From the NCBI RefSeq assembly GCF_024713945.1, contig NW_027461515.1, positions 62,001 to 126,000 of the forward strand: 64,000 nt of DNA, written 5' to 3'. A model generated the notes under the pieces. That model ran no database searches. It saw only the letters and a list, made by a program, of their open reading frames with translations, and was not told the origin of the DNA. This stretch comes from Dermatophagoides farinae. Lineage: Eukaryota; Arthropoda; Arachnida; Sarcoptiformes; Pyroglyphidae. This document shows positions 1-64,000 of the stretch, piece by piece. Positions within the stretch are counted from its first letter, which is position 1, and each line of letters begins with the position of its first letter. Position numbers and translations under genes: made by a program.

Positions 1-514
1 AAGCAACCAAAACGCTGGAAGTCCTAGATGGTTTGTTGGAGAGTCTAACGATGGTTTCTGATGGTTTTCCAACTTGCGAGTAGGGAAAAGAAACAGGAAC
101 ACCTCCTTTGTTCTGAACGGGATTTGCACGAGCAGTAACCAAAGTAACATTGGAGAGATAGTTCTTCAAGCGTTCAACGTTTCGGTCGAAGCATTCTTTA
201 TTGTTGTTGCGACGACGTAAATCGACAGAGATTCTAATGGATCGTGCGCCTCGGATCGTTAAATTAGCTGCTTTGAGTTCCTCAGGAGTGAAACCGCGTC
301 CAGCTCTGAGTTTGTAGTTGTGTTTTTGACCACAAGCGTTGACAAATGGCTTAAGTGTGTTAATAAGGGCATTCTCACCTGCAAGTCGGGCTTTTTCTTG
401 ACGAACCTTTCTTCTTCGAAGTTTTTTGGCTGGCTGGTTAAACCAAGTTTTGATTAAAGGATGAATGTCCTTTCTAAACTGATTACAATCAATAGCTTTG
501 TTGTGTTTTACCAT
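1..514 (-). CDS. RPL13: 60S ribosomal protein eL13, C-terminus beyond the window
   Basis: Large-subunit ribosomal protein eL13 of the cytosolic ribosome. The reading frame starts at the ATG at 514 and runs open to base 1, giving 171 residues of a protein that is about 200 long in other eukaryotes, so the last part is outside the window. Family hallmarks are the early segment KTWFNQPAKKLRRRKVRQ, the block KLRAGRGFTPEELKAANL and the following ISVDLRRRNNN and NVERLKNYL segments, all in the usual order. It is divergently arranged with the gene at 687, so the 172 bases between them hold both promoters. No intron is seen in this part. The call is secure; only the missing end is unknown. Confidence 0.95.
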   Translation of the reverse strand, partial: MVKHNKAIDCNQFRKDIHPLIKTWFNQPAKKLRRRKVRQEKARLAGENALINTLKPFVNACGQKHNYKLRAGRGFTPEELKAANLTIRGARSIRISVDLRRRNNNKECFDRNVERLKNYLSNVTLVTARANPVQNKGGVPVSFPYSQVGKPSETIVRLSNKPSRTSSVLVA

Positions 515-686
515 TTTTACAACGCTGAGTTAATTTTTTTTTCTAATTAATTCACGTTTTTGTCGTATTTTTTTCTGAAATTTTAAATCGAAAATAAGCC
601 AAAAATGTTGTCTTAATACAGTTATATAGTCCTAAACGCGTTTTTATTAAACACAAATATATAGTTTAATTATAACTACAGTTTTC

Positions 687-1124
687 ATGAATAATGACGG
701 AGAACAACAAAAAAATAAATTTTCGCAGGCGACAGCCCAGATTGATCAAACTATTCAGAAATATGTGCAACTAACCAGATACATAACCTTTAACCACATG
801 TTTGAACACAGCCGCAACAGGCTTGACAAAATGAGTTTGAAACTCAAACCCATAAAACTCGACGCTAGCGACCCACGACATGATAAATATTCGTTCAGTA
901 ATATATTAAAATTCAATAACCAAAATCAAGACGCTTCTGCGACTTTCAAGTATACTCCGAAAAACTATGAGTTTGTGGTTGATAGCATCCAGCACAGCCA
1001 GCCCATTACAGAGTCTCTTTTAATTCAAAACGCAATCCTAAACAACCTTCTCAACAGAGATAAAATAGAAAATTTGAAAAAAAAACTAAATGCAACCTTA
1101 AATCCCAATCTTATTTTAAAATAA
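687..1124 (+). CDS. hypothetical protein, 145 aa
   Basis: I do not recognise this protein. It is 145 residues long, starts at a clear ATG and ends at TAA. It is rich in Asn, Gln, Lys and Ile, has no membrane segment or signal peptide, and is probably largely helical: the stretch at residues 15-45 and the C-terminal part, from about 105 on, look amphipathic. It shares a divergent promoter region with eL13 and lies about 160 bases upstream of the polymerase delta small subunit on the same strand. Its codon use resembles its neighbours and no antisense frame competes. It could be a fast-evolving subunit of a larger complex, but nothing in the sequence says which. Confidence 0.6.
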   Translation: MNNDGEQQKNKFSQATAQIDQTIQKYVQLTRYITFNHMFEHSRNRLDKMSLKLKPIKLDASDPRHDKYSFSNILKFNNQNQDASATFKYTPKNYEFVVDSIQHSQPITESLLIQNAILNNLLNRDKIENLKKKLNATLNPNLILK

Positions 1125-1283
1125 AAAATTTTTTAATAGCAATAAATACCAGTCAGCTAGGTTTCGTTGCTTTTGGTGTTTACAGCTTTCAACCTAAGTG
1201 TTACTTGTTAGGAATTATCAATATTCCCGTTTGGTAATATGAATTCTGAATAGGTTTTGCCCACTTGCAGGAACAATATCAAC

Positions 1284-2540
1284 ATGTCAAATGCCACTTT
1301 GAATCCAGAGATAAATATCTCTAAAGATTTTTATCTCGATAAAATTGATTTTGGGAAAATTTTCCATCACGGTTTTAAAAGCGGCTTGCACAGCTTGGAG
1401 CGGATTTATTACAAAGTAATTTATGAGAACGTTGATTACCCTTTCCGCGAAGTTTCCAAGCTGCAAGCAAATGGTTGTTTTTCCATATTTGGCGTAATTT
1501 ATCTTTCCACCAGTTTAGATCGAGACATTTTAAAAGAAGACAGTGAAAGGATACTGAAACCGAGTTCCAAAGAAGAAAGTACTTTTCACATTAATTTTGA
1601 AAATGTGTTTCTTGAAGATGACAGTGCCAAAGTAAAACTGCTAATAGAAAATAAAGAAGAGTTTTCGAACTACGCAACCAGAGGAACCGTGTTGCTAGTT
1701 TTAGGTAAATTCTTGCCAAATGGAACATTTTCCGTTCATAAGCTCGCTTTTCCTGAAGTTTCTAAACCGTCATTCAGCCCTACCCCTGGTCGTTCTCACA
1801 AATTTATAGTAGTCAATTTGGAACAAATTGCTACCGGGAAACAAGAAATTAACTTACTCAGTTTGAACTTATTGCGTGATGCCCTTCTTTGCAATATCAA
1901 AGATGTGAATTTCGTCTACTTTTACTTAAACTTAGCCGCACTCAAAATTAATGAAAACACTGAAGAAACACAAATTAATTTGCAATCTGAAATATTTGAA
2001 TTGATTAGATATATTGCTATATACACTAATGTATTCGTAAGTTCAACTGCGGAACATGACGCATTGTCCATGCTACCGTTCCAACCAATGCCGATAATGG
2101 CGCTTCCAAATTCAGCTAAAATATTAAGTAATTTATTCCGGTTGACGTCTCCAGCTATCCTGACTGTAGATCAAAATTATAAAATACTTTTTTTACCGGA
2201 CAAGATAGTAGCTACTCTTGCTGTATATTTCCCAAATCTTAGCGTCTTAGACATAGTGAACAACATGCTCACATCGAGACAGATTATCCCGTGTGACGCA
2301 TCAATTATTCCTATCTATCCGTCAACGGAAAGAGATCTTTTTTATCTCCGCGATGAAGATATTCCCAATCTTGTAGTTGTACAGGCCAGTTTGTATACCC
2401 TCAAGGAGACCACTATGACGCTGGAAAATGGAACAAAAGTTTGTGTTGTAACTAATTTTTTTGATTACGGAAAATTTTTTTTTTTCGACATTGGCCGCAA
2501 CAATTGTCAACACTTTGCTGTTAATTTTTTAGGTATTTAA
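1284..2540 (+). CDS. POLD2: DNA polymerase delta small (B) subunit
   Basis: Non-catalytic B subunit of replicative DNA polymerase delta, which bridges the catalytic subunit and the remaining accessory subunits in the nucleus. The 418-residue protein has the B-family layout: an OB-fold half (about residues 15-165, with YYKVIYENVDYP and VLLVLGKFLPNG) and an inactivated calcineurin-like phosphoesterase half. The latter shows VYFYLNL, the loop AEHDALSMLPFQPMPIMALP, the segment LDIVNNMLTSRQIIPCDA that matches the family LLxxRHLAPTAPDT region, and a final strand LVVVQASL. I chose the ATG at 1284 because the frame upstream has only non-ATG codons. Length is close to the usual 420-470. The polymerase epsilon or alpha B subunits are alternatives, but the spacing fits delta best. 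Confidence 0.75.
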   Translation: MSNATLNPEINISKDFYLDKIDFGKIFHHGFKSGLHSLERIYYKVIYENVDYPFREVSKLQANGCFSIFGVIYLSTSLDRDILKEDSERILKPSSKEESTFHINFENVFLEDDSAKVKLLIENKEEFSNYATRGTVLLVLGKFLPNGTFSVHKLAFPEVSKPSFSPTPGRSHKFIVVNLEQIATGKQEINLLSLNLLRDALLCNIKDVNFVYFYLNLAALKINENTEETQINLQSEIFELIRYIAIYTNVFVSSTAEHDALSMLPFQPMPIMALPNSAKILSNLFRLTSPAILTVDQNYKILFLPDKIVATLAVYFPNLSVLDIVNNMLTSRQIIPCDASIIPIYPSTERDLFYLRDEDIPNLVVVQASLYTLKETTMTLENGTKVCVVTNFFDYGKFFFFDIGRNNCQHFAVNFLGI

Positions 2541-2643
2541 ATTTATAGATTGTTTTAAATAAGCAGGAAAATTTTATTAATCTTCAAAATGGTTTGATTT
2601 TTTTATTCTAAAAATTGAAAAAACAGAATTAATAATTATATTT

Positions 2644-4282
2644 ATGGACGAACGTCGTTATGGTAGACAAAAGGACTACAAGGCGTCCAAAAGCGACCCT
2701 AATGCTAGACGAGTTGAAGAACAAATCCGAATTCGTAAAACTATCAGAGACGCTGAACTAACAAAGAAACGTAACAATGTAAGTAATATTCGATGAAAAA
2801 TTGTAGATGGATGAAAATTCTTTGTTGTCTGAAGCTCAAGGACAAAGCAACGTTTATGTCAACCAGACAGATAACGACAATGAATCCAAGGTTCCGGACG
2901 TTTTTTTTTCAGATCCAATGACCATGCAAAAGCTGTTATCAAACAACAATGAAGATCAGTTTGATGTGATAAACAAAATGAGAATCGCTTTGTCTTGTCC
3001 ACAAGACCCGCCAATCGCTGAGTTTATCAGAAACAACTTTGTCAGGCCCGTAATTAATCTTATCGACGATCCCACTAAAACTACTGATATACTATTCGAG
3101 GCAGCTTGGGTTTTAACGAACATTGCTTCTGGATCATGTTCACAGGTTACTGAACTATTAAATGCAGGCGTGCTAACTCCTATGTACAAGCTTCTGCAAC
3201 ACGAGGTAATAACCATTGTTGAACAGGTCGTCTGGTTTGTAGGTAATGTCGCTGGTGATTGTGACAAGTGTCGAAAGCTACTTATTAACCAAGGGTTTCC
3301 TTCTGCAATTCTTCAAGTTCTACGTAACCAGCTTCCAATATCGAACAATACGTTGTTTATTGTAAGGATTATTGTATGGACACTGACCAATTTTACCCGA
3401 AGTGCAAAGTATTTAAAACCATCTGATCTAAATCAGTGGATAAATATTTTGAACGAGTTTTTGGTCTCTGTTGATCAAGAAATATTGAGTGACAGTTCAT
3501 GGTCTACGTTTTATATCTTAGATAGCTTTCTTAGCGGGGAACAAAACGAAATTATCAATATTTATATTAAATCGGGCTTAGCGAGTAAAATTATAGCTAA
3601 TCTCAAAACCGACCCACCAAACATATCATTGTCAGCTTGTTTAAGATCATTAGGAACTTTATTAACCGGAAACGACTCGCAAACTGATATATTGTTAAAC
3701 TTAGATTGCATTGAACCTCTCAAGAATTTGTTGAGTTCAAATAAAAAAGAAGTTAGACGAGAAGCATGTTGGGCAATTAGTAACATAACAGCTGGATCCA
3801 CTAAACAAATCCAACTTGTTATCGATAAAAACGTATTCCCCAAACTAGTGGAAATTTGTTACGACAGTAACTTTGATATTAGAAAAGAAGCCATTTGGGC
3901 TTTATCCAACGCATGTACCAGCGCTACAAAAGAGCAGATAGCGTATTTATTTGAAATTAACGTTCTTAAATGTTTTTCCAAAGAAATTAACTGCTTAGAT
4001 AGTAGTTTGATGAACGTTGTGCTCGATGCTCTCATTCGAATCATCACGATTGGTGACAAAGTGAAATTCGACTCGAATTTACCTTACAATCCGTTTATAA
4101 ACGCGATAGATAACGCGGGTATTTTGCGTCAATGTGAAATGATTATTTACGATCGTAAGCATGACCGCCTAACGCAAAAAGCAGAACAACTTATAAACCA
4201 CTGCAACGAGAGAACTAATCAGCAACAAATGGCGTTCACAGATTTCAACCATAATGGTTTTCAAGGAATGCCGATGCAATAA
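2644..4282 (+). CDS. KPNA: importin alpha (karyopherin alpha), one 28-base intron
   Basis: Nuclear import adaptor that binds classical nuclear localisation signals and hands them to importin beta. Exon 1 (2644-2778) encodes 45 residues that form the importin-beta-binding domain, with the basic run RRVEEQIRIRKTIRDAELTK and KKRNN; exon 2 (2807-4282) supplies the armadillo repeats. Typical repeat cores are AAWVLTNIASG, VVWFVGNVAGD, IIVWTLTNFTR, ACWAISNITAG and AIWALSNACTS, whose Trp and Asn ladder makes the signal-binding groove. Removing the intron keeps phase 0 and restores the domain that exon 2 alone lacks. The total is 536 residues, normal for the family. The gene is followed by 260 bases before the convergent neighbour. 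Confidence 0.93.
2779..2806 (+). other. 28-base spliceosomal intron in importin alpha
   Basis: Starts GTAAGT and ends TTGTAG. It contains the only in-frame break between the importin-beta-binding exon and the armadillo repeats, and removing it keeps phase 0. Confidence 0.92.
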
Positions 4283-4542
4283 ATCAATATTTAATTAGCA
4301 AATATATATTCAATGACTAAGCTTTACGTTTTTTCTGCTTTTATTCATATATAAAGTAAGATTTTCCATAGTTAAGGAGCGTTCCAAAAAAAACTACGTA
4401 TTGCTATAAAAATCTTTACCACAACTAGGAACAATTATTATGCAGAGCATTCAATGTCTATGGAGTACTACAAACTACATTCAGTTATATTTAATAATTC
4501 AAATTAATACAAAGAATTTAATAATAAGTTAGTCCTTAGCTC

Positions 4543-6402
4543 TTAGATAAGCACAAATTCTGAATTTAGCAAATTCTTAATTTCATAGCCCTTGGTGAAC
4601 GCATCTTCGTAGCTTTGCGGATCGTAAATTGAATTTCGAACATTTTTCAAGAGCGCGGTAGGCTTTTCGTCCATGAAAAGAGAAACCTTAACCGACCCGA
4701 AAACTGATTTATCAGTAACAGAGTTTTTTAACTTTAACTCCGATTGTATATAGTTTGGAATGACCTGATCCAGTTTTATCTTTACATTACCTGAAGCAAG
4801 CGACGTGAACAAATTGGATTCTAACGCAATCACCTCATATTGGTTTCCTTGATTTTCATATCTCCAACTTAGCGATTTATTAAGTTTATTAATAAACGAC
4901 TTACGCAGTTCGTACGAGACTTTTGACAAAAACTCAGAAACAGCGTCAGACGATCTCGTTTTAAAAAATAAGAGATTGTCGTTTTGCGCTAGCAATGCTT
5001 CGCATCTACTTTCGATTCTTTTTTTGTAGTTGCTAAATAATTCTTGGAAATTAGTGTTAAGTTTTGACCGAGACTCGAGCAAACACGAAAGTTTTGTTGA
5101 TTCGTATAGCCTATCTAAAAGCGCTTTATTCAACTCGACATCCTCTGATAATTCAAGTGATTCGAGAGTCTTTACTTTGATCCAAATGTCGTTTGCGCTG
5201 TCTGATAATTGAATAATACAGTTGGGATTTGCCAAATAACGCTGTATTCGACTGCAATAAAAATCCCGTAAAAAACATGAAATACCAGGGTTTACAACCG
5301 TTTTTATGATATCAAACGATGCTGCCAAGAGTACTTTACGAATATGACAATCTACTTTAAAGATTTCTTTCAACTGACTTTCTCTGGATGGGTTCAAAAC
5401 ACAGTAATCGTTAACTGCCTTTAACATAGTATTGTAAAATTCGTTCATAACAATTGCAAACTTTGTTTGGTCATTGTACGCTTGAAATCCTATTTCCGGA
5501 ATCGCATTTTTCGGAAATATGTTATTGTCGACACAGAACTTTTTGACCTGAACCAAAGAAACCAGAGATTCGCGAACTTCTGCCAAAAACGATAAAGATC
5601 CAGGAAACATTTCCAACATGTATTGAGGATTGCGCAGCATGAGTTCTTGGCTTTGATCTGAATTAGCAATATTTTTACTAATAGACAATTCATTATTGCT
5701 TAAATCGTCTTCGCTTAAATAATCGTCAAAATTATTGAACTTAAACATAATAGTTTCGTTTCGATTAAAAGGACTCGCTTTGCTTGTTGACAAAGCAAAA
5801 TCATTGGATTGATTTCGCGATCTTTTATTTTGAATAGAACCTTCCTGAGTAGACTGACGTCTTTTGGATCGCGAGCTGTCGACAGAAACTTCGTTTTTCC
5901 CGTATTTTGCAAACATATCTCTAAACACATTGCCCAAAGACATTAATTTCGACACCTTTGACATATCAATTCTAGACAAGTAATCCACAATACTACTGTC
6001 AGGGCTGACGAATGGTTTCAATTGAGCTATAAAGTACAGTTTTTCACGCTTGTCTTGAGGTAATTTGTCGAACTCGTCATACTCAAGCTCTGAAAACTCA
6101 GTTGGCAAAACATCTCCTGATCCGGAAAAAGTAGGGCGTCGATTTTTCGGAGCCCTACCATTTTTAAAAATGTCAATATTTTGTCCAAGCTCTGTTATAT
6201 TCGCATAATCAAAAAAATTTTTTTGCGGAGAAACTCCAGCTTCGGCGTTAAATATTTCATCTTCATCCATCATATTCTTTTGAATTTTAAACTGATTTGG
6301 TGGAGAAACATTCATTGAATTTCGCCGTCTAGAAGCAGATTTATTGGTTATATAATCATTAACGTGTGATGAAGAAGCTGAAAATGAAAAATCATTATTC
6401 AT
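4543..6402 (-). CDS. hypothetical protein, 619 aa, disordered N-terminus
   Basis: I do not recognise this 619-residue protein. The first 250 residues are Ser, Asn, Asp and Arg rich with basic clusters such as SRSKRRQS and QNKRSRNQ that could act as nuclear localisation signals. From about residue 255 it becomes a folded, mostly helical domain with no membrane segments. The start is the ATG at 6402; the codon before it is TTG. It converges with importin alpha on one side and is divergent from EF-1alpha on the other, sharing a 256-base promoter region. A nuclear regulatory or chromatin role is only a guess from composition. Confidence 0.7.
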   Translation of the reverse strand: MNNDFSFSASSSHVNDYITNKSASRRRNSMNVSPPNQFKIQKNMMDEDEIFNAEAGVSPQKNFFDYANITELGQNIDIFKNGRAPKNRRPTFSGSGDVLPTEFSELEYDEFDKLPQDKREKLYFIAQLKPFVSPDSSIVDYLSRIDMSKVSKLMSLGNVFRDMFAKYGKNEVSVDSSRSKRRQSTQEGSIQNKRSRNQSNDFALSTSKASPFNRNETIMFKFNNFDDYLSEDDLSNNELSISKNIANSDQSQELMLRNPQYMLEMFPGSLSFLAEVRESLVSLVQVKKFCVDNNIFPKNAIPEIGFQAYNDQTKFAIVMNEFYNTMLKAVNDYCVLNPSRESQLKEIFKVDCHIRKVLLAASFDIIKTVVNPGISCFLRDFYCSRIQRYLANPNCIIQLSDSANDIWIKVKTLESLELSEDVELNKALLDRLYESTKLSCLLESRSKLNTNFQELFSNYKKRIESRCEALLAQNDNLLFFKTRSSDAVSEFLSKVSYELRKSFINKLNKSLSWRYENQGNQYEVIALESNLFTSLASGNVKIKLDQVIPNYIQSELKLKNSVTDKSVFGSVKVSLFMDEKPTALLKNVRNSIYDPQSYEDAFTKGYEIKNLLNSEFVLI

Positions 6403-6658
6403 CAAGCTATTTATTCACCATTAATCATTAAAAAATAAAAACAAAGAAATCCAGAAATAACAAAAATTACTGCTATTAAATATTTGTGATAAAATCTGAA
6501 AGTTTTAAAAAGCTTAAAAAAAAAGCCACACAGAAACTATAAAGAAATAAACATAAAAAAACCTTAACAAAATTTTTTAATTATGCTTTGCATCAAAACG
6601 GGAGGGACAAAACAAAAACATTAAAAATTATTTAAGTTTATTTTATCAATCATTAATT

Positions 6659-7975
6659 ATGGGTAAAGAAAAACAACATATCAATCTCGTCGTTATTGGA
6701 CACGTAGATTCTGGTAAATCGACCACTACTGGTCACCTTATCTACAAACTTGGTGGTATTGACCAAAGAACCATCGACAAATTCGAAAAAGAAGCCAATG
6801 ATATGGGTAAAGGTTCTTTCAAATACGCCTGGGTACTTGATAAGTTGAAGGCTGAAAGAGAACGTGGTATTACTATTGATATCGCTCTTTGGAAATTTGA
6901 AACTCCTAAATACTCCTACACCGTCATTGACGCCCCGGGACACAAAGATTTCATCAAGAACATGATTACTGGTACTTCTCAAGCAGATGTTGCTCTTCTT
7001 GTTGTTCCAGCTGATGTTGGTGGTTTCGAAGGTGCTTTCTCCAAACAAGGACAAACTCGTGAACATGCATTACTCGCTTTCACTCTCGGTGTAAAACAAA
7101 TGATTGTTGCCATCAACAAGATGGATGCCGCTGAGTACAAAGCTTCTCGTTACGAAGAAATCAAGAAGGAAGTAGGCAACTACATTAAAAAAATAGGTTA
7201 CAACATAGACAAGGTACCATTCGTTCCCATATCCGGATTCGTTGGTGACAACATGCTCGAAAAATCTTCTAACATGTCTTGGTACAAAGGACCAACTCTT
7301 GTAGAAGCTCTTGATCAAATGGATGTACCTACCAGACCAATTGACAAACCTCTTAGACTTCCACTTCAGGATGTTTACAAAATTGGTGGTATCGGAACCG
7401 TTCCCGTCGGTCGTGTCGAAACTGGTAAAATCCTCCCCAACATGACTGTATGTTTTGCCCCAAGCGGAGTATGCACTGAAGTTAAATCCGTCGAAATGCA
7501 CCACGAACAGGTCCCTGAAGCTATTCCTGGTGACAACGTCGGTTTCAACGTCAAGAATGTATCTGTCAAGGATATCAGACGTGGTAACGTAGCTTCTGAT
7601 GCCAAGAACAACCCAGCTAAGCCAGCTATTTCTTTCGTATCTCAGGTCATCGTTGTACAACACCCAGGTGTAATCAAGGCTGGTTACACTCCAGTTATTG
7701 ATTGCCATACTGCCCACATCTCTTGTAAATTCCAAAAACTTCTTTCTAAGATTGACAGAAGAACAAGCAAAGTTGTGGAAGAAAACCCTGAAAGCATCAA
7801 ATCTGGCGATGCTGCTATGGTTGAAATGGTTCCAATCCGACCCATGTGTGTCGAATCTTGTTCTGAATTCCCACCACTTGGTAGATTCGCTGTCAGAGAT
7901 ATGAGAGTAACTGTTGGTGTTGGTGTAATCAAGGATGTTGAGAAGAAAGAATACTCTTCCAAATCCAAGAAATAA
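6659..7975 (+). CDS. EEF1A: translation elongation factor 1-alpha
   Basis: GTPase that delivers aminoacyl-tRNA to the ribosomal A site. All GTP-binding motifs are present: GHVDSGKST at residues 14-22, DAPGHKDF near 91-98 and NKMD near 153. The beta-barrel domains 2 and 3 follow, including [11 protein letters not shown] and the C-terminal [22 protein letters not shown]. Length is 438 residues and no intron is visible. Between GDNMLEKS and the GPTLVEALD segment there is no room for the roughly 12-residue insertion seen in animals and fungi; the arrangement is that of plants, alveolates and other non-opisthokonts. Codons are visibly less AT-rich than in neighbours, as expected for a very highly expressed gene. 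Confidence 0.98.
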
Positions 7976-8146
7976 ATAATTTTTTTTTTATTTTTGTATT
8001 ACTTACGCTATTTTTTTATAATTTTGTTTTATTTTCACAATTTAAAATAAATGATTATTTAAGTAAGTTACGATTATAATTTTAATCAGTTATAATAAAA
8101 AACTTAGCATTTCTAAGCATTCACTCAGCTTACATTAGATTACAAT

Positions 8147-11100
8147 ATGTTCAAGGAATCTTTGAGCGTTTATAACACAATAGATGTAAGTCATTCACCG
8201 AGTTATTTGTAGTTGTCGTCTATTCAAGCAAATGGGTCAATCTATAATCGAGCAGAGTACTCAGGAGACAGATTTCTTACAACTATATCTGCTTCAAATG
8301 GGCAAGCTACTTCTTTCAACTTTATTGACCTTTACGATAATTTGGAGATAGAGTCAAAGAGCTCAGCAAAAGTGTCTATGCTTCTTAAACATCATTCTGC
8401 TCCCTTTCTTATTTGCATAGCAAATAAATCTGAAAGTGTGAAAAACAGTCAGTTGTTACAAGTGTTTAATATCGAAAATAAGGTTTTAATTTTTGAACAT
8501 GAATTTTTAGATAAAATTTTACTTTGTACTTGGAAATTTTTTGATCTACTTGTGGTTGTAACGGAAAAACATGTTTACCACTGGAATTGTAAAGATCCAG
8601 ATAACTCCCTTTTATCTAAGTTTTTTGATATCACTTTAGAACTTTCACACTTGGACATTAAATATTTAATTTATGAGGTAGATTCTAAAAACGACATAAA
8701 TTTATGTACCGTTACCGTTACTTATTCAGAGTCAAACGGTTTGAAATCGCAAGCACAGCTATACTCAGCTAAGACAAATTTTTCAGAAACTTTTGATGCT
8801 GAGTGTGTTACATTTAGTGAATTTAACTATAAAAATCAACAAAAGAAATTTATCACTTTTATCAGAAAAGAACCAAATGGAGATAAATATTTATATATTA
8901 CTGATATATACAAACAAGGCGAAAATGATACAGCTCTGTTTAATTATAAAACCGCCGTGAGCAGAAACAATTTGTCTCTTAATGACATTTTTATAAACTT
9001 ACATCACCTTACTTTATGGGGATTACTAATTGCTGTCTCCATCAATGGTTTAATTACGATATTTAATGTTCATTCAGGAAAACTGATCGATCAAATCGAT
9101 ATTAAACAGAATGTTAATTTTTCGTTTATTATCACTAATACAAGCAAAATTTGCGTAGTTACTGCAAACGGCAAACTATTATACTTAAAACTCGATCCCA
9201 CGGAAGTGATAAATAAAACAAAGAATAATCTTTCTGCAGAAGAAGCTAGCTTTTTATCGTTAACCTATAACTATCCTGACTCTCTTACAAAGAATATTGA
9301 AATCTTCAATCAAAAATTATTCTCAAATGAAATTTACGATGCCGCGTTGATTTGCGTTTTGTCAAAAACTAAAGCTATGCGAACAAAAGAATATATCAAT
9401 AAGTTTAAGACGTTTTCACAAGATCAGAATATAAAATCTGCGATTCATACGTATTATCAAATTATTTTTGAAAAAGAATGTCAATTTAGTACAGACGAAT
9501 TTTTAGATCTGTTGGAAGCTATAATTTCACATAAAAAGTTTGTTTTAATAACGGAATTTTTAGACCAAAACAAGCTTGAGGCTGACAAAATTTATGGAGA
9601 CATTCTTTTATCTCATGATCCTGAACTAGCGAAACGATTTTATCGATATTCTAAAAGTCACGAAAAATTTGTTGTCGCTTGCTTAAAGGATGGAAATCGT
9701 GAAGATCTGATAAATTACTTAACTCAGAACAAAGATAATATTGACGTTGCCAAGTTGATATGCAATGTATCTGAACTCAATCTGACTAATTTGCCAAAAT
9801 TCATTACAATAGCTTTAGAAAACAAATTATTTTTTTCATCTGAATACGAGCTGCTTCAGTTAATGCTAGCAAAAAATTTTAAATTTGAAGCTGCAACAGT
9901 TTTCTCCGGGTTAGCGAAATCAGGATCTTATCCACGACAAGTTGAGATTGAAACCGAGTTGATTTCTAATGCGTTTAAAACGAATTGGAGAGCTGCTCAG
10001 CTTTTGTTAAATGATTCGATTTTAACGAAGTTTGATAGAGATATAGTATCAGATTTGTGTTTAAGTCATGGCTTAACTAAAGAAGCAGCTACTCTCTGCA
10101 CTGATAATTTTAAACTAATAGAGATTATTACTTCTTCACCCAATCATACTGCAGATGTAATTGAAGCAGCGGTCAAGAGATTAACTACAGATGAGATCAA
10201 TAAAGTGCTAAAAATCGTATTTAATAAAAACTTCCCTGTAATCAGTATTTTATTATCTTGTATTGCGAAGAATATTGATAGGTTCGACGTCGATAGTATA
10301 TTTAAGATTTTAGACGCTAATTTGAACAGATCACATTACTTGGAATTTTTAAAAGATGTTTCCTTGAACCACGATAACATAACGACTAATACGTTGTACC
10401 TAGAATTCGTAGTGAACAATAACAATTGGGAAACAGCTTCAGATATTATTCAATCCGATCGGTTAATTAACATTTCGGAAATCAAAACACTGTTAGAATC
10501 TAAGAATAATGTTCCTTCCGTTTTGTTGGTAAAATTTTACATGAAATACAAGTTCACATCAGATTTAATAACACTTTTAGTAAAAATTTCTGATTACTCA
10601 AACATTGTCAACTTAATTCAAACTGGTGACAAGGAAACTGTTTTGAATATTTTGAGAACGTTAAAATCACAAACTATTTTGCCTAATTTACTAACAAAAA
10701 GCATAGATGCCGCTTCTAAAGTTTGTTCACCCGATGAAATACTAAAAATATACTGCGAAGAAGAATATTTTTCTATTTTGCTAGATTGGGCAGAAAGTAA
10801 ACTTTACTCCAATTCAGAAAACAAAGAACTAGCCAACTTTTTAGCTAAGGTTTACATTCATCTAAACAAAGCTCCCGAGTTGTTTTTACGTAGTAATGAA
10901 GTCTACGATCCACTATCCATCGCTCAATATGCAGAGAAAAAGAATTTGACTTTAGCTCTCATAGCATACGAGAAAATAGATGCTGTCGACGAAATATACA
11001 GAATTTCTAGTTCAAATAACATGCAAAGCTATTTAGCTGGATGTTTACTTAATCCTAAGTTTAATGCACTTTGGGAGTTGGCATTTTCTGATTCGACGAA

Positions 11101-13273
11101 AACTAAGTATAATAATGAATTACTCAATCACTTTATATCATTTACATTGAAAAATTGCAACGATCCAACTGTGTTAGTTGACGGAGTTTTTAAACTTTAT
11201 TCTTTGGGCTTGACAGAATACGCGTACATTTTACTCGATGCTATCATACAGAAAAAAAAAGCCAACAACTACTGTTATTCCGTGATAATGAAAAACGAAA
11301 AATTAGTCAACATTTTCATAGAATTAGTTAGTTTACAAAAACCCAATGAGCTAAAAGCACTGATGTCAACGATAGATATTGAAACCTCTAAAAATAAGAT
11401 AATGATTGAAATGTTGAAATCAAAGCAATATGAAAATATTTCCAATGTATTAAATACACAGATAAAACCTGAGAAAGCTTTAGATATTTTGTTTCAGTAC
11501 TGTGACGACTCATCTTTTATATATAGTTACGTAACTCGAATCAATAGAGAAGACATCTGGAAGCTTTATGCTGACAAACTAACCGAAGTCATTCTTTCTG
11601 TCAACTACAACAATAAAAATTTGAATGATTACAAATATTTAATTACTGCGTACAGAAATTCGAATACAAAACTAATTCCTCAAAACATACTTCAACAAAT
11701 TTTAGATCTAAAACAATATGAACTAATCTACAATTACTTGAGCACTGTCTGTAATACTAAGAATAATTTCTACGACAACGAATACGCAATTTGTTTGGCT
11801 CATTTAGACAAACTCGATGAATTATCCTACTTGGTTTCTAATTCAACCGTTGTTAACACTAGCAACTTAGGTAAAACTTTTTTAGATATGGCCACTAGAG
11901 AAAAAGATGAAGTTAAAATAGTCAAGTACTCAAAAATCGCAACAATATTCTTAGAAAAGTCTAACATTAAAAATGACTTGTCAATGTGTTATTTGAATCT
12001 TTCTCGGCTTCATGAAGCAGCCGATTTGGCAATCGAGCATAATGACAAAAAAACAATTGATTTGTTGATAGATAAAGCAATCAAAAATAATGATTGGTTA
12101 ATAATAGACAAAATATCGAAGAAATTAATGAATAATAGGATATATTTCAACCAGCTCATAGATATATATAAAACGCACGATCGAAAACTAGATCTTATCA
12201 AGATTTTAGAGAAATGCATAATAAACGAAAATTTAAACGAAGCTTTAGTTAATGAATTAGTGATTTTGTACGCCGAACTTCAGCCTCAGAAATTAGATTC
12301 ATTCTTCAAACTTTATGTTTTCAAAAACATCGAGTCGCTGAATACTGCAATGATAGAAGAAAGTTTTATCAAACGAAAGCTTTGGAAAGAACTAGTTAAC
12401 TTGTTAATTTTATCGGAAAAACACGAACAAGCTTTAGATTACATTTTACAGCATCCAAACTCATGTTGGGATACGGTCAAAGTATTAGAATTGATTCAGC
12501 ATATAAAAGACGCTACTTTGATATATAAAACTTTAGTTTTACTTATTAAACAAGACCCAAATTTAGTCTCTGAGTTTTTCAGACAACTGACAAACTCCGT
12601 TGAATTAAATTCCGTGATTTCATTAATAACCAACGATCAAGAAATCAGAACTTACAAATCGTTGTTACACAGTCCGATCGGTTCTTGCTTGGGATTTTTT
12701 GAATCGATTCAAGCTAAATATAATACGAACGATACTATGATAAATGACATATTAAACGAATTGTACATTAACCTTTACGATTTCGAAAAATTAGAAAAAT
12801 CAATCGAAATATTTCAAAATTTTGATTTAAGTAAGCTAATCGAATTGTTATCACAAACATGTAGTATGGTAGCAAAGAAAATAATGTTATTAGCTTATAA
12901 AATTAAAAAAGAATATCTCAAAGCATTTGAAATTTGTATGTTTTTTTACGATTTCGAGGCTGCTATTTTAATTGCTATTGATAGTAAAAATGCGGAAGTG
13001 ATTCGATCAATAGCTTCCGAATTGTTATTTAAATACGATAGTGTTTGTTACTATTGTGCTTTAGTATTGTCGTGCTACGACTACTTTAACAAAATTGAAA
13101 TCGTTCAATCACTTTGGATTAAAGATCAAATTGACTTAGCAATTCCATTTATGATGTATATAAATGACACGAAATTTAAAAAAAATAATTCAGATAAAGA
13201 TGAAGAAGACAACATTTATGAATCATTAAATTATTATTCTTATAACAAAAAAACAAGTAATATGTTACTTTAA
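8147..13273 (+). CDS. CLTC: clathrin heavy chain, one 27-base intron
   Basis: Heavy chain of the clathrin triskelion, which coats vesicles formed at the plasma membrane and trans-Golgi. Exon 1 (8147-8185, 13 codons) joins in phase 0 to exon 2 starting 8213, giving 1699 residues, the usual size. The N-terminal beta-propeller (about the first 350 residues) shows family elements such as LLQVFNIENK and VVVTEKHVYHWNC; the rest is a long alpha-zigzag of clathrin heavy-chain repeats ending near FYDFEAAILIAIDSKNAEVI. The sequence is clearly divergent, and the C-terminal trimer-interface tail is short and Asn/Lys rich. Without the first exon the frame would begin at a TTG, which supports the spliced model. 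Confidence 0.9.
8186..8212 (+). other. 27-base spliceosomal intron in clathrin heavy chain
   Basis: Starts GTAAGT and ends TTGTAG, phase 0. Read through, it would end translation at the TAG formed by its own 3' end, so it must be removed to make the protein. Confidence 0.9.
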
Positions 13274-13306
13274 TTATATATTTATATGTTTCGATAGTTT
13301 ACTTTT

Positions 13307-15401
13307 TTAATAATTATAAGTGTATTTATTGTAGATTTTGTGATCCAGTCCACTTACTGTCAAGTAACTCGAAGGTTTGTAATTTCCAAAGTTATTTATT
13401 TTCCAACCTAAACTATTATTGTCAAAATAGAACTGATTTTGCCAATCTAGTTTATTTTGATGACTTAGCCACAAAGATTCTGAATAATTTTTAATGTTTC
13501 GATAAGAAGATTGCAACAAAAAGTAAATAATGTTCCTAAATAGTTTTTTTTAAATAAACTTACAAAATAGCTCCAATGATTGATAGATCCGAAAAATCCC
13601 AAAAATACTTTTTTTTGATTGAATTCTTGAAACGTAAAAATATATGCGATCCAGGTCGAACTGTTTCATAGAAGGTGACGTCTGTTACCATAGCTCTGAA
13701 TGTTCGTAAAGTCATGTAAATGGTGAAAGTAGTTACTAATGTGTTGATAAGCGATATTACAATTAAGAAATAGTAGAAATGAGGAAGTTTAAATATTTTT
13801 AATATTCCTAGACTGTGCTTTATCATTAATTTTTTTTTGTCATGAGATGCCCAAAACAGATTTTTTATCAATTTAAAAAAAACTTCATAATAATGTTTCT
13901 GATAATATAGCAGACAACACAAGTGGAAAACAAACGCTCTTTGATTATTTAAGCCTATACAATTATCTAACCAAGTGCAGTGATGATCAAATTTATCGAT
14001 GCAATAACCACAATCAGTACAATGCTTGGCCCGACAATTCTTCTCGCTTTTACAAGTATAACAAAGACCACTATTGGGCTCATCAGCAGGTAGAATTTTC
14101 ATAATATAATCCTTATCAAGAAGTGAACATCTTTCAGAAAATATATCTTTGACTATGACCCGCATTTGCTCTCGAATAGCATCTCTTTCATTTAAAAACA
14201 TATTTTGCCCATATTCAATTTCACTATCAGACATTTGAGAATTGCGCCAAACACCATTGTTGAAGTTGACGACGAGTTTTTTAATTTCATATTCTTTCTG
14301 TATTAAACCGATTATATGACTATTCGAGTAAGTAGTGTATTGTTTCTCGCGATCAATATAATTTTCAAGTTCAGTTTGTATGTTAGGACTAACTTTTTGA
14401 AAATAAGTTTTTTTTTTAAATTCAGATGCTTGTATTGGAGGTTTGTTTTTTATGTATAAATAAGAATAATAGGTCAAAGATGCAACTAAAAATTTTTTAA
14501 TTCCTAGGCCATACCAAAAAAACTTTTTTTCAAGCCTAGCTACTTTGAGCGACATCAGCGGAAGTAATACGTACATCAAGGTGAAGTATAAAAAACCAAT
14601 AAATCCAAAAATACTTTTAAACTGAATTTTAAAATTCATTCTTTCAAACAGTTGTATGAAACAAAATGCTAAAAATGTTCTGTAGTTTCTTGTTTTATAT
14701 GCTAATATAGCAGGTGTGGCGTTCTTATAATCTATTGAAACGCTATTTAATAAAGGTCGTGCTCCAGCTTTTAGTAGTAAGGGAAGCATATTGGTTGTGC
14801 CTGTAACAGCAACAGTGTGTAAAACCGAGCGAAATTGCATGTCTCTGTGCCCTATATGGGCCTGATGAGACAGTAACCATTGTACAATAATAAGAGATTT
14901 TCTCGAGATGGCCAGTTGAAGCGCTGTTTGTCCATATATAGTAATATCTTCTAATGAAAATCCTTGTAAATATAGCCATTCAAGTAAAAACAAAATTCTA
15001 TTAGCGTCATGATCTGGAGCTTCGCTACAAATTGTCATTAATATATTAGAAGCATTTATATTATAAACGTAAAGAGTATGAAATCCATATCTCTGAGCTA
15101 CAAATTGTATAAACTGTATGTTCAAAGATCTAGCCGCATAATGCAAAGCAGTATCACCTAAGTTGTCTGCGTGAAATGGTGAGCAATTAAGTTCTATAGC
15201 CTTCATCCACAATTCTTGATCGTTGAACCACACAGATAAATGAAGAACCAACGTGTCTTCTAAAATGGGAAGATCATTTAAGTGAGTTACAAATAGTTCT
15301 TCCGCTGTTTTTTTAAAAGCAGAAATATTGTTTTCTTTGCAATAGGAAATTAACTCCGATCTGATATCTTTTACAGGATCATAACATTGGTAGTTGGACA
15401 T
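13307..15401 (-). CDS. ankyrin-repeat DHHC palmitoyltransferase, one 28-base intron
   Basis: Protein S-acyltransferase of the Akr1/ZDHHC13-17 type, a multi-pass Golgi or endomembrane enzyme that attaches palmitate to cysteines of cytosolic proteins. The 688-residue product begins with ankyrin repeats (roughly residues 65-240, for example DNLGDTALHYAARS and IYGQTALQLAISRKS), then two membrane segments, the cysteine-rich domain with CYTCKSEKNCRAKHCTDCGYC, the catalytic DHHCTWLDNCIGLNN, and two more membrane segments. Exon 1 is 15401-13564 and exon 2 is 13535-13307; splicing continues the frame in phase 2 and adds 76 residues after the last hydrophobic stretch. It converges with clathrin, 33 bases from its stop. 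The general call is secure; the orthologue is not. Confidence 0.9.
13536..13563 (-). other. 28-base spliceosomal intron in the DHHC gene
   Basis: On the minus strand it starts GTAAGT and ends ATTTAG. Removing it carries the frame past an immediate stop into a 76-residue C-terminal tail. Confidence 0.85.
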
Positions 15402-15566
15402 TTTAACTAATAAAAAAACTACTTAAAACTCATCACGTTCGTTCACAACAATTTAACAGAAAATTTAGATTTGATTGATATGATTATTTGGTTGATTATT
15501 ATTTTAAATATATTATTTTATATAAAATTAATCAATTATTTTTTTTTTTGCGAAAATGGGTTGATT

Positions 15567-17132
15567 ATGTATTTAACAGATATTTTTGTTTCAAACATTG
15601 GTAAAAATGAGGCAACACTTGTTCATATAATAAAGTTTAAAGAAAATATATTAACTCATGAACGTTATAAACTAAGTTCTTCATCAGAGCCGATGGTAAG
15701 TCGATCATCTGCCGATGTAGATGGTAACATTATTTCTGTCAAGTTTATTTCGTTGAAACAAGATTTATATATTGTTTGCGCAGAACCGACTTTTTTATAT
15801 TTGTTTGATTTATCTTTGACTTTTATGGGAAAATCAGAATGTTCTAAAAAAATCAACTTTGTAAATAAAGTTTTTATTCTTTCACTGTGTGACAATAATC
15901 TAAAAACTAAAGGCAGTAAAAACTTTGATTTTATTGATAAAACAGAGCTTAAATTATCTGAACAGGAAAATTATAACTTTGTAAGCTTAGATGATATACA
16001 AAAAAAAAATAATGATCTTATAAACATTGAAGAATTAAAACGATCTGTTGAGTATCAAACTTTTAGTTCTAGTATAAGTCGACAAAAAATTTTTGAAGAT
16101 TTTAGAACGCTATTTAATTCTAAAGAAATAAGTAAACAAAAGAAAAATACTGAACAAAATATGAAGCTTTCATGTTTGTTAGATTTAGAAGAAAATAATA
16201 ATATTGAAGAAGCTTGTATTAGTAATTACAATATTCTAGGAACCTATCTGTATCTGAAATTTGAAGATTTTTCGTCAATGATAGTTAGTGTGCCAGAGTT
16301 TGATTCGATTGAAATAAGTTTGGAGCGATATTTTTATAACGGCGATAAAGAGTTGGTTATAAATAGCGATATCTACTTGTTCACAGCGTGTAGTTCTGAT
16401 GAAATTTGGCGTTATAATACATGCAACGAATCGTCTTGGCTCAAGAAACTATGGTCACAAATTAAATTACCAAATCTTAACGATAATTATTTAAATCTTA
16501 AAAAAATCAAACCTAATTCACTAAATGAAATCAAAATAGATTTTCAAAACAATAAAGATATATATATAAAAAAAAACCATAATGAACTTCAGTTTGGAAA
16601 CTTAGGACTAAATCTAAGTAATTGTCGCTGGTTTTTTTTCAACGCAGAAAAAAATGGAGTGTTGGCGGAAACAACTAATGTAAAAATAGAAAAACGACCC
16701 CTGGGTGTTTCAAGAGCCATCGTTTTATCGGTATGTGAGCTATTGGCTCTAAATTGTTTCATCGATGATAATAAAATTATTAACCACACAAGCACAGATT
16801 ATGTCGTTTTTTGGTTGTCAAATACATCTCAGTTCTCTATAAAACCGATAGTTTGGTTTCAAACACAGAATGGTTACATATTTGTTGTTGATATACAAAA
16901 TATGTCACTTGCATTTATGACTCAGGCACCAATAAACAATCAGTTTCTTGTAGATTCATATCATTTATTTAATTTAATAAATTATGATCAAAAAGAAGGA
17001 AAACTTACAAGAAATTGCAATGATTATACTGTACGTCCAAACTGTGTTTTAATTGGTTATAATGAAAAATACGTTTTTTTACAAAATGAAAAATTAGAAA
17101 TAATTTTTGTCGACTGTTCAAACACCTCATAA
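15567..17132 (+). CDS. hypothetical protein, possible beta-propeller, 521 aa
   Basis: I do not recognise this protein. From the ATG at 15567 it is 521 residues long; an in-frame ATG at 15480 would add a very hydrophobic, AT-rich N-terminal stretch of 29 residues that looks more like untranslated sequence, so I prefer the later start. The protein is rich in short beta-strand-like segments such as LYIVCAEPTFLYLFDLSL, and later YIFVVDIQNMSLAFM and KYVFLQNEKLEIIFVDC. These resemble blades of a divergent beta-propeller as in nucleoporins or scaffold proteins. A charged, low-complexity linker lies around residues 110-200. It is divergent from the DHHC gene and converges with the phosphofructokinase, 14 bases apart. 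Confidence 0.65.
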   Translation: MYLTDIFVSNIGKNEATLVHIIKFKENILTHERYKLSSSSEPMVSRSSADVDGNIISVKFISLKQDLYIVCAEPTFLYLFDLSLTFMGKSECSKKINFVNKVFILSLCDNNLKTKGSKNFDFIDKTELKLSEQENYNFVSLDDIQKKNNDLINIEELKRSVEYQTFSSSISRQKIFEDFRTLFNSKEISKQKKNTEQNMKLSCLLDLEENNNIEEACISNYNILGTYLYLKFEDFSSMIVSVPEFDSIEISLERYFYNGDKELVINSDIYLFTACSSDEIWRYNTCNESSWLKKLWSQIKLPNLNDNYLNLKKIKPNSLNEIKIDFQNNKDIYIKKNHNELQFGNLGLNLSNCRWFFFNAEKNGVLAETTNVKIEKRPLGVSRAIVLSVCELLALNCFIDDNKIINHTSTDYVVFWLSNTSQFSIKPIVWFQTQNGYIFVVDIQNMSLAFMTQAPINNQFLVDSYHLFNLINYDQKEGKLTRNCNDYTVRPNCVLIGYNEKYVFLQNEKLEIIFVDCSNTS

Positions 17133-17146
17133 ATAAATGTTAGAAA

Positions 17147-20100
17147 TTATAAATTGTTATCTTTAAGTTTTTGTAAGACTTCAGATTCTTCAGCAACTAA
17201 TTTATGGAATCTTGAATTATCGTTCTTACATTTAAGTAAAGTTAGGTACTGAATATTTTTTAATATCTCTCTTAACTGCGAATAAAGTTCATATTTGTCG
17301 TTGTAATCAAACCAATAAGTATATGGACATGTGTATCCCATTTTACTAAAAAATTGAATGCTACCACAGAGTGTATAATAATTTGATAATGAAAAACGTT
17401 GATCCATGCTGCGAAGAAAAGCTAAGGACGGTCTGTCTGATAAACGGATAACATTGACTACTTTATTGTAACAAGATTTTAATTTCATTGAATGTTCCAC
17501 AATATTGTTGCAACATCGCAAGCTCAAAGCTAAATGTTTCCATTCGGTTATCGATGTTGACATATTATGACAAGACGTAATGTAACCAGACTGTCCATCT
17601 TCACATAAAATTCCCGCTAAATATCCGTTCGTTAATCCCAATGTACAATCAAAATTAGAAGGTATTGCATTGATCAAAGCGTCAAAGTATGTGAAGGTGA
17701 AATAGTTGAATTTTACACTTTGTTCTTTTCGTAATTTAATTTCTTCTGAAACTAAATAAAGAATAAACTCTCCCACGTTAAATCTTCCTAATCTTTTGTT
17801 ATACAAATATTTGATCTTCGCCAAGGACAATTTATAAGATAAGAAATCAATTGTGTCGGAATCATTTTCATTTATATCATCACTCTTACAAATTTGCCTG
17901 ATCACGCTATTGGAGTCTTCAAGGAAAAACGATTCGATTGAATTACTCGTTAAAATTACACCGTAATTCTGGCCCGATATGCTTCGTTCTACTATAATAT
18001 CTGTTATATCTGTGATTATTTGTTCAAAAGAATTTGGTTTTTGTAAATAACTTTCTGGCAAAATAGTAATGTTTGGATGACATTGAAGAGCTACTTCCAC
18101 CATAATATCGGAAACTAATCCAGATTCTACACTTACTAAAAACCAATATTTTTTGGCAGAAATACAATCGATACATAAACTACTTACAACCTGAGCCAGT
18201 GTTTTAGTATAAGAATTGTAACCAACAGCTAACTCAACAAAGTCGTTGTGTATATCATTTGAATAGCTAACGGGAACTGCATTTATTAATAACTTAGAGT
18301 TGATATTATTTTTGCAGTTATTTAATAACAATGCCATAGCCATTGCATTTAATCCTCCTAAAATAATTAAAGCAGAACAATCGTTAGTTTCACATGACTT
18401 TATAATTTTTTCAAGTGTTTCATTTGAAGAATATTTTGACATATCATATTGAGTATATGAGATAGGGTATGTGCCTGTATTGTTATAGTTAACAGCAAAA
18501 GTCGAATCAATAGTTGTGTAATTATTTTCGAATATGTCATCAATAGTTTTAAATACCTTTACAGAATTGCCAATTTGCTGCGCGCGTCTGTATATTCCAA
18601 TTAAGACATTGGTTGAACCAGACGCCGGAATATCTAAATGTATAACTGCAAAACATTGATTCCTTAACTTAGATTTTTGACCTGCCATAATATCAAACGT
18701 TAAATATCGAGTGCTGCAAGTACAACTATCACTGGGAGCAGAGCATTGCTGTAATAATTTTGTACCGCAATCTGGAGAACAAAGCTTTGGATGAATCTGA
18801 ATCTGAGTTTTTCGTCGTTGGTTTAATAAAGGTGATGTAATAAAACCATCAATCTTCTCTTCATTTCTCTTAATTATATCTTCAAGTAATTTGGTATTGA
18901 CCAAGTAAGGACAGTCATTAACGTTTGGGCCTTCAAATTGAATTCCACCTGGTGATTCGTACGAATCGAATAATCTCCATTTTTTCCTTAATTGGGCAAA
19001 AGCTTTAAAGCAAGGTCCGTCTAATTCTACTAAATATTTCTTTATAACTGGAACGTTTTTTCCTTTTCGTTTTTCAAGATTAATCATTTTGATTAATGGA
19101 TAAGCCCTTGGGTTCCATTTTTCTGCTGGTTCATGCAAGTCACTAAGTGTAGTTATATATCCGTTTAATTTGTTAAAAACAATGTTTCCAGCAACGTAAC
19201 CTAACGAATAACAATAATTCGAATCAAAATTAGAAGGCATTGAGCATCGACCTTCATAACCCAAAAATTGTGTTGAAAATTTAAGATCGAAGTCTTTATG
19301 TTGCTTTTTTAGTTTTTCTTCCACTAATAACATTAAAAGAATTTCTGTTTCGATTTTTGAAACTTGGACGTTTCCATGTCCATCTCTATCAGCTAAAAAA
19401 CCTATTCTTATCTGTTCTGGAAGAAAGTCGAAAATTTTCAAGGATTCTGGAGTTAATTGGTTTTTATCAAAATTTGAATTATCGTTGTTTAGAAGTTCAT
19501 TCAATTCTGAAATTAAAACACCAATCTCAGGGATAAATTCAACTAAACCTTCTGCTATTAAAATTAAACCATAATCTTTTTGGATCCTATGACGTTCCAC
19601 CATTAAATCTACGATTTCATCAACAATATTTTCTAAACTTCGATTTTCTGCTTTAATTTCTTCACTGCAAAAAGCTAAATTAGGATTTGTTCTAAGAGCA
19701 CATTCTAGTAGTATATTTGATGCTGCTCGTCCCATTAATCTAACAAAACAATATTTGTCTTTAGTAGTAAGGATCGAAGACGAAATATTGCCAATAAGTT
19801 CACTATAAACTTTACAAGCTGTGTCAAATCCGTATGAGCATTCTATATACTGATTTTTTAGATCTCCATCAATAGTTTTTGGCACTCCAGTAACGACACA
19901 TTTATGTTTTTTACTAGCAAAAAATTCAGCCAAAATAGCACTGTTCGTATTAGAATCATCTCCACCAATGATAACAATGCCATCTAAATCAAGCTCTGTT
20001 GCAAGCTCTAGGCATTTTTGAAGTTGGTCACTGGTTTCGATTTTATCACGACCAGACCCGATCATATGAAAACCACCACCATTTTTATACTTAGAAATGA

Positions 20101-20512
20101 TTTCCAAGTTTAGTTCGATGTAACTTTTAGTAAACAAACCTTTAGAACCACCTAATATACCATATAATTTGTTTTCGTTATTGTGCTGCATTAGAAAATC
20201 ATAAATTCCTAATATTACATTATGACCTCCAGGCGCTTGACCTCCTGAAAATAGTACGGCTACATTTAACGCTTTATCCGTGTTTTTTTTTTGTTGTTTT
20301 TTTTTTACGAACTGTACAGATTTTTGTTTATAAGTGTTCGGAAAAAGTTTAGCTACATTAGCATCAATACTAAATTCATCGTCTAAATAATCGATGCCAC
20401 ATACATGAGTTTTTAAAGCTTCTGGCAACACTGGGTTCCATTCGAAACGAAATGATTGAATATCGGAAAATTCTGTGGAAACTGAACGGTTACAAAATTT
20501 ATAATTCTCCAT
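17147..20512 (-). CDS. PPi-type phosphofructokinase, two fused domains
   Basis: Glycolytic enzyme of 1121 residues in which two phosphofructokinase domains are fused head to tail. The N-terminal half carries a complete PPi-type active site: VLFSGGQAPGGHN, GGSKGL, GGDDSNTNSA and the catalytic PKTIDGDLK followed by GFDTACKVYSELI. The second Asp of GGDD and the Lys of PKTIDGDLK are the residues known to favour pyrophosphate over ATP. The C-terminal half (from about residue 610) keeps the fold, with IHLDIPASGSTNVLIGIY and ILGGLNAMA, but has VPVSYSNDIHND where the catalytic aspartates should be, so it is probably structural or regulatory. Long fused forms are known in apicomplexans. It fits a PPi-based, possibly reversible glycolysis. 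Confidence 0.9.
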   Translation of the reverse strand: MENYKFCNRSVSTEFSDIQSFRFEWNPVLPEALKTHVCGIDYLDDEFSIDANVAKLFPNTYKQKSVQFVKKKQQKKNTDKALNVAVLFSGGQAPGGHNVILGIYDFLMQHNNENKLYGILGGSKGLFTKSYIELNLEIISKYKNGGGFHMIGSGRDKIETSDQLQKCLELATELDLDGIVIIGGDDSNTNSAILAEFFASKKHKCVVTGVPKTIDGDLKNQYIECSYGFDTACKVYSELIGNISSSILTTKDKYCFVRLMGRAASNILLECALRTNPNLAFCSEEIKAENRSLENIVDEIVDLMVERHRIQKDYGLILIAEGLVEFIPEIGVLISELNELLNNDNSNFDKNQLTPESLKIFDFLPEQIRIGFLADRDGHGNVQVSKIETEILLMLLVEEKLKKQHKDFDLKFSTQFLGYEGRCSMPSNFDSNYCYSLGYVAGNIVFNKLNGYITTLSDLHEPAEKWNPRAYPLIKMINLEKRKGKNVPVIKKYLVELDGPCFKAFAQLRKKWRLFDSYESPGGIQFEGPNVNDCPYLVNTKLLEDIIKRNEEKIDGFITSPLLNQRRKTQIQIHPKLCSPDCGTKLLQQCSAPSDSCTCSTRYLTFDIMAGQKSKLRNQCFAVIHLDIPASGSTNVLIGIYRRAQQIGNSVKVFKTIDDIFENNYTTIDSTFAVNYNNTGTYPISYTQYDMSKYSSNETLEKIIKSCETNDCSALIILGGLNAMAMALLLNNCKNNINSKLLINAVPVSYSNDIHNDFVELAVGYNSYTKTLAQVVSSLCIDCISAKKYWFLVSVESGLVSDIMVEVALQCHPNITILPESYLQKPNSFEQIITDITDIIVERSISGQNYGVILTSNSIESFFLEDSNSVIRQICKSDDINENDSDTIDFLSYKLSLAKIKYLYNKRLGRFNVGEFILYLVSEEIKLRKEQSVKFNYFTFTYFDALINAIPSNFDCTLGLTNGYLAGILCEDGQSGYITSCHNMSTSITEWKHLALSLRCCNNIVEHSMKLKSCYNKVVNVIRLSDRPSLAFLRSMDQRFSLSNYYTLCGSIQFFSKMGYTCPYTYWFDYNDKYELYSQLREILKNIQYLTLLKCKNDNSRFHKLVAEESEVLQKLKDNNL

Positions 20513-20781
20513 GTTAAATTTTGATAACTGCTTAATGTGTTTTAATTAAATAAGCTGTGTTTTGTGAGTTCGTACCGCAAATTCAATGTAAAAAAGGAAT
20601 TGAATTTATATGTATGCTTAAAAGTTTACTTTCTTGATTAATAATTTATATTTTGATCAATAAAAAATTATTTGAACTGTGAAACCGTAGTGCGCGCGCA
20701 TTATTGTTTTTATCTTATTTTTCGTTCGGCTGTGATAATTATAAAAAAAGTTAGTAATCAACAAGATTAATTGAGCTGTAG

Positions 20782-21492
20782 CTAAAGTTGTTGAAAAAAC
20801 TCAGATTCTTCATTAATATGCTTAATATTATTTATGCTTTGCAATGATCTGTTTTCTATTCTATTGTTTATGTTGCAAAATAAATTTTCTTGAACCCTAT
20901 CTTCATCTTCGTATTTGAAAGAGTCGATTGTGCAAGCTTCAAATTCAGAATCAGGTTCTAAAAGGTCTAATTGTTCAATTTGATTGATTCGGTTTTGGAA
21001 TTGAATGGAATCAAAACTGGAGAATCCCGGGTGCTGCTTCCTTCTTATTTGTTTAAATCGCGATCGACTGTCTTGAGCTAGGTTCGAACCATTAATTGAA
21101 AGAGATCTAAGATTTATGTCGGATGACAAGTTATTTCTTATTTGTGGAACTATTTTTTTAGTTCTTTTCCAAGATGTATTGCTCATGCAAAATAAGTTAT
21201 TTATATTTTGTGCGTCGTTGTGTTCGCTTATTTTCTTGGTTGTGAAAAGCTTGATCAAATCGTCTGTCAGATTAGTCTTATGATCTAAAATATTTGAAGA
21301 AGCTTGTGGCTTGTGTTGAAATATTGGTTCGATTGACCCATTAGCTTTAATAAATTGTTTCTCTATCAGCTTATTGTACGAGCTGTCATTTTGAGGTTTT
21401 TTAATCTTATGCGTTAATAGATTATTTTCAATGTAAAATTCCCGCCATTTCTGCACAGAAAGCCTAATTTCTTTTGGTCTAATGTCTTCCAT
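20782..21492 (-). CDS. hypothetical protein, 236 aa
   Basis: I do not recognise this protein. The first in-frame ATG is at 21492, giving 236 residues; the frame is open a few codons further upstream without another ATG. It is polar, rich in Asn, Ser, Gln, Ile and Lys, with basic clusters SWKRTKK and RFKQIRRKQH followed by an acidic C-terminal third (LLEPDSEFEACTIDSF, KYEDEDR). There is no membrane segment or recognisable domain, and much of it is probably disordered. It follows the phosphofructokinase on the same strand direction, separated by a 270-base spacer. A nuclear or regulatory role is possible from composition only. Confidence 0.55.
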   Translation of the reverse strand: MEDIRPKEIRLSVQKWREFYIENNLLTHKIKKPQNDSSYNKLIEKQFIKANGSIEPIFQHKPQASSNILDHKTNLTDDLIKLFTTKKISEHNDAQNINNLFCMSNTSWKRTKKIVPQIRNNLSSDINLRSLSINGSNLAQDSRSRFKQIRRKQHPGFSSFDSIQFQNRINQIEQLDLLEPDSEFEACTIDSFKYEDEDRVQENLFCNINNRIENRSLQSINNIKHINEESEFFQQL

Positions 21493-22017
21493 AAAAAGGT
21501 TAAATAGGTGCAAAAGATCATATTCGGCATGCTTTAAATTATAGCTTCAAATCTATGCTAATCTTTTATTTTACGTTATCGTGAAGTGTATTATGCTAAC
21601 AAGTTATTGCAAAATATATATAGCTTTATCGTTAATAGCGTAAAACATAAAAATTTGGGAGTGACTTAAAAACTAGTCATTGAATCTTGAGTAAAAGAAC
21701 TTTTATTAATTATAGTGAAACGGCGTATTAGTTATGTTATTGATATATTCGATAAAATAAATTTAGAATGTAAATCACAATGTTTGAATCGAACGTTTTA
21801 TTGTTTCAAACTCAGAAAATCTCATAATATTACTATCAAGGTATTACACATGAAAAATTTTATATTATAATTATAATTTAGTATACAATTGAAATGTATA
21901 ATGTAATAGTAACGTTATTTTTAAGTTTCTAGTGATAACCAAAAACTCTAGATTTTTAGCTATACGACATTAAGGCAAAAAAAAGGAGATTTGCTTTGTG
22001 AAGCCGCAACATGATGT
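21493..22017. other. 525-base intergenic region with no gene seen
   Basis: Very AT-rich sequence between two genes on the minus strand. I found no reading frame with coding character, no tRNA fold and no spliceosomal RNA core motif here. It should hold the promoter of the gene ending at 20782 and the 3' end of deoxyhypusine hydroxylase. It is the longest empty stretch in the window. Confidence 0.5.
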
Positions 22018-23025
22018 TTATAAAAGAACTAAATTAGGAAGTAGCTGCAAGTTGCATTCATTCTGAATGTTAAATAACGCAACTTGACAGGATTCGCTGA
22101 TAATTGGATCTTCATCATTTAGAAAGTTCTTCAATTCAGCTATAATTTTAGGTTGCCAATAGCAACCGATTTCCGTGTAATCAATTGCTCCTAAACTACC
22201 TAAACTGATTGCAGCTTCGTGTCTACACATTGAAAATTCATTTTTATCTTGAAGTCGTTCAATAAGCTTGAGAGCAGTTTCTGGTATCTGCATCTGGCCG
22301 AGTATAAAACTAATTTCATGACGCAAAAGAGCACTCGATTTTTCATCCAAACAGCTTGCTAAATAAAGTGCCGCTTGTTTCGAATCGTGATTTCTCAATG
22401 CAAACAAAGCTTTATATCTATCCCAAAGGCGTTGCGTTTCATCTTTGAGAATATTAAAATGTTTTTTAAGTTCGTTTTCAGTTTGAATTAAAATATCAGA
22501 TTCTACCGGATCTTTTGTATTATAAGTAGCGATAACAAGGTCTTGCTTTTTTTTTTTTTTAGTCATTAAATAAAATCTCGGTACATGTGGTTTTATCTTT
22601 TTTTCAGAGTTACTTTTACGTTTCAATAACAATCCTTCTAGTGCTAGTTCGACGGTTTGACGGAAAGGAATAGAATCATCGTTAAGATGTTGTCGTAAAC
22701 AAGCTTCAGTTTCTTCGTCTGTAAACCCTAGTGCATGTATAGCTTCAGCGGCTTCATGCCTTACCATTTCATGTTGACTTTTGTCGTTACATAAATCAAT
22801 CAAAGTATTTTTCACGTCAGTTACGGACATTTGACCAAGTACATAAGCTATTTCGTGCTTCAATAAAACACTCTCATGCTGTAAGGCTTTAACTAGAATG
22901 CTGGCAACATCGGAATTGTTGTAATATCGTGCATGAAATAACGCCTCCATTCTATAAACGATATTAATATTCTTGCCTAATAAAACATAACTCAATTTGT
23001 CTATACTCCATATGTTATTATCCAT
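22018..23025 (-). CDS. DOHH: deoxyhypusine hydroxylase
   Basis: Di-iron HEAT-repeat enzyme that completes hypusine formation on translation factor eIF5A in the cytosol. The 335-residue protein consists of two matching sets of HEAT-like repeats joined by a Lys-rich linker near residues 135-165. Each set supplies two His-Glu metal ligands: H57-E58 (LLKHEIAYVLGQM), H90-E91 (MVRHEAAEAIHALG), H236-E237 (LLRHEISFILGQM) and H269-E270 (MCRHEAAISLGSLG). All four dyads are intact, so it should be active. Length is normal for the family. Its presence implies eIF5A and deoxyhypusine synthase elsewhere in the genome. Confidence 0.96.
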   Translation of the reverse strand: MDNNIWSIDKLSYVLLGKNINIVYRMEALFHARYYNNSDVASILVKALQHESVLLKHEIAYVLGQMSVTDVKNTLIDLCNDKSQHEMVRHEAAEAIHALGFTDEETEACLRQHLNDDSIPFRQTVELALEGLLLKRKSNSEKKIKPHVPRFYLMTKKKKKQDLVIATYNTKDPVESDILIQTENELKKHFNILKDETQRLWDRYKALFALRNHDSKQAALYLASCLDEKSSALLRHEISFILGQMQIPETALKLIERLQDKNEFSMCRHEAAISLGSLGAIDYTEIGCYWQPKIIAELKNFLNDEDPIISESCQVALFNIQNECNLQLLPNLVLL

Positions 23026-23368
23026 GTATTAGTAACTTTTAATCAATAATAAAAAGATCCAAACTGTAATTTATTACGGATTGTTTATGGTTGTTTTTTT
23101 GTTTTTTCAAAGCTAGCCGCCTTAAAAATTTTTGGCACTTTTTTGAAAAAAAATAATATATCAAGGATTATCAGAAAATCTTTAATTATAAAAACATATT
23201 CTGATAAGTAATCTACTATTAGTTCCTTACAACTGTAATTTATGAATTATGCAAAGACACTTTGTCAATTGAAAAAAAAGTCCGTTTTGAATTTCGAAAA
23301 GTAAAAATTTCAAAAATTTATGACCGCCAAAACCGCTACCATGCATTACTTATTATTTAATTTCTCTT
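23026..23368. other. intergenic region upstream of tRNA-Leu, nothing seen
   Basis: About 340 AT-rich bases with several homopolymer runs of A or T between the start of deoxyhypusine hydroxylase and tRNA-Leu. No coding frame or structured RNA was recognised; it must contain the hydroxylase promoter. Confidence 0.45.
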
Positions 23369-23448
23369 GGCAACGTGGCCGAGTGGACTAAGGCGCCGTG
23401 TTTAGGCCGCGGTCCGAAAGGGCGTGGGTTCGAATCCCACCGTTGTCA
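23369..23448 (+). tRNA. tRNA-Leu (anticodon UAG)
   Basis: Class II tRNA of 80 bases. The acceptor stem pairs GGCAACG with CGTTGTC (one G-T wobble), the D arm carries the A-box TGGCCGAGTGGA, and the T arm carries the B-box GGTTCGAATCC. The anticodon stem CCGTG/CGCGG closes the loop TTTAGGC, giving anticodon UAG, which reads CUA leucine. A variable arm with GAAA loop follows. CCA is not encoded, as usual in eukaryotic nuclei, and there is no intron. A T-rich run about ten bases after the end can serve as the RNA polymerase III terminator. Confidence 0.95.
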
Positions 23449-23556
23449 TTTAAATATTTTTTTAAGTTTTTTATTTTCATTAGGTTGAATTTTATTCTAG
23501 AATATTGAAATCGAAAATTCATTCTTCTTTTTGATATTAATACATTTTATCTTTGT

Positions 23557-24267
23557 ATGGAATTAATAATAAATCGATTTACAGAGCTTTTTGAAAAAGA
23601 ATTAAGTCAAACTATAAGTGAAAGTGCTGAAAATGTAAATGAAATATTAAAAAATATTTGTAATAAGCATGAGTTAAATATTATTGATTCTTTCGATTTA
23701 ACGACAGTGGCAACAGAAATAGCTTTGTCGTTTTCTAAAAGACTAATTTCCTTTTATCAGAACAAAAAGCAAGCCAAACAAAGAGCTTTCGAAGTATATT
23801 CCAATTTAAAAAGACCTCATAATAAAAAATTACTTCATGACATAGTTGTAGGGGATTTTAATTTAGATCGCCTCGTCTCATGCCTTTTAGCAGAACTTGC
23901 TCCGGAAGAATTAAAGCTTGAAAGGCAACGTCAGATTGAAAAATATTATCAACAAGAAGTGATAATAAAACCTGCGTTTGAAACGACAAATAGTAACATT
24001 AAAGCGCAAAGTTTACTTAATTCTAGCGATCAATTAGTAGATTATAAGTACAATTCGGACAAGCAATATTTACACAACTTAGAAGTTCAAAAAAATTATA
24101 TAAAAAATTTACTATCAAATGAAATTTTGACTCAGTTGGTCAGCGACTCTGAGAAACGAATTACTGTTGAAGAATTAGTTGGTTTTGATTTTTTAGATTT
24201 TTCGAAGCAAATAAAGACCAGGGCTAATAGTTATTTTGCAATATTACAAAAAAAAAAAATTTTTTAA
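23557..24267 (+). CDS. TFIIS central-domain protein without the zinc ribbon
   Basis: The 236-residue protein matches the middle domain of elongation factor TFIIS, which binds RNA polymerase II. The diagnostic region is about residues 75-130: AKQRAFEVYSNLKRPHNKKL, then VVGDFNLDRLVS, then the ELAPEELKLERQRQIEKYY element typical of this domain. In TFIIS the domain is followed by a zinc ribbon with four cysteines and a catalytic Asp-Glu pair. Here the C-terminal 100 residues contain no such ribbon. The protein therefore resembles Bye1, PHF3 or SPOC-type relatives that share only the central domain, or a reduced TFIIS. It lies 108 bases after tRNA-Leu and 15 bases before the next small gene. Confidence 0.7.
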   Translation: MELIINRFTELFEKELSQTISESAENVNEILKNICNKHELNIIDSFDLTTVATEIALSFSKRLISFYQNKKQAKQRAFEVYSNLKRPHNKKLLHDIVVGDFNLDRLVSCLLAELAPEELKLERQRQIEKYYQQEVIIKPAFETTNSNIKAQSLLNSSDQLVDYKYNSDKQYLHNLEVQKNYIKNLLSNEILTQLVSDSEKRITVEELVGFDFLDFSKQIKTRANSYFAILQKKKIF

Positions 24268-24282
24268 ATTTTCGTACTATTA

Positions 24283-24543
24283 ATGACTAACCAAGAAGAA
24301 CTATCCGATTTTAATGCATTAAAATTAATTCTGGAAAACGAATTAATCGCGGACAAAAAGGATATAAACAACAAACTTTTGACGACTGAGCGGAAAAAAA
24401 TAAATTTATGTATTTCAAATTCTGATAGTGAGCCTGAGGATAACAAAACTATTAAAGCGTGCAATAAATACGACTTATTAAATTCGAAAATCAACAAACA
24501 TAATCTACTTCGTGCAAATTTCGCAGAAAGATACAACGATTAA
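24283..24543 (+). CDS. small hypothetical protein, 86 aa
   Basis: Short ATG-started frame 15 bases downstream of the TFIIS-like gene. The product is highly charged, with an acidic centre (SDSEPEDN) and a basic C-terminal half, and no recognised domain. Its stop codon overlaps the stop of the convergent pseudouridine synthase by four bases. An antisense frame of similar length exists over it, so coding status is uncertain. No short intron joining it to the upstream gene is visible. It could also be part of the 3' untranslated region of that gene. Confidence 0.4.
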   Translation: MTNQEELSDFNALKLILENELIADKKDINNKLLTTERKKINLCISNSDSEPEDNKTIKACNKYDLLNSKINKHNLLRANFAERYND

Positions 24544-25997
24544 ATGTCTGACTCAATTTCATAACAGTCATTTTCTGATATAATTTCGTTTGCTGAGCTA
24601 ATTATGGACAAATCAAGCCAATTTGGATAATTTGAGACCGTTTTTAAAATCTCATTAATTTTGTATGCATAAGCAAGTAAATTTAATTCAGAGGTAGTGT
24701 CTAGTCTATGCCATGACAGTATTTTTCTGTCTGGCGAAATGGACAAGTTGGGAAATAATAAAACATTTGGTGAGCAGTCTTCTAAATTGATTTGGTATAG
24801 GTACGTGGCCTCTATATCTTTGTTATCTATTTCTGTATCAAGCCGATAAATTTTATTTGGAATTATTTTTGGAAAAAATCCTAATAGGTCGTGTTTTAAA
24901 GCGAAATCAAATATTTCTGCGTTTCTGCTGTACTTAATTACGACATACAGTATGTCATCTTCAAACGGACAATGTTTAACAAATTTGTATGTAGCTCGTT
25001 CAATAGTTTCTTCTTGAACGAGAAATTCATTAGCTTCTAAATTGTAGGAAAGATAAAGCTGTTCGCCCAATATCGGGGAGTTTAAGTAAGCACTGTGAAC
25101 GCGAAGTTGATGAGTTCTACCAGTCAATGGTATAGCTAACACATAGTCGTTTTTTATTTTTACAAAAATTGATTTGGCAGCTTTGCCCGTTTCACAACAA
25201 AGAGAAAATAACGGAAACCCGGGAATTTGAAACTTCTTTATAGGTGCAGAAACGACTATTATTCTATCGCTCATGATTTTGACGTATTTGTTTGAGCTGC
25301 GCTTTGCATTTTTCACTACTTCTTGAAATTGTTTTTGCCACTTGCAAATGTAATATTTTTTCAGCGAATAAAAACTTAAAATATTACTAGACTTGTTGTT
25401 TTTATAATTTAAAAATGGCACGAGTCCGGCTACGACTCTATCTAAACGTAACACGGGTGCGTAATTACAGAAATTAGAACTTGAACTTTGTAAAATTTTG
25501 GTTAAACTAAATTGTTCGTGCTCACCCTGAGGATACATTGGAATCCCTGCAGGCTTGTAAACTAGCAGAATGTTATCGTCGAACGGCTCATAAACTAAAC
25601 TATCAAAATTAACGCACGGTTCGCATAAAATAGTTCTGTGCATAAATGATTCGTCACCTTTGATTACTAAATTTGGGCTAGCAATGTTTTTTTTTAAAAA
25701 TGTGCTGATTACTAAATTTAGATCGTTCGATGTGGGTAATTGACGAATAGCTAAAAGTAATTTATGCTGTATGGCTAAATTGTAATACTCTCTAGATCGT
25801 TTGGGGAATTCAGTTTCGAAAATGTCAAGTATCGTACGATTCTTCCAACGGTCTTTTATGTGACAAATATAATTTTTTTGCGTCGCCTTGCAAACGAACC
25901 ATTCCTGGCTTAAAACATTGTTACTTGGTTCAGGAAATGTAAAAGAAAACGTCTTAATCGAGTCAATTTTTATTTTTCCGGGTTTTGATTCATTCAT
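24540..25997 (-). CDS. RluA-family RNA pseudouridine synthase
   Basis: Enzyme converting uridine to pseudouridine in tRNA or rRNA. In the 485-residue protein the catalytic region starts near residue 135 with DNILLVYKPAGIPMYPQGEH, then VLRLDRVVAGLVPF, where the Asp in RLD is the nucleophile; the usual T/S-S-G after it is V-A-G here. The third family motif PLTGRTHQLRVHSAYLNSPI is fully conserved. The N-terminal 130 residues resemble the S4-like or Rib2/PUS9-type N-terminal region. About 170 residues after the catalytic core match no domain I recognise. The closest eukaryotic relatives by layout are Pus8/Pus9 and RPUSD proteins, but which RNA it modifies cannot be read from sequence. Confidence 0.85.
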   Translation of the reverse strand: MNESKPGKIKIDSIKTFSFTFPEPSNNVLSQEWFVCKATQKNYICHIKDRWKNRTILDIFETEFPKRSREYYNLAIQHKLLLAIRQLPTSNDLNLVISTFLKKNIASPNLVIKGDESFMHRTILCEPCVNFDSLVYEPFDDNILLVYKPAGIPMYPQGEHEQFSLTKILQSSSSNFCNYAPVLRLDRVVAGLVPFLNYKNNKSSNILSFYSLKKYYICKWQKQFQEVVKNAKRSSNKYVKIMSDRIIVVSAPIKKFQIPGFPLFSLCCETGKAAKSIFVKIKNDYVLAIPLTGRTHQLRVHSAYLNSPILGEQLYLSYNLEANEFLVQEETIERATYKFVKHCPFEDDILYVVIKYSRNAEIFDFALKHDLLGFFPKIIPNKIYRLDTEIDNKDIEATYLYQINLEDCSPNVLLFPNLSISPDRKILSWHRLDTTSELNLLAYAYKINEILKTVSNYPNWLDLSIISSANEIISENDCYEIESDI

Positions 25998-26179
25998 TCA
26001 CTTGTAAAATTTAAATATTTATATTTTTACAATTTATAAAATTTTTTCTCAAAGAAAGAATGAATGAATGTAAATGCAGCTTTCCTGCTGCAGACCCAAA
26101 TCACAAATGTTTTTTGCAACGAAGACTACGTTACGGATAAATTTATATATCTGTCTAAATTCTTTACGCCGCAAACAAA

Positions 26180-26789
26180 CTATTTAGAACGCTTTTTTTG
26201 TTTTTTTACTGTTTTCTTTGTTCTACTTTCACAGCTGATGTTAGCCCGTAGTTTATTTTTAATTTCACGAAGTTTTTGCGCACTTTTCATATACATCTTT
26301 TGTTTTTTTTGTTCCTCGAATGGATTAGACATAAAATCCTCATTAGCAGAATACTCATAAATTATGTTTCGCTTTTCAGCAGCTTTTTTGATTGATTTAG
26401 TACCCCATCTCAACTTGTAATCGTTGTCGACTTCGTCGTAAACAAGTCGACTTCTTCGCGGGTCTTTTTCAATTCTTTTAGATTTAGCGAAAATTTCCCA
26501 TTTCGTTTGCATTTTTTTCGCTGTCTTCGGGATAGGCATAGCGCGCGGAAGAGCAAATTTACGCTCACAAATGGGTTGTAAAACTCCAAATACTCCGTGC
26601 TCGTTTGTTTCTCTTGGCAATTTATGCAAAAGATTTAAAACAAAGGTTTTTGCAACTTCTTTCACTGACTTATCAAGCTCTCTAAAAAATATATCAGTTT
26701 CTTACTTACTCTATGGAGTTAGCAGTTTCAGGAGAAACTTCAACAGGCGAGGTTGCTATTAAAGAATGATAACAACATTCTAAATTCAT
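26180..26789 (-). CDS. RRS1: ribosome biogenesis regulator RRS1, one 28-base intron
   Basis: Nucleolar protein needed to load the 5S RNP into pre-60S ribosomes, where it partners RPF2. Exon 1 (26789-26710) starts at ATG and supplies 26 codons plus two bases; exon 2 (26681-26180) completes 193 residues. The family core is clear: FALPRAMPIPKTAKK, then TKWEIFAKSKRI, SRLVYDEVDNDYKLRWGTKS. The C-terminus is a Lys/Arg-rich tail typical of nucleolar assembly factors. Splicing restores an N-terminal helix (ELDKSVKEVAKTFVLNLLHK) that matches the family but would otherwise start at GTG. Yeast RRS1 is 203 residues, so the length is normal. Confidence 0.9.
26682..26709 (-). other. 28-base spliceosomal intron in RRS1
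   Basis: On the minus strand it starts GTAAGT and ends TTTTAG. It joins exon 1 (phase 2) to the RRS1 body and gives the frame an ATG. Confidence 0.88.
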
Positions 26790-26878
26790 TGGAAACTGTA
26801 ATAAACTCGGCAGAAGGATAACAATATTTATTTGTTAGGGTTTAACTATTTATAAAACGAAGAAAATAAAAAAAAAAT

Positions 26879-27508
26879 TTAAAACTCGGGCAAATCAGTT
26901 TGGCTTTCGTTTACTAGCAATTTAGAATAACAAGAGTCGTTTATGTGTGTGTACCAAAATTCCGGCAAGTTTAAATGATTTTGCTGATGAGATTGGATTG
27001 AATTGCAGCAGCCCTGAAACATATCGTTTAGACCAGGATTTGCAATTAGCATGATTTCGCGACTCGCTTTCACGTTGACGGGGCTCAAATTGTGTTTTTG
27101 TCTACGGGCTGTTGACTCTATAAATGCTTGTTCCCTGTTTCTTTCGAAGCTGTCAAAGTGTATTTGTCTTGAAGGCGGATAATTCGTCACAAGAGGAATG
27201 CATTTCGATGCCAACGCGTTGAGAAATATTGCTAATATTGATTTGTGCGTTTTAGGATTTTTCTCTGTAGTAATTATGTGTCTATTAACGGTTAATTGAT
27301 TTAAGTTTAGTTGATCTTGAGTCGAAGTAGTCTGTCTGACTGTTTGTTGTTTTGTAACGTTGGAATTATTGTTCGAATTTTTTGCAAGAAGTGGAGATGA
27401 GTACGTAGAAGATTTACCAAACCGCGAATAAGGTTGATAATGAGTCTCTGTTGGTCTATCTCTACTTTTGTTGTCTTTAATGGAAATATTAATGATATTT
27501 GACTGCAT
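26879..27508 (-). CDS. hypothetical protein, 209 aa
   Basis: I do not recognise this protein. The first 90 residues are low complexity (Asn, Gln, Ser, Thr rich) and likely disordered. Residues from about 90 on are more ordered, with a short hydrophobic helix KSILAIFLNALASKCIPLV and a C-terminal aromatic segment NLPEFWYTHIND. There is no convincing membrane span. The ATG at 27508 is the first in frame. It sits between RRS1 and the TRM10 gene, all three on the minus strand with short spacers. Possible roles cannot be inferred from the sequence. Confidence 0.6.
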   Translation of the reverse strand: MQSNIINISIKDNKSRDRPTETHYQPYSRFGKSSTYSSPLLAKNSNNNSNVTKQQTVRQTTSTQDQLNLNQLTVNRHIITTEKNPKTHKSILAIFLNALASKCIPLVTNYPPSRQIHFDSFERNREQAFIESTARRQKHNLSPVNVKASREIMLIANPGLNDMFQGCCNSIQSHQQNHLNLPEFWYTHINDSCYSKLLVNESQTDLPEF

Positions 27509-27656
27509 GCCAAATCTTGTGCACCAAAATTAATGTAGCTGTATGCTAAAGATGATTTCTAAATATTAAACTTGATATTATAATCTTAACAAAATAACAT
27601 GATTTATAAGGCCCGCCATAGTTAATTATTTATGGGAGATACTAGAATTTAAACTA

Positions 27657-28450
27657 TTAATTTGAACTATTGCTTAATTCGTCTTCTTCGCTGTATGCTT
27701 TAAGCTTGCGTGAAGGCAGAACCCCCTTTGCTATTTCACTCAATGAACATTTCATCAACATCAGTACAATAATTTTTACAACGTGGTTGGTCGTCAACGT
27801 TTTGCATGAATCGAAATTTTTAAACAGCGCTTCTGGTAAAGCAGCAGTTTTTAGAGAGAGCTTCTGCGCTTTTCTAAAACATAAATTTTTATATCTGTTT
27901 CGGTCGATCAAGCCTCCCACTATAAAAACTTTTAGCTGGTTTTCGTTGTCGTCTTTAATTTTTATATGGGATGAAAACTCTAACTCGAGAGGACTATCTG
28001 AAGATAGATAAACAGTCTGAGGTTTTGGTAATGTAATAATTTTGTTTCCAACATGAATACCGTGAAGTAATATCGAAGAAAGTGTGTCAGACGTAAGAAT
28101 GCACTTCCAATTATTGATTTGAGATTTTTTGGCTAACTGAAATGTCCTTGGACCTAAACCGCAACAAACTAGTAAGATTGGTATTTCACTATTGTTACAG
28201 CATGAGTAAGCATTGCAGATTTGTTTGAAAATAGATTTTATTTGTTTGTAAGAATGATATTCTTCAAATTCACAGTCTATGACTATGGTTACTAAGTCGT
28301 TACAGTTTAAGAAATTGATTAAGTTAGTATTTTCTGTCTGTGCATGAGTGTCTGAACAATACTTACACTGAAATTTGAACTCTTCATGAAGCTTTTCGTC
28401 TCTTCAGAAACGACAATCAGATTTACATCATACGTTTTACATTCCTCCAT
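27657..28450 (-). CDS. TRM10: TRM10-family tRNA (guanine-9-N1)-methyltransferase, one 29-base intron
   Basis: SPOUT-fold enzyme that methylates N1 of the purine at position 9 of tRNAs using S-adenosylmethionine. Exon 1 is 28450-28367 and exon 2 is 28337-27657, giving 254 residues. The cofactor-binding knot region is diagnostic: VYLSSDSPLELEF, then VFIVGGLIDRNRYKNLC, KTAALPEAL, and the closing TTNHVVKIIVLMLMKCSLSEI with VLPSRK. The N-terminal part holds the DCEFEEY strand-helix of the family but is short and divergent, lacking the usual basic extension. In the unspliced sequence the gene appears only as an 87-codon fragment; the exon joint is in phase 0. The catalytic Asp of the family corresponds to the one in GGLIDRN. 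Confidence 0.87.
28338..28366 (-). other. 29-base spliceosomal intron in TRM10
   Basis: On the minus strand it starts GTAAGT and ends GCACAG. It joins the first 28 codons to the methyltransferase body in phase 0. Confidence 0.82.
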
Positions 28451-28761
28451 TATTTAAAGTAAGAGTATACATTTTTTTTAAAATATTTATTGCAATTTGT
28501 AAAATAGAAATCAATTAAATCTATAGCCTGTAAAAGATATAAAATAGCATTGACCTATATTTAAGTAGAGAAAGTAAATAACTCACTTAATCTATCTTTT
28601 TACAAAAAAAAATTGGTAGTTACTTTTCCGGCCTTATTGATTCAAAATCCATTTTTACAAGTCTTGTAGAAGTAATATAACAACAAACATGATTATTCAA
28701 TTTGAAAATAAGATGTATATTACCCAGGGCTATTAGTAATGATAAAATTGAATCAGTGATC
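28451..28761. other. intergenic region with no gene seen
   Basis: About 310 AT-rich bases upstream of TRM10 and downstream of the SWI3-like gene. No coding frame or RNA gene was recognised. Confidence 0.45.
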
Positions 28762-30387
28762 TCAGCTCGGAGGCATATAAGGAGGGATTTGATTCTGATA
28801 ATTGTTGTTGTTAGTAGCGTTGGAATGATACATAATCATGTTGTCATGACCTGGTATGTTGTACATCATAGATTCATTTAAGGTTTGTTGCATTTCTTGA
28901 GGCGGATGAGTATTTAAAAAAGCGTTTGCAGGGTGTATATCATTGGCTAAGTCATGCAGGGGCGATTTTGCTTGATTCTGTATATTTGATATTGGCTGAT
29001 TATATTGTAACTGTTTGCTCTTCTTTTCTTTGACTTTGCTTATCGTATCGCAGTAGACAGTAGCTTGCCGGATAACTTTTTGCAATTTTTCACTACTGTA
29101 CTGTGGGTCAGTTTTAATCATTTCTAAACATTTTTTTAATATAAGCAAACCGTGTTTTTCAATTTCTGGGTTGTGTTTTACTCGTTTAGTTTTGTAAGAT
29201 AGATTGTTTGAATTTTCTGTGATCGACAACGACAAAAACGCTGCCAAACATTCTCTTGGCGAACGAGTTGGACATCCAGGTATTGAACTTACTTGTTCGC
29301 TAACGTTTTGCCAGTTACAGCCGTTTGAGTTTATGGTTTCAAGTAACTTAGATATCTGCTGTTTGTTCCATTCAATAGTAGTAGGAAAAAAAGTGGGGAG
29401 ATCAATTCTTATTAAATTAGCCCTATGCGGAGCATCTGCTGCGCAGTTGGCACACCAAATTATAGTTCTCATGGTGGGTAACGGTAAACAATGGCCATAA
29501 AGACTGGGATGAAGCACATAAAAATTGTAAATACATATTCGGTCGCAAGAAGCACAAACAGGGGTTCCAGTCCAAAAATTTTGCAAACTTTCTTTTAACT
29601 GAGTTGTGAGTAAATTCTTATCTGAAGAATTGGTGTTTATTACCGCGTAGTTTACTAGTCGATAGTGTTCTAAAAACGATAAAAATCTAAGAATCAAGTT
29701 AAGTTCTCCATCGATATACTTTCTGCATTCAGCTAACGTAAGAGGTTGGAACGGGGCCGTTCGGTAAACGTCGATAAGCGTATTCCTCAAGCAAATGTAA
29801 TTTTTGCTAGTGTCGTTTGCAATAGAAAACTCGTCAATCTCTTCGAGATCAGGAAAAATGAAATTCAAACATTTAACTTCTTCTTCTGCTATTCCATAAG
29901 GTTTAAACCACTCAATATCTGGTAAATTTACGTAAAGCTTAAAAGCTAAAGCCAGCTCTGGTCTTGGAATTAGAGTTAAAGATGACTTGTTCTGCGGTAT
30001 TTCAAGCGGTTCATTTATATTTTGATGAAAACATAATGATATCGGAGTTCCTGCTAAGTTGGCTGGCATTTGTCCCGCTGGCTGATCCTTGAATTTTTGA
30101 AATGGTAACATTTGTGTATTGATCATTTGGTGGTTAGTCATTACTAAATTGTTCTGAATTCTGTTTAAGGCTTCCATATCGAAGTTCCGTTGGTGCGTTC
30201 CGATCAATTTCATTTTCAAGTTGTCCGGCAACAGACTTCTAGTAATGTTTATTAAGTCAATTTCTTCAGTATCACTTAACTGATCGGGTTCGATTTGTGT
30301 GTAAGTACATCTTCTGTGGTCGAGCAAGCCATGAACGTTTGCTGAAGAATTGACGTACTTAAATGCTACATAAGACGGTATAGACAT
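28762..30387 (-). CDS. SWI/SNF subunit of the SWI3/SMARCC/RSC8 family
   Basis: Core scaffold subunit of a SWI/SNF-type chromatin remodelling complex. The 541-residue protein begins with a segment IPSYVAFKYVNSSANVHGL that resembles the N-terminal family region. The SWIRM domain follows at about residues 180-270 (KNYICLRNTLIDVYRTAPFQ, FLSFLEHYRLVNYAV). Next is a cysteine cluster with two CxxC pairs (CASC and CANC, about 35 residues apart), like the ZZ-type finger in some SWI3 proteins. A SANT-like domain comes after it (EWNKQQISKLLETINSNGC to RSPRECLAAFLSLSI). The C-terminus is Gln/Asn/Pro rich and the usual long leucine-zipper coiled coil is reduced. The start at 30387 is the first ATG in frame; the frame stays open slightly upstream. 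Confidence 0.85.
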   Translation of the reverse strand: MSIPSYVAFKYVNSSANVHGLLDHRRCTYTQIEPDQLSDTEEIDLINITRSLLPDNLKMKLIGTHQRNFDMEALNRIQNNLVMTNHQMINTQMLPFQKFKDQPAGQMPANLAGTPISLCFHQNINEPLEIPQNKSSLTLIPRPELALAFKLYVNLPDIEWFKPYGIAEEEVKCLNFIFPDLEEIDEFSIANDTSKNYICLRNTLIDVYRTAPFQPLTLAECRKYIDGELNLILRFLSFLEHYRLVNYAVINTNSSDKNLLTTQLKESLQNFWTGTPVCASCDRICIYNFYVLHPSLYGHCLPLPTMRTIIWCANCAADAPHRANLIRIDLPTFFPTTIEWNKQQISKLLETINSNGCNWQNVSEQVSSIPGCPTRSPRECLAAFLSLSITENSNNLSYKTKRVKHNPEIEKHGLLILKKCLEMIKTDPQYSSEKLQKVIRQATVYCDTISKVKEKKSKQLQYNQPISNIQNQAKSPLHDLANDIHPANAFLNTHPPQEMQQTLNESMMYNIPGHDNMIMYHSNATNNNNYQNQIPPYMPPS

Positions 30388-30671
30388 TAAATCTTCCTTG
30401 TTAAATAGCGGGCTCAACAAATAGCGTAAAAATAATTAATATTTTAGTTTATTTGAAATATGGACAATTTGGCGAAAAAAACCAAGAAAGAATTTCTAAA
30501 TAATTAAAATTAATTTTAGGAATACTTATGGCCAATAAACTTATTTCGCGTTGACAAACAATAATTTTTAAAATAAATTATACAAGTAAAAACAAATATA
30601 TCGGTTTAATCGCTAATTTTCTCGTATTAAGTTGAAGGCTTAATGAATAAAATAAAAAAATTAGCTGAATA

Positions 30672-31163
30672 ATGTCGTTAAAAGAGCTAGAGAAAGAGCT
30701 CGTTTCTGAAAAACAGTGGTTTTTAAAAGGAGAAGTTAAAGGTAATGACAGACCAAATGATTCTTTGATTGAAATTCCAAATATCGAGTTTTTGAAACCT
30801 AAAAAAAAGGAGATCGATGCAGAGCTTATCGATGAGGAAACTGGAGACGTTGTTTATGATGATCTTGAGCAAGAATTTAAAAAAATAGTACTATATAGAA
30901 TTAAACAACAATTATTCGACAATGATATTTTCAAAAAGGAAAAAATCGAATTATCAGATGATTTTATAGACACTAACCTAAACGCTGAGCTCGATACTTT
31001 AGCAATTAAATCAGACAAAGCACTGACTGAAGAATATGCAAATGATTACGCGATAAACAGCAATTTCAATACAATTAACGTCAAGAAAACCGAAGAACTT
31101 GCTGAAAAGCTTTGGAAAAAATTAAACGTTCTATTAAATGAGTTTGTCGTATACAATGAATAA
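30672..31163 (+). CDS. MPP10: miniature MPP10 (U3 snoRNP protein)
   Basis: MPP10 is a component of the small-subunit processome that binds U3 snoRNA, IMP3 and IMP4 during 18S rRNA maturation. The protein is only 163 residues, against about 600 in yeast, but carries the diagnostic block at residues 9-34: LVSEKQWFLKGEVKGNDRP followed by NDSLIE. A second family element follows near residue 47, around IDAELIDEETGDVVYDDLEQ with a helix ending VLYRIKQQLFDN. The acidic N-terminal half and the basic C-terminal tail of other MPP10 proteins are absent. The gene starts at a plain ATG and no short intron is visible that would extend it. It converges with the gene at 31213, 49 bases away. Confidence 0.8.
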   Translation: MSLKELEKELVSEKQWFLKGEVKGNDRPNDSLIEIPNIEFLKPKKKEIDAELIDEETGDVVYDDLEQEFKKIVLYRIKQQLFDNDIFKKEKIELSDDFIDTNLNAELDTLAIKSDKALTEEYANDYAINSNFNTINVKKTEELAEKLWKKLNVLLNEFVVYNE

Positions 31164-31212
31164 TAGTTTCCAACGTTATGACCTATTAATTATTCATTAT
31201 TGTTGGCAAATG

Positions 31213-31758
31213 CTAATCTTTTGGTTTGTTAAACTTTTTGTAGAGTTTTGAATGTTTTATTACAAATAAGCAGATAAATTTATTCGATGACTCCTCCTCC
31301 ATAATCAGTTTTTGGTAGTTATCTATTTCAAACGGTATTTTAAGCTTGAAGTCTTTCAGTTGTATTTCCTAAAAATATAGTTTTAAATTTACACTTACGT
31401 TTGTATCTCTAATGTATCGGCACTCATATTCGTCAAACAACTTTTTGGCTATGTATTTATCGTGTTCGGTCAGTGTAACTGAGTCAGATATTTCATTCAA
31501 AAACTGGTAAAAAGTTTCGCTCTTTAAACAAGTTTCGAACGATCCCGCATATTTAAATGCATTTTTATATATGTTTTTTGACGTTTCTGGATAAACTTCA
31601 TATTCATTTGAGAAGTCTGAGCTTTTTTTTTTTTCAACCAAACCGTGAATCGTCTGATTTTTCCCCAAAAAAATGCCGTTTTTAAAAAACTTAAAATTGT
31701 TGGTATTCAATTCATTCTGGTCTTTCTTCGTGACTTTTCCGGTGCAATTATCAGTCAT
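31213..31758 (-). CDS. hypothetical protein, 171 aa, one 30-base intron
   Basis: I do not recognise this protein. Exon 1 (31758-31399) encodes 120 residues and exon 2 (31368-31213) another 51 after removal of a 30-base intron in phase 0; without splicing the frame ends at an intronic TAG after a few aberrant codons. The product is soluble and charged, with a probable helical bundle around residues 65-115 (KNAFKYAGSFETCLKSETFY, HDKYIAKKLFDEYECRYI) and a Lys-rich end. It lies just downstream of polymerase alpha on the same strand, 82 bases from its stop codon. It may be a small subunit of a larger complex, but that is conjecture. Confidence 0.65.
31369..31398 (-). other. 30-base spliceosomal intron
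   Basis: On the minus strand it starts GTAAGT and ends TTTTAG, phase 0. Its own final TAG would end the frame if retained; removal adds a 51-residue open frame. Confidence 0.78.
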
Positions 31759-31840
31759 AAAGTCGAAAAATTTATTTAATTAATTTATAAGAATGCACAA
31801 ATTTACGAACAATTTTGAAGCTTATAATTATATCACGAAA

Positions 31841-34800
31841 TTACAACAAGTAGCCATGAAAATTAGAGAAATCATTAAGTCGAATAGTTCTACTCTCGAA
31901 ACATCTCTCTATAAAATCTCTTATAGTCTTGACTATTTTATCTAGTTTGTTCTTTTCAATTGTTGGAACATAAAGCTGATCGTTAAAAACATTTTGTATT
32001 GTTGCAATTATATTGTTTTGTGTGTAATAATTATTAGTTACATAAATATCGGTTGATTCGCAGTTTGGACATACTAGAGGTTTTTCAATTACCGAACAAC
32101 AAGTTTTGCACTGGAATAGAAGTTCGTGAATGCCAGCTGTTTTTTCTCTAATAAACCATTTGATCGTTTTTATGACCAGATCTGGCGCGATTTCCTGAAA
32201 ACAGTTGCCACAGAGCATGGTTTTATTAATTTTTGTGTTTTGATAGCCACAACTTTCGCATTTAATGGTCAAACGGAAATAATCAGTTGCGTTGTACTTC
32301 AAAAGGTCAATAGCGTTAAGTCTAGAATAAACTAAGTTGTCGTTTGTTCCAGACGTGTTCTTGTCTTGTGGGCTGCTAGAATTGATTTTTAAATGATGAA
32401 TTAAATTTTCAAGAGGGTAAATTTCTTCTAGCAATCGTTTTATGGGAGCGTACAGTTGGGCTTTGCAATACCAATCACGATCAATTTCAAATTGGTTGTT
32501 ACTTAAAAATTCAATAGGATGCACGGATCGTATGCCAGAAGGGTCTTGTTTGACAATTAAATACGGAATCCTAGAAAAAACACTTATGTTAAATCCTAGT
32601 TTTTGCAATCTGCGTGCTATTTGTACTTGAGGAGAAGGATCGTTAGGTGGATAATCATTCAAAGGTTTGTTGAGTTGCCTAATAATTATGAAATCATCTA
32701 TGGCTTGCGACGCGGATAGTTTTTTGTAAGCTTTGCTTAGAATCGTATCAATCTTCTCGATTCTCGTTATCTGATCGCTTTCTTCGAGCAATATGGCGTC
32801 CAGTAGCTCGTTTCCTACGTTTTTGCTCAAGTTACACCAGTCTCGACGAACAACATACAAACCTTTCTTTTCTACCACAAAACCATTATCAACAACCTTG
32901 GCTGCAGCATACGTTTTTTTTGCTGTAAGTAACATCCTCTTGAAAATATCCTCCAACTCTATTTCTAATAATTCATATTTACTATTTACTTGTTTGATTA
33001 CATTTTCAGCCAGAGCCACTGCTTGTTGATATCCGGTTGAAATTTCATTTGATGAATCTTTGAGTCCTGTTCCTATCATAATACTATCGGTATCTCCGTA
33101 AACTATTCTCAAATTCATGTTAGTTTTCACAAAATCTGCAGTACTCTTCAAAATGTCTCTTCCAACGCTTGTAATCAAAGACGCAAGCTCTTTAGAATAA
33201 AACCGGAAATTTGTGAATCCGAGAGAACCATACATAGAATTGGCAATGAGTTTTATAGCTTTTTGACGTATATTTAAAGAATTGTACAAAGCTGGATTCG
33301 TAACTCGGTATTGATTCATCGATGATTTTATTTTTCGCCTCTTCTTCAAGAGTGTATCTAATATCACGGATAAAACTCCTCTTTCATTATTAGAATTACA
33401 GTTACATTCTGAACTGCTGTTTCCTTTATGGTTTTTATTTATTGTGGTGAAGTCTATGTTGTATTCAAGTATAATACTGGGGTATAACGATGCGAAATCT
33501 AAATATAAAATGTAATCATCGTGAAGTCCTTTGATTGGATCTAAAACCAATCCCCCGCTGTAGGTAGAAACTTCAGAAGTATCGATTTGATTGGGATTGG
33601 GTAACAATAAGTTCCGTGCAATGAATTCACGCGTAATAATTAATTCGTTTCTCAAGGCTCTTTTACCTGTTGAACTATATTCGATTGGAGAATTACTAAT
33701 TATCGATAATTGCTTGATTGTTTCGAAAATTTCGAATTTATGTAACATCTGCAAATTCAGTAAAGGTTCCTGCAAACAAACGTGAAATATTTTGTTGGTC
33801 AATTCTTCGAGTGTGTTCGCTTCAAACATTTTAAACAGCTGTAAAAAGTCAAATTGAGCTCGCAGCTCAGGACTTACAGTGTCATTCGGCTGAACATTTA
33901 GATTTTTAGATAGATTTGTTATTAATATTAAGGCCGTGCTGAACTCAAATTCATTAAGCAAGTATTTCGCGATTTTTTTACTGATCGAAGACTCGACCAA
34001 GCTTGCGAAGCCCACTTCATTGGACCCACCTTTCATTAGATCGGCAACAGTTTGCTTAGAATCACAAATATAGTAGCTGGAAAACAAGTCGTTTTTTATT
34101 AAACGATTAATGTCCAGTAAGTCATGTTGAAGTATTAGCCTGCAAGCTGTAGTTTTGATATTTTGCGGGCAGTTATTAATTAATTCCCAGAAGATGGGAA
34201 GGACTTGCGAATTGAACTCGTAACCAGTTATGATAACGGGATTCTTTAAGTATATGTAAGTAGTAACTTCTTCTAGAAATTTTTCTAAGCTGTCGTAAAG
34301 TTTAAGCGATTTTAAAGTAGTGTCGAGAAATTTGCGCAAACAGGAATCGGCAGCTACGTATAAAAAAATCAATTGTTCACCATCATTATTGTTGGTTGGA
34401 AGATTTGAACCCAAATCGTTACACAGGTCCGTGTAAAAAGTAGATAAAATGATGTAGGAAAAAGACTTCTCGTATCTTTGATATTTTAACGAAACACTCA
34501 TGATGCTCGAAAGAGGTTTTTTGTCAAAATCTAAAAAGTGAACTTTATGTTTCATGTAATCGATATGTGGAATTTCGGTTTCGAGAAAAATCCAAGCTGG
34601 TGAACCAACGTTTTTATGAAGGATATAAGACTGAGTAAGATTAAGGGATTCTTGGGTAACAAAGGGAAAACTTTGACTTAAACTTCTATCTTTCAATACA
34701 AGTTTATGATTAGAATAAAAAGAAAACAAATATTTGACGTGCTGAGATAAGCAGTCTAATTTTATATAGCTATACGTCAAACACGAGTTAGGTTCTCTCA

Positions 34801-35932
34801 ATTTAACGATGGAAATGAAATATGGTGGGACGTGTGATTTACTAATTAAGGCCTTATAAGCTTCATTCGAAGATATATAATTGTCCAAGTCAAAATTAGG
34901 TCTTATAGATTCTTCGATTCTAAATAAATAAGAAGTCGGTACATTGTAGATGGGAATGGTCATGGGATACTGGTTCTGATGGGGATCCATGTAAATACCA
35001 TTCAGTACTAAAGTGTCATCACATGCTTTTTTAATACCCAGAAAATAGAATAAAACTCCTTTGAAATGCTTGTTTAAAAAATCGTGTTTTAAGAAAGAAT
35101 ACTTGTCAAAAGTATTAATATGATCGGGTTTCAGAGTTCGAGTAGCAGACATTCTAATTGTTTTATTTGGTTTCGAAGCGGAGTGCGGTTTGTTATTATT
35201 ATTATTTTGGATTGTTTTGCTTGCCTGGTTACTAGCTGTCATGTTACTAGTTTTTAAAATTTTATGCGCCACATTTTTCGTTTTGGGAGAATTAAAAGAA
35301 TGAATGGCTTCAGTTTTTTTCTTTGTAGGCGTGTCTTCATTTTGAGACTTAATAAGTGGACTAGCATCTGAATTTGTAGAGCTAACCTGACTTAAGGATG
35401 AAATATATTCAGTTGAGAACGATGAAAAAGCGAAGCAATCAATATTTATATTTATAGAAGCTGAATAGTCTTTGTTGTAAATCGGACTTTTGACCGGATC
35501 AAAATTCGTCTGACTGCTCAGATCAATGTAGTTCCGTTTGCAAATTGGAGTTCTGCAGATTGAACTAGCAGCAACCGATTCGTTCTCCGATAAAGCCGTG
35601 AATTCAGTATTTTTCACAGTGGTCAAATCATTAGAAACTGACGAAACACAACTTGAACACTGCATTGGCGTTAAACTATAAAAAGAGTTACTTGAGCTGG
35701 AATTAAGTACGTGCGATTCAAACGTTAGCTGTTTTTCTTCCGAAGAAGAGCTTTCCTTCTGAAAATTTATCGAATTTTCAGGATGTAAAGAGCGAAAGTA
35801 GTCCGTGCTAACATTTTCATTAATGAAATTATGTAAATTTAAATTTAGCATTTTGTTCGTACTAAAATCATGGTTATTTAACCTATCTTGCGACTGATTT
35901 CTATGCAACAAAGAATCAAATGTTTGTGACAT
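31841..35932 (-). CDS. POLA1: DNA polymerase alpha catalytic subunit
   Basis: Family B polymerase that extends primase RNA primers at replication origins and on the lagging strand. The 1363-residue protein has a long Ser/Asn-rich N-terminal region (about 260 residues) and a degenerate exonuclease domain. The polymerase motifs follow: YLDFASLYPSIILEYNI (motif A, near residue 810), RQKAIKLIANSMYGSLGF (motif B) and IVYGDTDSIMIG (motif C, near 945). GLYVVRRDWCNLSKNVGN and DYPPNDPSPQVQIARRL are typical of alpha rather than delta, epsilon or zeta. The C-terminus carries the zinc modules CESCGYQNTKINKTMLCGNC and CKTCCSVIEKPLVCPNC that bind the B subunit. Length is close to the usual 1450. No intron was found. 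Confidence 0.95.
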   Translation of the reverse strand: MSQTFDSLLHRNQSQDRLNNHDFSTNKMLNLNLHNFINENVSTDYFRSLHPENSINFQKESSSSEEKQLTFESHVLNSSSSNSFYSLTPMQCSSCVSSVSNDLTTVKNTEFTALSENESVAASSICRTPICKRNYIDLSSQTNFDPVKSPIYNKDYSASININIDCFAFSSFSTEYISSLSQVSSTNSDASPLIKSQNEDTPTKKKTEAIHSFNSPKTKNVAHKILKTSNMTASNQASKTIQNNNNNKPHSASKPNKTIRMSATRTLKPDHINTFDKYSFLKHDFLNKHFKGVLFYFLGIKKACDDTLVLNGIYMDPHQNQYPMTIPIYNVPTSYLFRIEESIRPNFDLDNYISSNEAYKALISKSHVPPYFISIVKLREPNSCLTYSYIKLDCLSQHVKYLFSFYSNHKLVLKDRSLSQSFPFVTQESLNLTQSYILHKNVGSPAWIFLETEIPHIDYMKHKVHFLDFDKKPLSSIMSVSLKYQRYEKSFSYIILSTFYTDLCNDLGSNLPTNNNDGEQLIFLYVAADSCLRKFLDTTLKSLKLYDSLEKFLEEVTTYIYLKNPVIITGYEFNSQVLPIFWELINNCPQNIKTTACRLILQHDLLDINRLIKNDLFSSYYICDSKQTVADLMKGGSNEVGFASLVESSISKKIAKYLLNEFEFSTALILITNLSKNLNVQPNDTVSPELRAQFDFLQLFKMFEANTLEELTNKIFHVCLQEPLLNLQMLHKFEIFETIKQLSIISNSPIEYSSTGKRALRNELIITREFIARNLLLPNPNQIDTSEVSTYSGGLVLDPIKGLHDDYILYLDFASLYPSIILEYNIDFTTINKNHKGNSSSECNCNSNNERGVLSVILDTLLKKRRKIKSSMNQYRVTNPALYNSLNIRQKAIKLIANSMYGSLGFTNFRFYSKELASLITSVGRDILKSTADFVKTNMNLRIVYGDTDSIMIGTGLKDSSNEISTGYQQAVALAENVIKQVNSKYELLEIELEDIFKRMLLTAKKTYAAAKVVDNGFVVEKKGLYVVRRDWCNLSKNVGNELLDAILLEESDQITRIEKIDTILSKAYKKLSASQAIDDFIIIRQLNKPLNDYPPNDPSPQVQIARRLQKLGFNISVFSRIPYLIVKQDPSGIRSVHPIEFLSNNQFEIDRDWYCKAQLYAPIKRLLEEIYPLENLIHHLKINSSSPQDKNTSGTNDNLVYSRLNAIDLLKYNATDYFRLTIKCESCGYQNTKINKTMLCGNCFQEIAPDLVIKTIKWFIREKTAGIHELLFQCKTCCSVIEKPLVCPNCESTDIYVTNNYYTQNNIIATIQNVFNDQLYVPTIEKNKLDKIVKTIRDFIERCFESRTIRLNDFSNFHGYLL

Positions 35933-36213
35933 TAAAATTAGCTAACAAAGCCTCAACTGCGTGTAGAGAACGGACTGAAAGTGATAAATTATACACCGTA
36001 AATTTATAAAAAATAGTATTAATTAAAAAATTTTCCACCATACTCGAGTATCGTATAAGGCACTAGCTCAACGCTAAAGGAAAAAAACTCTTGGAAATGC
36101 TCAAATATTTTTTTTGCATTCGTATTTAAAGTAACAGTGCTGTACGGTCGGGTTTTTTCAAATATGCGTAATCAAGTAATGTTTGATAGCTCAATTTTTT
36201 TGATTTCTTAAAA

Positions 36214-36559
36214 ATGCTGGGAATATTTTATTGGATTTTTCTAATTTTGATTCTTTTAACAGTTATACTGTTTATCTGGATGAGTTTAAAAACAAACGTT
36301 CCTTACATGATTGAGATTCCTTCTCGATACTTCCAAAACATCGAAAATAGTGCTGAGATGAAATTCATCGAAGCCACAGCAAAAAAAACTAATTAAAGAC
36401 ATATATGACTACATAGAATGTTCAGTTGAATCAGCACAAACTAAACAGTTGAATGCAATTACTGTAACAGATCGCTGGGAAAAAAGTGGTTTTCACTTGT
36501 TAATCAACTTCCCCAGCTTCGGTGTCAGCTGCACTTGGTTGAGCAAAGTAATGGTATAG
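36214..36559 (+). pseudogene. small single-pass membrane protein, apparent frameshift in an A8 run
   Basis: From the ATG at 36214 the frame encodes an N-terminal membrane anchor (IFYWIFLILILLTVILFIWM), then about 35 soluble residues, and stops at a TAA right after a run of eight A bases near 36381-36388. One frame over, an open frame continues from the same run to a TAG at 36557-36559 with coding-like helical content (DIYDYIECSVESAQTKQLNA, ITVTDRWEKKWFSLVNQL). No GT-AG pair of suitable length can bridge the shift. Either the A run has a sequencing or assembly error of one base, the gene is broken, or ribosomes shift there. The extended form would overlap the antisense neighbour by 66 bases. 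The 60-residue short form alone is the other possibility. Confidence 0.5.
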
Positions 36560-36893
36560 GTCATCGTCCAGGCTAAATGCAGTGTGTCAGATGATAAACT
36601 TACCTTTCTTTTGTTAGGTCTTGTTTTTTCTGAAACTTGGGATAATCTTTTTGTTTAGAGCTTCGTTTTCGCTGCTTCTGCACGCTTGTGGTTTTTACAA
36701 TGTTACGCTTGGGATTATTTTGCTTTTTGGGTTTGAATGATTGATCGTTCTCGTTGGCTATGGCTAGTCTAACGGCTTTAAGTATCTCACTTTCTGTCGG
36801 TTGTTTGTCTTTGTCATATCTGATAATCACAGGGACGAACACGACCTGTTCTCCGTTGACTTCACCCCGGACAGCTAGACCTTTGTTAATCAT
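36494..36893 (-). CDS. small basic protein with FoP-like C-terminal motif, one 31-base intron
   Basis: Exon 1 (36893-36604) encodes 96 codons plus two bases; after a 31-base intron, exon 2 (36572-36494) brings the total to 122 residues. The N-terminal part is compact (GEVNGEQVVFVPVIIRYDKD), the middle is strongly basic (Lys, Arg, Gln rich, residues 50-95), and the exon junction creates ESLDDDLYHYFAHQ. That last motif resembles the LDxxLDxYF element shared by mRNA-export proteins of the ALY/REF and CHTOP type. This is suggestive, not decisive. The 3' end overlaps the extended form of the plus-strand gene at 36214. Confidence 0.55.
36573..36603 (-). other. 31-base spliceosomal intron
   Basis: On the minus strand it starts GTAAGT and ends ATTTAG. 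Splicing in phase 2 creates the LDDDLYHYF motif at the junction. Confidence 0.75.
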
Positions 36894-37230
36894 ATGTAAA
36901 GACAGCTATAAAGAAAAGAGAAAATTCTTATCTATTAATTAAAAAATATATAAAGTGATATTGATTAAGCAGATAAATAGTAATTTTAAAATTTAATTTT
37001 ATTGGTATTTTAAGAAAATAAAAATTTTGCACGTAAATTTTTGATGTGCTCCAAAATTTTAATGCAGACAATTAATTTTTAGTTTTCGTTTTAACATTCG
37101 AATGTTTAAACCAAATAAAACTTTTATTAAGGAATAACAAATTAAACTATTTGGTTATACTTAAGACTTTTTGATTTAGTTAGATTAATTTAAACGGACT
37201 GATTATTACTGCTAGATCAAAATAACTTCA
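36894..37230. other. intergenic promoter region between divergent genes
   Basis: About 340 very AT-rich bases separating two divergently transcribed genes. No coding frame or RNA gene is seen; it presumably holds both promoters. Confidence 0.5.
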
Positions 37231-38095
37231 ATGAGTAGCACTGCTGATATATTATTCATAGCAATTCCTACTGTGTGCACTGTATCGGTAAGTAAAATTG
37301 TTCAGAAATGTTGTTTAGGTGTTGATTGTAGTTATTTTTTATTTCGCAAATTTATCAAGAAAAAAGTCAAAATTCAATGAGGAGAAGCATCGAAAGGCCC
37401 ATCTCGACGAGGAAATTTACAAGGCGGAAGATGAAAAGTTAGCCATTTTGGCAAAGCATATTGGGCTGAAGAAACTTGAGCGCAAGCGTAAGCTCAAAGA
37501 AAATGCGCAAAAAGAAGCTGCGAAAATGCACCAACAAGCCCAAAATCCTGTGATGTGGAACGGTCAATATCCAGTGAATCAAGTTGAAATCCCTGTGATC
37601 ATTGATGCCGGTATGGTACCACCGCAAAACCAAAATCCTGGCGTTTATCAGTATACTCCAGAAGTGTGTGGCTGCCAAGAGCCTAACAACATCATGTATG
37701 CACAACAACCACAAGTGGCATATCATCCTGTTATCGATCAACCACATCCCGCAGATGTTTTTGTCAGTCCAGTTATCGGATATCCGCCTGTTTCCGTTGT
37801 TGAACAACAATATCAGCCTCAACAATATATGATTGAGCAGCAATACCAGGCGCAACCGTCCGTGGCAGAACAACAACATCGCGCTCAGCAGTACGTGCAG
37901 GAATCTCCCTTAATGCCTGACAACTATCAGCATGTTCAAGCTAACCTTGACTCTGCTGACATTTATTTTTCACCTGCAACGAAGAAGGAGGATTTGCCAA
38001 AGTGCCCGCCTCCTGAGGTGAAAGAAGGGTACGTAGTGGTACCTATGGTAATGACAACTAAGAAAAGCTTCAAAAAAAAGAAAAAAACTAAATAA
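37231..38095 (+). CDS. single-pass membrane protein with Pro/Gln-rich tail, one 31-base intron
   Basis: Exon 1 (37231-37287, 19 codons) joins in phase 0 to exon 2 (37319-38095), giving 277 residues; the intron lies inside the coding sequence of the single membrane segment, whose halves are ILFIAIPTVCTVSV and LIVVIFYFANL. A basic, Glu/Lys-rich predicted coiled coil follows (residues 30-85). The rest is a Pro/Gln/Tyr-rich disordered region with imperfect repeats of the type EQQYQPQQY, EQQYQAQPS and EQQHRAQQY, then a Lys-rich end. I know no family with this layout. A short lumenal or extracellular N-terminus and a cytosolic tail are likely from the positive-inside rule. It precedes the alternative oxidase on the same strand. 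Confidence 0.75.
37288..37318 (+). other. 31-base spliceosomal intron
   Basis: Starts GTAAGT and ends GTTTAG, phase 0. It interrupts the coding sequence for the membrane segment; joining the flanks produces one continuous hydrophobic helix. Confidence 0.87.
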
Positions 38096-38225
38096 CTTCT
38101 CAAATAACTACTTAATAACTTACGTGTAGGTGTAGCATTTATTATTAAACTAAAATTTCGCTTTAATTATCTATATAAATTATCAAATAAAGTCTTTAAA
38201 CATTCCTACTTCAAAAAAAATTTGT

Positions 38226-39140
38226 ATGATCACAGAAAACCTGTCTTGTAAAACTACCAAAGCGCCGAAAAAGTTCGGCTTAAATATTTTGCTAAAACAT
38301 AGACCGCTTTGGAAATCGATCAATTTGAAACGAAGCGATCTAGACGGCTGCTGCGCGGAAGATGTAGCTATTTTTCCGCCTAAAAAAAGCTGGGCGTCTT
38401 TTCCGAAAAATAACATCGGTTTGCCCGACCTCAGACTACCTCATAAAAACTGGACCGAGGAAGAATTGAATTCTATACAAATTACGCACTTGAAACCCAA
38501 GTGCTTTACAGATCATTGCGCATACATCTCAGTGTCTATACTAAGACTCTTGTACGATGTTTTCTCCGGTTACAAGTTTGGCTATATTACAGAACATTCG
38601 ATGATCAATAGAGTGATTATCTTAGAAACCATTGCAGCCATTCCTGGAATGATCGGTGCTACCGTACGACACTTGCGTTCAATCAGACACATGATTCCGG
38701 ACTACGGATACATTCACACGCTGCTTGAAGAAGCCGAAAACGAGCGTATGCACTTGATGACGGCTTTGCTCTTGAAAAAACCTGGTATTATAACTAAAAT
38801 TCTAGTTAACTGTGGACAAATATTTTTTGCAACCTTTTATGCAACGATGTATTGTTTATCGTCGAGATACTGCCACAGATTTGTTGGTTACCTGGAAGAA
38901 GAAGCCGTCAAGACATACACTGGTATAGTGGACCACATTGACCAAGGTGACATTCCGGGATTTGAAATTCCAGCTCCGCCCGCGGCTCGCGCCTATTGGA
39001 ACCTTCCTAAAAACGCTACTTTGAGAGACATCTGGCTGTCGATCAGAGCAGACGAAGCTCACCACCGTGAAGTCAACCACGAACTAGGCGATATAGTTAA
39101 AATCAAAAATTCTATCAATCCTATTTTACCGGGACACTAA
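38226..39140 (+). CDS. AOX: mitochondrial-type alternative oxidase
   Basis: Di-iron ubiquinol oxidase of the inner mitochondrial membrane or a derived organelle, passing electrons to oxygen without pumping protons. The 304-residue protein has all iron-ligand motifs: E134 in ILETIAAIPGM, E173 and H176 in AENERMHLMTAL, the Glu cluster at 224-226 in GYLEEEAVKTY, and E277 and H280 in RADEAHHREVNHELGD. Two hydrophobic stretches give the usual monotopic membrane surface. The first 40 residues are rich in Lys, Ser, Thr and Leu with few acids and could be a targeting presequence. The nearest regulatory Cys cannot be assigned with confidence. Base composition is visibly less AT-rich than in most neighbours. 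The stop is 42 bases from that of the convergent gene. Confidence 0.97.
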   Translation: MITENLSCKTTKAPKKFGLNILLKHRPLWKSINLKRSDLDGCCAEDVAIFPPKKSWASFPKNNIGLPDLRLPHKNWTEEELNSIQITHLKPKCFTDHCAYISVSILRLLYDVFSGYKFGYITEHSMINRVIILETIAAIPGMIGATVRHLRSIRHMIPDYGYIHTLLEEAENERMHLMTALLLKKPGIITKILVNCGQIFFATFYATMYCLSSRYCHRFVGYLEEEAVKTYTGIVDHIDQGDIPGFEIPAPPAARAYWNLPKNATLRDIWLSIRADEAHHREVNHELGDIVKIKNSINPILPGH

Positions 39141-39181
39141 TTTTGTCTGTCAAAGTAATATATATTTGTAACAATAACTTT

Positions 39182-40936
39182 TTATGCATTTAAGTCATTT
39201 AATGGTACGTAATCTATTAAAGCTTCGTGTAGATGAACTGAATTGCTGTAGTAATTATCAGCGTCAGCTAGTGTGCATTTAAGTACCATATTGTAAATAT
39301 CTTGCTGGTTAAAATGGTAGATATTGCTCATTAGGCTTATACTATCGTCTAGTTTATAGCTACATGACATAAGAAATAGTCTTTCGAGTCGCGTTATCGG
39401 GTTGAAGTCCCAGAAATTAGCAGGCAGAAGCAGCAAACATTCCAGTGTGTCGTCCGGGGTTGCTTGAACATTGGTAAATTTATCTATATTCTTAAAAAAC
39501 AAGTGAGGCACCAAAACTGTGATTGCGGAAGGAAATAAAAGCGCGTTGAGCCAGGAAAAACTGCTTTTTTCTTCATTACCGGTCTTAAATGTCTTATTTG
39601 AAACTAAACCGTCTATGATGGAGTTGTATGCTAGTGAGAACATATATTTTGTTTCGGGATTATCTTTACTCACGAAGTCAACATAGGTGCTAAAGTTTTT
39701 GGCGAAAAGTTGACGAGTTTCGTCACAGTTATATTTTTTTAAATCAAAGCTAGTCGCTATATCAGCTAAAGGAAGAATTATGAGTGGAAAATTCGTCGGT
39801 AAAACGGCCCTTAAGATTGTATCTGTGAACTCAGTGTTATGTAAATGCTTGTGCACAGCGCTATGCAATTCCCAAATCGAAGAATGGATTCCTTTGTGTG
39901 CAATGAAATGCAGAATTTGGATTTTAAGTGTTTTAAACTTATTGATCACGAACTTCTCGTCAATATAATCAGAAGGTATTATTGACGAAATCAGTCTGTG
40001 CTTGTGTTTCACGTCCTTTACAAAATTTTGCGACTGCACGTTGAGAGGTTTGTACCGGGTATTTTCTGATATAAGAGAAAACAGTTGATAAAGAAAAAAC
40101 GTGTTTTTCACTAAGCTCCGCTGCAGCTGCATAGCCATTTCCGGCGGAATCACCTCAGAAAAAGAATCCTGTATAATGTTACACTCTGCCAACACTAGTT
40201 TAGTGTGGTGAATAAGTGCGAGCAACGAAAAACAATCAGTAGATGCATCTTGGTCGCGTTTAATACGTTGTATTAAAATTTGAAAAAAATCAACTAAACT
40301 GGAGTACTTCAAAATCAACAATCTTAGTTCTTCGGTTGTCTCGTCGAACACAAAAAAAATAGGCAAGTAAGCAATCAAGTAACTTATTATTCTGAGTGAC
40401 GAAAAAGTGATGAGTTTGTTTTGGTCTAAGAAGCAGGGCAAAAGCTCATTTATTTCATTTATTGACGGCAGTACCGATAAAATATTGTCGTCGCTCGAAT
40501 GATTTACTAATCGTTCGCTTTTTCGAGTAGCTTTTGTCTTTGTAAAGTCCAAAAGTTTGAAGTAGATATCGTGAATTTGGGGAAAGTATTCGCGAGTGTA
40601 CAAAAAGTTTTTCACTGTACTCAGAAGCACGCAGTTGGCGACGTCGTTTGAAGCTGTCTGTTCAAGAGAAATCAAATGCATTGGCTTATTCGGTGTGTGT
40701 ACGGATATCTTGTAATTGATTTGGTTTGTGTATACATAGTTATACCTGGTGTTTGACGTAGATTCAGAATGTTTGCCACCAAAACGCCCATCAAGCATAG
40801 AACTGTGAGTGAGCTCTAATTTGCATGTTTTGTTCTCTTCTAGCTGCGTTAAAAGATCATCAAAGTTTTTTTTTTCGATCGTCCAAAAAACAATTTTCTT
40901 ATTTATCAGATTCACAACAGGTGTAAACGTTGACAT
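39182..40936 (-). CDS. hypothetical protein, 584 aa, mostly helical
   Basis: I do not recognise this protein. It is 584 residues, starts at a clear ATG and seems soluble and largely alpha-helical in its last 400 residues, in the style of an alpha-solenoid (for example RLISSIIPSDYIDEKFVINK, YMFSLAYNSIIDGLVSNK). The N-terminal 150 residues include some strand-like segments (RYNYVYTNQINYKISVHT). Cysteines are scattered and no zinc motif is seen. It converges with the alternative oxidase. The composition and lack of low complexity suggest a conserved complex subunit, such as a tethering, nuclear pore or RNA-processing component, that has diverged too far to name by eye. Confidence 0.7.
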   Translation of the reverse strand: MSTFTPVVNLINKKIVFWTIEKKNFDDLLTQLEENKTCKLELTHSSMLDGRFGGKHSESTSNTRYNYVYTNQINYKISVHTPNKPMHLISLEQTASNDVANCVLLSTVKNFLYTREYFPQIHDIYFKLLDFTKTKATRKSERLVNHSSDDNILSVLPSINEINELLPCFLDQNKLITFSSLRIISYLIAYLPIFFVFDETTEELRLLILKYSSLVDFFQILIQRIKRDQDASTDCFSLLALIHHTKLVLAECNIIQDSFSEVIPPEMAMQLQRSLVKNTFFLYQLFSLISENTRYKPLNVQSQNFVKDVKHKHRLISSIIPSDYIDEKFVINKFKTLKIQILHFIAHKGIHSSIWELHSAVHKHLHNTEFTDTILRAVLPTNFPLIILPLADIATSFDLKKYNCDETRQLFAKNFSTYVDFVSKDNPETKYMFSLAYNSIIDGLVSNKTFKTGNEEKSSFSWLNALLFPSAITVLVPHLFFKNIDKFTNVQATPDDTLECLLLLPANFWDFNPITRLERLFLMSCSYKLDDSISLMSNIYHFNQQDIYNMVLKCTLADADNYYSNSVHLHEALIDYVPLNDLNA

Positions 40937-41124
40937 AGCAAACTAGTATTAAAATCCTGCTTTCAACTATTTAATCAAGCAGTAGTCTGTAATGTTAAAT
41001 AAACTTCAACACCAGTAGTAAGGTTAAACATTACGCTACCAAATATTTAAAATTTTTCTTTTATAAAATTATCTAGTTTTATCAATTCTTCAGCGTAAAT
41101 TTGGGAAGACACTAGTTATGTACA

Positions 41125-41493
41125 ATGGCAAAAAAAAACGCAAACCAATTACGTAAAAAGACAAAGTTTTCAAAGAAAGCCAAAAAACAAAATAACGTTG
41201 ATGCTGCTACTCAAATCCAAAAATGGGCTAAAATGGAAACTATTGTGCTACAAAAAAAGTACAAGTCAGGGCCTAAAAACCTAGACCCTTTGGCTCAAGC
41301 GCACAAAGCAAAAAAAAAGTTTAAGATGCTGTCGATTAAAAAAAAACTAGACGTTGAAATGTCTAGCTTGATAAACACAGACATAATTCACGAAGACGAA
41401 CAACAACCAAAATCTGTCAAAAAAGAGAAAAAAATTTACACCTCTTACAAAACGCTGGCCAAACAAACATCAAACGTTCTAAAAAGTAACTAA
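41125..41493 (+). CDS. small lysine-rich protein, 122 aa
   Basis: A 122-residue, extremely basic protein (KKNANQLRKKTKFSKKAKKQ at the start, HKAKKKFKMLSIKKKLDV in the middle) with an acidic patch near residue 90. Composition of this kind is common among nucleolar ribosome-assembly factors and linker-type DNA-binding proteins, but no diagnostic motif is visible, so I leave it unnamed. The start is the ATG at 41125; an ATG seven bases upstream is out of frame. It ends three bases from the stop of the convergent gene at 41497. Confidence 0.6.
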   Translation: MAKKNANQLRKKTKFSKKAKKQNNVDAATQIQKWAKMETIVLQKKYKSGPKNLDPLAQAHKAKKKFKMLSIKKKLDVEMSSLINTDIIHEDEQQPKSVKKEKKIYTSYKTLAKQTSNVLKSN

Positions 41494-41496
41494 AAT

Positions 41497-42843
41497 TTAA
41501 AGGCGTGGTTCTAAACACGCAATTTCAGCCGCAATTTTTAGATCGAGATTTGGCAGGTGTGCTGCAACTTCTAGATAAACTTGCATTGCTTGCGAATAGA
41601 GTTCGTTATTCAGATTATCTTTGACATATAAATGGTTTAAAAAAAAATTTTGTTCGTGATCCTTGAAAATCCCAGAAGCCATCTTGGACAGTACTTTTTT
41701 TACGGTCAACTTCAAAAAAGTCAAGTGGTGGACTGCATTTATTAAAATGATGTAATCAATAGCAAAAAATATGCTGAGCCAGACAATCAATTCTATAATT
41801 CGGTTTGAAGCTTGGACGGAAAACATCAAGTTATCGTATTTAGCTAGAATTGTTGTGTAAAGGTCTTCGACATATATGAAACAACTTTTAGATTCTTTTA
41901 TCGTGTATAAATAGTCTTCATCTACGTTTTTCAAGTTGAAAACAGAAAAAACAAGCAGTTTGGCCAGCAGCATGTAATAAATGACGAAATCACACTCGTC
42001 TTTGTCCAGCAGACAGCAGTCGGATTTTAAATTTTTGTTGGACACGTTTAGCGAAGAACTAAGTCGCGTGTTCTGCTGACTGTTTTCGCTTGAAATACTG
42101 AGACAGTACTTTATAAATTGCAAAACGCTTTTAACTGACTTATCGTGCAGTTCATTATAAAGTTCCAAAAAGATTTTGTTGCTGTGAACTAGATATGACG
42201 CGAAGTACGGAGAAATTTTGTAGTTGATGTTTTGGAAATGAGACTTCATGCTGTTGAATAATTTTAAATCTTCAAGTTGAAATTTGTAAAGCATCAAAAC
42301 CTTATAAATGTCTGTGTATGCAGTATTTTGAAAAAAAAAAAAATGAACTGATCCTATGTACTGGTGAACAACTGAGTACAAACCTAGCAAAGAATTTACC
42401 GACAAATTCAACAGCATATTGTACATCCTTTCAAAGGATTGATAGGTATTCTGCAACATGAAACGCTGCAAACAGCTGATTTGTGAATTTTCCGAATATG
42501 TGAAGTTTTCTTGTTGCCTTTTTGTGAATTCATAAAGACAAAATACAAACACGTGTATTATGAGAAATTTTTGCAGTTCTATAAAAGAAATCTTCTGCTC
42601 AACAACAAAACTTTTGAAAATTTTGATACATATCTCTGATACATTGGCAGTTAGTTCGACTTTTTTCGACTCGGAAGCTGGTAACTGTCTTTTTTGCTTT
42701 CGTGTATAACTTGCTAAACTATCTAATACTTCAAACTTAAGTTTTATGGTGGACGCAACAACACTGTTTAGAGATTCTATATTCTTTAAAAAGAGCCCGT
42801 GATCAAACTTATTTACAAGTGAAAATTTGTTTTCATAATCCAT
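41497..42843 (-). CDS. hypothetical protein, 448 aa, helical
   Basis: I do not recognise this protein. It has 448 residues, is rich in Leu, Phe, Tyr and Ser and is predicted by eye to be almost entirely helical, with hydrophobic helices such as LQKFLIIHVFVFCLYEF and IIELIVWLSIFFAIDYIILI. The latter could be a membrane span or a buried helix. A Ser/Asn-rich loop with CCLLDKDEC lies near residue 280. It is divergent from the gene at 42972, with 128 bases between the starts. It could be a member of a vesicle-tethering or exocyst-like complex, but I have no motif to support that. Confidence 0.65.
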   Translation of the reverse strand: MDYENKFSLVNKFDHGLFLKNIESLNSVVASTIKLKFEVLDSLASYTRKQKRQLPASESKKVELTANVSEICIKIFKSFVVEQKISFIELQKFLIIHVFVFCLYEFTKRQQENFTYSENSQISCLQRFMLQNTYQSFERMYNMLLNLSVNSLLGLYSVVHQYIGSVHFFFFQNTAYTDIYKVLMLYKFQLEDLKLFNSMKSHFQNINYKISPYFASYLVHSNKIFLELYNELHDKSVKSVLQFIKYCLSISSENSQQNTRLSSSLNVSNKNLKSDCCLLDKDECDFVIYYMLLAKLLVFSVFNLKNVDEDYLYTIKESKSCFIYVEDLYTTILAKYDNLMFSVQASNRIIELIVWLSIFFAIDYIILINAVHHLTFLKLTVKKVLSKMASGIFKDHEQNFFLNHLYVKDNLNNELYSQAMQVYLEVAAHLPNLDLKIAAEIACLEPRL

Positions 42844-42971
42844 TCTAAATCAATTTATAATAAATAATTTCAATATTTGAAAAATAAAAAATTTAGTCCA
42901 AACCTCTTGTAATAATCAAATTGACTATGTTTATTTTGCATACGAGATATTGAATTTACGGGAAACAACAA

Positions 42972-44348
42972 ATGTTTGACACCTACTGTATTTTTGGCAA
43001 TAATAATTTGATTGAAGTGATAAATTCAAATACTCTGGGCATTTCTCATTACAAGAAGTTAAACGGTGAAATAAAAGACATTGCTATAAATGGCGAAGTA
43101 TGTTTGGTTTCTTATAAAAATAAAACAATCCTCTCTTGCTTTTCGTTGCATGACATCATAAAAGAATATAGGACATTTTCTATTCACGCGATTCCCAGCA
43201 GTATTGGTTTTAACAACTCTAAAAATGTTTTTTTTATCGTCTTGGAGGATCGTCAAATTTTATTTTACAATTTCAATACAGGCAGCAAACTTGCCAGCTT
43301 CCAGCTAGACAACTCTCACCCTGGCAAAATAAAAAAAGTTTGTTTCACAGAAAACGACCAATACGTTGTCGTCTTCACTAGTAACTGCGCGATTATGGTT
43401 TCGAGTAATGAATTGATCAACAAAAAAAAAGCCCAGTCAGCTAGTAAAAGCTGCTTATCTTTTGAAACTAATACATTTTCAAGTAGCTACAACATCGTAA
43501 CTTACAGACCTTTGAGCAACATAATAGATGTTTTGACTTATTCGATTTCGACCACTACCTATTTAATTTTGCTGTTGGACGACTTTTGGATAGAAATCTA
43601 CGATCCAAGTTGCGAGGAAATAGTATGTAAAATAAAGTACACTCAAGAGTGCAGAAAAATAGTTTTGACTTCTAGCAATAACATCGTTCTGTTGCACACT
43701 CAAAACCAGCGATCGTTGTTTAGTTTCATCAATTACAGCTTAAGCACTATAATCGACCAAGTTAATCTTTGTAAAGAAGAAAATAGTTCATGCTTAATTC
43801 TAAACTCACTTGTGTTTCATTCGCTAAACTCACCATTTGTTAAAGGAACCGAGTCCCTCGTTGGATTTAGTAATAAGCTCGATTTTATTTTTGCTTTTTC
43901 ACAAAATCACGTCTACGTGTTTGAGAATTTTGTGTTGAAAAACACCATTCCACACAGTTTAAGCAATGCAAGCCAAATTGTTTCTGAAACATTTATTGTT
44001 TTTACGCCGTTGGCAAAAGTGAATACCAAAATGAGAAATAAAATAGGATCATATACACCTATTTTTAAATTACTATCACCGGAATTCGTTTTAAATATGA
44101 AAAATGAAAACTTCACTGACACGGTTTTAGTAGACAAACATTATCTCATCGACAATACACTTACTTCTTTGGAAAATAGCGATTGGATCAATGGAATATC
44201 CAAAAATTTGGTTTATTTTAAGTATTCTAGTGAACAAATTGATGAAAGAATTACAATTAGCGAGAGTAAAATTAACAATTTGTATGAGATATTAGATGAA
44301 TTACTGTTGGAAATAACTAGCCAAGCCAATACTAATTTAGAAAGTTGA
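42972..44348 (+). CDS. WD40-like beta-propeller protein, possibly IPI3/WDR18
   Basis: A 458-residue protein with beta-propeller character: repeated strand groups such as FIVLEDRQILFYNFNTGSKL, GKIKKVCFTENDQYVVVFTS, LILLLDDFWIEIYDPSCEE and IVLTSSNNIVLLHTQNQRSL follow the spacing of WD40 blades. The C-terminal 35 residues (ISESKINNLYEILDELLLEI) form a probable helix or coiled coil. A propeller of this size with such a tail recalls IPI3/WDR18 of the Rix1 pre-60S complex, and several ribosome-assembly genes are in this window, but the match is weak and other WD40 families are possible. It converges with the gene at 44352, three bases between stops. Confidence 0.65.
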   Translation: MFDTYCIFGNNNLIEVINSNTLGISHYKKLNGEIKDIAINGEVCLVSYKNKTILSCFSLHDIIKEYRTFSIHAIPSSIGFNNSKNVFFIVLEDRQILFYNFNTGSKLASFQLDNSHPGKIKKVCFTENDQYVVVFTSNCAIMVSSNELINKKKAQSASKSCLSFETNTFSSSYNIVTYRPLSNIIDVLTYSISTTTYLILLLDDFWIEIYDPSCEEIVCKIKYTQECRKIVLTSSNNIVLLHTQNQRSLFSFINYSLSTIIDQVNLCKEENSSCLILNSLVFHSLNSPFVKGTESLVGFSNKLDFIFAFSQNHVYVFENFVLKNTIPHSLSNASQIVSETFIVFTPLAKVNTKMRNKIGSYTPIFKLLSPEFVLNMKNENFTDTVLVDKHYLIDNTLTSLENSDWINGISKNLVYFKYSSEQIDERITISESKINNLYEILDELLLEITSQANTNLES

Positions 44349-44351
44349 ACC

Positions 44352-44825
44352 TTAAATTTGGTAATTGTCTAGAATGGTAACGAGTAATTTCTGCACCGCC
44401 AGATCTTCATTTTTTTCAGTAGCATACGTTTTCAAAAAACTGTTGATAGCGTATAAAGAACTTGATATTTTTTCATAATACAATAAATCTGGAGATAAAC
44501 TTAATAAAAGGTTAAATAACTGTTCAAAGTCAAAATTTGTGGCGCTTCCGGAGCTTTTTATACAATTTCTCGACATAGTTTCGATTTGTTTTGTAGTTGT
44601 TGCTACTTGTTCGTCTGATTGATAGTTTTTTAATATTCTAACTTCATTCGCCCACCAGTTGTACAATTTGCTCGAGTGTTTTGAAGTGGGAACTATGTCA
44701 AAATTCTCAAGTTGTTCATTATCCGTATCATTTAAATTATCCGCATCTATTTGAAAAGCTTTTCGTCTTTCTAAATTTGCTTTTATCAAAAATTCACGAG
44801 TGAGCTCATCATTTTCAAAACTCAT
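44352..44825 (-). CDS. hypothetical protein, 157 aa
   Basis: I do not recognise this protein. It has 157 residues: an acidic N-terminal third (DADNLNDTDNEQLENFD), a central segment with two Trp residues (SKLYNWWANEVRILKNYQ) and a helical C-terminus (FEQLFNLLLSLSPDLLYYEK to LVTILDNYQI). No membrane segment or targeting signal. It shares a short divergent promoter of 41 bases with the gene at 44867, and its stop is three bases from that of its convergent neighbour. Such size and composition suit a small subunit of a complex, but no function can be given. Confidence 0.6.
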   Translation of the reverse strand: MSFENDELTREFLIKANLERRKAFQIDADNLNDTDNEQLENFDIVPTSKHSSKLYNWWANEVRILKNYQSDEQVATTTKQIETMSRNCIKSSGSATNFDFEQLFNLLLSLSPDLLYYEKISSSLYAINSFLKTYATEKNEDLAVQKLLVTILDNYQI

Positions 44826-44866
44826 TGAAATCTAAATAGTTTTTTAAATTTTAAATAAATATTATT

Positions 44867-45247
44867 ATGAGTAGTAATGTGCTGAAAATACTTCGTAACA
44901 AAGAAAACTTTCACTTTGACAACTTAAAAAGCGTCACAGGAAATTTTAATCTAAACTTTTCAGTTTATAAATCAAATAATTTGGTTCATCTTTCAGAACT
45001 AGACGTTACACAGCCGTTTGAATATGTGACCGATGAAAACTTTGAAAAGTATTATTCTCAAATCATAGACACTAAAAATCTTCCAGTAAAATTAAACGGT
45101 AGTTACAAATCATTGTACAGCTTGATGCTCGCAATATCGAGCTTAAATTCAAATATTTTTGCTATTAAAAATAATATTTTGGTTCTTTATGATATTAGTG
45201 ATGAACTTTACAAGAAAATTTGTTCTATCGCTCAACCCACTAAATAG
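44867..45247 (+). CDS. hypothetical protein, 126 aa
   Basis: I do not recognise this protein. The 126 residues alternate strands and helices (GNFNLNFSVYKSNNLVHLSE, NGSYKSLYSLMLAISSLNSN, NNILVLYDISDELYKKICS) and look like a single small globular domain. No membrane span, no cysteine motif. The start ATG at 44867 lies 41 bases from the start of the divergent gene at 44825, so the two must share a very compact promoter. Frame, ATG and codon use support a real gene. Confidence 0.6.
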   Translation: MSSNVLKILRNKENFHFDNLKSVTGNFNLNFSVYKSNNLVHLSELDVTQPFEYVTDENFEKYYSQIIDTKNLPVKLNGSYKSLYSLMLAISSLNSNIFAIKNNILVLYDISDELYKKICSIAQPTK

Positions 45248-45428
45248 CTAAATATTGATTAAATTTTATCAGCAGTTATATACTAATAACATTATGCAGT
45301 GCTTTGATAGATTTAGCAAGTCAAATAAAATAGTGTTTGAACAATGTTTATAGGAAAACTTCTTTGTGCATTTTTACACAGCTAGTTAATTAGTGTTAAC
45401 TGATTTGTTTAAGTGACAACTCGTAAAT

Positions 45429-46478
45429 ATGGATTACTACCGAATTCAAGAAAGTGAGTGGATCGCTTGGGAGCACATTGTTTCTGAAATTGAACAAATA
45501 TCCGACTGGGTCAATACAAAGGAATTTATCGTTCACTTAGTTTCAAATTTTGCGCCTAATGAACATCGGAACATTGGAATTTTGCAGCTTGCAGAACTAG
45601 GTTACATAGCTGGTTGTACTTTCGATGAAATTATATTATTTTTGGATTTATTTATTGCAATTTTTAAATCAAGAAGGTTTAAGCGAAGTAACGTTTTAGC
45701 AACTTTACTAATTTTGAAAATTGTTTTTGATAGTAAAGCTACCGGAAAAAAGATTCCTTTAGTTGTGGCAAATGGATTCTGTCAATTACTCTTTTTAATA
45801 AGTTGTAGTCCAGTTACCAGTGAAACTTATATTTGTGATTTTCGTGATTTCGATATCAGAACAAATACTTCTATTTGTTGTAAAATCACACGGAAAATGG
45901 GATTTATTGGCCATTACGCTTACATTCCCAACTATACTATTTTTAAAATCAGATTTGGTTCAAGCATAACAACCTTGTTCAATTTAGCTGTCTACTTAAT
46001 GGTAGATTTACGATATATGCCCTTTCATTCTTTTTACAATTCTATCAAAGGTACAAGTTTTATAGAGCAAGTTTCGTACGTTTGTAATTTATTTACATGT
46101 TTTAATGAAGAATATAAACACGTACTTTACCGTTCAATTGAACCCTGCATAAAAAATGCTATACCACTGGATAAGCTTACAATGCGACTATGGCGTCCGC
46201 ATATTAGAAGATCGATGCATTCGTGTTACAGTAAAGTTTATTTGAATTCTTATGATCGTCCAGCTTATAATATTATTACACCTAATGTTTTATTTCCGAC
46301 CACGCTAGCGTATGATGGAAAAGCTAGGACAACTACTGAAAAAAATGACAAAAGAAATTTATTCTCCCGATCTAAATTTACCTCAGTATCTTCTACAGCT
46401 AGTGCTGACTATGATCTCCAAGACTCAATGTCCAAAAAAAACTTGCATCGCGAATTTGGTAAAATAATATTAGAATAA
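45429..46478 (+). CDS. hypothetical protein, 349 aa
   Basis: I do not recognise this protein. It has 349 residues with several hydrophobic helices, among them FDEIILFLDLFIAIF, VLATLLILKIVF, LVVANGFCQLLFLI and TTLFNLAVYLMVDLRY, that could be membrane-associated or the core of a helical solenoid. The last 60 residues are Ser/Thr/Lys rich and disordered. Its stop codon is only seven bases from the end of the antisense tRNA-Arg gene at 46486, so its mRNA 3' end must run through that gene. No related family came to mind. Confidence 0.65.
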   Translation: MDYYRIQESEWIAWEHIVSEIEQISDWVNTKEFIVHLVSNFAPNEHRNIGILQLAELGYIAGCTFDEIILFLDLFIAIFKSRRFKRSNVLATLLILKIVFDSKATGKKIPLVVANGFCQLLFLISCSPVTSETYICDFRDFDIRTNTSICCKITRKMGFIGHYAYIPNYTIFKIRFGSSITTLFNLAVYLMVDLRYMPFHSFYNSIKGTSFIEQVSYVCNLFTCFNEEYKHVLYRSIEPCIKNAIPLDKLTMRLWRPHIRRSMHSCYSKVYLNSYDRPAYNIITPNVLFPTTLAYDGKARTTTEKNDKRNLFSRSKFTSVSSTASADYDLQDSMSKKNLHREFGKIILE

Positions 46479-46485
46479 AATAATA

Positions 46486-46557
46486 AGACGCTACCGGGGT
46501 TCGAACCCGGAATCCCCAGTTTCGTAGACTGATGCCATACCATTAGGCCATAGCGCC
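46486..46557 (-). tRNA. tRNA-Arg (anticodon ACG)
   Basis: 72 bases on the minus strand. The acceptor stem pairs GGCGCTA with TAGCGTC with one wobble; the D arm (GGCCTAATGG) and the T arm with loop TTCGAAC fit standard A- and B-box sequences. The anticodon stem TCAGT/ACTGG encloses CTACGAA, giving ACG, which reads CGN arginine after A-to-I editing. No intron and no encoded CCA. Confidence 0.92.
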
Positions 46558-46794
46558 TAACGATTCAATTGAAATATAATTAATTCTTGTAAATTGAACT
46601 GTGACTTGTTTATACATGCTAATGAGTAATTATTTATCAAATCGCTAATAACAAAAATTTTAATTTTTTACAATTTTATCGCAACAATTCCCAAGTTAAA
46701 CATCTGATATCGTTAATGCGAGAAGCAGATATGCATTTATACGACTTTTGAAACGCGATTTCCTACGGCAGCTAATGCCATTTAATTAGCTAGC

Positions 46795-46866
46795 GGCCGT
46801 TTGGTCTAGTGGTATGATTCTTCTTTAGGGTAGAAGAGGTCCTGGGTTCGATTCCCAGAACGGCCC
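46795..46866 (+). tRNA. tRNA-Pro (anticodon AGG)
   Basis: 72 bases. The acceptor stem pairs GGCCGTT with AACGGCC; A-box TGGTCTAGTGG and B-box GGTTCGATTCC are present. The anticodon stem CTTCT/AGAAG encloses TTAGGGT, giving AGG, a proline tRNA that reads CCN after A-to-I editing. The body closely matches typical eukaryotic tRNA-Pro. A T run follows within 20 bases as a possible terminator. Confidence 0.93.
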
Positions 46867-46963
46867 CATATTGTTTTATTTATCGTTTTTTAATTTAGGC
46901 TTAACAAAATAAAAATTATTTTTTTATTTTAAGCTTTTAGTCTTCAAAAGTAAATGAGATTCC

Positions 46964-47377
46964 ATGAGTGAGAATGAAATATTAAATAATTTAAGCGACG
47001 CAGATGACTTTAACAGCGATTTCGATAATCTAAGCGATGCTTCTTTGAATAATCAAACAAATGATGACATAAACAGCAGTATCATTTTCCCTGCTGAAGA
47101 CGAAACTAACCATCGCCCTAATACACGTCCTGCAATCGGTGCAAGAAAAACATCTCCCTACATGACACGATTTGAAAAAGCTAAATTGATCGGAACGAGA
47201 GCATTACAAATCAGCTTGGGCGCTCCGTTGACGGTTCAAGTTGATTGTGAAAGTGATCCAATTATCCTTGCGGAAAGAGAACTTATCGCCAAAACTATTC
47301 CTTTCATTGTTCGAAGATATCTGCCCAACGGCGAGTACGAAGACTGGAGTGTATCAGAACTGCTACTAAATAATTAA
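46964..47377 (+). CDS. RPB6: RNA polymerase common subunit RPB6 (RPABC2)
   Basis: Small subunit shared by RNA polymerases I, II and III, which stabilises the clamp and core assembly. The 137-residue protein has an acidic, disordered N-terminus (residues 1-50) and the conserved C-terminal fold: TSPYMTRFEKAKLIGTRALQ, ISLGAPLTVQV, then DPIILAERELIAKTIPFIVR and RYLPNGEYEDWSVSELL. This matches the family nearly residue for residue, and the length is normal (human is 127). It lies 97 bases downstream of tRNA-Pro. No intron. Confidence 0.97.
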   Translation: MSENEILNNLSDADDFNSDFDNLSDASLNNQTNDDINSSIIFPAEDETNHRPNTRPAIGARKTSPYMTRFEKAKLIGTRALQISLGAPLTVQVDCESDPIILAERELIAKTIPFIVRRYLPNGEYEDWSVSELLLNN

Positions 47378-47557
47378 AATTCTACACATTCACCTGATTT
47401 CAATTTATAATTTTCTATAATCCAATATTTTCAAACTGCTCAGCATTTTATCTGATTTCTTTAAATATTTTTTTTCTTAAAAATTATTTAATCTTAGTAT
47501 TAATTTTTTTATCCAACTCTTTAGCAATTTATATAGTGGATAATTTTTCTGCATGGC

Positions 47558-49486
47558 ATGTCGTACTTCTTGATTAAAAAAGTTAATTCGAATAATCATG
47601 TGGAGGACAAGATAAGCATCGAGTTAGAAGAAAAGATTGATGATAAAACGTACAATGCAGAATCCATTGTTCAGGAAATAAGCTGCAACGAAAAAGCTCT
47701 TCGAGACCGCGTAGGCATTGAAAAATTCTTGCGAGCGTTTGGTACAGCTATTGTAGCGTTTTTGCCGAACATTTTGCTGTTACTCCAGACATATCTATTT
47801 TTGTTGAATTTTAATGGTAAGTAACTAGCTTGAAAATTTTATAGTTAAAAAATTACACGTTCTGTTACTTGTCGAACTGACACTTCACTATTTGTTGATT
47901 TTGATTTCTATTTGTTTATACCACACGAATGAACACATTTGGAGGGCGTGTAGTTTGGACATGTCAATAGCCAAGTTCAGTATATTGGCTTTTTTCACAG
48001 TAATTCTGATTCGCATCTTACTGATATTTTTTTTACTGATGATGCCTGCTTATTTCACCTATTGGACTACTTTTGAGATTTTGTTTATCACTATTTTTAC
48101 TTTTACATCCTTAGCAGTGAACTGGCACGCGATATTCAAACCATTGACTTGGTCTCTTAGAAACCGTTTTGACAAAGTATTAAAGTCAAGTTTACAAATT
48201 CGAAAAACACTGGTTTACTCGCTTGTAATTTTTATTTTTTCAGTATATGTGTTGAGAATGGTTGATTTTTTTCAGCTCCCCACTTATTTGATACTTTTAC
48301 TGATATCCCACGTCAATTTCTTGGATAAAATAAAGATAAAGACAAACGTTTCAGTAAATTCTATGTGTTTGTCGTTTAGCGCGATTTACCAATACGTAAG
48401 TTTGTTTCGACTCCTAGGCGGATCGCTGCTTTCACTAGCACTGGTGAAATGCTTGCTAAATTTCAGAATGATGCTTAATAACATACTTTACGCGAACTAT
48501 CTTACAAATAGCAATGAAATTCTCATTGCGCTGAACTCTGCCCACATCGATTTGCAGCAGCTCGCACTGTTCATCGCTAACAACTGTTTGAGCGATTTGG
48601 ACCCAAGCTATTTCAAAAACGGGAAACCCAATTTTGTCGAACACGAATCTAAAATTATTTGTACGGATTCTAAACAATACTACGCAGTTCTAAACGAAAA
48701 GTTCGAACCATTGCATTATAACCTGTCTAAATCTTGGTATCAGCGTTTTGGTTCAGTTTTTCTAATTCTAGTCTCTCAAGTTCTTATTACAGTTTTCCCT
48801 AAAAGATTTGAAAGTTATCATTACTGCTCAGGCTCAAAAATAACTTCCTGTATTGCCATAAACAAGAAACACTTAAATGTACTTACGCCTGTGGCAGCAG
48901 CGTTCTTTGAACAGGAATCACTGCTCAAATTTAGCATAGAGAAAAAATGCAAAATGATCGTGCAAGAGTCAAAGATCTTTGTAGAACAAATATATGAGTT
49001 TTTCCAATTAAAGCCGACAAAGTCTACACGGGTAGTAGTTTTGCCTGCTATTTTGCTTCTCAATATGAAAAAAACATTATGCCGTTTGTTCTTAACTTCT
49101 GAAAAGCAGTTTCCTATAAACATAAAATATTTCGACCGAATCAAAGCATTAAGCGAACGATCTGGTTCGAACGTTCTATCTTATCGTGATTACTGCAAAC
49201 TAATGAAAGAATTATCTAATTTGCTCGTCGAGATTTTGACTTTAACGAACCTTGCGGAAAATCTTCTTTGTAAAACTAATCAATTAGAAAAACAACAACC
49301 CCCTGTCAATTCGAGCATTGATGATATCAGCCAACTAACTAAAGTAAGTTTAAACTGTTCTAATTTTTTTAGGCGATTAGCAAATTGTATAACTTTTTGA
49401 ATTTCGACGCTGAGCTGTCACGCTGGACGTCGAAAATTGTGAAAAAGCTAATCGAAGTTTGTCCAGCTATTCAAAGCCCTAAGTAG
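47558..49486 (+). CDS. multi-pass membrane protein, two short introns (NDC1-like layout)
   Basis: Three exons (47558-47816, 47845-49343, 49373-49486) give 623 residues. After an acidic cytosolic start of about 70 residues come about six membrane helices in the first 280 residues (AIVAFLPNILLLLQTYLFLL, ILAFFTVILIRILLIFFLLM, LVYSLVIFIFSVYVLRMV). A long soluble C-terminal half follows, with one more hydrophobic stretch (VFLILVSQVLITVF). Six N-terminal spans plus a cytosolic C-terminal domain is the layout of the nuclear-pore anchor NDC1/TMEM48, but no sequence motif confirms it, so I do not assign a name. Both introns are needed: the frame changes at each and stops shortly after without splicing. 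Confidence 0.75.
47817..47844 (+). other. 28-base spliceosomal intron
   Basis: Starts GTAAGT and ends TTATAG, phase 1. It joins two frames of the same membrane protein within its transmembrane region. Confidence 0.87.
49344..49372 (+). other. 29-base spliceosomal intron
   Basis: Starts GTAAGT and ends TTTTAG, phase 0. Splicing replaces a 19-residue unrelated ending by a 37-residue helical C-terminus. Confidence 0.75.
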
Positions 49487-49510
49487 CTAAATTTATTTAT
49501 GTAAAAATAA

Positions 49511-49891
49511 TTATCCAAAACCGGCGTACATGTTAGCTTCTTTGTGTGTGTAAGGGTTAGCCACATCATACAATACTTTTTTTGTTTGCCTTTTATGTGG
49601 TTTAGTTTTTAAGTGCGCTAAAAGAGTTTACATTTAAAAGAACTTACTTTCCAATGTTGCTGCGTTAGTAAAATTTCTGCAGCACGTTGCGCAGTAAAAC
49701 TCGCCGCAGCCAGGTAGATCGACATCTTGTTCCGGTTTCCAGCCCGATTGGAGCTGCTCAACAACTAAAAAATATATTTTTTTTTGCATACCTATATCTG
49801 CATCTAATTTATGACTGACTGATCGTTTATTCGTTCTTACAGCGTCGACGGAGTGATTAGAATTCGTTACTTTACGTTGCTTAACGCTCAT
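49511..49891 (-). CDS. BUD20: BUD20/ZNF593-type C2H2 zinc-finger protein, two short introns
   Basis: Shuttling pre-60S ribosomal export factor. Exons 49891-49792, 49764-49648 and 49617-49511 give 107 residues. The family signature spans the second junction: DVDLPGCGEFYCATCCRNF, then the zinc-binding histidines in THLKTKPHKRQTKK, completing a C2H2 finger whose second half is encoded only after splicing. The tail YTHKEANMYAGFG matches the conserved C-terminal YTxEEAExxxGxG element. The N-terminus is basic (SVKQRKV, RTNKRSVSHK), as in the family. The start is the ATG at 49891. The gene converges with the membrane protein at 49486, 24 bases between stops. The first intron is less certain than the second. 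Confidence 0.88.
49618..49647 (-). other. 30-base spliceosomal intron in BUD20
   Basis: On the minus strand it starts GTAAGT and ends TTTTAG, phase 1. It splits the C2H2 finger between its Cys and His pairs; splicing restores both. Confidence 0.9.
49765..49791 (-). other. 27-base candidate intron in BUD20
   Basis: On the minus strand it starts GTATGC and ends TTTTAG. It has no in-frame stop and its length is a multiple of three, so retention would just insert nine hydrophobic and basic residues. The non-consensus donor makes it the weakest intron here. Confidence 0.55.
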
Positions 49892-49941
49892 AAAATAATT
49901 TAGCCGCAAGATTTCGAAATATAAAATTTTGCCAAAAAAAA

Positions 49942-51984
49942 TTAATCTCGGGTACTGAGTAAAATAAAATACGCTAAAATTATTTCTAATTTTTTGTAAT
50001 TTACTGAATATAACTGAATTATCGGTTCTTTAAATTCATTGTCTTTTTCGTTGATAATCCTTATAGCTACCTTGCTTAGCGTTAAGTTTTTGTGTTCATT
50101 TATGTAGGTCACTAAACTTTCTACTAAAAAATTTACTTTTGAGTTATCTATAATAAAATCTACAATTAACAGTTCTGTCATCATGTAATGGTTGTTTTTC
50201 TTGCCAATAAGTTTGATGAAATTGATAAGATTTGATAATTTTTTGCACGATATCTGTGCCCCAACGCACTGTATTCCGTTGAAAACAATGTTGTAATCGT
50301 CTATAATCACTTTGATTGGCGAATCTTTCTGCGACAAATGGTAAATTAAACTGTTTGCAAAAGACTTGACTAAGATTACTTTTATGTTGTACTGGTTCTT
50401 ATTCGGATAGAAAAAAGTTTTATTCTGGATAGTGTATGTGCTGATTGAAGTAAACGTTACCAATTCTTCGTTTTCTTGCAATTGTGTATTTTCTATGTTT
50501 AAATCGCCAATGTCTATGTTTTCTTTATTCTTCAAATCAACGTAGGCTGGGTTCGTTTTTAATCTTGGCATCAGTTTGCCAGCGCAGGTCGTTTGGTATT
50601 GAATCGAAGTGCGGTTTCGCATCGTTGTGTTATTCATCATATCGTAAAGAGCTCTGTTGCCAGTGTTGTTCATTTGAGTCAGCGAACCATTCACATTGCT
50701 CACCGGTTCTACCTGCCTTACTGAATTCATATGGCTTGAAAAGTACGTGACAGTGTTGAATTTATTAAGAATTTTGTTTTCTTTGTTTTGCTTGTAGGGT
50801 TTGAGGCTGTCATTGGAGTCTGCAGAAAACATCATGTAAGACACAAACCCGTTAGAACCTATGTTAGCCTGTAAATTGGGATTTTTGAGCGTGACCGACG
50901 ATTTATCGTTTACAATGTCTAAAGCTTTTTTTTCTGTTATTTTACTAAGGGAGTCGTAGCCGTCGTCTTTATTGCTCGGCAACAATTTTTGATCAAATTT
51001 ATTTTTAATATTTGATTGAACATTTTCCTGGCTCAGCTGATTATTTAAATTATTACAAGAAGAGTTTTCATTTGTAATTATCCTTTGCATACATGTATTT
51101 GATTCATATATATTTATTAAGTATTTTAAAGGTTTTCTTTCTTTTTTAATATGTAATAATTTTGTATCTAATAAATTATTTATATAGTTTTGCTGATTTA
51201 ATCTTTTCGGTTGTAATTTGTCATCAGATAATACAGTATTACTTTGATTTATTCTATTGTTAAATTCTTTTAACTCGCTTTTAAACGGCTCTGATGCGCC
51301 TACGTTTCCCACGTTTTGTTTTTTCCGATTGCAATTAGTCGAATAATACTCTAACTTCTTTTCACTCTGACTTGACGTGTCCGATGATGGAAATCTTTGC
51401 AAACATATTTGATTGTTTTCTATGCTGAAGTGCATATCTACTCTGCTCGTTGCAGAGCTAAAATTAATACTACTTGGTCTGTTTTTAACGTAAGAATTAT
51501 GTTTCGGACTGGTGAAAGAAATTTTCTTGATTTCTTTCAATACGTGGCATTGAGCGTCATGTGTGCTTGGCACGTAAACATTTATCGGTTTCCCTGGCAT
51601 AGAATTGCACGGTTTAAATTTAGAGCCTGCGTTGTTGTGAGGAACAGGAGCTTTGACTTTGTTTTTTTGAAACTCTTCTTCCGGTGAACCGCTATTTTTG
51701 ATCGAATCTGGATTACTGTATTCTCCAGATGCACACTTATTCGATTTTTTTAATTTAGCCAGTGTAATTTTTTTGTTCCTTCCAAATTTGTTCAAACTTA
51801 GGAACTTTGTATTCAGCGGTTTTTCATTATTATTTTTCTTTGAAAAATGAATTTTGTTCGTGGTTGCAGAATTAGCCGATTTTTGAGTATTGCGCAATAT
51901 GACTTTCTCATGATTACTTGAGTTCGCAGAAATCGGACCTATTAACTGATATGGTAAGTAACTGTCTAAAAATTGCTCACCCAT
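49942..51984 (-). CDS. hypothetical Asn/Ser-rich protein, 680 aa
   Basis: I do not recognise this protein. About 500 of 680 residues are low-complexity, rich in Asn, Ser, Lys and Gln with basic clusters (KKITLAKLKKSNK), probably disordered. From about residue 510 the sequence becomes ordered, with alternating strands and helices (FTSISTYTIQNKTFFYPN, NIKVILVKSFANSLIYHL, LSKVAIRIINEKDN), a probable single globular domain of 160 residues. It lies 50 bases upstream of BUD20 on the same strand. A KENIDIG segment resembles a KEN-box degron, and the many phosphorylatable residues would fit a regulated cell-cycle or RNA-binding protein, but this is speculation. Confidence 0.65.
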   Translation of the reverse strand: MGEQFLDSYLPYQLIGPISANSSNHEKVILRNTQKSANSATTNKIHFSKKNNNEKPLNTKFLSLNKFGRNKKITLAKLKKSNKCASGEYSNPDSIKNSGSPEEEFQKNKVKAPVPHNNAGSKFKPCNSMPGKPINVYVPSTHDAQCHVLKEIKKISFTSPKHNSYVKNRPSSINFSSATSRVDMHFSIENNQICLQRFPSSDTSSQSEKKLEYYSTNCNRKKQNVGNVGASEPFKSELKEFNNRINQSNTVLSDDKLQPKRLNQQNYINNLLDTKLLHIKKERKPLKYLINIYESNTCMQRIITNENSSCNNLNNQLSQENVQSNIKNKFDQKLLPSNKDDGYDSLSKITEKKALDIVNDKSSVTLKNPNLQANIGSNGFVSYMMFSADSNDSLKPYKQNKENKILNKFNTVTYFSSHMNSVRQVEPVSNVNGSLTQMNNTGNRALYDMMNNTTMRNRTSIQYQTTCAGKLMPRLKTNPAYVDLKNKENIDIGDLNIENTQLQENEELVTFTSISTYTIQNKTFFYPNKNQYNIKVILVKSFANSLIYHLSQKDSPIKVIIDDYNIVFNGIQCVGAQISCKKLSNLINFIKLIGKKNNHYMMTELLIVDFIIDNSKVNFLVESLVTYINEHKNLTLSKVAIRIINEKDNEFKEPIIQLYSVNYKKLEIILAYFILLSTRD

Positions 51985-52251
51985 TTCAATCTGACTAGTG
52001 TTATCATTCTTTGTTCAATCTTTGTAAGGGAACTGGCTTATTTGAACTGAAGTCACACGATTATACATTTCATTAATATGTGTGTGGTTGCAACGTTTAT
52101 TCATGTTTATTTGCATTTAAAATTCTATAATCTATGTGCTAAAATTCGGATGTGTTAACAAAAAATCTAAACGAAGCAAAAAAACATTCAAATATACTAG
52201 GTTCAACTTAAATCGAAATTCCGAGCTACATTTACCGATTTTATATTAAAC

Positions 52252-52693
52252 TTATTTTTTTATTAGGTTGTGAAGTTTTTTAACTGTATTCAACACATTG
52301 TTCGAGTTTTTTGTTTTACACTTATATTTGGAATATGAAAAGTATTTCTTATTCATTAATTCACACAAATTCGAATTGAACAATATATTCTTAATTACGT
52401 CAGAATTTGTAAAAAGTTTTTTTTCAATTATTCTATTTGCATCAAAATATAGATTTTCCTCTATCAAGTTTAATTTAAAAAGTTTTTTCTCATCGAGTAA
52501 TTGCACTTCAGTATCGTCTACAGCTTTTTACGTTTTCAAACTCACTATCAGATACCTCATATGCTGACTTATCAGGTTCATTTTCAAAATTGATCAATCT
52601 CTCAAGAAACGACGAGTAATCGAAGTTTTCTGGTCCAAGAGCTCTAACAAAAAGACTTAATGCAAAAACGATCCCTCTTCCATAATAGATCAT
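52252..52693 (-). CDS. hypothetical protein, 137 aa, one 28-base intron
   Basis: Exon 1 (52693-52546) and exon 2 (52517-52252) join in phase 1 after removal of a 28-base intron with donor GTGAGT, giving 137 residues from an ATG at 52693. Without splicing there are two adjacent fragments in different frames, the second lacking an ATG. The product starts with a hydrophobic stretch IVFALSLFVRAL that could be a signal anchor, then is mixed charged and helical with a Lys/Asn-rich end. I do not recognise it. Its role is open. Confidence 0.6.
52518..52545 (-). other. 28-base spliceosomal intron
   Basis: On the minus strand it starts GTGAGT and ends CTGTAG. It links two frames that are otherwise separated by a stop; the donor differs from GTAAGT at one base. 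Confidence 0.7.
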
Positions 52694-52914
52694 TTTTAAT
52701 AAATAATCATTTAGATGCCTGTTCAATAATCAAAACGTTTTTATTTTTTCGAAATAAATTTAATTATCTAAAATGAAAAATAGCTCGAAAATTATTCATT
52801 ATTAAATATCCATAAAAGCAAAACCAATTACTTAGTCGTTGTCACTATTTATCTCGACCTTGTAATAATTGTTTATCTCGTTTGGAAAACACGGTAATGC
52901 TTTTCTGGTAGTGT

Positions 52915-54282
52915 ATGTACCAATTTAGTTCTCAGCAAGAGTACGATGAACACATTAAAGAAGTTTTAAAAACTTCATTTGGCATCGAAGGCCTTTATAA
53001 ATACCAGGCTTTTATTAGGCTGTTTCAGAATCGTCTTAACGACTGTTCAAACTACGCATCATTCAAGCGTGATATTCATTGCTTTTTGCCCACTGGCAGC
53101 GGTAAAACTTTATCTTACATTTTGCCAATTATTGACTACACAGTTGCAGTTAACATTAACTCATTCACTCACACGCTGATTCTACTTCCTACAAGAGAAC
53201 TTATTGATCAATGCAGAGAAACACTTGTCAAGTTTCGTTCTGACAAAATAGACTTTTCGTGTGTTTGTTTATCGGGCAAATACTCATTGAACTATGAGAA
53301 AGAGCTTATCAAAGGTAATTTAAAACCACAATCAGTACATCATGATAGCGCGATAGGGTATCAATATATGAACTATCCTAACATAATCATATGTTTGGCT
53401 TCTCGGCTTCCATTTGTCTATTTAGGGAATGAACAGTTTATTGAGGAAGTTTGGAAGAATTCTTTACGTTTTATCATATTAGATGAAGTAGATAAGCTTC
53501 TAGACCTGTCACTAAACAACTGGATCATTGTTTACCAAGAGCTGTGCAATATATTCGAAAATAGCGGCAATAATACGGCAAAAACTGCACATCTTGACAA
53601 TTTACCGCTAATAAAGAAATTTTATCTGGATAGCAAAAATGATGAAAACAAGACTTTCCAGCCTTTGTTAACCAAGATAATTTTGTCAGCCACCAATAAA
53701 ATTAATTTGCGTAAGGTAGACCTGCTTCAACTTAATAACGTCATTACCTTAACGGGAGAATTGCCTGTGGAATCAGAAAAATTATTTAAGCAAAACTGTG
53801 TGTTGTTGAATTCTAACTTAGAAGAGTATCTGATATATTTCCTCAAAGAAAAGCTGTCTAAAGAACTTAAAAAATTCATCGTATTTACCAATTCATTGGC
53901 ACAATGTAAGTTCTTACATAAGGCACTAACTGATAATAACATAAAAAATGTTTTGATGCATGGTTCTCAACTCAAAAAACAACGTGAAGTCGCTTTAAAA
54001 AATTTCAAGAAATCAAACCTCAACGTTCTTGTGTCAACAGATCTTGCAAGCAGAGGGCTTCATATTGAGGATATTTCTTGGGTAATTCATTTTCAATGTC
54101 CACTGGATTCATACACTTACGTCCATCGTATTGGACGAACAGCTCGCGTTAATAAAAAAGGTGTGAGTTTAATTATTGATCATATTGGCGCCAAAGAAAA
54201 AGTGAAACGAATATTGACAAAGGCGAGTACCATTAGGCCGAATTTGCAACGAGCCAAAATTGTCCAGGAGGATTCCGCATAA
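52915..54282 (+). CDS. DEAD-box RNA helicase, DDX51/DBP6-like
   Basis: ATP-dependent RNA helicase of 455 residues. Motif I is PTGSGKT at residues 59-65, Ia is LLPTRELIDQCRE, II is DEVD at 190-193 in place of DEAD, III is LSATNK. The C-terminal RecA domain has VFTNSLAQCKFLHKAL, STDLASRGLHIEDI and motif VI HRIGRTAR. The start LYKYQAFIRLFQNRL, the LILLPTREL segment and the lack of a standard Q motif point to the DDX51/DBP6 group, which acts in 60S ribosome assembly. Long N- and C-terminal extensions of that group are missing. It is followed by RPA1 on the other strand, 76 bases away. Confidence 0.85.
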   Translation: MYQFSSQQEYDEHIKEVLKTSFGIEGLYKYQAFIRLFQNRLNDCSNYASFKRDIHCFLPTGSGKTLSYILPIIDYTVAVNINSFTHTLILLPTRELIDQCRETLVKFRSDKIDFSCVCLSGKYSLNYEKELIKGNLKPQSVHHDSAIGYQYMNYPNIIICLASRLPFVYLGNEQFIEEVWKNSLRFIILDEVDKLLDLSLNNWIIVYQELCNIFENSGNNTAKTAHLDNLPLIKKFYLDSKNDENKTFQPLLTKIILSATNKINLRKVDLLQLNNVITLTGELPVESEKLFKQNCVLLNSNLEEYLIYFLKEKLSKELKKFIVFTNSLAQCKFLHKALTDNNIKNVLMHGSQLKKQREVALKNFKKSNLNVLVSTDLASRGLHIEDISWVIHFQCPLDSYTYVHRIGRTARVNKKGVSLIIDHIGAKEKVKRILTKASTIRPNLQRAKIVQEDSA

Positions 54283-54358
54283 TGGTAGTGATAAGTTGTT
54301 TACTATATAAAAATTTACTAAATATCTAAATTTAAAATATCTGCGTCAGACTTTGGTG

Positions 54359-56425
54359 TTATGTCATCTGGATTATTCGCGGATTGGATGTACTAACAAG
54401 AATTCTCGATATGCTTAAACTTACATGTCTTATTTTTGTGGTGTCTAAAAACTTTTCTACTTTAGACCGTATTTTAAATTTATATTGTTTTCCGATTATA
54501 CAATTTATTTTGTCGTTGTGGTCCAGTCGATCTAAACTATCTTCATTGTCTGAATCTGACGATTGGAATAAACTTTGTACAGTCGATCCCAACATCGCCG
54601 TAGCTGCCTCGTCGAAAATCATACACTTGATAAGACCCGTCTCATCTTCAATATCAATAAAGAAATTGTATTTTTTTATAGGATTATCCAACTGTACGTT
54701 ACAATTACTGCATTTATATGTCACAGAATATTCTATCTTGTGATCAAGCCATTCGCTATTTAAATCTTTAATTTCTTCAACTTTTTTATTGCAAGTTGGA
54801 CACGCCTCATACCAAAATATGCCGTTCGCTTTGTAGTGGACTTTCGTAACATTAGCGAAAACGGTGAACATATATCCCTTAGTGTTTTCCAAAAGCTCGT
54901 TTATCTTTGTATGAGCAAAAAACTCGAGGATTTTAGAAACTGTAGTCAACTTGCTGCCCGATTCGGATGCGTCGTCTGAGGTCTGGTTCACCTTGTCCTT
55001 TATAGATTTCAAGAACTGAAGCGCCTCCTCAGTTGGAAAAGCATTGTTAAAAGTATCATCGAATGCATGTATCGCTTTTTTATACTTGTAGATAAAAATT
55101 TTAGAGTTGCTTTTTAGTTTTAACCTTCTACCTTCGTATTCGTCAACCTGCGCTTTAGATAGCTCAACAATGTAAATATAATTGTTATCGAGTTTATCTG
55201 GAAACGTATCGCAAGTATTTCCCCATATAGTCAAATATACATTTGATGTGTCGTTCGAAGACAGCCCAATAGTTTTTCGCCGTTGTATAGCGCCAGTACG
55301 TTTTATGACGATGTTAGAGGAAGGAAAGACACGACTTATATAGGCGATTGTGTCAATAACAGCTCCCACAGGTTCTGAATATACGCACTTAAGGTCTTGA
55401 ATTTTTAAAGGAGAGCGGGAAACAATTGAGTCTGAGACTTGTTCGATGACGACTTTGTTCGGATTCAAGTCTAACTCGAATTCGTGGTCTGTAAGTTTAA
55501 AACGAGGATTTGCTGTTTTAACTGTAGCGTTCTTAATTTTGTAGACATTATTTTTCGTTAACGCATCGGCGAAGCTATTTATTGCATTGTTCCAGATAGT
55601 ACATCCAATTTCTCCGGTGTTATCTGCAAATATAAAATTCATTCGTAAACCGTTACCCTTAGCGTTATTGTAACTGACTGGTCCTGTTTTAGAAGTCACT
55701 TTTACTATTATGGTAAAAGTTATTAGAAATTTATTTATATCACATACAGAAACAACGTCACTCTCTTCAAAGTCTTCTGAATCTAGTATTTTTTTACGCT
55801 TCAAAACGTTTATAGAACTTGTTTCTGACGAGTTTTCTCCAAGTACAATGTGGCTTTCCACTTCTTTTCGTGATACAGGTATTGATGCTATCATCTCCCG
55901 GGTAGTAGTCGTAGTACCATTTTTACTACTTATATTTTCATTTGTACAGATTTTTAAACGCTTTGTTTCATTTATTATGCTAGCAGCTTCGTGTATTTCG
56001 GTAGAATTAAACTCAGACGGAACATCATCTAACGTGTCGTTTAGTTTAAATCTAAGAGGATGATTAACAAGTTTAGCATCTTTAACAATTGAATGAGCTT
56101 CCTTGTTTGAAAAGGAAAATTCTTTTATGTACAGAATAACTTCCCCGTTGGTTTTTTTCAAAACTTTCGTTCCTGGCGCAACTTTAATCCAACAGTGTTC
56201 TTTCAAACTAACATTAGGATCGATTTGCTTATTGACGGCACGCATAAAATAATATGAAACTTCTTTGTCGTTATTGTTTGGTGAAGAACCATCTATTAAA
56301 ATTAAAACATTTTTATCAGCCAAAACTGGAACCAATTTGTACACATAAAATTCAACTTCAGATTCTAAAACCCTATCTGCCATTGGCAAAACTTTTGTCA
56401 AGCTAGAATTAAACTTATCAATCAT
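54359..56425 (-). CDS. RPA1: replication protein A large subunit
   Basis: Largest subunit of the single-stranded DNA-binding heterotrimer used in replication, repair and recombination. The 688-residue protein shows an N-terminal protein-interaction OB domain (about 1-115), a Ser/Thr-rich linker and the tandem DNA-binding OB folds A and B (residues 230-460, with FIFADNTGEIGCTIWNNAIN and NPRFKLTDHEFELDL). The C-terminal OB fold carries the zinc ribbon: WYEACPTCNKKVEEI and later YKCSNCNVQLDNP, giving four cysteines. The closing segment FIDIEDETGLIKCMIFDEAA is highly characteristic. Length is slightly more than the human 616. Start at the ATG at 56425. Confidence 0.95.
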   Translation of the reverse strand: MIDKFNSSLTKVLPMADRVLESEVEFYVYKLVPVLADKNVLILIDGSSPNNNDKEVSYYFMRAVNKQIDPNVSLKEHCWIKVAPGTKVLKKTNGEVILYIKEFSFSNKEAHSIVKDAKLVNHPLRFKLNDTLDDVPSEFNSTEIHEAASIINETKRLKICTNENISSKNGTTTTTREMIASIPVSRKEVESHIVLGENSSETSSINVLKRKKILDSEDFEESDVVSVCDINKFLITFTIIVKVTSKTGPVSYNNAKGNGLRMNFIFADNTGEIGCTIWNNAINSFADALTKNNVYKIKNATVKTANPRFKLTDHEFELDLNPNKVVIEQVSDSIVSRSPLKIQDLKCVYSEPVGAVIDTIAYISRVFPSSNIVIKRTGAIQRRKTIGLSSNDTSNVYLTIWGNTCDTFPDKLDNNYIYIVELSKAQVDEYEGRRLKLKSNSKIFIYKYKKAIHAFDDTFNNAFPTEEALQFLKSIKDKVNQTSDDASESGSKLTTVSKILEFFAHTKINELLENTKGYMFTVFANVTKVHYKANGIFWYEACPTCNKKVEEIKDLNSEWLDHKIEYSVTYKCSNCNVQLDNPIKKYNFFIDIEDETGLIKCMIFDEAATAMLGSTVQSLFQSSDSDNEDSLDRLDHNDKINCIIGKQYKFKIRSKVEKFLDTTKIRHVSLSISRILVSTSNPRIIQMT

Positions 56426-56714
56426 CGTATTGTGTAAATCAAATTTAGCAATAATATTTTAACCTTCTACGTAAAGCAGTAGTTCATTATTTTTTATAAC
56501 TAACTCTATTATGCGATTTGATAAATGATACAATTTATAATTTCCTAAATATTTTTTTTTTGCACGACTTACATTAACTTCACACTTGGAAAAAAAATTT
56601 CATTACTTATTTTAATAGGCTATATTTGAATTATTTATATACTGACATAATCTTTTCTGATAACGGGGGTAAAAAGTGTGAAACGCAAATAACTGAAAGA
56701 ATCTAATTAATGAT

Positions 56715-59711
56715 CTACTTTTTATCTTGTAAACGTTGAATAGATGACAACAAGCGATTTGAAATATTGCTGAGCTCTTGGTTCGGTTCTTGTTGCCAAA
56801 AGTCCATTATTTTTGTTTGTCGAGAAGTATTACAACACAAATATTGTAGTCTGACATACTCTTCGATAAACTCGTTCGTAAATTTGCTCAAATAGCCACA
56901 TTTTGCATATAAATACTTTTTAAGATCGCCAACCAACGGCTTGTTCCAAATGAAATAAGGCTGTTCTTTTGCAATGCACGGTTTAACTAAATTTTCTATT
57001 GCAACATGAGATGGAAAATCGTCCGGAAAAACCCAGAACCGGCGATAATGCTTATGTTTTTTCTTAAACTCGACAATTGCATCAGAATCATATGGTTCAA
57101 TGCCTGGGTCTTTACAGTCGAGCAAGTTTCGTGCCCAGCGATAAAACGAATTTATCGACTCACGAGAGCCTCCAAACGCCGAGATTATTTCTAAAGCATT
57201 GACAATTCCAATTCCATGTACACCATCTGTGTAATCACAGCCTACAAGACATGCTAACAGTGCTAATTCTTGTTTTTGCATGTTAAGTTGATTCAAGATT
57301 TTATTTATATCGTAGTATTTCACCTCTTCCGAGTTTTCAAAAAAATCTCTAATGATATAAGGACCGCCAAATAGGATGCAATCTGAATCTTCGCTAATTA
57401 CACAATCTACAATTCCAGTTTGCGCAAAATAACACGCTTGAGCTTCGGCTTCAGCCGGTGCGATATAGTACGGAATACCCAAAAAATCCAACAACATTTG
57501 AACGTCGGAAAAAAGTATTGATTTAGACACGGAGTCTTCATAATAGGCTTGATGGAAAAACTGCTCTTCTGCCACAGAAAACAAATCCTGCATTGCTTTA
57601 TTTCCATGATTTTTATCCCCTTGTATTTTGTGCTCAAATAATTCTGGTTTCAAATTCAAAAGTTTGTCGAACTTCGAAATTTCGTTCGAGTCATAGTTGT
57701 GTTCAACCGAAGCTGGCCCAGCCCGATTTTCTATGTCCGGCAAATTTGAAAGCTTCTCCTTAATACTCTCCGGAATAGTCACTTCGCTTAATACAGCAGA
57801 TTCTAACTGAACAAATTTTTCATCTGGTGAATATATGTCAGTGTCTTCGGCAATATTATTTTTAGAAAACTGAACTTTTTCGATGGCGTCACATATTTCA
57901 ATTAACTGGCACTTGTTGCCGCTTTTTTGATGGTCTGTTTCATTTTCTAGTTTATTTGAATAGTCAGATTTTTTTATATTATCAGAAAATTTATCCGGTG
58001 AGGTTAAAACGGCTTCTGGCATCTTAGAAACAAAATAAGGTTTAGTGACAATAGATAATTTGTTAATAGTTTTATCTGTATTTGAAACGTTTAGTCTATC
58101 AGTCATACCTAATCGTTTAATGTTATCAATATCTAATTCTGTATCACGCTCTTGTCGAGGCGTTTCCGTGTCGGATAGATCAAACTTGACTTTTAGTTCA
58201 TTCTCTTTTCTTAGAGTTTTTGAAACTTCTAGATAATGCGTATTAGCTGCATCATCGATAATTGCATTGGTTTGAATTAAATTATTTCTAGTGCAACTTT
58301 TTAGATTTAATGACGGCATAACGAACCTTGTATTATCTTCTTGTTGTAACAAGTTTGCAGAAATTTTTTCATACATAGATGATTTTATCGAAGCGTTTGG
58401 ATTAGATTTTTTACAACTAGTGATCAAATCGTCTGCCCAATCAGACTTTTCACTCAAAATGCTACTTGAACTTTCGCCGTTGTCAGAGTCATTATCACTT
58501 GGTTTAGAATTAAAGTATGTATTTTGAACTTCTTTTGTAATGTAGTTTTGGGGATTGCGAATCTTATTCCATATTCGACCTGACGAAGTATTCAAGTACG
58601 ACACTTTAAACTTTTGGACGTAGTTTTTTGGCACAACTTCAAAATCTGTTTTCTCAACGGATTTCAGGTCGGGATTCATTTCAAACATATTAGCTTGTAA
58701 ACTGCCAGTTTCTCCTACATGGGTATTAGTAGCAATATTTATCTCATTCATCAACAACTTTTTGAATTCATCATCCAAATTAAACTCAGTGTTTTCATCT
58801 TTGTCTTTGTCAGAAGTATGTTTTTTTTCAGACACTTCCTTTAAATATGACTCTCCAAGCTGTTTTTTTATTTCTTCCAGCTTCTTCAAATATACTCTAG
58901 AACTAAAATATGCGTCTAATTGAGTCCTACTGAGATCAACAATGTTTGAACTCTTGCTGGCAATTTTTTCGTTGTAATCACGGACAATCAAATGATAGTA
59001 CGCCATTAATATTTTGAACTGCAATCGTAAATCCAACGATTCAAACTCTGAAGAAGAAAAATAGTCTTTATTTTTTATGATGAAATGCAGAGTTTGATCG
59101 TTTTCATCTCGCACAGATATTTCGTAATACGGTTCCTTATTCTGGGTTCTGATTATTTTCTTGTTTATACGATTAAGATCCTGCAGTTCGGTGGCTTCGA
59201 CGGAATTTTCCAAAATCGAATCGTCCAGTCGCATAAGACGTTTCATGCGACGCGCTTGCTCATCATATTCTTTCATCCCTTTACCATAAACAAGCATGTC
59301 AATCGGAGTTACACGGTTTTCAGCGCTTATTTGTTGCCTTTTTTTATTGACTTGATCGTTTGAACGGTTTATAAAGTCTTTTATAAGTTTATCTGTAACC
59401 TTTCTTAAAGATTTTTCATACTTTAATTTTTCATTATATCGGTTTAATAATGTCTCAATCTTGCAGTCAGGTGGCTTGCCATCAAAAATGAAAACCGGCA
59501 AAACCTTGTGAGACATTAACATCAAAATTCGTTTACAAAAACCTAATATATGAGCGCCTCGGATTGTATTGGCTTCGTTGTCCTTCATTGCAGTAACAAA
59601 CTGCGCAATCCAGATACTAGCATCTATTGCTACTCTATGCCCAGCTAATTGTTTTGTGGGCAAACGAGAAGAAAAGGAGTCAACTAAAGTCCACAACCCT
59701 TTTACTCCCAT
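56715..59711 (-). CDS. ERCC5: XPG/RAD2 structure-specific endonuclease
   Basis: FEN1-superfamily nuclease that makes the 3' incision in nucleotide excision repair. The 998-residue protein starts with the N-region MGVKGLWTLVDSFSSRLPTK, with GHRVAIDASIWIAQF and PVFIFDGKPPDCK, and continues with a long acidic, disordered spacer of more than 600 residues, the mark of XPG/RAD2 rather than FEN1 or EXO1. The I-region follows: IPYYIAPAEAEAQACYFAQT, VDCVISEDSDCILFGG, LVGCDYTDGVHGIGIVNALE. The metal-binding Asp/Glu residues appear complete. Near the end QTKIMDFWQQ fits a PCNA-interacting PIP box. It shares 165 bases with the upstream actin-related gene on the same strand. Confidence 0.95.
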   Translation of the reverse strand: MGVKGLWTLVDSFSSRLPTKQLAGHRVAIDASIWIAQFVTAMKDNEANTIRGAHILGFCKRILMLMSHKVLPVFIFDGKPPDCKIETLLNRYNEKLKYEKSLRKVTDKLIKDFINRSNDQVNKKRQQISAENRVTPIDMLVYGKGMKEYDEQARRMKRLMRLDDSILENSVEATELQDLNRINKKIIRTQNKEPYYEISVRDENDQTLHFIIKNKDYFSSSEFESLDLRLQFKILMAYYHLIVRDYNEKIASKSSNIVDLSRTQLDAYFSSRVYLKKLEEIKKQLGESYLKEVSEKKHTSDKDKDENTEFNLDDEFKKLLMNEINIATNTHVGETGSLQANMFEMNPDLKSVEKTDFEVVPKNYVQKFKVSYLNTSSGRIWNKIRNPQNYITKEVQNTYFNSKPSDNDSDNGESSSSILSEKSDWADDLITSCKKSNPNASIKSSMYEKISANLLQQEDNTRFVMPSLNLKSCTRNNLIQTNAIIDDAANTHYLEVSKTLRKENELKVKFDLSDTETPRQERDTELDIDNIKRLGMTDRLNVSNTDKTINKLSIVTKPYFVSKMPEAVLTSPDKFSDNIKKSDYSNKLENETDHQKSGNKCQLIEICDAIEKVQFSKNNIAEDTDIYSPDEKFVQLESAVLSEVTIPESIKEKLSNLPDIENRAGPASVEHNYDSNEISKFDKLLNLKPELFEHKIQGDKNHGNKAMQDLFSVAEEQFFHQAYYEDSVSKSILFSDVQMLLDFLGIPYYIAPAEAEAQACYFAQTGIVDCVISEDSDCILFGGPYIIRDFFENSEEVKYYDINKILNQLNMQKQELALLACLVGCDYTDGVHGIGIVNALEIISAFGGSRESINSFYRWARNLLDCKDPGIEPYDSDAIVEFKKKHKHYRRFWVFPDDFPSHVAIENLVKPCIAKEQPYFIWNKPLVGDLKKYLYAKCGYLSKFTNEFIEEYVRLQYLCCNTSRQTKIMDFWQQEPNQELSNISNRLLSSIQRLQDKK

Positions 59712-59876
59712 CTATATAAAAAACTCAAGTTTATTCTCTCATAAAAAAAAAATTCCACTAGCCAATTGAAAAAGTTGCCTACAAGCTACAGCTAGAAATA
59801 ATCATTAACTAGTTAGGTACTATAATTTTGCTGTTAGTGCGGCAGTTAGTGAATAAATTGACAGCACGAAATTTTA

Positions 59877-60938
59877 TTAAATTAATTTACGATGAATGAT
59901 TGTCGGGCCAACCTCAAAGTAGTCTTGCTCTGTTATGAACATATTATACGCGTTCGACAACGAACAGAAAATTGACCCGCCTCTCCACGTTGTGTTATTA
60001 AAAGCAGTATTGTTTTTGATTTTTAGATTGGTTGTGCTTGGCAGGATAGCGTTCAACTTGTTTTTAAGCCAATACAGAAACACGTCGCTTTGTTCTAAAG
60101 GTCCGGTAAGAATCAAGTTTTGAAACAGCAGGTTTTTTTCCTGTGTTTTATATGAGTTAGAAGTTTCGTAGATTGAATAGTGCAGCCCGTGACGCTCGGT
60201 GGCACTGCTCAGCAAAGTGTTGAAGGGCAAAAAAACCTGGTTCAGTATTGGTTCAGATTTATCTGCAAGTTGAATTTTGCTGTTGTCTGGAAGAGTAAAT
60301 TCATTGTTCTCTTCGTCTGTTGAAACGTAATTGAGAGTGCGATTTCTCAGTTCGTTAAACCGTATTTTGTCGCTGTAAGTTCCATTATCATACAACCCAA
60401 CGTTCAATCCGTAAGACTGCATAGCGAATTTCGTTATGTATTCGCAATCTAAATCGTATTTTCTCGAAGCTTCCGGTGAAATCAAGCCGTCAGAAATGCA
60501 AGTTACAGTAGATGATTGATCATCCAAACTGACAACGATCCCTGTCGAAATACCTGCAGTGTACAGAGCCAATAGGCTCGACGTGACACAAAACATAGAA
60601 ACCGCATTAAGTTCTTCAAAACAAATGTTAACCAAAATTTCGTTCATTCGTGGAGGCCTGTAGTAGTAGTTCGAAAATAAATACGAGTACGGCAACTTGG
60701 CATCGGTATATTCCAGCTCTGACGTTTTTCTGAGAAATTTGGAGTAAGCTTCTTTGTCATGAATTAAATTTTTCTTTATGGGGTACGTCGTTTTTTTATT
60801 GTTGATTATTTCTTGTCCAATTTTACCAGTTGAACTTATCAATGTCGGTATCGAGTAAAGAGGGGCTTTATCACCAGCCAGGCCTATATTTGTTTGTAAA
60901 GAACCAACGTCTAAGACTAAGGTACTTTCTCTACTCAT
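59877..60938 (-). CDS. divergent actin-related protein
   Basis: 353-residue member of the actin/ARP superfamily. Phosphate loop 1 (LVLDVGSLQTNIGLAGDKAP) and the end NMFITEQDYFEVGPTIIHRK match actin, and FCVTSSLLALYTAGISTGIV corresponds to the segment before phosphate loop 2. That loop reads SLDDQSST where actin has DSGDGVSH, and the hinge reads TTWRGGSIFCSLS instead of SVWIGGSILASLS, so nucleotide binding is probably altered. It is shorter than actin (375). The pattern excludes conventional actin; it could be a nuclear ARP of a chromatin-remodelling complex, fitting the SWI3 subunit nearby, or a dynactin-type ARP. The exact ARP class cannot be read by eye. Confidence 0.82.
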   Translation of the reverse strand: MSRESTLVLDVGSLQTNIGLAGDKAPLYSIPTLISSTGKIGQEIINNKKTTYPIKKNLIHDKEAYSKFLRKTSELEYTDAKLPYSYLFSNYYYRPPRMNEILVNICFEELNAVSMFCVTSSLLALYTAGISTGIVVSLDDQSSTVTCISDGLISPEASRKYDLDCEYITKFAMQSYGLNVGLYDNGTYSDKIRFNELRNRTLNYVSTDEENNEFTLPDNSKIQLADKSEPILNQVFLPFNTLLSSATERHGLHYSIYETSNSYKTQEKNLLFQNLILTGPLEQSDVFLYWLKNKLNAILPSTTNLKIKNNTAFNNTTWRGGSIFCSLSNAYNMFITEQDYFEVGPTIIHRKLI

Positions 60939-60999
60939 TATTAAGATTATTTATAAAAACATAATCAAAAATACAGAATCAACTAAAATACAGAAAATC

Positions 61000-61302
61000 C
61001 TAATATATAGCTCGCTGGCCTAAATCGGCGTACCATTTGATTTCGTCTTCACCGTCTTTATCATAACGTGCAATAACGTTCCAAAAAAATAATTTGTCTG
61101 CTTTATTATTGTCCATGCAGAAAACGTTCCAGCCGGCAATGGCCGAGTCTTGTTGTTCTTTCTCCACTATATATTCTTTTATTTCGCGAAACAGAGAAAT
61201 ATATTCATCCTCGCTTAAATCTACGGAATCGTAAACTTGAGTGTTTGGCACAACGAGTAGGTGGGCGTCTGTGAATGGATTTGTTGGTTTTCTAAGGGGC
61301 AT
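61000..61302 (-). CDS. HIT-like protein lacking the histidine triad, 100 aa
   Basis: The 100-residue protein aligns by eye with the core of histidine-triad (HIT) hydrolases: NPFTDAHLLVVPNTQVYDSV corresponds to the PGHLLVIPKxH segment, DLSEDEYISLFREIKEY to the following helix, and GWNVFCMDNNKADKLFFWNV to the strand-turn region that normally carries HxHxHxx. Where the family has the catalytic triad, this protein has FFWNVIARY, with no histidine, so it cannot hydrolyse nucleotides in the usual way. It also lacks the N-terminal zinc or FC..I segment. It may be a binding protein derived from a HIT enzyme. The start is an ATG; no upstream exon could be joined convincingly. Confidence 0.65.
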   Translation of the reverse strand: MPLRKPTNPFTDAHLLVVPNTQVYDSVDLSEDEYISLFREIKEYIVEKEQQDSAIAGWNVFCMDNNKADKLFFWNVIARYDKDGEDEIKWYADLGQRAIY

Positions 61303-61520
61303 ATGTTATAAATTTTTAATTTATATATTTTAAAAAAATTGAATCTAAACAAATAAGCCAACGTACCGTCTTGTTTCATATTAATTTAGATCTAATAAAA
61401 TAGACGTGTAATCTGAGATCAACAGAAAATTTTCGTTCCGACTTTTTAGGATTTTAATTGATTTATTAAATAATTTCATAAATAGAAGAAACAGAACAAC
61501 TTAAAATTATTATTAGATAA

Positions 61521-62087
<567 letters not shown>

Positions 62088-62263
62088 ATTTTTCTTAGCG
62101 CACAAGAACTGCTAGTGCTGTTTCTTGTTCATTCCATAAATAATATATATCTATATTTGCATAAATGAAAATCTCACTGCTATCGTAGACTAATGACTAT
62201 CGGCAACGTAACAAACCAGTTGCTTGGCTGAATTATGCTCTACTAAGCTCTGAATTTCAGATC

Positions 62264-64000
62264 TTATAGATTGGCTAATAGAACACGGTTTTTGTTATAA
62301 TAAGCCGGAACGACCTCGTGCAGCCAGACCGGTTCAATCAGAGACACTATTTTCAAATAGTTGTTAGTTGTAAACCAAAGTTCGTGATAGATAACCAACT
62401 TGGGCATTGAAAAGTACGATGGAAGTTTCAACAATGAATTTTTGTTTTGCGTCGAATTTTTTTTTTGCTTCAAAAGCACGCTGCTAGGATGAATTAAAGC
62501 CGACACCTCTGGAAAGCTCAGCAACTCATAGTCTGATTGACGAGTCTTAATTGCAATATTCAGGAAATAACCAGCAACCAAGCACTTAATTAGGCTTTCA
62601 GAATGGTTTTCGTCTGACTGCGTCATTTCAACACCATGACTTTCTAAGATGGAAGCTAGTTGAATGAAAATGTTTTTAGCTTTGACCAACAACCGTTCAT
62701 CAATACAGTTGTTTCGGCACCAGTCTGAACAGTAATTGCTCGTTTGCCATCTTTTGTAAATATTTACCAGGTATACGTGGTCTCCGAACTGTTCAGCCAA
62801 GTAAGTAAAAGGCGACGCTTTGCCGATGATGATCGATTGATTCAACTCCAACAATGCCACTAATATTAGAGCGTCAGAGATACAGTTATATATTATACTT
62901 TTCACTATCATACATGCATTGTATGTCGAACATGGGAGCATAGCGACAAACTCCCCGAACGGAGTCAGTGTACCGTTTGAATTAATAATAGACAAGTAAC
63001 TCAAATTGTTTAAAGCGTAAGTAAGCGCTGAAGTTGTTGGTTTTTCAATGTAGTCAAAATTCAACACGTCGTCAATGCCTAAGTATTTTAATGTTAAAAC
63101 TGTGTCCGTGAGGTTAGACCGATTTATTTCGGGCACGTTAGAATTTTCGAAAAGAGTTTTCCAAGCTTCTTTCGTATAGATCCGGAAACAATATCCTGGT
63201 CCTGTACGACCTGCTCTACCCGCTCGTTGCATTGCCGAGGCTTTTGAACAAACAACAAGTTTGAGCATTTCCATGTTGCTCGAGGAATTATAAAAATTTT
63301 GCTTCACTAACCCGGAATCAATCACGTAAGTAATATGCGGAATGGTCAATGAGGTTTCAGCAATGTTAGTTGAAAGAATTACTTTGCGTTTATTAACAGG
63401 CGCTGAATTAAAAACTTTCTGTTGTTCGTCTAGAGATTGACTAGAATATAAGTGAGTAATGATCAGTGACGAAGCTTCGTCAGAGTTTTTCTCTTTTTTG
63501 TTCATCTCCTCTATCATCTGTCCACACATTTCAATCTCATGTTGGCCCGGCAAAAACACTAAAATGTCGCCATCCATTGGCCTATTATGATGTATGTGTA
63601 TCACCGTGGAGGCGCACGCTTCAATATAATTGCTTTCAGCTTGTCTAGAATAAAACAATCTTACCGGAAAGCTTTCACCAGGAACCTCAAAAATCGGCGC
63701 ACCGTTGAAGTAAGTACTAAACAATTCAGCGTCGATAGTCGCACTTGCAACAATAACTTTCAAGTTGTGACTTCGATATAAAGACAAATCCTTAATTAGA
63801 GCAAGTAGTAAATCGGTGTTCAAAGATCTTTCGTGTGCTTCATCAATTATAATGACAGAATACTGGTCTAATGTAGGGTCATTAACAAACTGCTTTAAAA
63901 GAATTCCATCCGTTAAAAAACAGATTTTGGTGTCGAGCGAGACGTTATTATCAAATCGAACATTATAACCGACTTCTCTGCCTAGTGTCACGAGCATCTC
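62264..64000 (-). CDS. DEAH-box RNA helicase, N-terminus beyond the window
   Basis: ATP-dependent RNA helicase of the DEAH family; the frame is open to the right edge of the window, so the N-terminal part including motif I is missing. 579 residues are visible. They include LGREVGYNVRFD, motif II IDEAHERSLNTDLLLALIK, motif III ASATIDAELF, the motif IV-V region VILSTNIAETSLTIPHITYV, motif VI SAMQRAGRAGRTGPGYCFRI, then the winged-helix and ratchet domains (TDTVLTLKYLGIDDVLNFDY) and the OB-fold end VIYHELWFTTNNYLKIVSLI. These could belong to a splicing helicase (PRP2, PRP16, PRP22, PRP43) or DHX33/35-type protein; the visible part does not discriminate. Confidence 0.93.
   Translation of the reverse strand, partial: EMLVTLGREVGYNVRFDNNVSLDTKICFLTDGILLKQFVNDPTLDQYSVIIIDEAHERSLNTDLLLALIKDLSLYRSHNLKVIVASATIDAELFSTYFNGAPIFEVPGESFPVRLFYSRQAESNYIEACASTVIHIHHNRPMDGDILVFLPGQHEIEMCGQMIEEMNKKEKNSDEASSLIITHLYSSQSLDEQQKVFNSAPVNKRKVILSTNIAETSLTIPHITYVIDSGLVKQNFYNSSSNMEMLKLVVCSKASAMQRAGRAGRTGPGYCFRIYTKEAWKTLFENSNVPEINRSNLTDTVLTLKYLGIDDVLNFDYIEKPTTSALTYALNNLSYLSIINSNGTLTPFGEFVAMLPCSTYNACMIVKSIIYNCISDALILVALLELNQSIIIGKASPFTYLAEQFGDHVYLVNIYKRWQTSNYCSDWCRNNCIDERLLVKAKNIFIQLASILESHGVEMTQSDENHSESLIKCLVAGYFLNIAIKTRQSDYELLSFPEVSALIHPSSVLLKQKKNSTQNKNSLLKLPSYFSMPKLVIYHELWFTTNNYLKIVSLIEPVWLHEVVPAYYNKNRVLLANL

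Follow-up and report, generated by a model that had tools for sequence, protein, structure and literature searches.

Very short, probably spliceosomal introns in apicomplexan-like scaffolds of the Dermatophagoides farinae assembly

Thirteen gaps of 27-31 nt in the window, the whole stretch of 64,000 nt analyzed here, are very likely ultrashort U2-type introns of an apicomplexan, most likely a gregarine, whose scaffolds stayed in the assembly of the mite Dermatophagoides farinae (GCA_024713945.1). The scaffold that contains the window belongs to a group of 11 small ones (C11-C21, together 3.59 Mb), which we distinguish from the ten mite contigs (C1-C10, 58.83 Mb). The parasite DNA left in the assembly would be a more useful result than the introns themselves: a reference genome for allergy research would carry about 11 scaffolds of a parasite, apparently unreported, so that estimates of genome size, gene lists, and proteins ascribed to the mite would need re-examination.

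A sequence-only reading had described 13 gaps with GT..AG ends, mostly GTAAGT donors, and mostly TAG acceptors, and this description held throughout. All 13 were found at the positions given (low coordinate), five on the forward and eight on the reverse strand; all have GT..AG ends, and their lengths are 27 (n=2), 28 (n=5), 29 (n=2), 30 (n=2), and 31 nt (n=2). The donor is GTAAGT in 11 gaps and the acceptor TAG in 12, with the exceptions given in Table 1. GT..AG ends together with a donor able to pair with U1 are features of U2-type introns, as is the recovery on removal of a frame (12/13) or of a domain (three cases). The gaps are thus very probably real spliceosomal introns of very small size.

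Table 1. Predicted introns of the window
Feature	Length (nt)	Phase	Positions	Strand	Gene and evidence
Intron	28	0	2779..2806	+	Importin alpha, IBB start in exon 1; retention breaks the frame; IBB over junction
Intron	27	0	8186..8212	+	Clathrin heavy chain N-terminus; in-frame stop when retained
Intron	28	2	13536..13563	-	Ankyrin-DHHC palmitoyltransferase C-terminus; frame only: open for 612 codons (from ATG) before the intron and 76 after it
Intron	28	2	26682..26709	-	RRS1 ribosome biogenesis gene; RRS1 domain over junction; retained frame ends after 1 codon
Intron	29	0	28338..28366	-	TRM10-like gene; CAG end; frame; Pfam tRNA_m1G_MT off junction
Intron	30	0	31369..31398	-	Unknown protein; in-frame stop when retained
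Intron	31	2	36573..36603	-	Short basic protein; frame only, 24 codons downstream
Intron	31	0	37288..37318	+	Small protein, hydrophobic start; frame only, ATG 19 codons upstream
Intron	28	1	47817..47844	+	Hydrophobic protein, first of its two introns; open codons: 518 spliced vs 2 retained
Intron	29	0	49344..49372	+	Second intron of the hydrophobic protein with intron 47817; frame only, 37 codons downstream
Intron	30	1	49618..49647	-	Within BUD20/ZNF593 C2H2 finger; spliced, zf-C2H2_jaz; retained, no family match
Candidate intron	27	1	49765..49791	-	BUD20 5' part; GTATGC donor; open if retained; domain matches undecisive
Intron	28	1	52518..52545	-	Unknown protein; GTGAGT donor; frame
Possible extra intron	28		56545..56572	-	Upstream of RPA1-like gene (5' untranslated); form and length only; outside the earlier list

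The length is not a multiple of three in nine of the 13 gaps, and three of the other four contain an in-frame stop, the exception being 49765-49791. Retention costs the open frame in 12 gaps, for which we counted the frame evidence as good; 49765-49791 is the weakest. Splicing was also expected to rejoin recognizable proteins. This is the case for importin alpha, where the Pfam IBB match (residues 8-98) runs across the junction at 45, and for the C2H2 finger of BUD20, where zf-C2H2_jaz (56-81) lies over the junction at 72.3 and the protein with intron 49618..49647 matches BUD20/ZNF593 chains; RRS1 is likewise regained (Pfam RRS1 3-170, junction 26.7). The proposals for clathrin and TRM10 are compatible with matches that lie away from the junction: clathrin alignments begin at residue 24 at least, leaving the junction at 13 uncovered, and the TRM10 Pfam match covers 132-218 with the junction at 28.

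The window contains 13 GTAAGT..TAG spans of 27-31 nt, where 2.16 (sd 1.48) would be expected, and none of 100 shuffles of the window reached this count (maximum 7). Ten of these spans are gaps of the original list, and three lie outside it, at 1831-1857 (-), 56545-56572 (-), and 63710-63738 (+). With about two such spans expected per window, a minority of the 13 gaps could be chance GT..AG gaps and the remainder introns; candidates are 49765, open if retained, and 36573 and 49344, with a gain of just 24 and 37 codons. However, every gap lies in an open frame that is kept or lengthened by splicing, and the gap lengths agree with the scaffold-wide peak, and we consider such a mixture a tenable possibility that we incline against.

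Across the assembly, GTAAGT..TTTTTTAG matches of 27-31 nt are found 31 times in C11-C21 vs three times in the 58.8 Mb of C1-C10. In the range of 27-39 nt there are 60 matches, of which 43, with a mode of 28, belong to C11-C21; only four occur in these scaffolds at 15-26 nt. The mite contigs have 1.3 matches per length step at 27-39 nt (n=17) and 3.2 at 40-69 nt (n=95), a rise opposite to the trend in C11-C21. Among the 100 matches listed out of 111 at 40-69 nt, 95 are in C1-C10, three in C11, and two in C14; since the listing follows contig order, the other 11 should be in C14 or later, and C11-C21 hold at most 16. The control, the same pattern read backwards, is commoner than the pattern in the whole assembly (547 vs 60 at 27-39 nt, 309 vs 30 at 15-26 nt, and 1553 vs 111 at 40-69 nt), so that total counts prove nothing and the evidence lies in how the matches are spread over contigs and lengths. 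A 184-kb sample of C12-C21 has 114 GTAAGT, followed by 31 TAG at 28-33 nt and by 5-15 TAG in each of the 17 remaining 6-nt bins, and no TAG peak at 28-33 nt appears in 78 kb of mite DNA, a sample that contains just 28 GTAAGT. The suggestion of a genome-wide set of short introns therefore applies to scaffolds C11-C21 but not to the assembly, as C1-C10 have no such peak.

Ownership by the mite itself would imply an animal with genome-wide 28-base introns. The window is filed in a mite assembly, but the scarcity of 27-31 nt matches in C1-C10, their opposite length trend, and the codon use and composition of C11-C21, both unlike those of the mite, make this explanation extremely improbable. Scarcely any weight can be given to assembly errors or developmentally excised short DNA elements: long frames are broken or few in two of the sampled cobiont stretches (C13 and C17), but a GTAAGT start, a TTTTTTAG end, and a 28-nt peak on ten scaffolds are not expected of errors.

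A relaxed candidate scorer picked 36/107 GTAAGT donors and, for control donors, 16/133 (TGAATG), 34/205 (GTTTGT), 39/185 (GTTGAA), 25/112 (GAATGT), and 29/137 (TGAAGT). The useful contrast is length: 15 of the 36 GTAAGT candidates fall in the 28-31 nt bin vs 1-4 for each of the five controls. A scorer with strict cut-offs selected none of 388 candidates, the cut-offs being too strict. The gene finder at low penalties chose 128 connecting 'introns' with no preferred length, and at three settings with higher penalties it did not set GT-AG (31, 15, and 9) apart from four control dinucleotide pairs (25-34, 11-16, and 7-9).

The 4-mer composition of twelve stretches of C12-C21 correlates at 0.975-0.992 with the window and at 0.851-0.906 with the mite. 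AP2 domains score above the cut-off in C14, C16, and C19 and below it in C11, and an alveolin (IMCp) match is present in C14; neither was reported in C1-C10. The scaffolds thus combine AP2-domain proteins and alveolins, as expected of Apicomplexa. C14 carries a Prp8 domain within a 2341-aa open frame, separate from a mite copy in C7, and the 58.83 Mb of C1-C10 compares with 58.78 Mb for a second D. farinae assembly. C11 is a poorer fit (4-mer correlation 0.903; matches of 30, 31, 33, and 33 nt, none at 28), and its membership of the cobiont set is less certain. A mite origin of the window was rejected on the basis of 4-mers, codon use, AP2 and alveolin matches, and intron distribution. A fungus or a dicyemid, the first guesses for the owner, were dropped, as the animal 18S/U6 contigs are distinct from C12 and the AP2 and alveolin matches are confined to C11-C21. 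Nothing scored above the Rfam gathering score in 14 cobiont loci (133 kb), and a PDB search with a leucyl-tRNA synthetase was uninformative about taxonomy.

One universal pattern detected no 18S of the cobiont, so the gregarine label is based on genes and intron length and not on a tree. C20 and C21 contain COWP-like cysteine-repeat proteins, judged by eye (Pfam gave the first a cEGF match below threshold and the second no match), and an acyl-ligase-ACP-ketosynthase protein is present among the cobiont genes. Proteins of both kinds are common to Cryptosporidium, coccidia, and gregarines and, like the 18S result, would also suit a Cryptosporidium-like or coccidian owner. Such a non-gregarine apicomplexan is nevertheless unlikely, as the 28-bp mode fits the gregarine Porospora, while excerpts of PMC9250747 list median intron lengths for C. 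parvum (65) and T. gondii (467); the same excerpts give 95 for Gregarina niphandrodes, so short introns do not occur in every gregarine. In favor of the gregarine assignment, 18S amplified from the mite Caparinia turned out to be gregarine (PMC6321676, in excerpt).

Internal signals were analyzed in 20 introns, the 13 gaps of the window and seven scorer candidates picked by eye (GTAAGT..TAG, 27-30 nt, frame). For the member from C18 a TAG nearer than the scorer's best acceptor was taken, and other candidates (e.g. 32-42 nt) were left out; because of the selection by eye, the ends and lengths of this set are not independent evidence. Adenine occupies position -11 before the acceptor in 15/20 introns, a count that 27 of 2000 shuffles reached at one position or another, and a T-rich tract follows this A-richness peak at -8 to -3. 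Both signals fit in the introns, contrary to the earlier view that such lengths leave them little room. The absence of a constant branch-point motif was, in turn, noted correctly: no fixed word was found in the 20 introns, and none of 12 branch-point consensus forms exceeded shuffled introns. The most enriched words, unadjusted for word number, were AAACT (6/20, 0.68 expected) and AAAC (9/20, 2.0 expected).

We propose that GTAAGT pairs with U1 and that U2 may pick one of the adenosines that lie some 9-13 nt upstream of the acceptor, where A-richness peaks (-11). In a 28-nt intron this adenosine would be some 16-20 nt from the 5' end, and the T tract and TAG would then provide the first usable acceptor after the branch adenosine. 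The narrow lengths may reflect the minimum donor-branch and branch-acceptor spacing tolerated by the spliceosome in a compact genome. It is conceivable, though quite improbable, that C11-C21 are approximately the whole nuclear genome (~3.6 Mb) of a mite gregarine with a reduced spliceosome (U2, U6, and the SF1 helix-hairpin unrecognizable or absent) in which the branch is placed without a motif, by an A-rich stretch at a fixed spacing from T-TAG. U2, U6, and the SF1 helix-hairpin were matched in mite contigs only, with 46-48 of thousands of RNA candidates scored; C11-C21 may be incomplete, which bears on this absence. We know of no apicomplexan genome smaller than ~3.6 Mb, and a near-complete genome of this size would, if real, be the smallest known to us.

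The lengths had been placed near the lower limit known, which does not agree with published cases. Introns of mikrocytids (16-17 bp), heterotrich ciliates (15-16 bp), and chlorarachniophyte nucleomorphs (18-21 bp) have likewise narrow, extremely low lengths but are shorter and belong to unrelated lineages, and those of mikrocytids are highly conserved in sequence, unlike the cobiont introns (PMC10245619, in excerpt). Introns of Paramecium, also an alveolate but a ciliate, are about 25 bp and thus of similar size (PMC5014332, in excerpt). The apicomplexan Babesia microti also has very short introns, at 20 bp shorter than those described here, with consensus features common to Porospora (both as given in excerpts of PMC9250747).

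A 28-nt intron class is already known from this marine gregarine, and the cobiont set appears to be a further case. According to the same excerpts, Porospora cf. gigantea A and B have a median of 28 [27-30] and a mode of 28 bp, the class of ~25-30 bp makes up 71-72% of introns, and 2957/5270 genes of genome A contain introns. The likeness lies in an apicomplexan owner, a compact genome, and the mode of 28; a class of ~25-30 bp with this mode is present in C11-C21, where 31/43 matches of 27-39 nt measure 27-31 nt. Intron-bearing genes seem fewer here (11 genes; the window has 33 open frames of at least 150 aa). Porospora has a GC content of 54% vs 33% in the window and an adenine that is strongly conserved 6 bp upstream of its acceptors, whereas our 20 introns have A in 2/20 and T in 14/20 at -6 (counted from AG, A in 8/20 at -8). 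The cobiont would thus join Porospora as the second gregarine-like genome in which intron lengths peak at 28 nt, and the same peak despite different GC and no conserved adenine suggests that it is length that is conserved rather than the sequence around the branch site.

The 13 gaps of the window that the sequence-only reading had taken for introns are present as described: all have GT..AG ends and lengths of 27-31 nt, 11 start with GTAAGT, and 12 end with TAG. Spans of the form GTAAGT..TAG and 27-31 nt long occur 13 times in the window versus 2.16 expected, a number reached in none of 100 dinucleotide shuffles. Ten of these spans are among the 13 gaps. Of the three extra ones, one (see the table) is a possible intron in the 5' untranslated part of an RPA1-like gene; the remaining two are antisense to long open frames. 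If kept in the transcript, nine gaps shift the frame and three more introduce an in-frame stop; the frame stays open across the 27-nt gap with donor GTATGC, which is unproven as an intron. As claimed, splicing rejoins recognizable proteins: Pfam matches cross the junctions in the IBB domain of importin alpha, in RRS1, and in the BUD20/ZNF593 zinc finger, which disappears when the gaps are kept and whose protein has both BUD20 and ZNF593 chains among its matches. The clathrin and TRM10 matches start downstream of their junctions and are thus compatible with splicing but do not test it. For the other gaps, frame and form provide the basis. The gaps are very probably real introns, and introns of this type have been described before in the lineage to which their owner probably belongs.

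This owner is almost certainly not the mite. The whole assembly was searched for GTAAGT followed by TTTTTTAG at total lengths of 15-26, 27-39, and 40-69 nt. Scaffolds C11-C21 hold 4, 43, and no more than 16 matches in these three ranges, and the mite contigs C1-C10 hold 26, 17, and 95. The whole-assembly totals are not evidence, since the reversed pattern is commoner (309 v 30, 547 v 60, and 1553 v 111 for the three length ranges in that order); what counts is the location and length of the matches. Among the 43 matches, 3, 11, 9, 4, and 4 have lengths of 27, 28, 29, 30, and 31 nt, and the density per length step in C11-C21 is 0.33 (15-26 nt), 6.2 (27-31), 1.5 (32-39), and at most 0.53 (40-69), which puts the lower edge of the distribution at 27 nt and its maximum at 28. 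The same peak is seen when GTAAGT to TAG is counted in 184 kb of C12-C21; C11 alone has four matches of 27-39 nt (30, 31, 33, and 33). The set described as genome-wide thus extends across C11-C21 (31 matches at 27-31 nt), but not to the mite contigs (3).

The assembly comprises 62.4 Mb in 22 contigs, with the window at C12:62001-126000; GCA_024713945.1 is described as having 21 scaffolds, including ten pseudochromosomes (PMC11074847). C1-C10 total 58.83 Mb. A second D. farinae assembly, built from egg DNA to limit microbes (PMC8487952), is of nearly the same size, 58.78 Mb; a third and a fourth in the table that gives this size have 60.39 and 91.9 Mb (PMC11074847). C22 (14266 bp) looks mitochondrial, judged by the open frames that the invertebrate code yields. 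C11-C21 total 3,593,788 bp. Twelve stretches sampled from C12-C21 show 4-mer correlations of 0.975-0.992 with the window and 0.851-0.906 with pooled mite stretches, and five mite stretches correlate with the window at 0.799-0.901. Codon use in C13-C21 correlates with the window at 0.83-0.97, the lowest values being small samples, and that of the mite at 0.71. C11 fits more poorly (4-mers 0.903, in a subtelomeric stretch; codon use 0.947) and may have to be treated separately. Its first 1030 bases, a telomere-like array with 144 CCTAA followed by C in 100 cases and A in 44, may mark a chromosome end. Long-open-frame cover is low in two sampled stretches, L023 (0.25) and L019 (0.48), which could reflect gene decay, errors in the sequence, or intergenic DNA; adjacent open frames overlap in L019.

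AP2 domains score over the cut-off on C14, C16, and C19 and below it on C11, with no match on C1-C10, and the single alveolin (IMCp) match is on C14. A 2174-residue open frame on C19, cut by the locus end, combines AMP-ligase, ACP, ketosynthase, and dehydratase domains and is a putative type I fatty acid or polyketide synthase. Cysteine-repeat proteins on C20 and C21 look by eye like oocyst-wall proteins, a likeness that Pfam does not support; the C21 copy lies right at the beginning of its contig and seems to be incomplete. Together with composition and codon use, these features argue that the owner is an apicomplexan, and it is probably a gregarine. The eleven scaffolds, 3.59 Mb, appear to be an apicomplexan cobiont in a published house dust mite assembly, C11 being less certain.

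Features located in the window and in other contigs of the assembly
Feature	Location	Strand	Genome
tRNA-Leu (TAG)	window 23368-23449	+	cobiont
tRNA-Arg (ACG)	window 46485-46558	-	cobiont
tRNA-Pro (AGG)	window 46795-46867	+	cobiont
gap with GTATGC donor	window 49765-49791		
candidate 5' untranslated intron, RPA1-like gene	window 56545-56572	-	
putative synthase	L025:2-6523 (C19)	-	
cysteine-repeat protein	L026:5575-7074 (C20)	-	
cysteine-repeat protein	L027:39-614 (C21)	+	
telomere-like array	L018:1-1030 (C11:1-10000)		
low open-frame cover	L023 (C17:20001-30000)		
low open-frame cover	L019 (C13:20001-30000)		
18S 3' motif	C1:7402582		mite
18S 3' motif	C1:9127883		mite
18S 3' motif	C4:4959700		mite
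18S 3' motif	C5:2842575		mite
18S 3' motif	C8:41639		mite

A search of the assembly for the 18S 3' motif found no cobiont 18S; the motif occurs at five widely spaced places in mite chromosomes, and reading four of these (L011-L014) confirmed rRNA genes at each. An 18S sequence amplified from another mite, Caparinia, has been assigned to a gregarine (PMC6321676). The authors of GCA_024713945.1 state that they filtered out microbial sequences with a BLAST search of microbial RefSeq, using E <= 1e-50 as the threshold (PMC11074847), a filter that a diverged protist could survive. Within the literature searched, which includes few subscription papers, we found none that describes an apicomplexan in any assembly of D. 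farinae, and the accession is named solely by its original paper.

The introns themselves are less unusual than proposed, because spliceosomal introns shorter than these, said to lie near the lower limit, are known elsewhere (PMC10245619). In Porospora cf. gigantea the median is 28 [27-30] and the mode 28, and a class of about 25-30 bp makes up 71-72% of introns (PMC9250747); the length class is therefore already known in a gregarine, the median for Gregarina niphandrodes in the same table being 95. It is more useful to know that the introns had been attributed to the wrong organism, the mite, and that 3.6 Mb of parasite DNA had been overlooked.

C14 encodes a Prp8 domain within a 2341-residue open frame; the mite has a copy of its own on C7. 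Three U2 copies (among the best 46 of 3769 candidates), two U6 copies (among the best 48 of 7910), and one partial SF1-HH match are found only on mite contigs; their absence from the cobiont scaffolds says little, because these are perhaps incomplete and only the best candidates were scored. The splicing machinery could be reduced, as has been reported for mikrocytids (PMC10245619).

Splice signals were analyzed in 20 introns, 13 from the window and seven picked outside it by eye for GTAAGT..TAG form, length, and frame, so ends and lengths are not independent. T occupies -3 in 19/20 and -5 in 19/20, and A occupies -11 in 15/20; an equally A-rich column, wherever it fell, appeared in 27/2000 shuffles, and A upstream of T to the observed degree in 0/2000. 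A strongly conserved A lies 6 bp before the acceptor in Porospora cf. gigantea (PMC9250747), whereas the cobiont introns have A at -6 in 2/20. As in the sequence-only reading, no constant branch-point motif was found, twelve consensus forms doing no better than chance. The most enriched words, uncorrected for word number, include AAACT (6/20, 0.68 expected) and AAAC (9/20, 2.0 expected). The A-rich stretch would hold the branch adenosine, which in an intron of 28 nt would fall some 16-20 nt from the donor end. In 39 pattern-selected introns of <= 34 nt the excess of A is broad, with 19-23/39 at -9 and -11 to -13 and 14/39 at -10.
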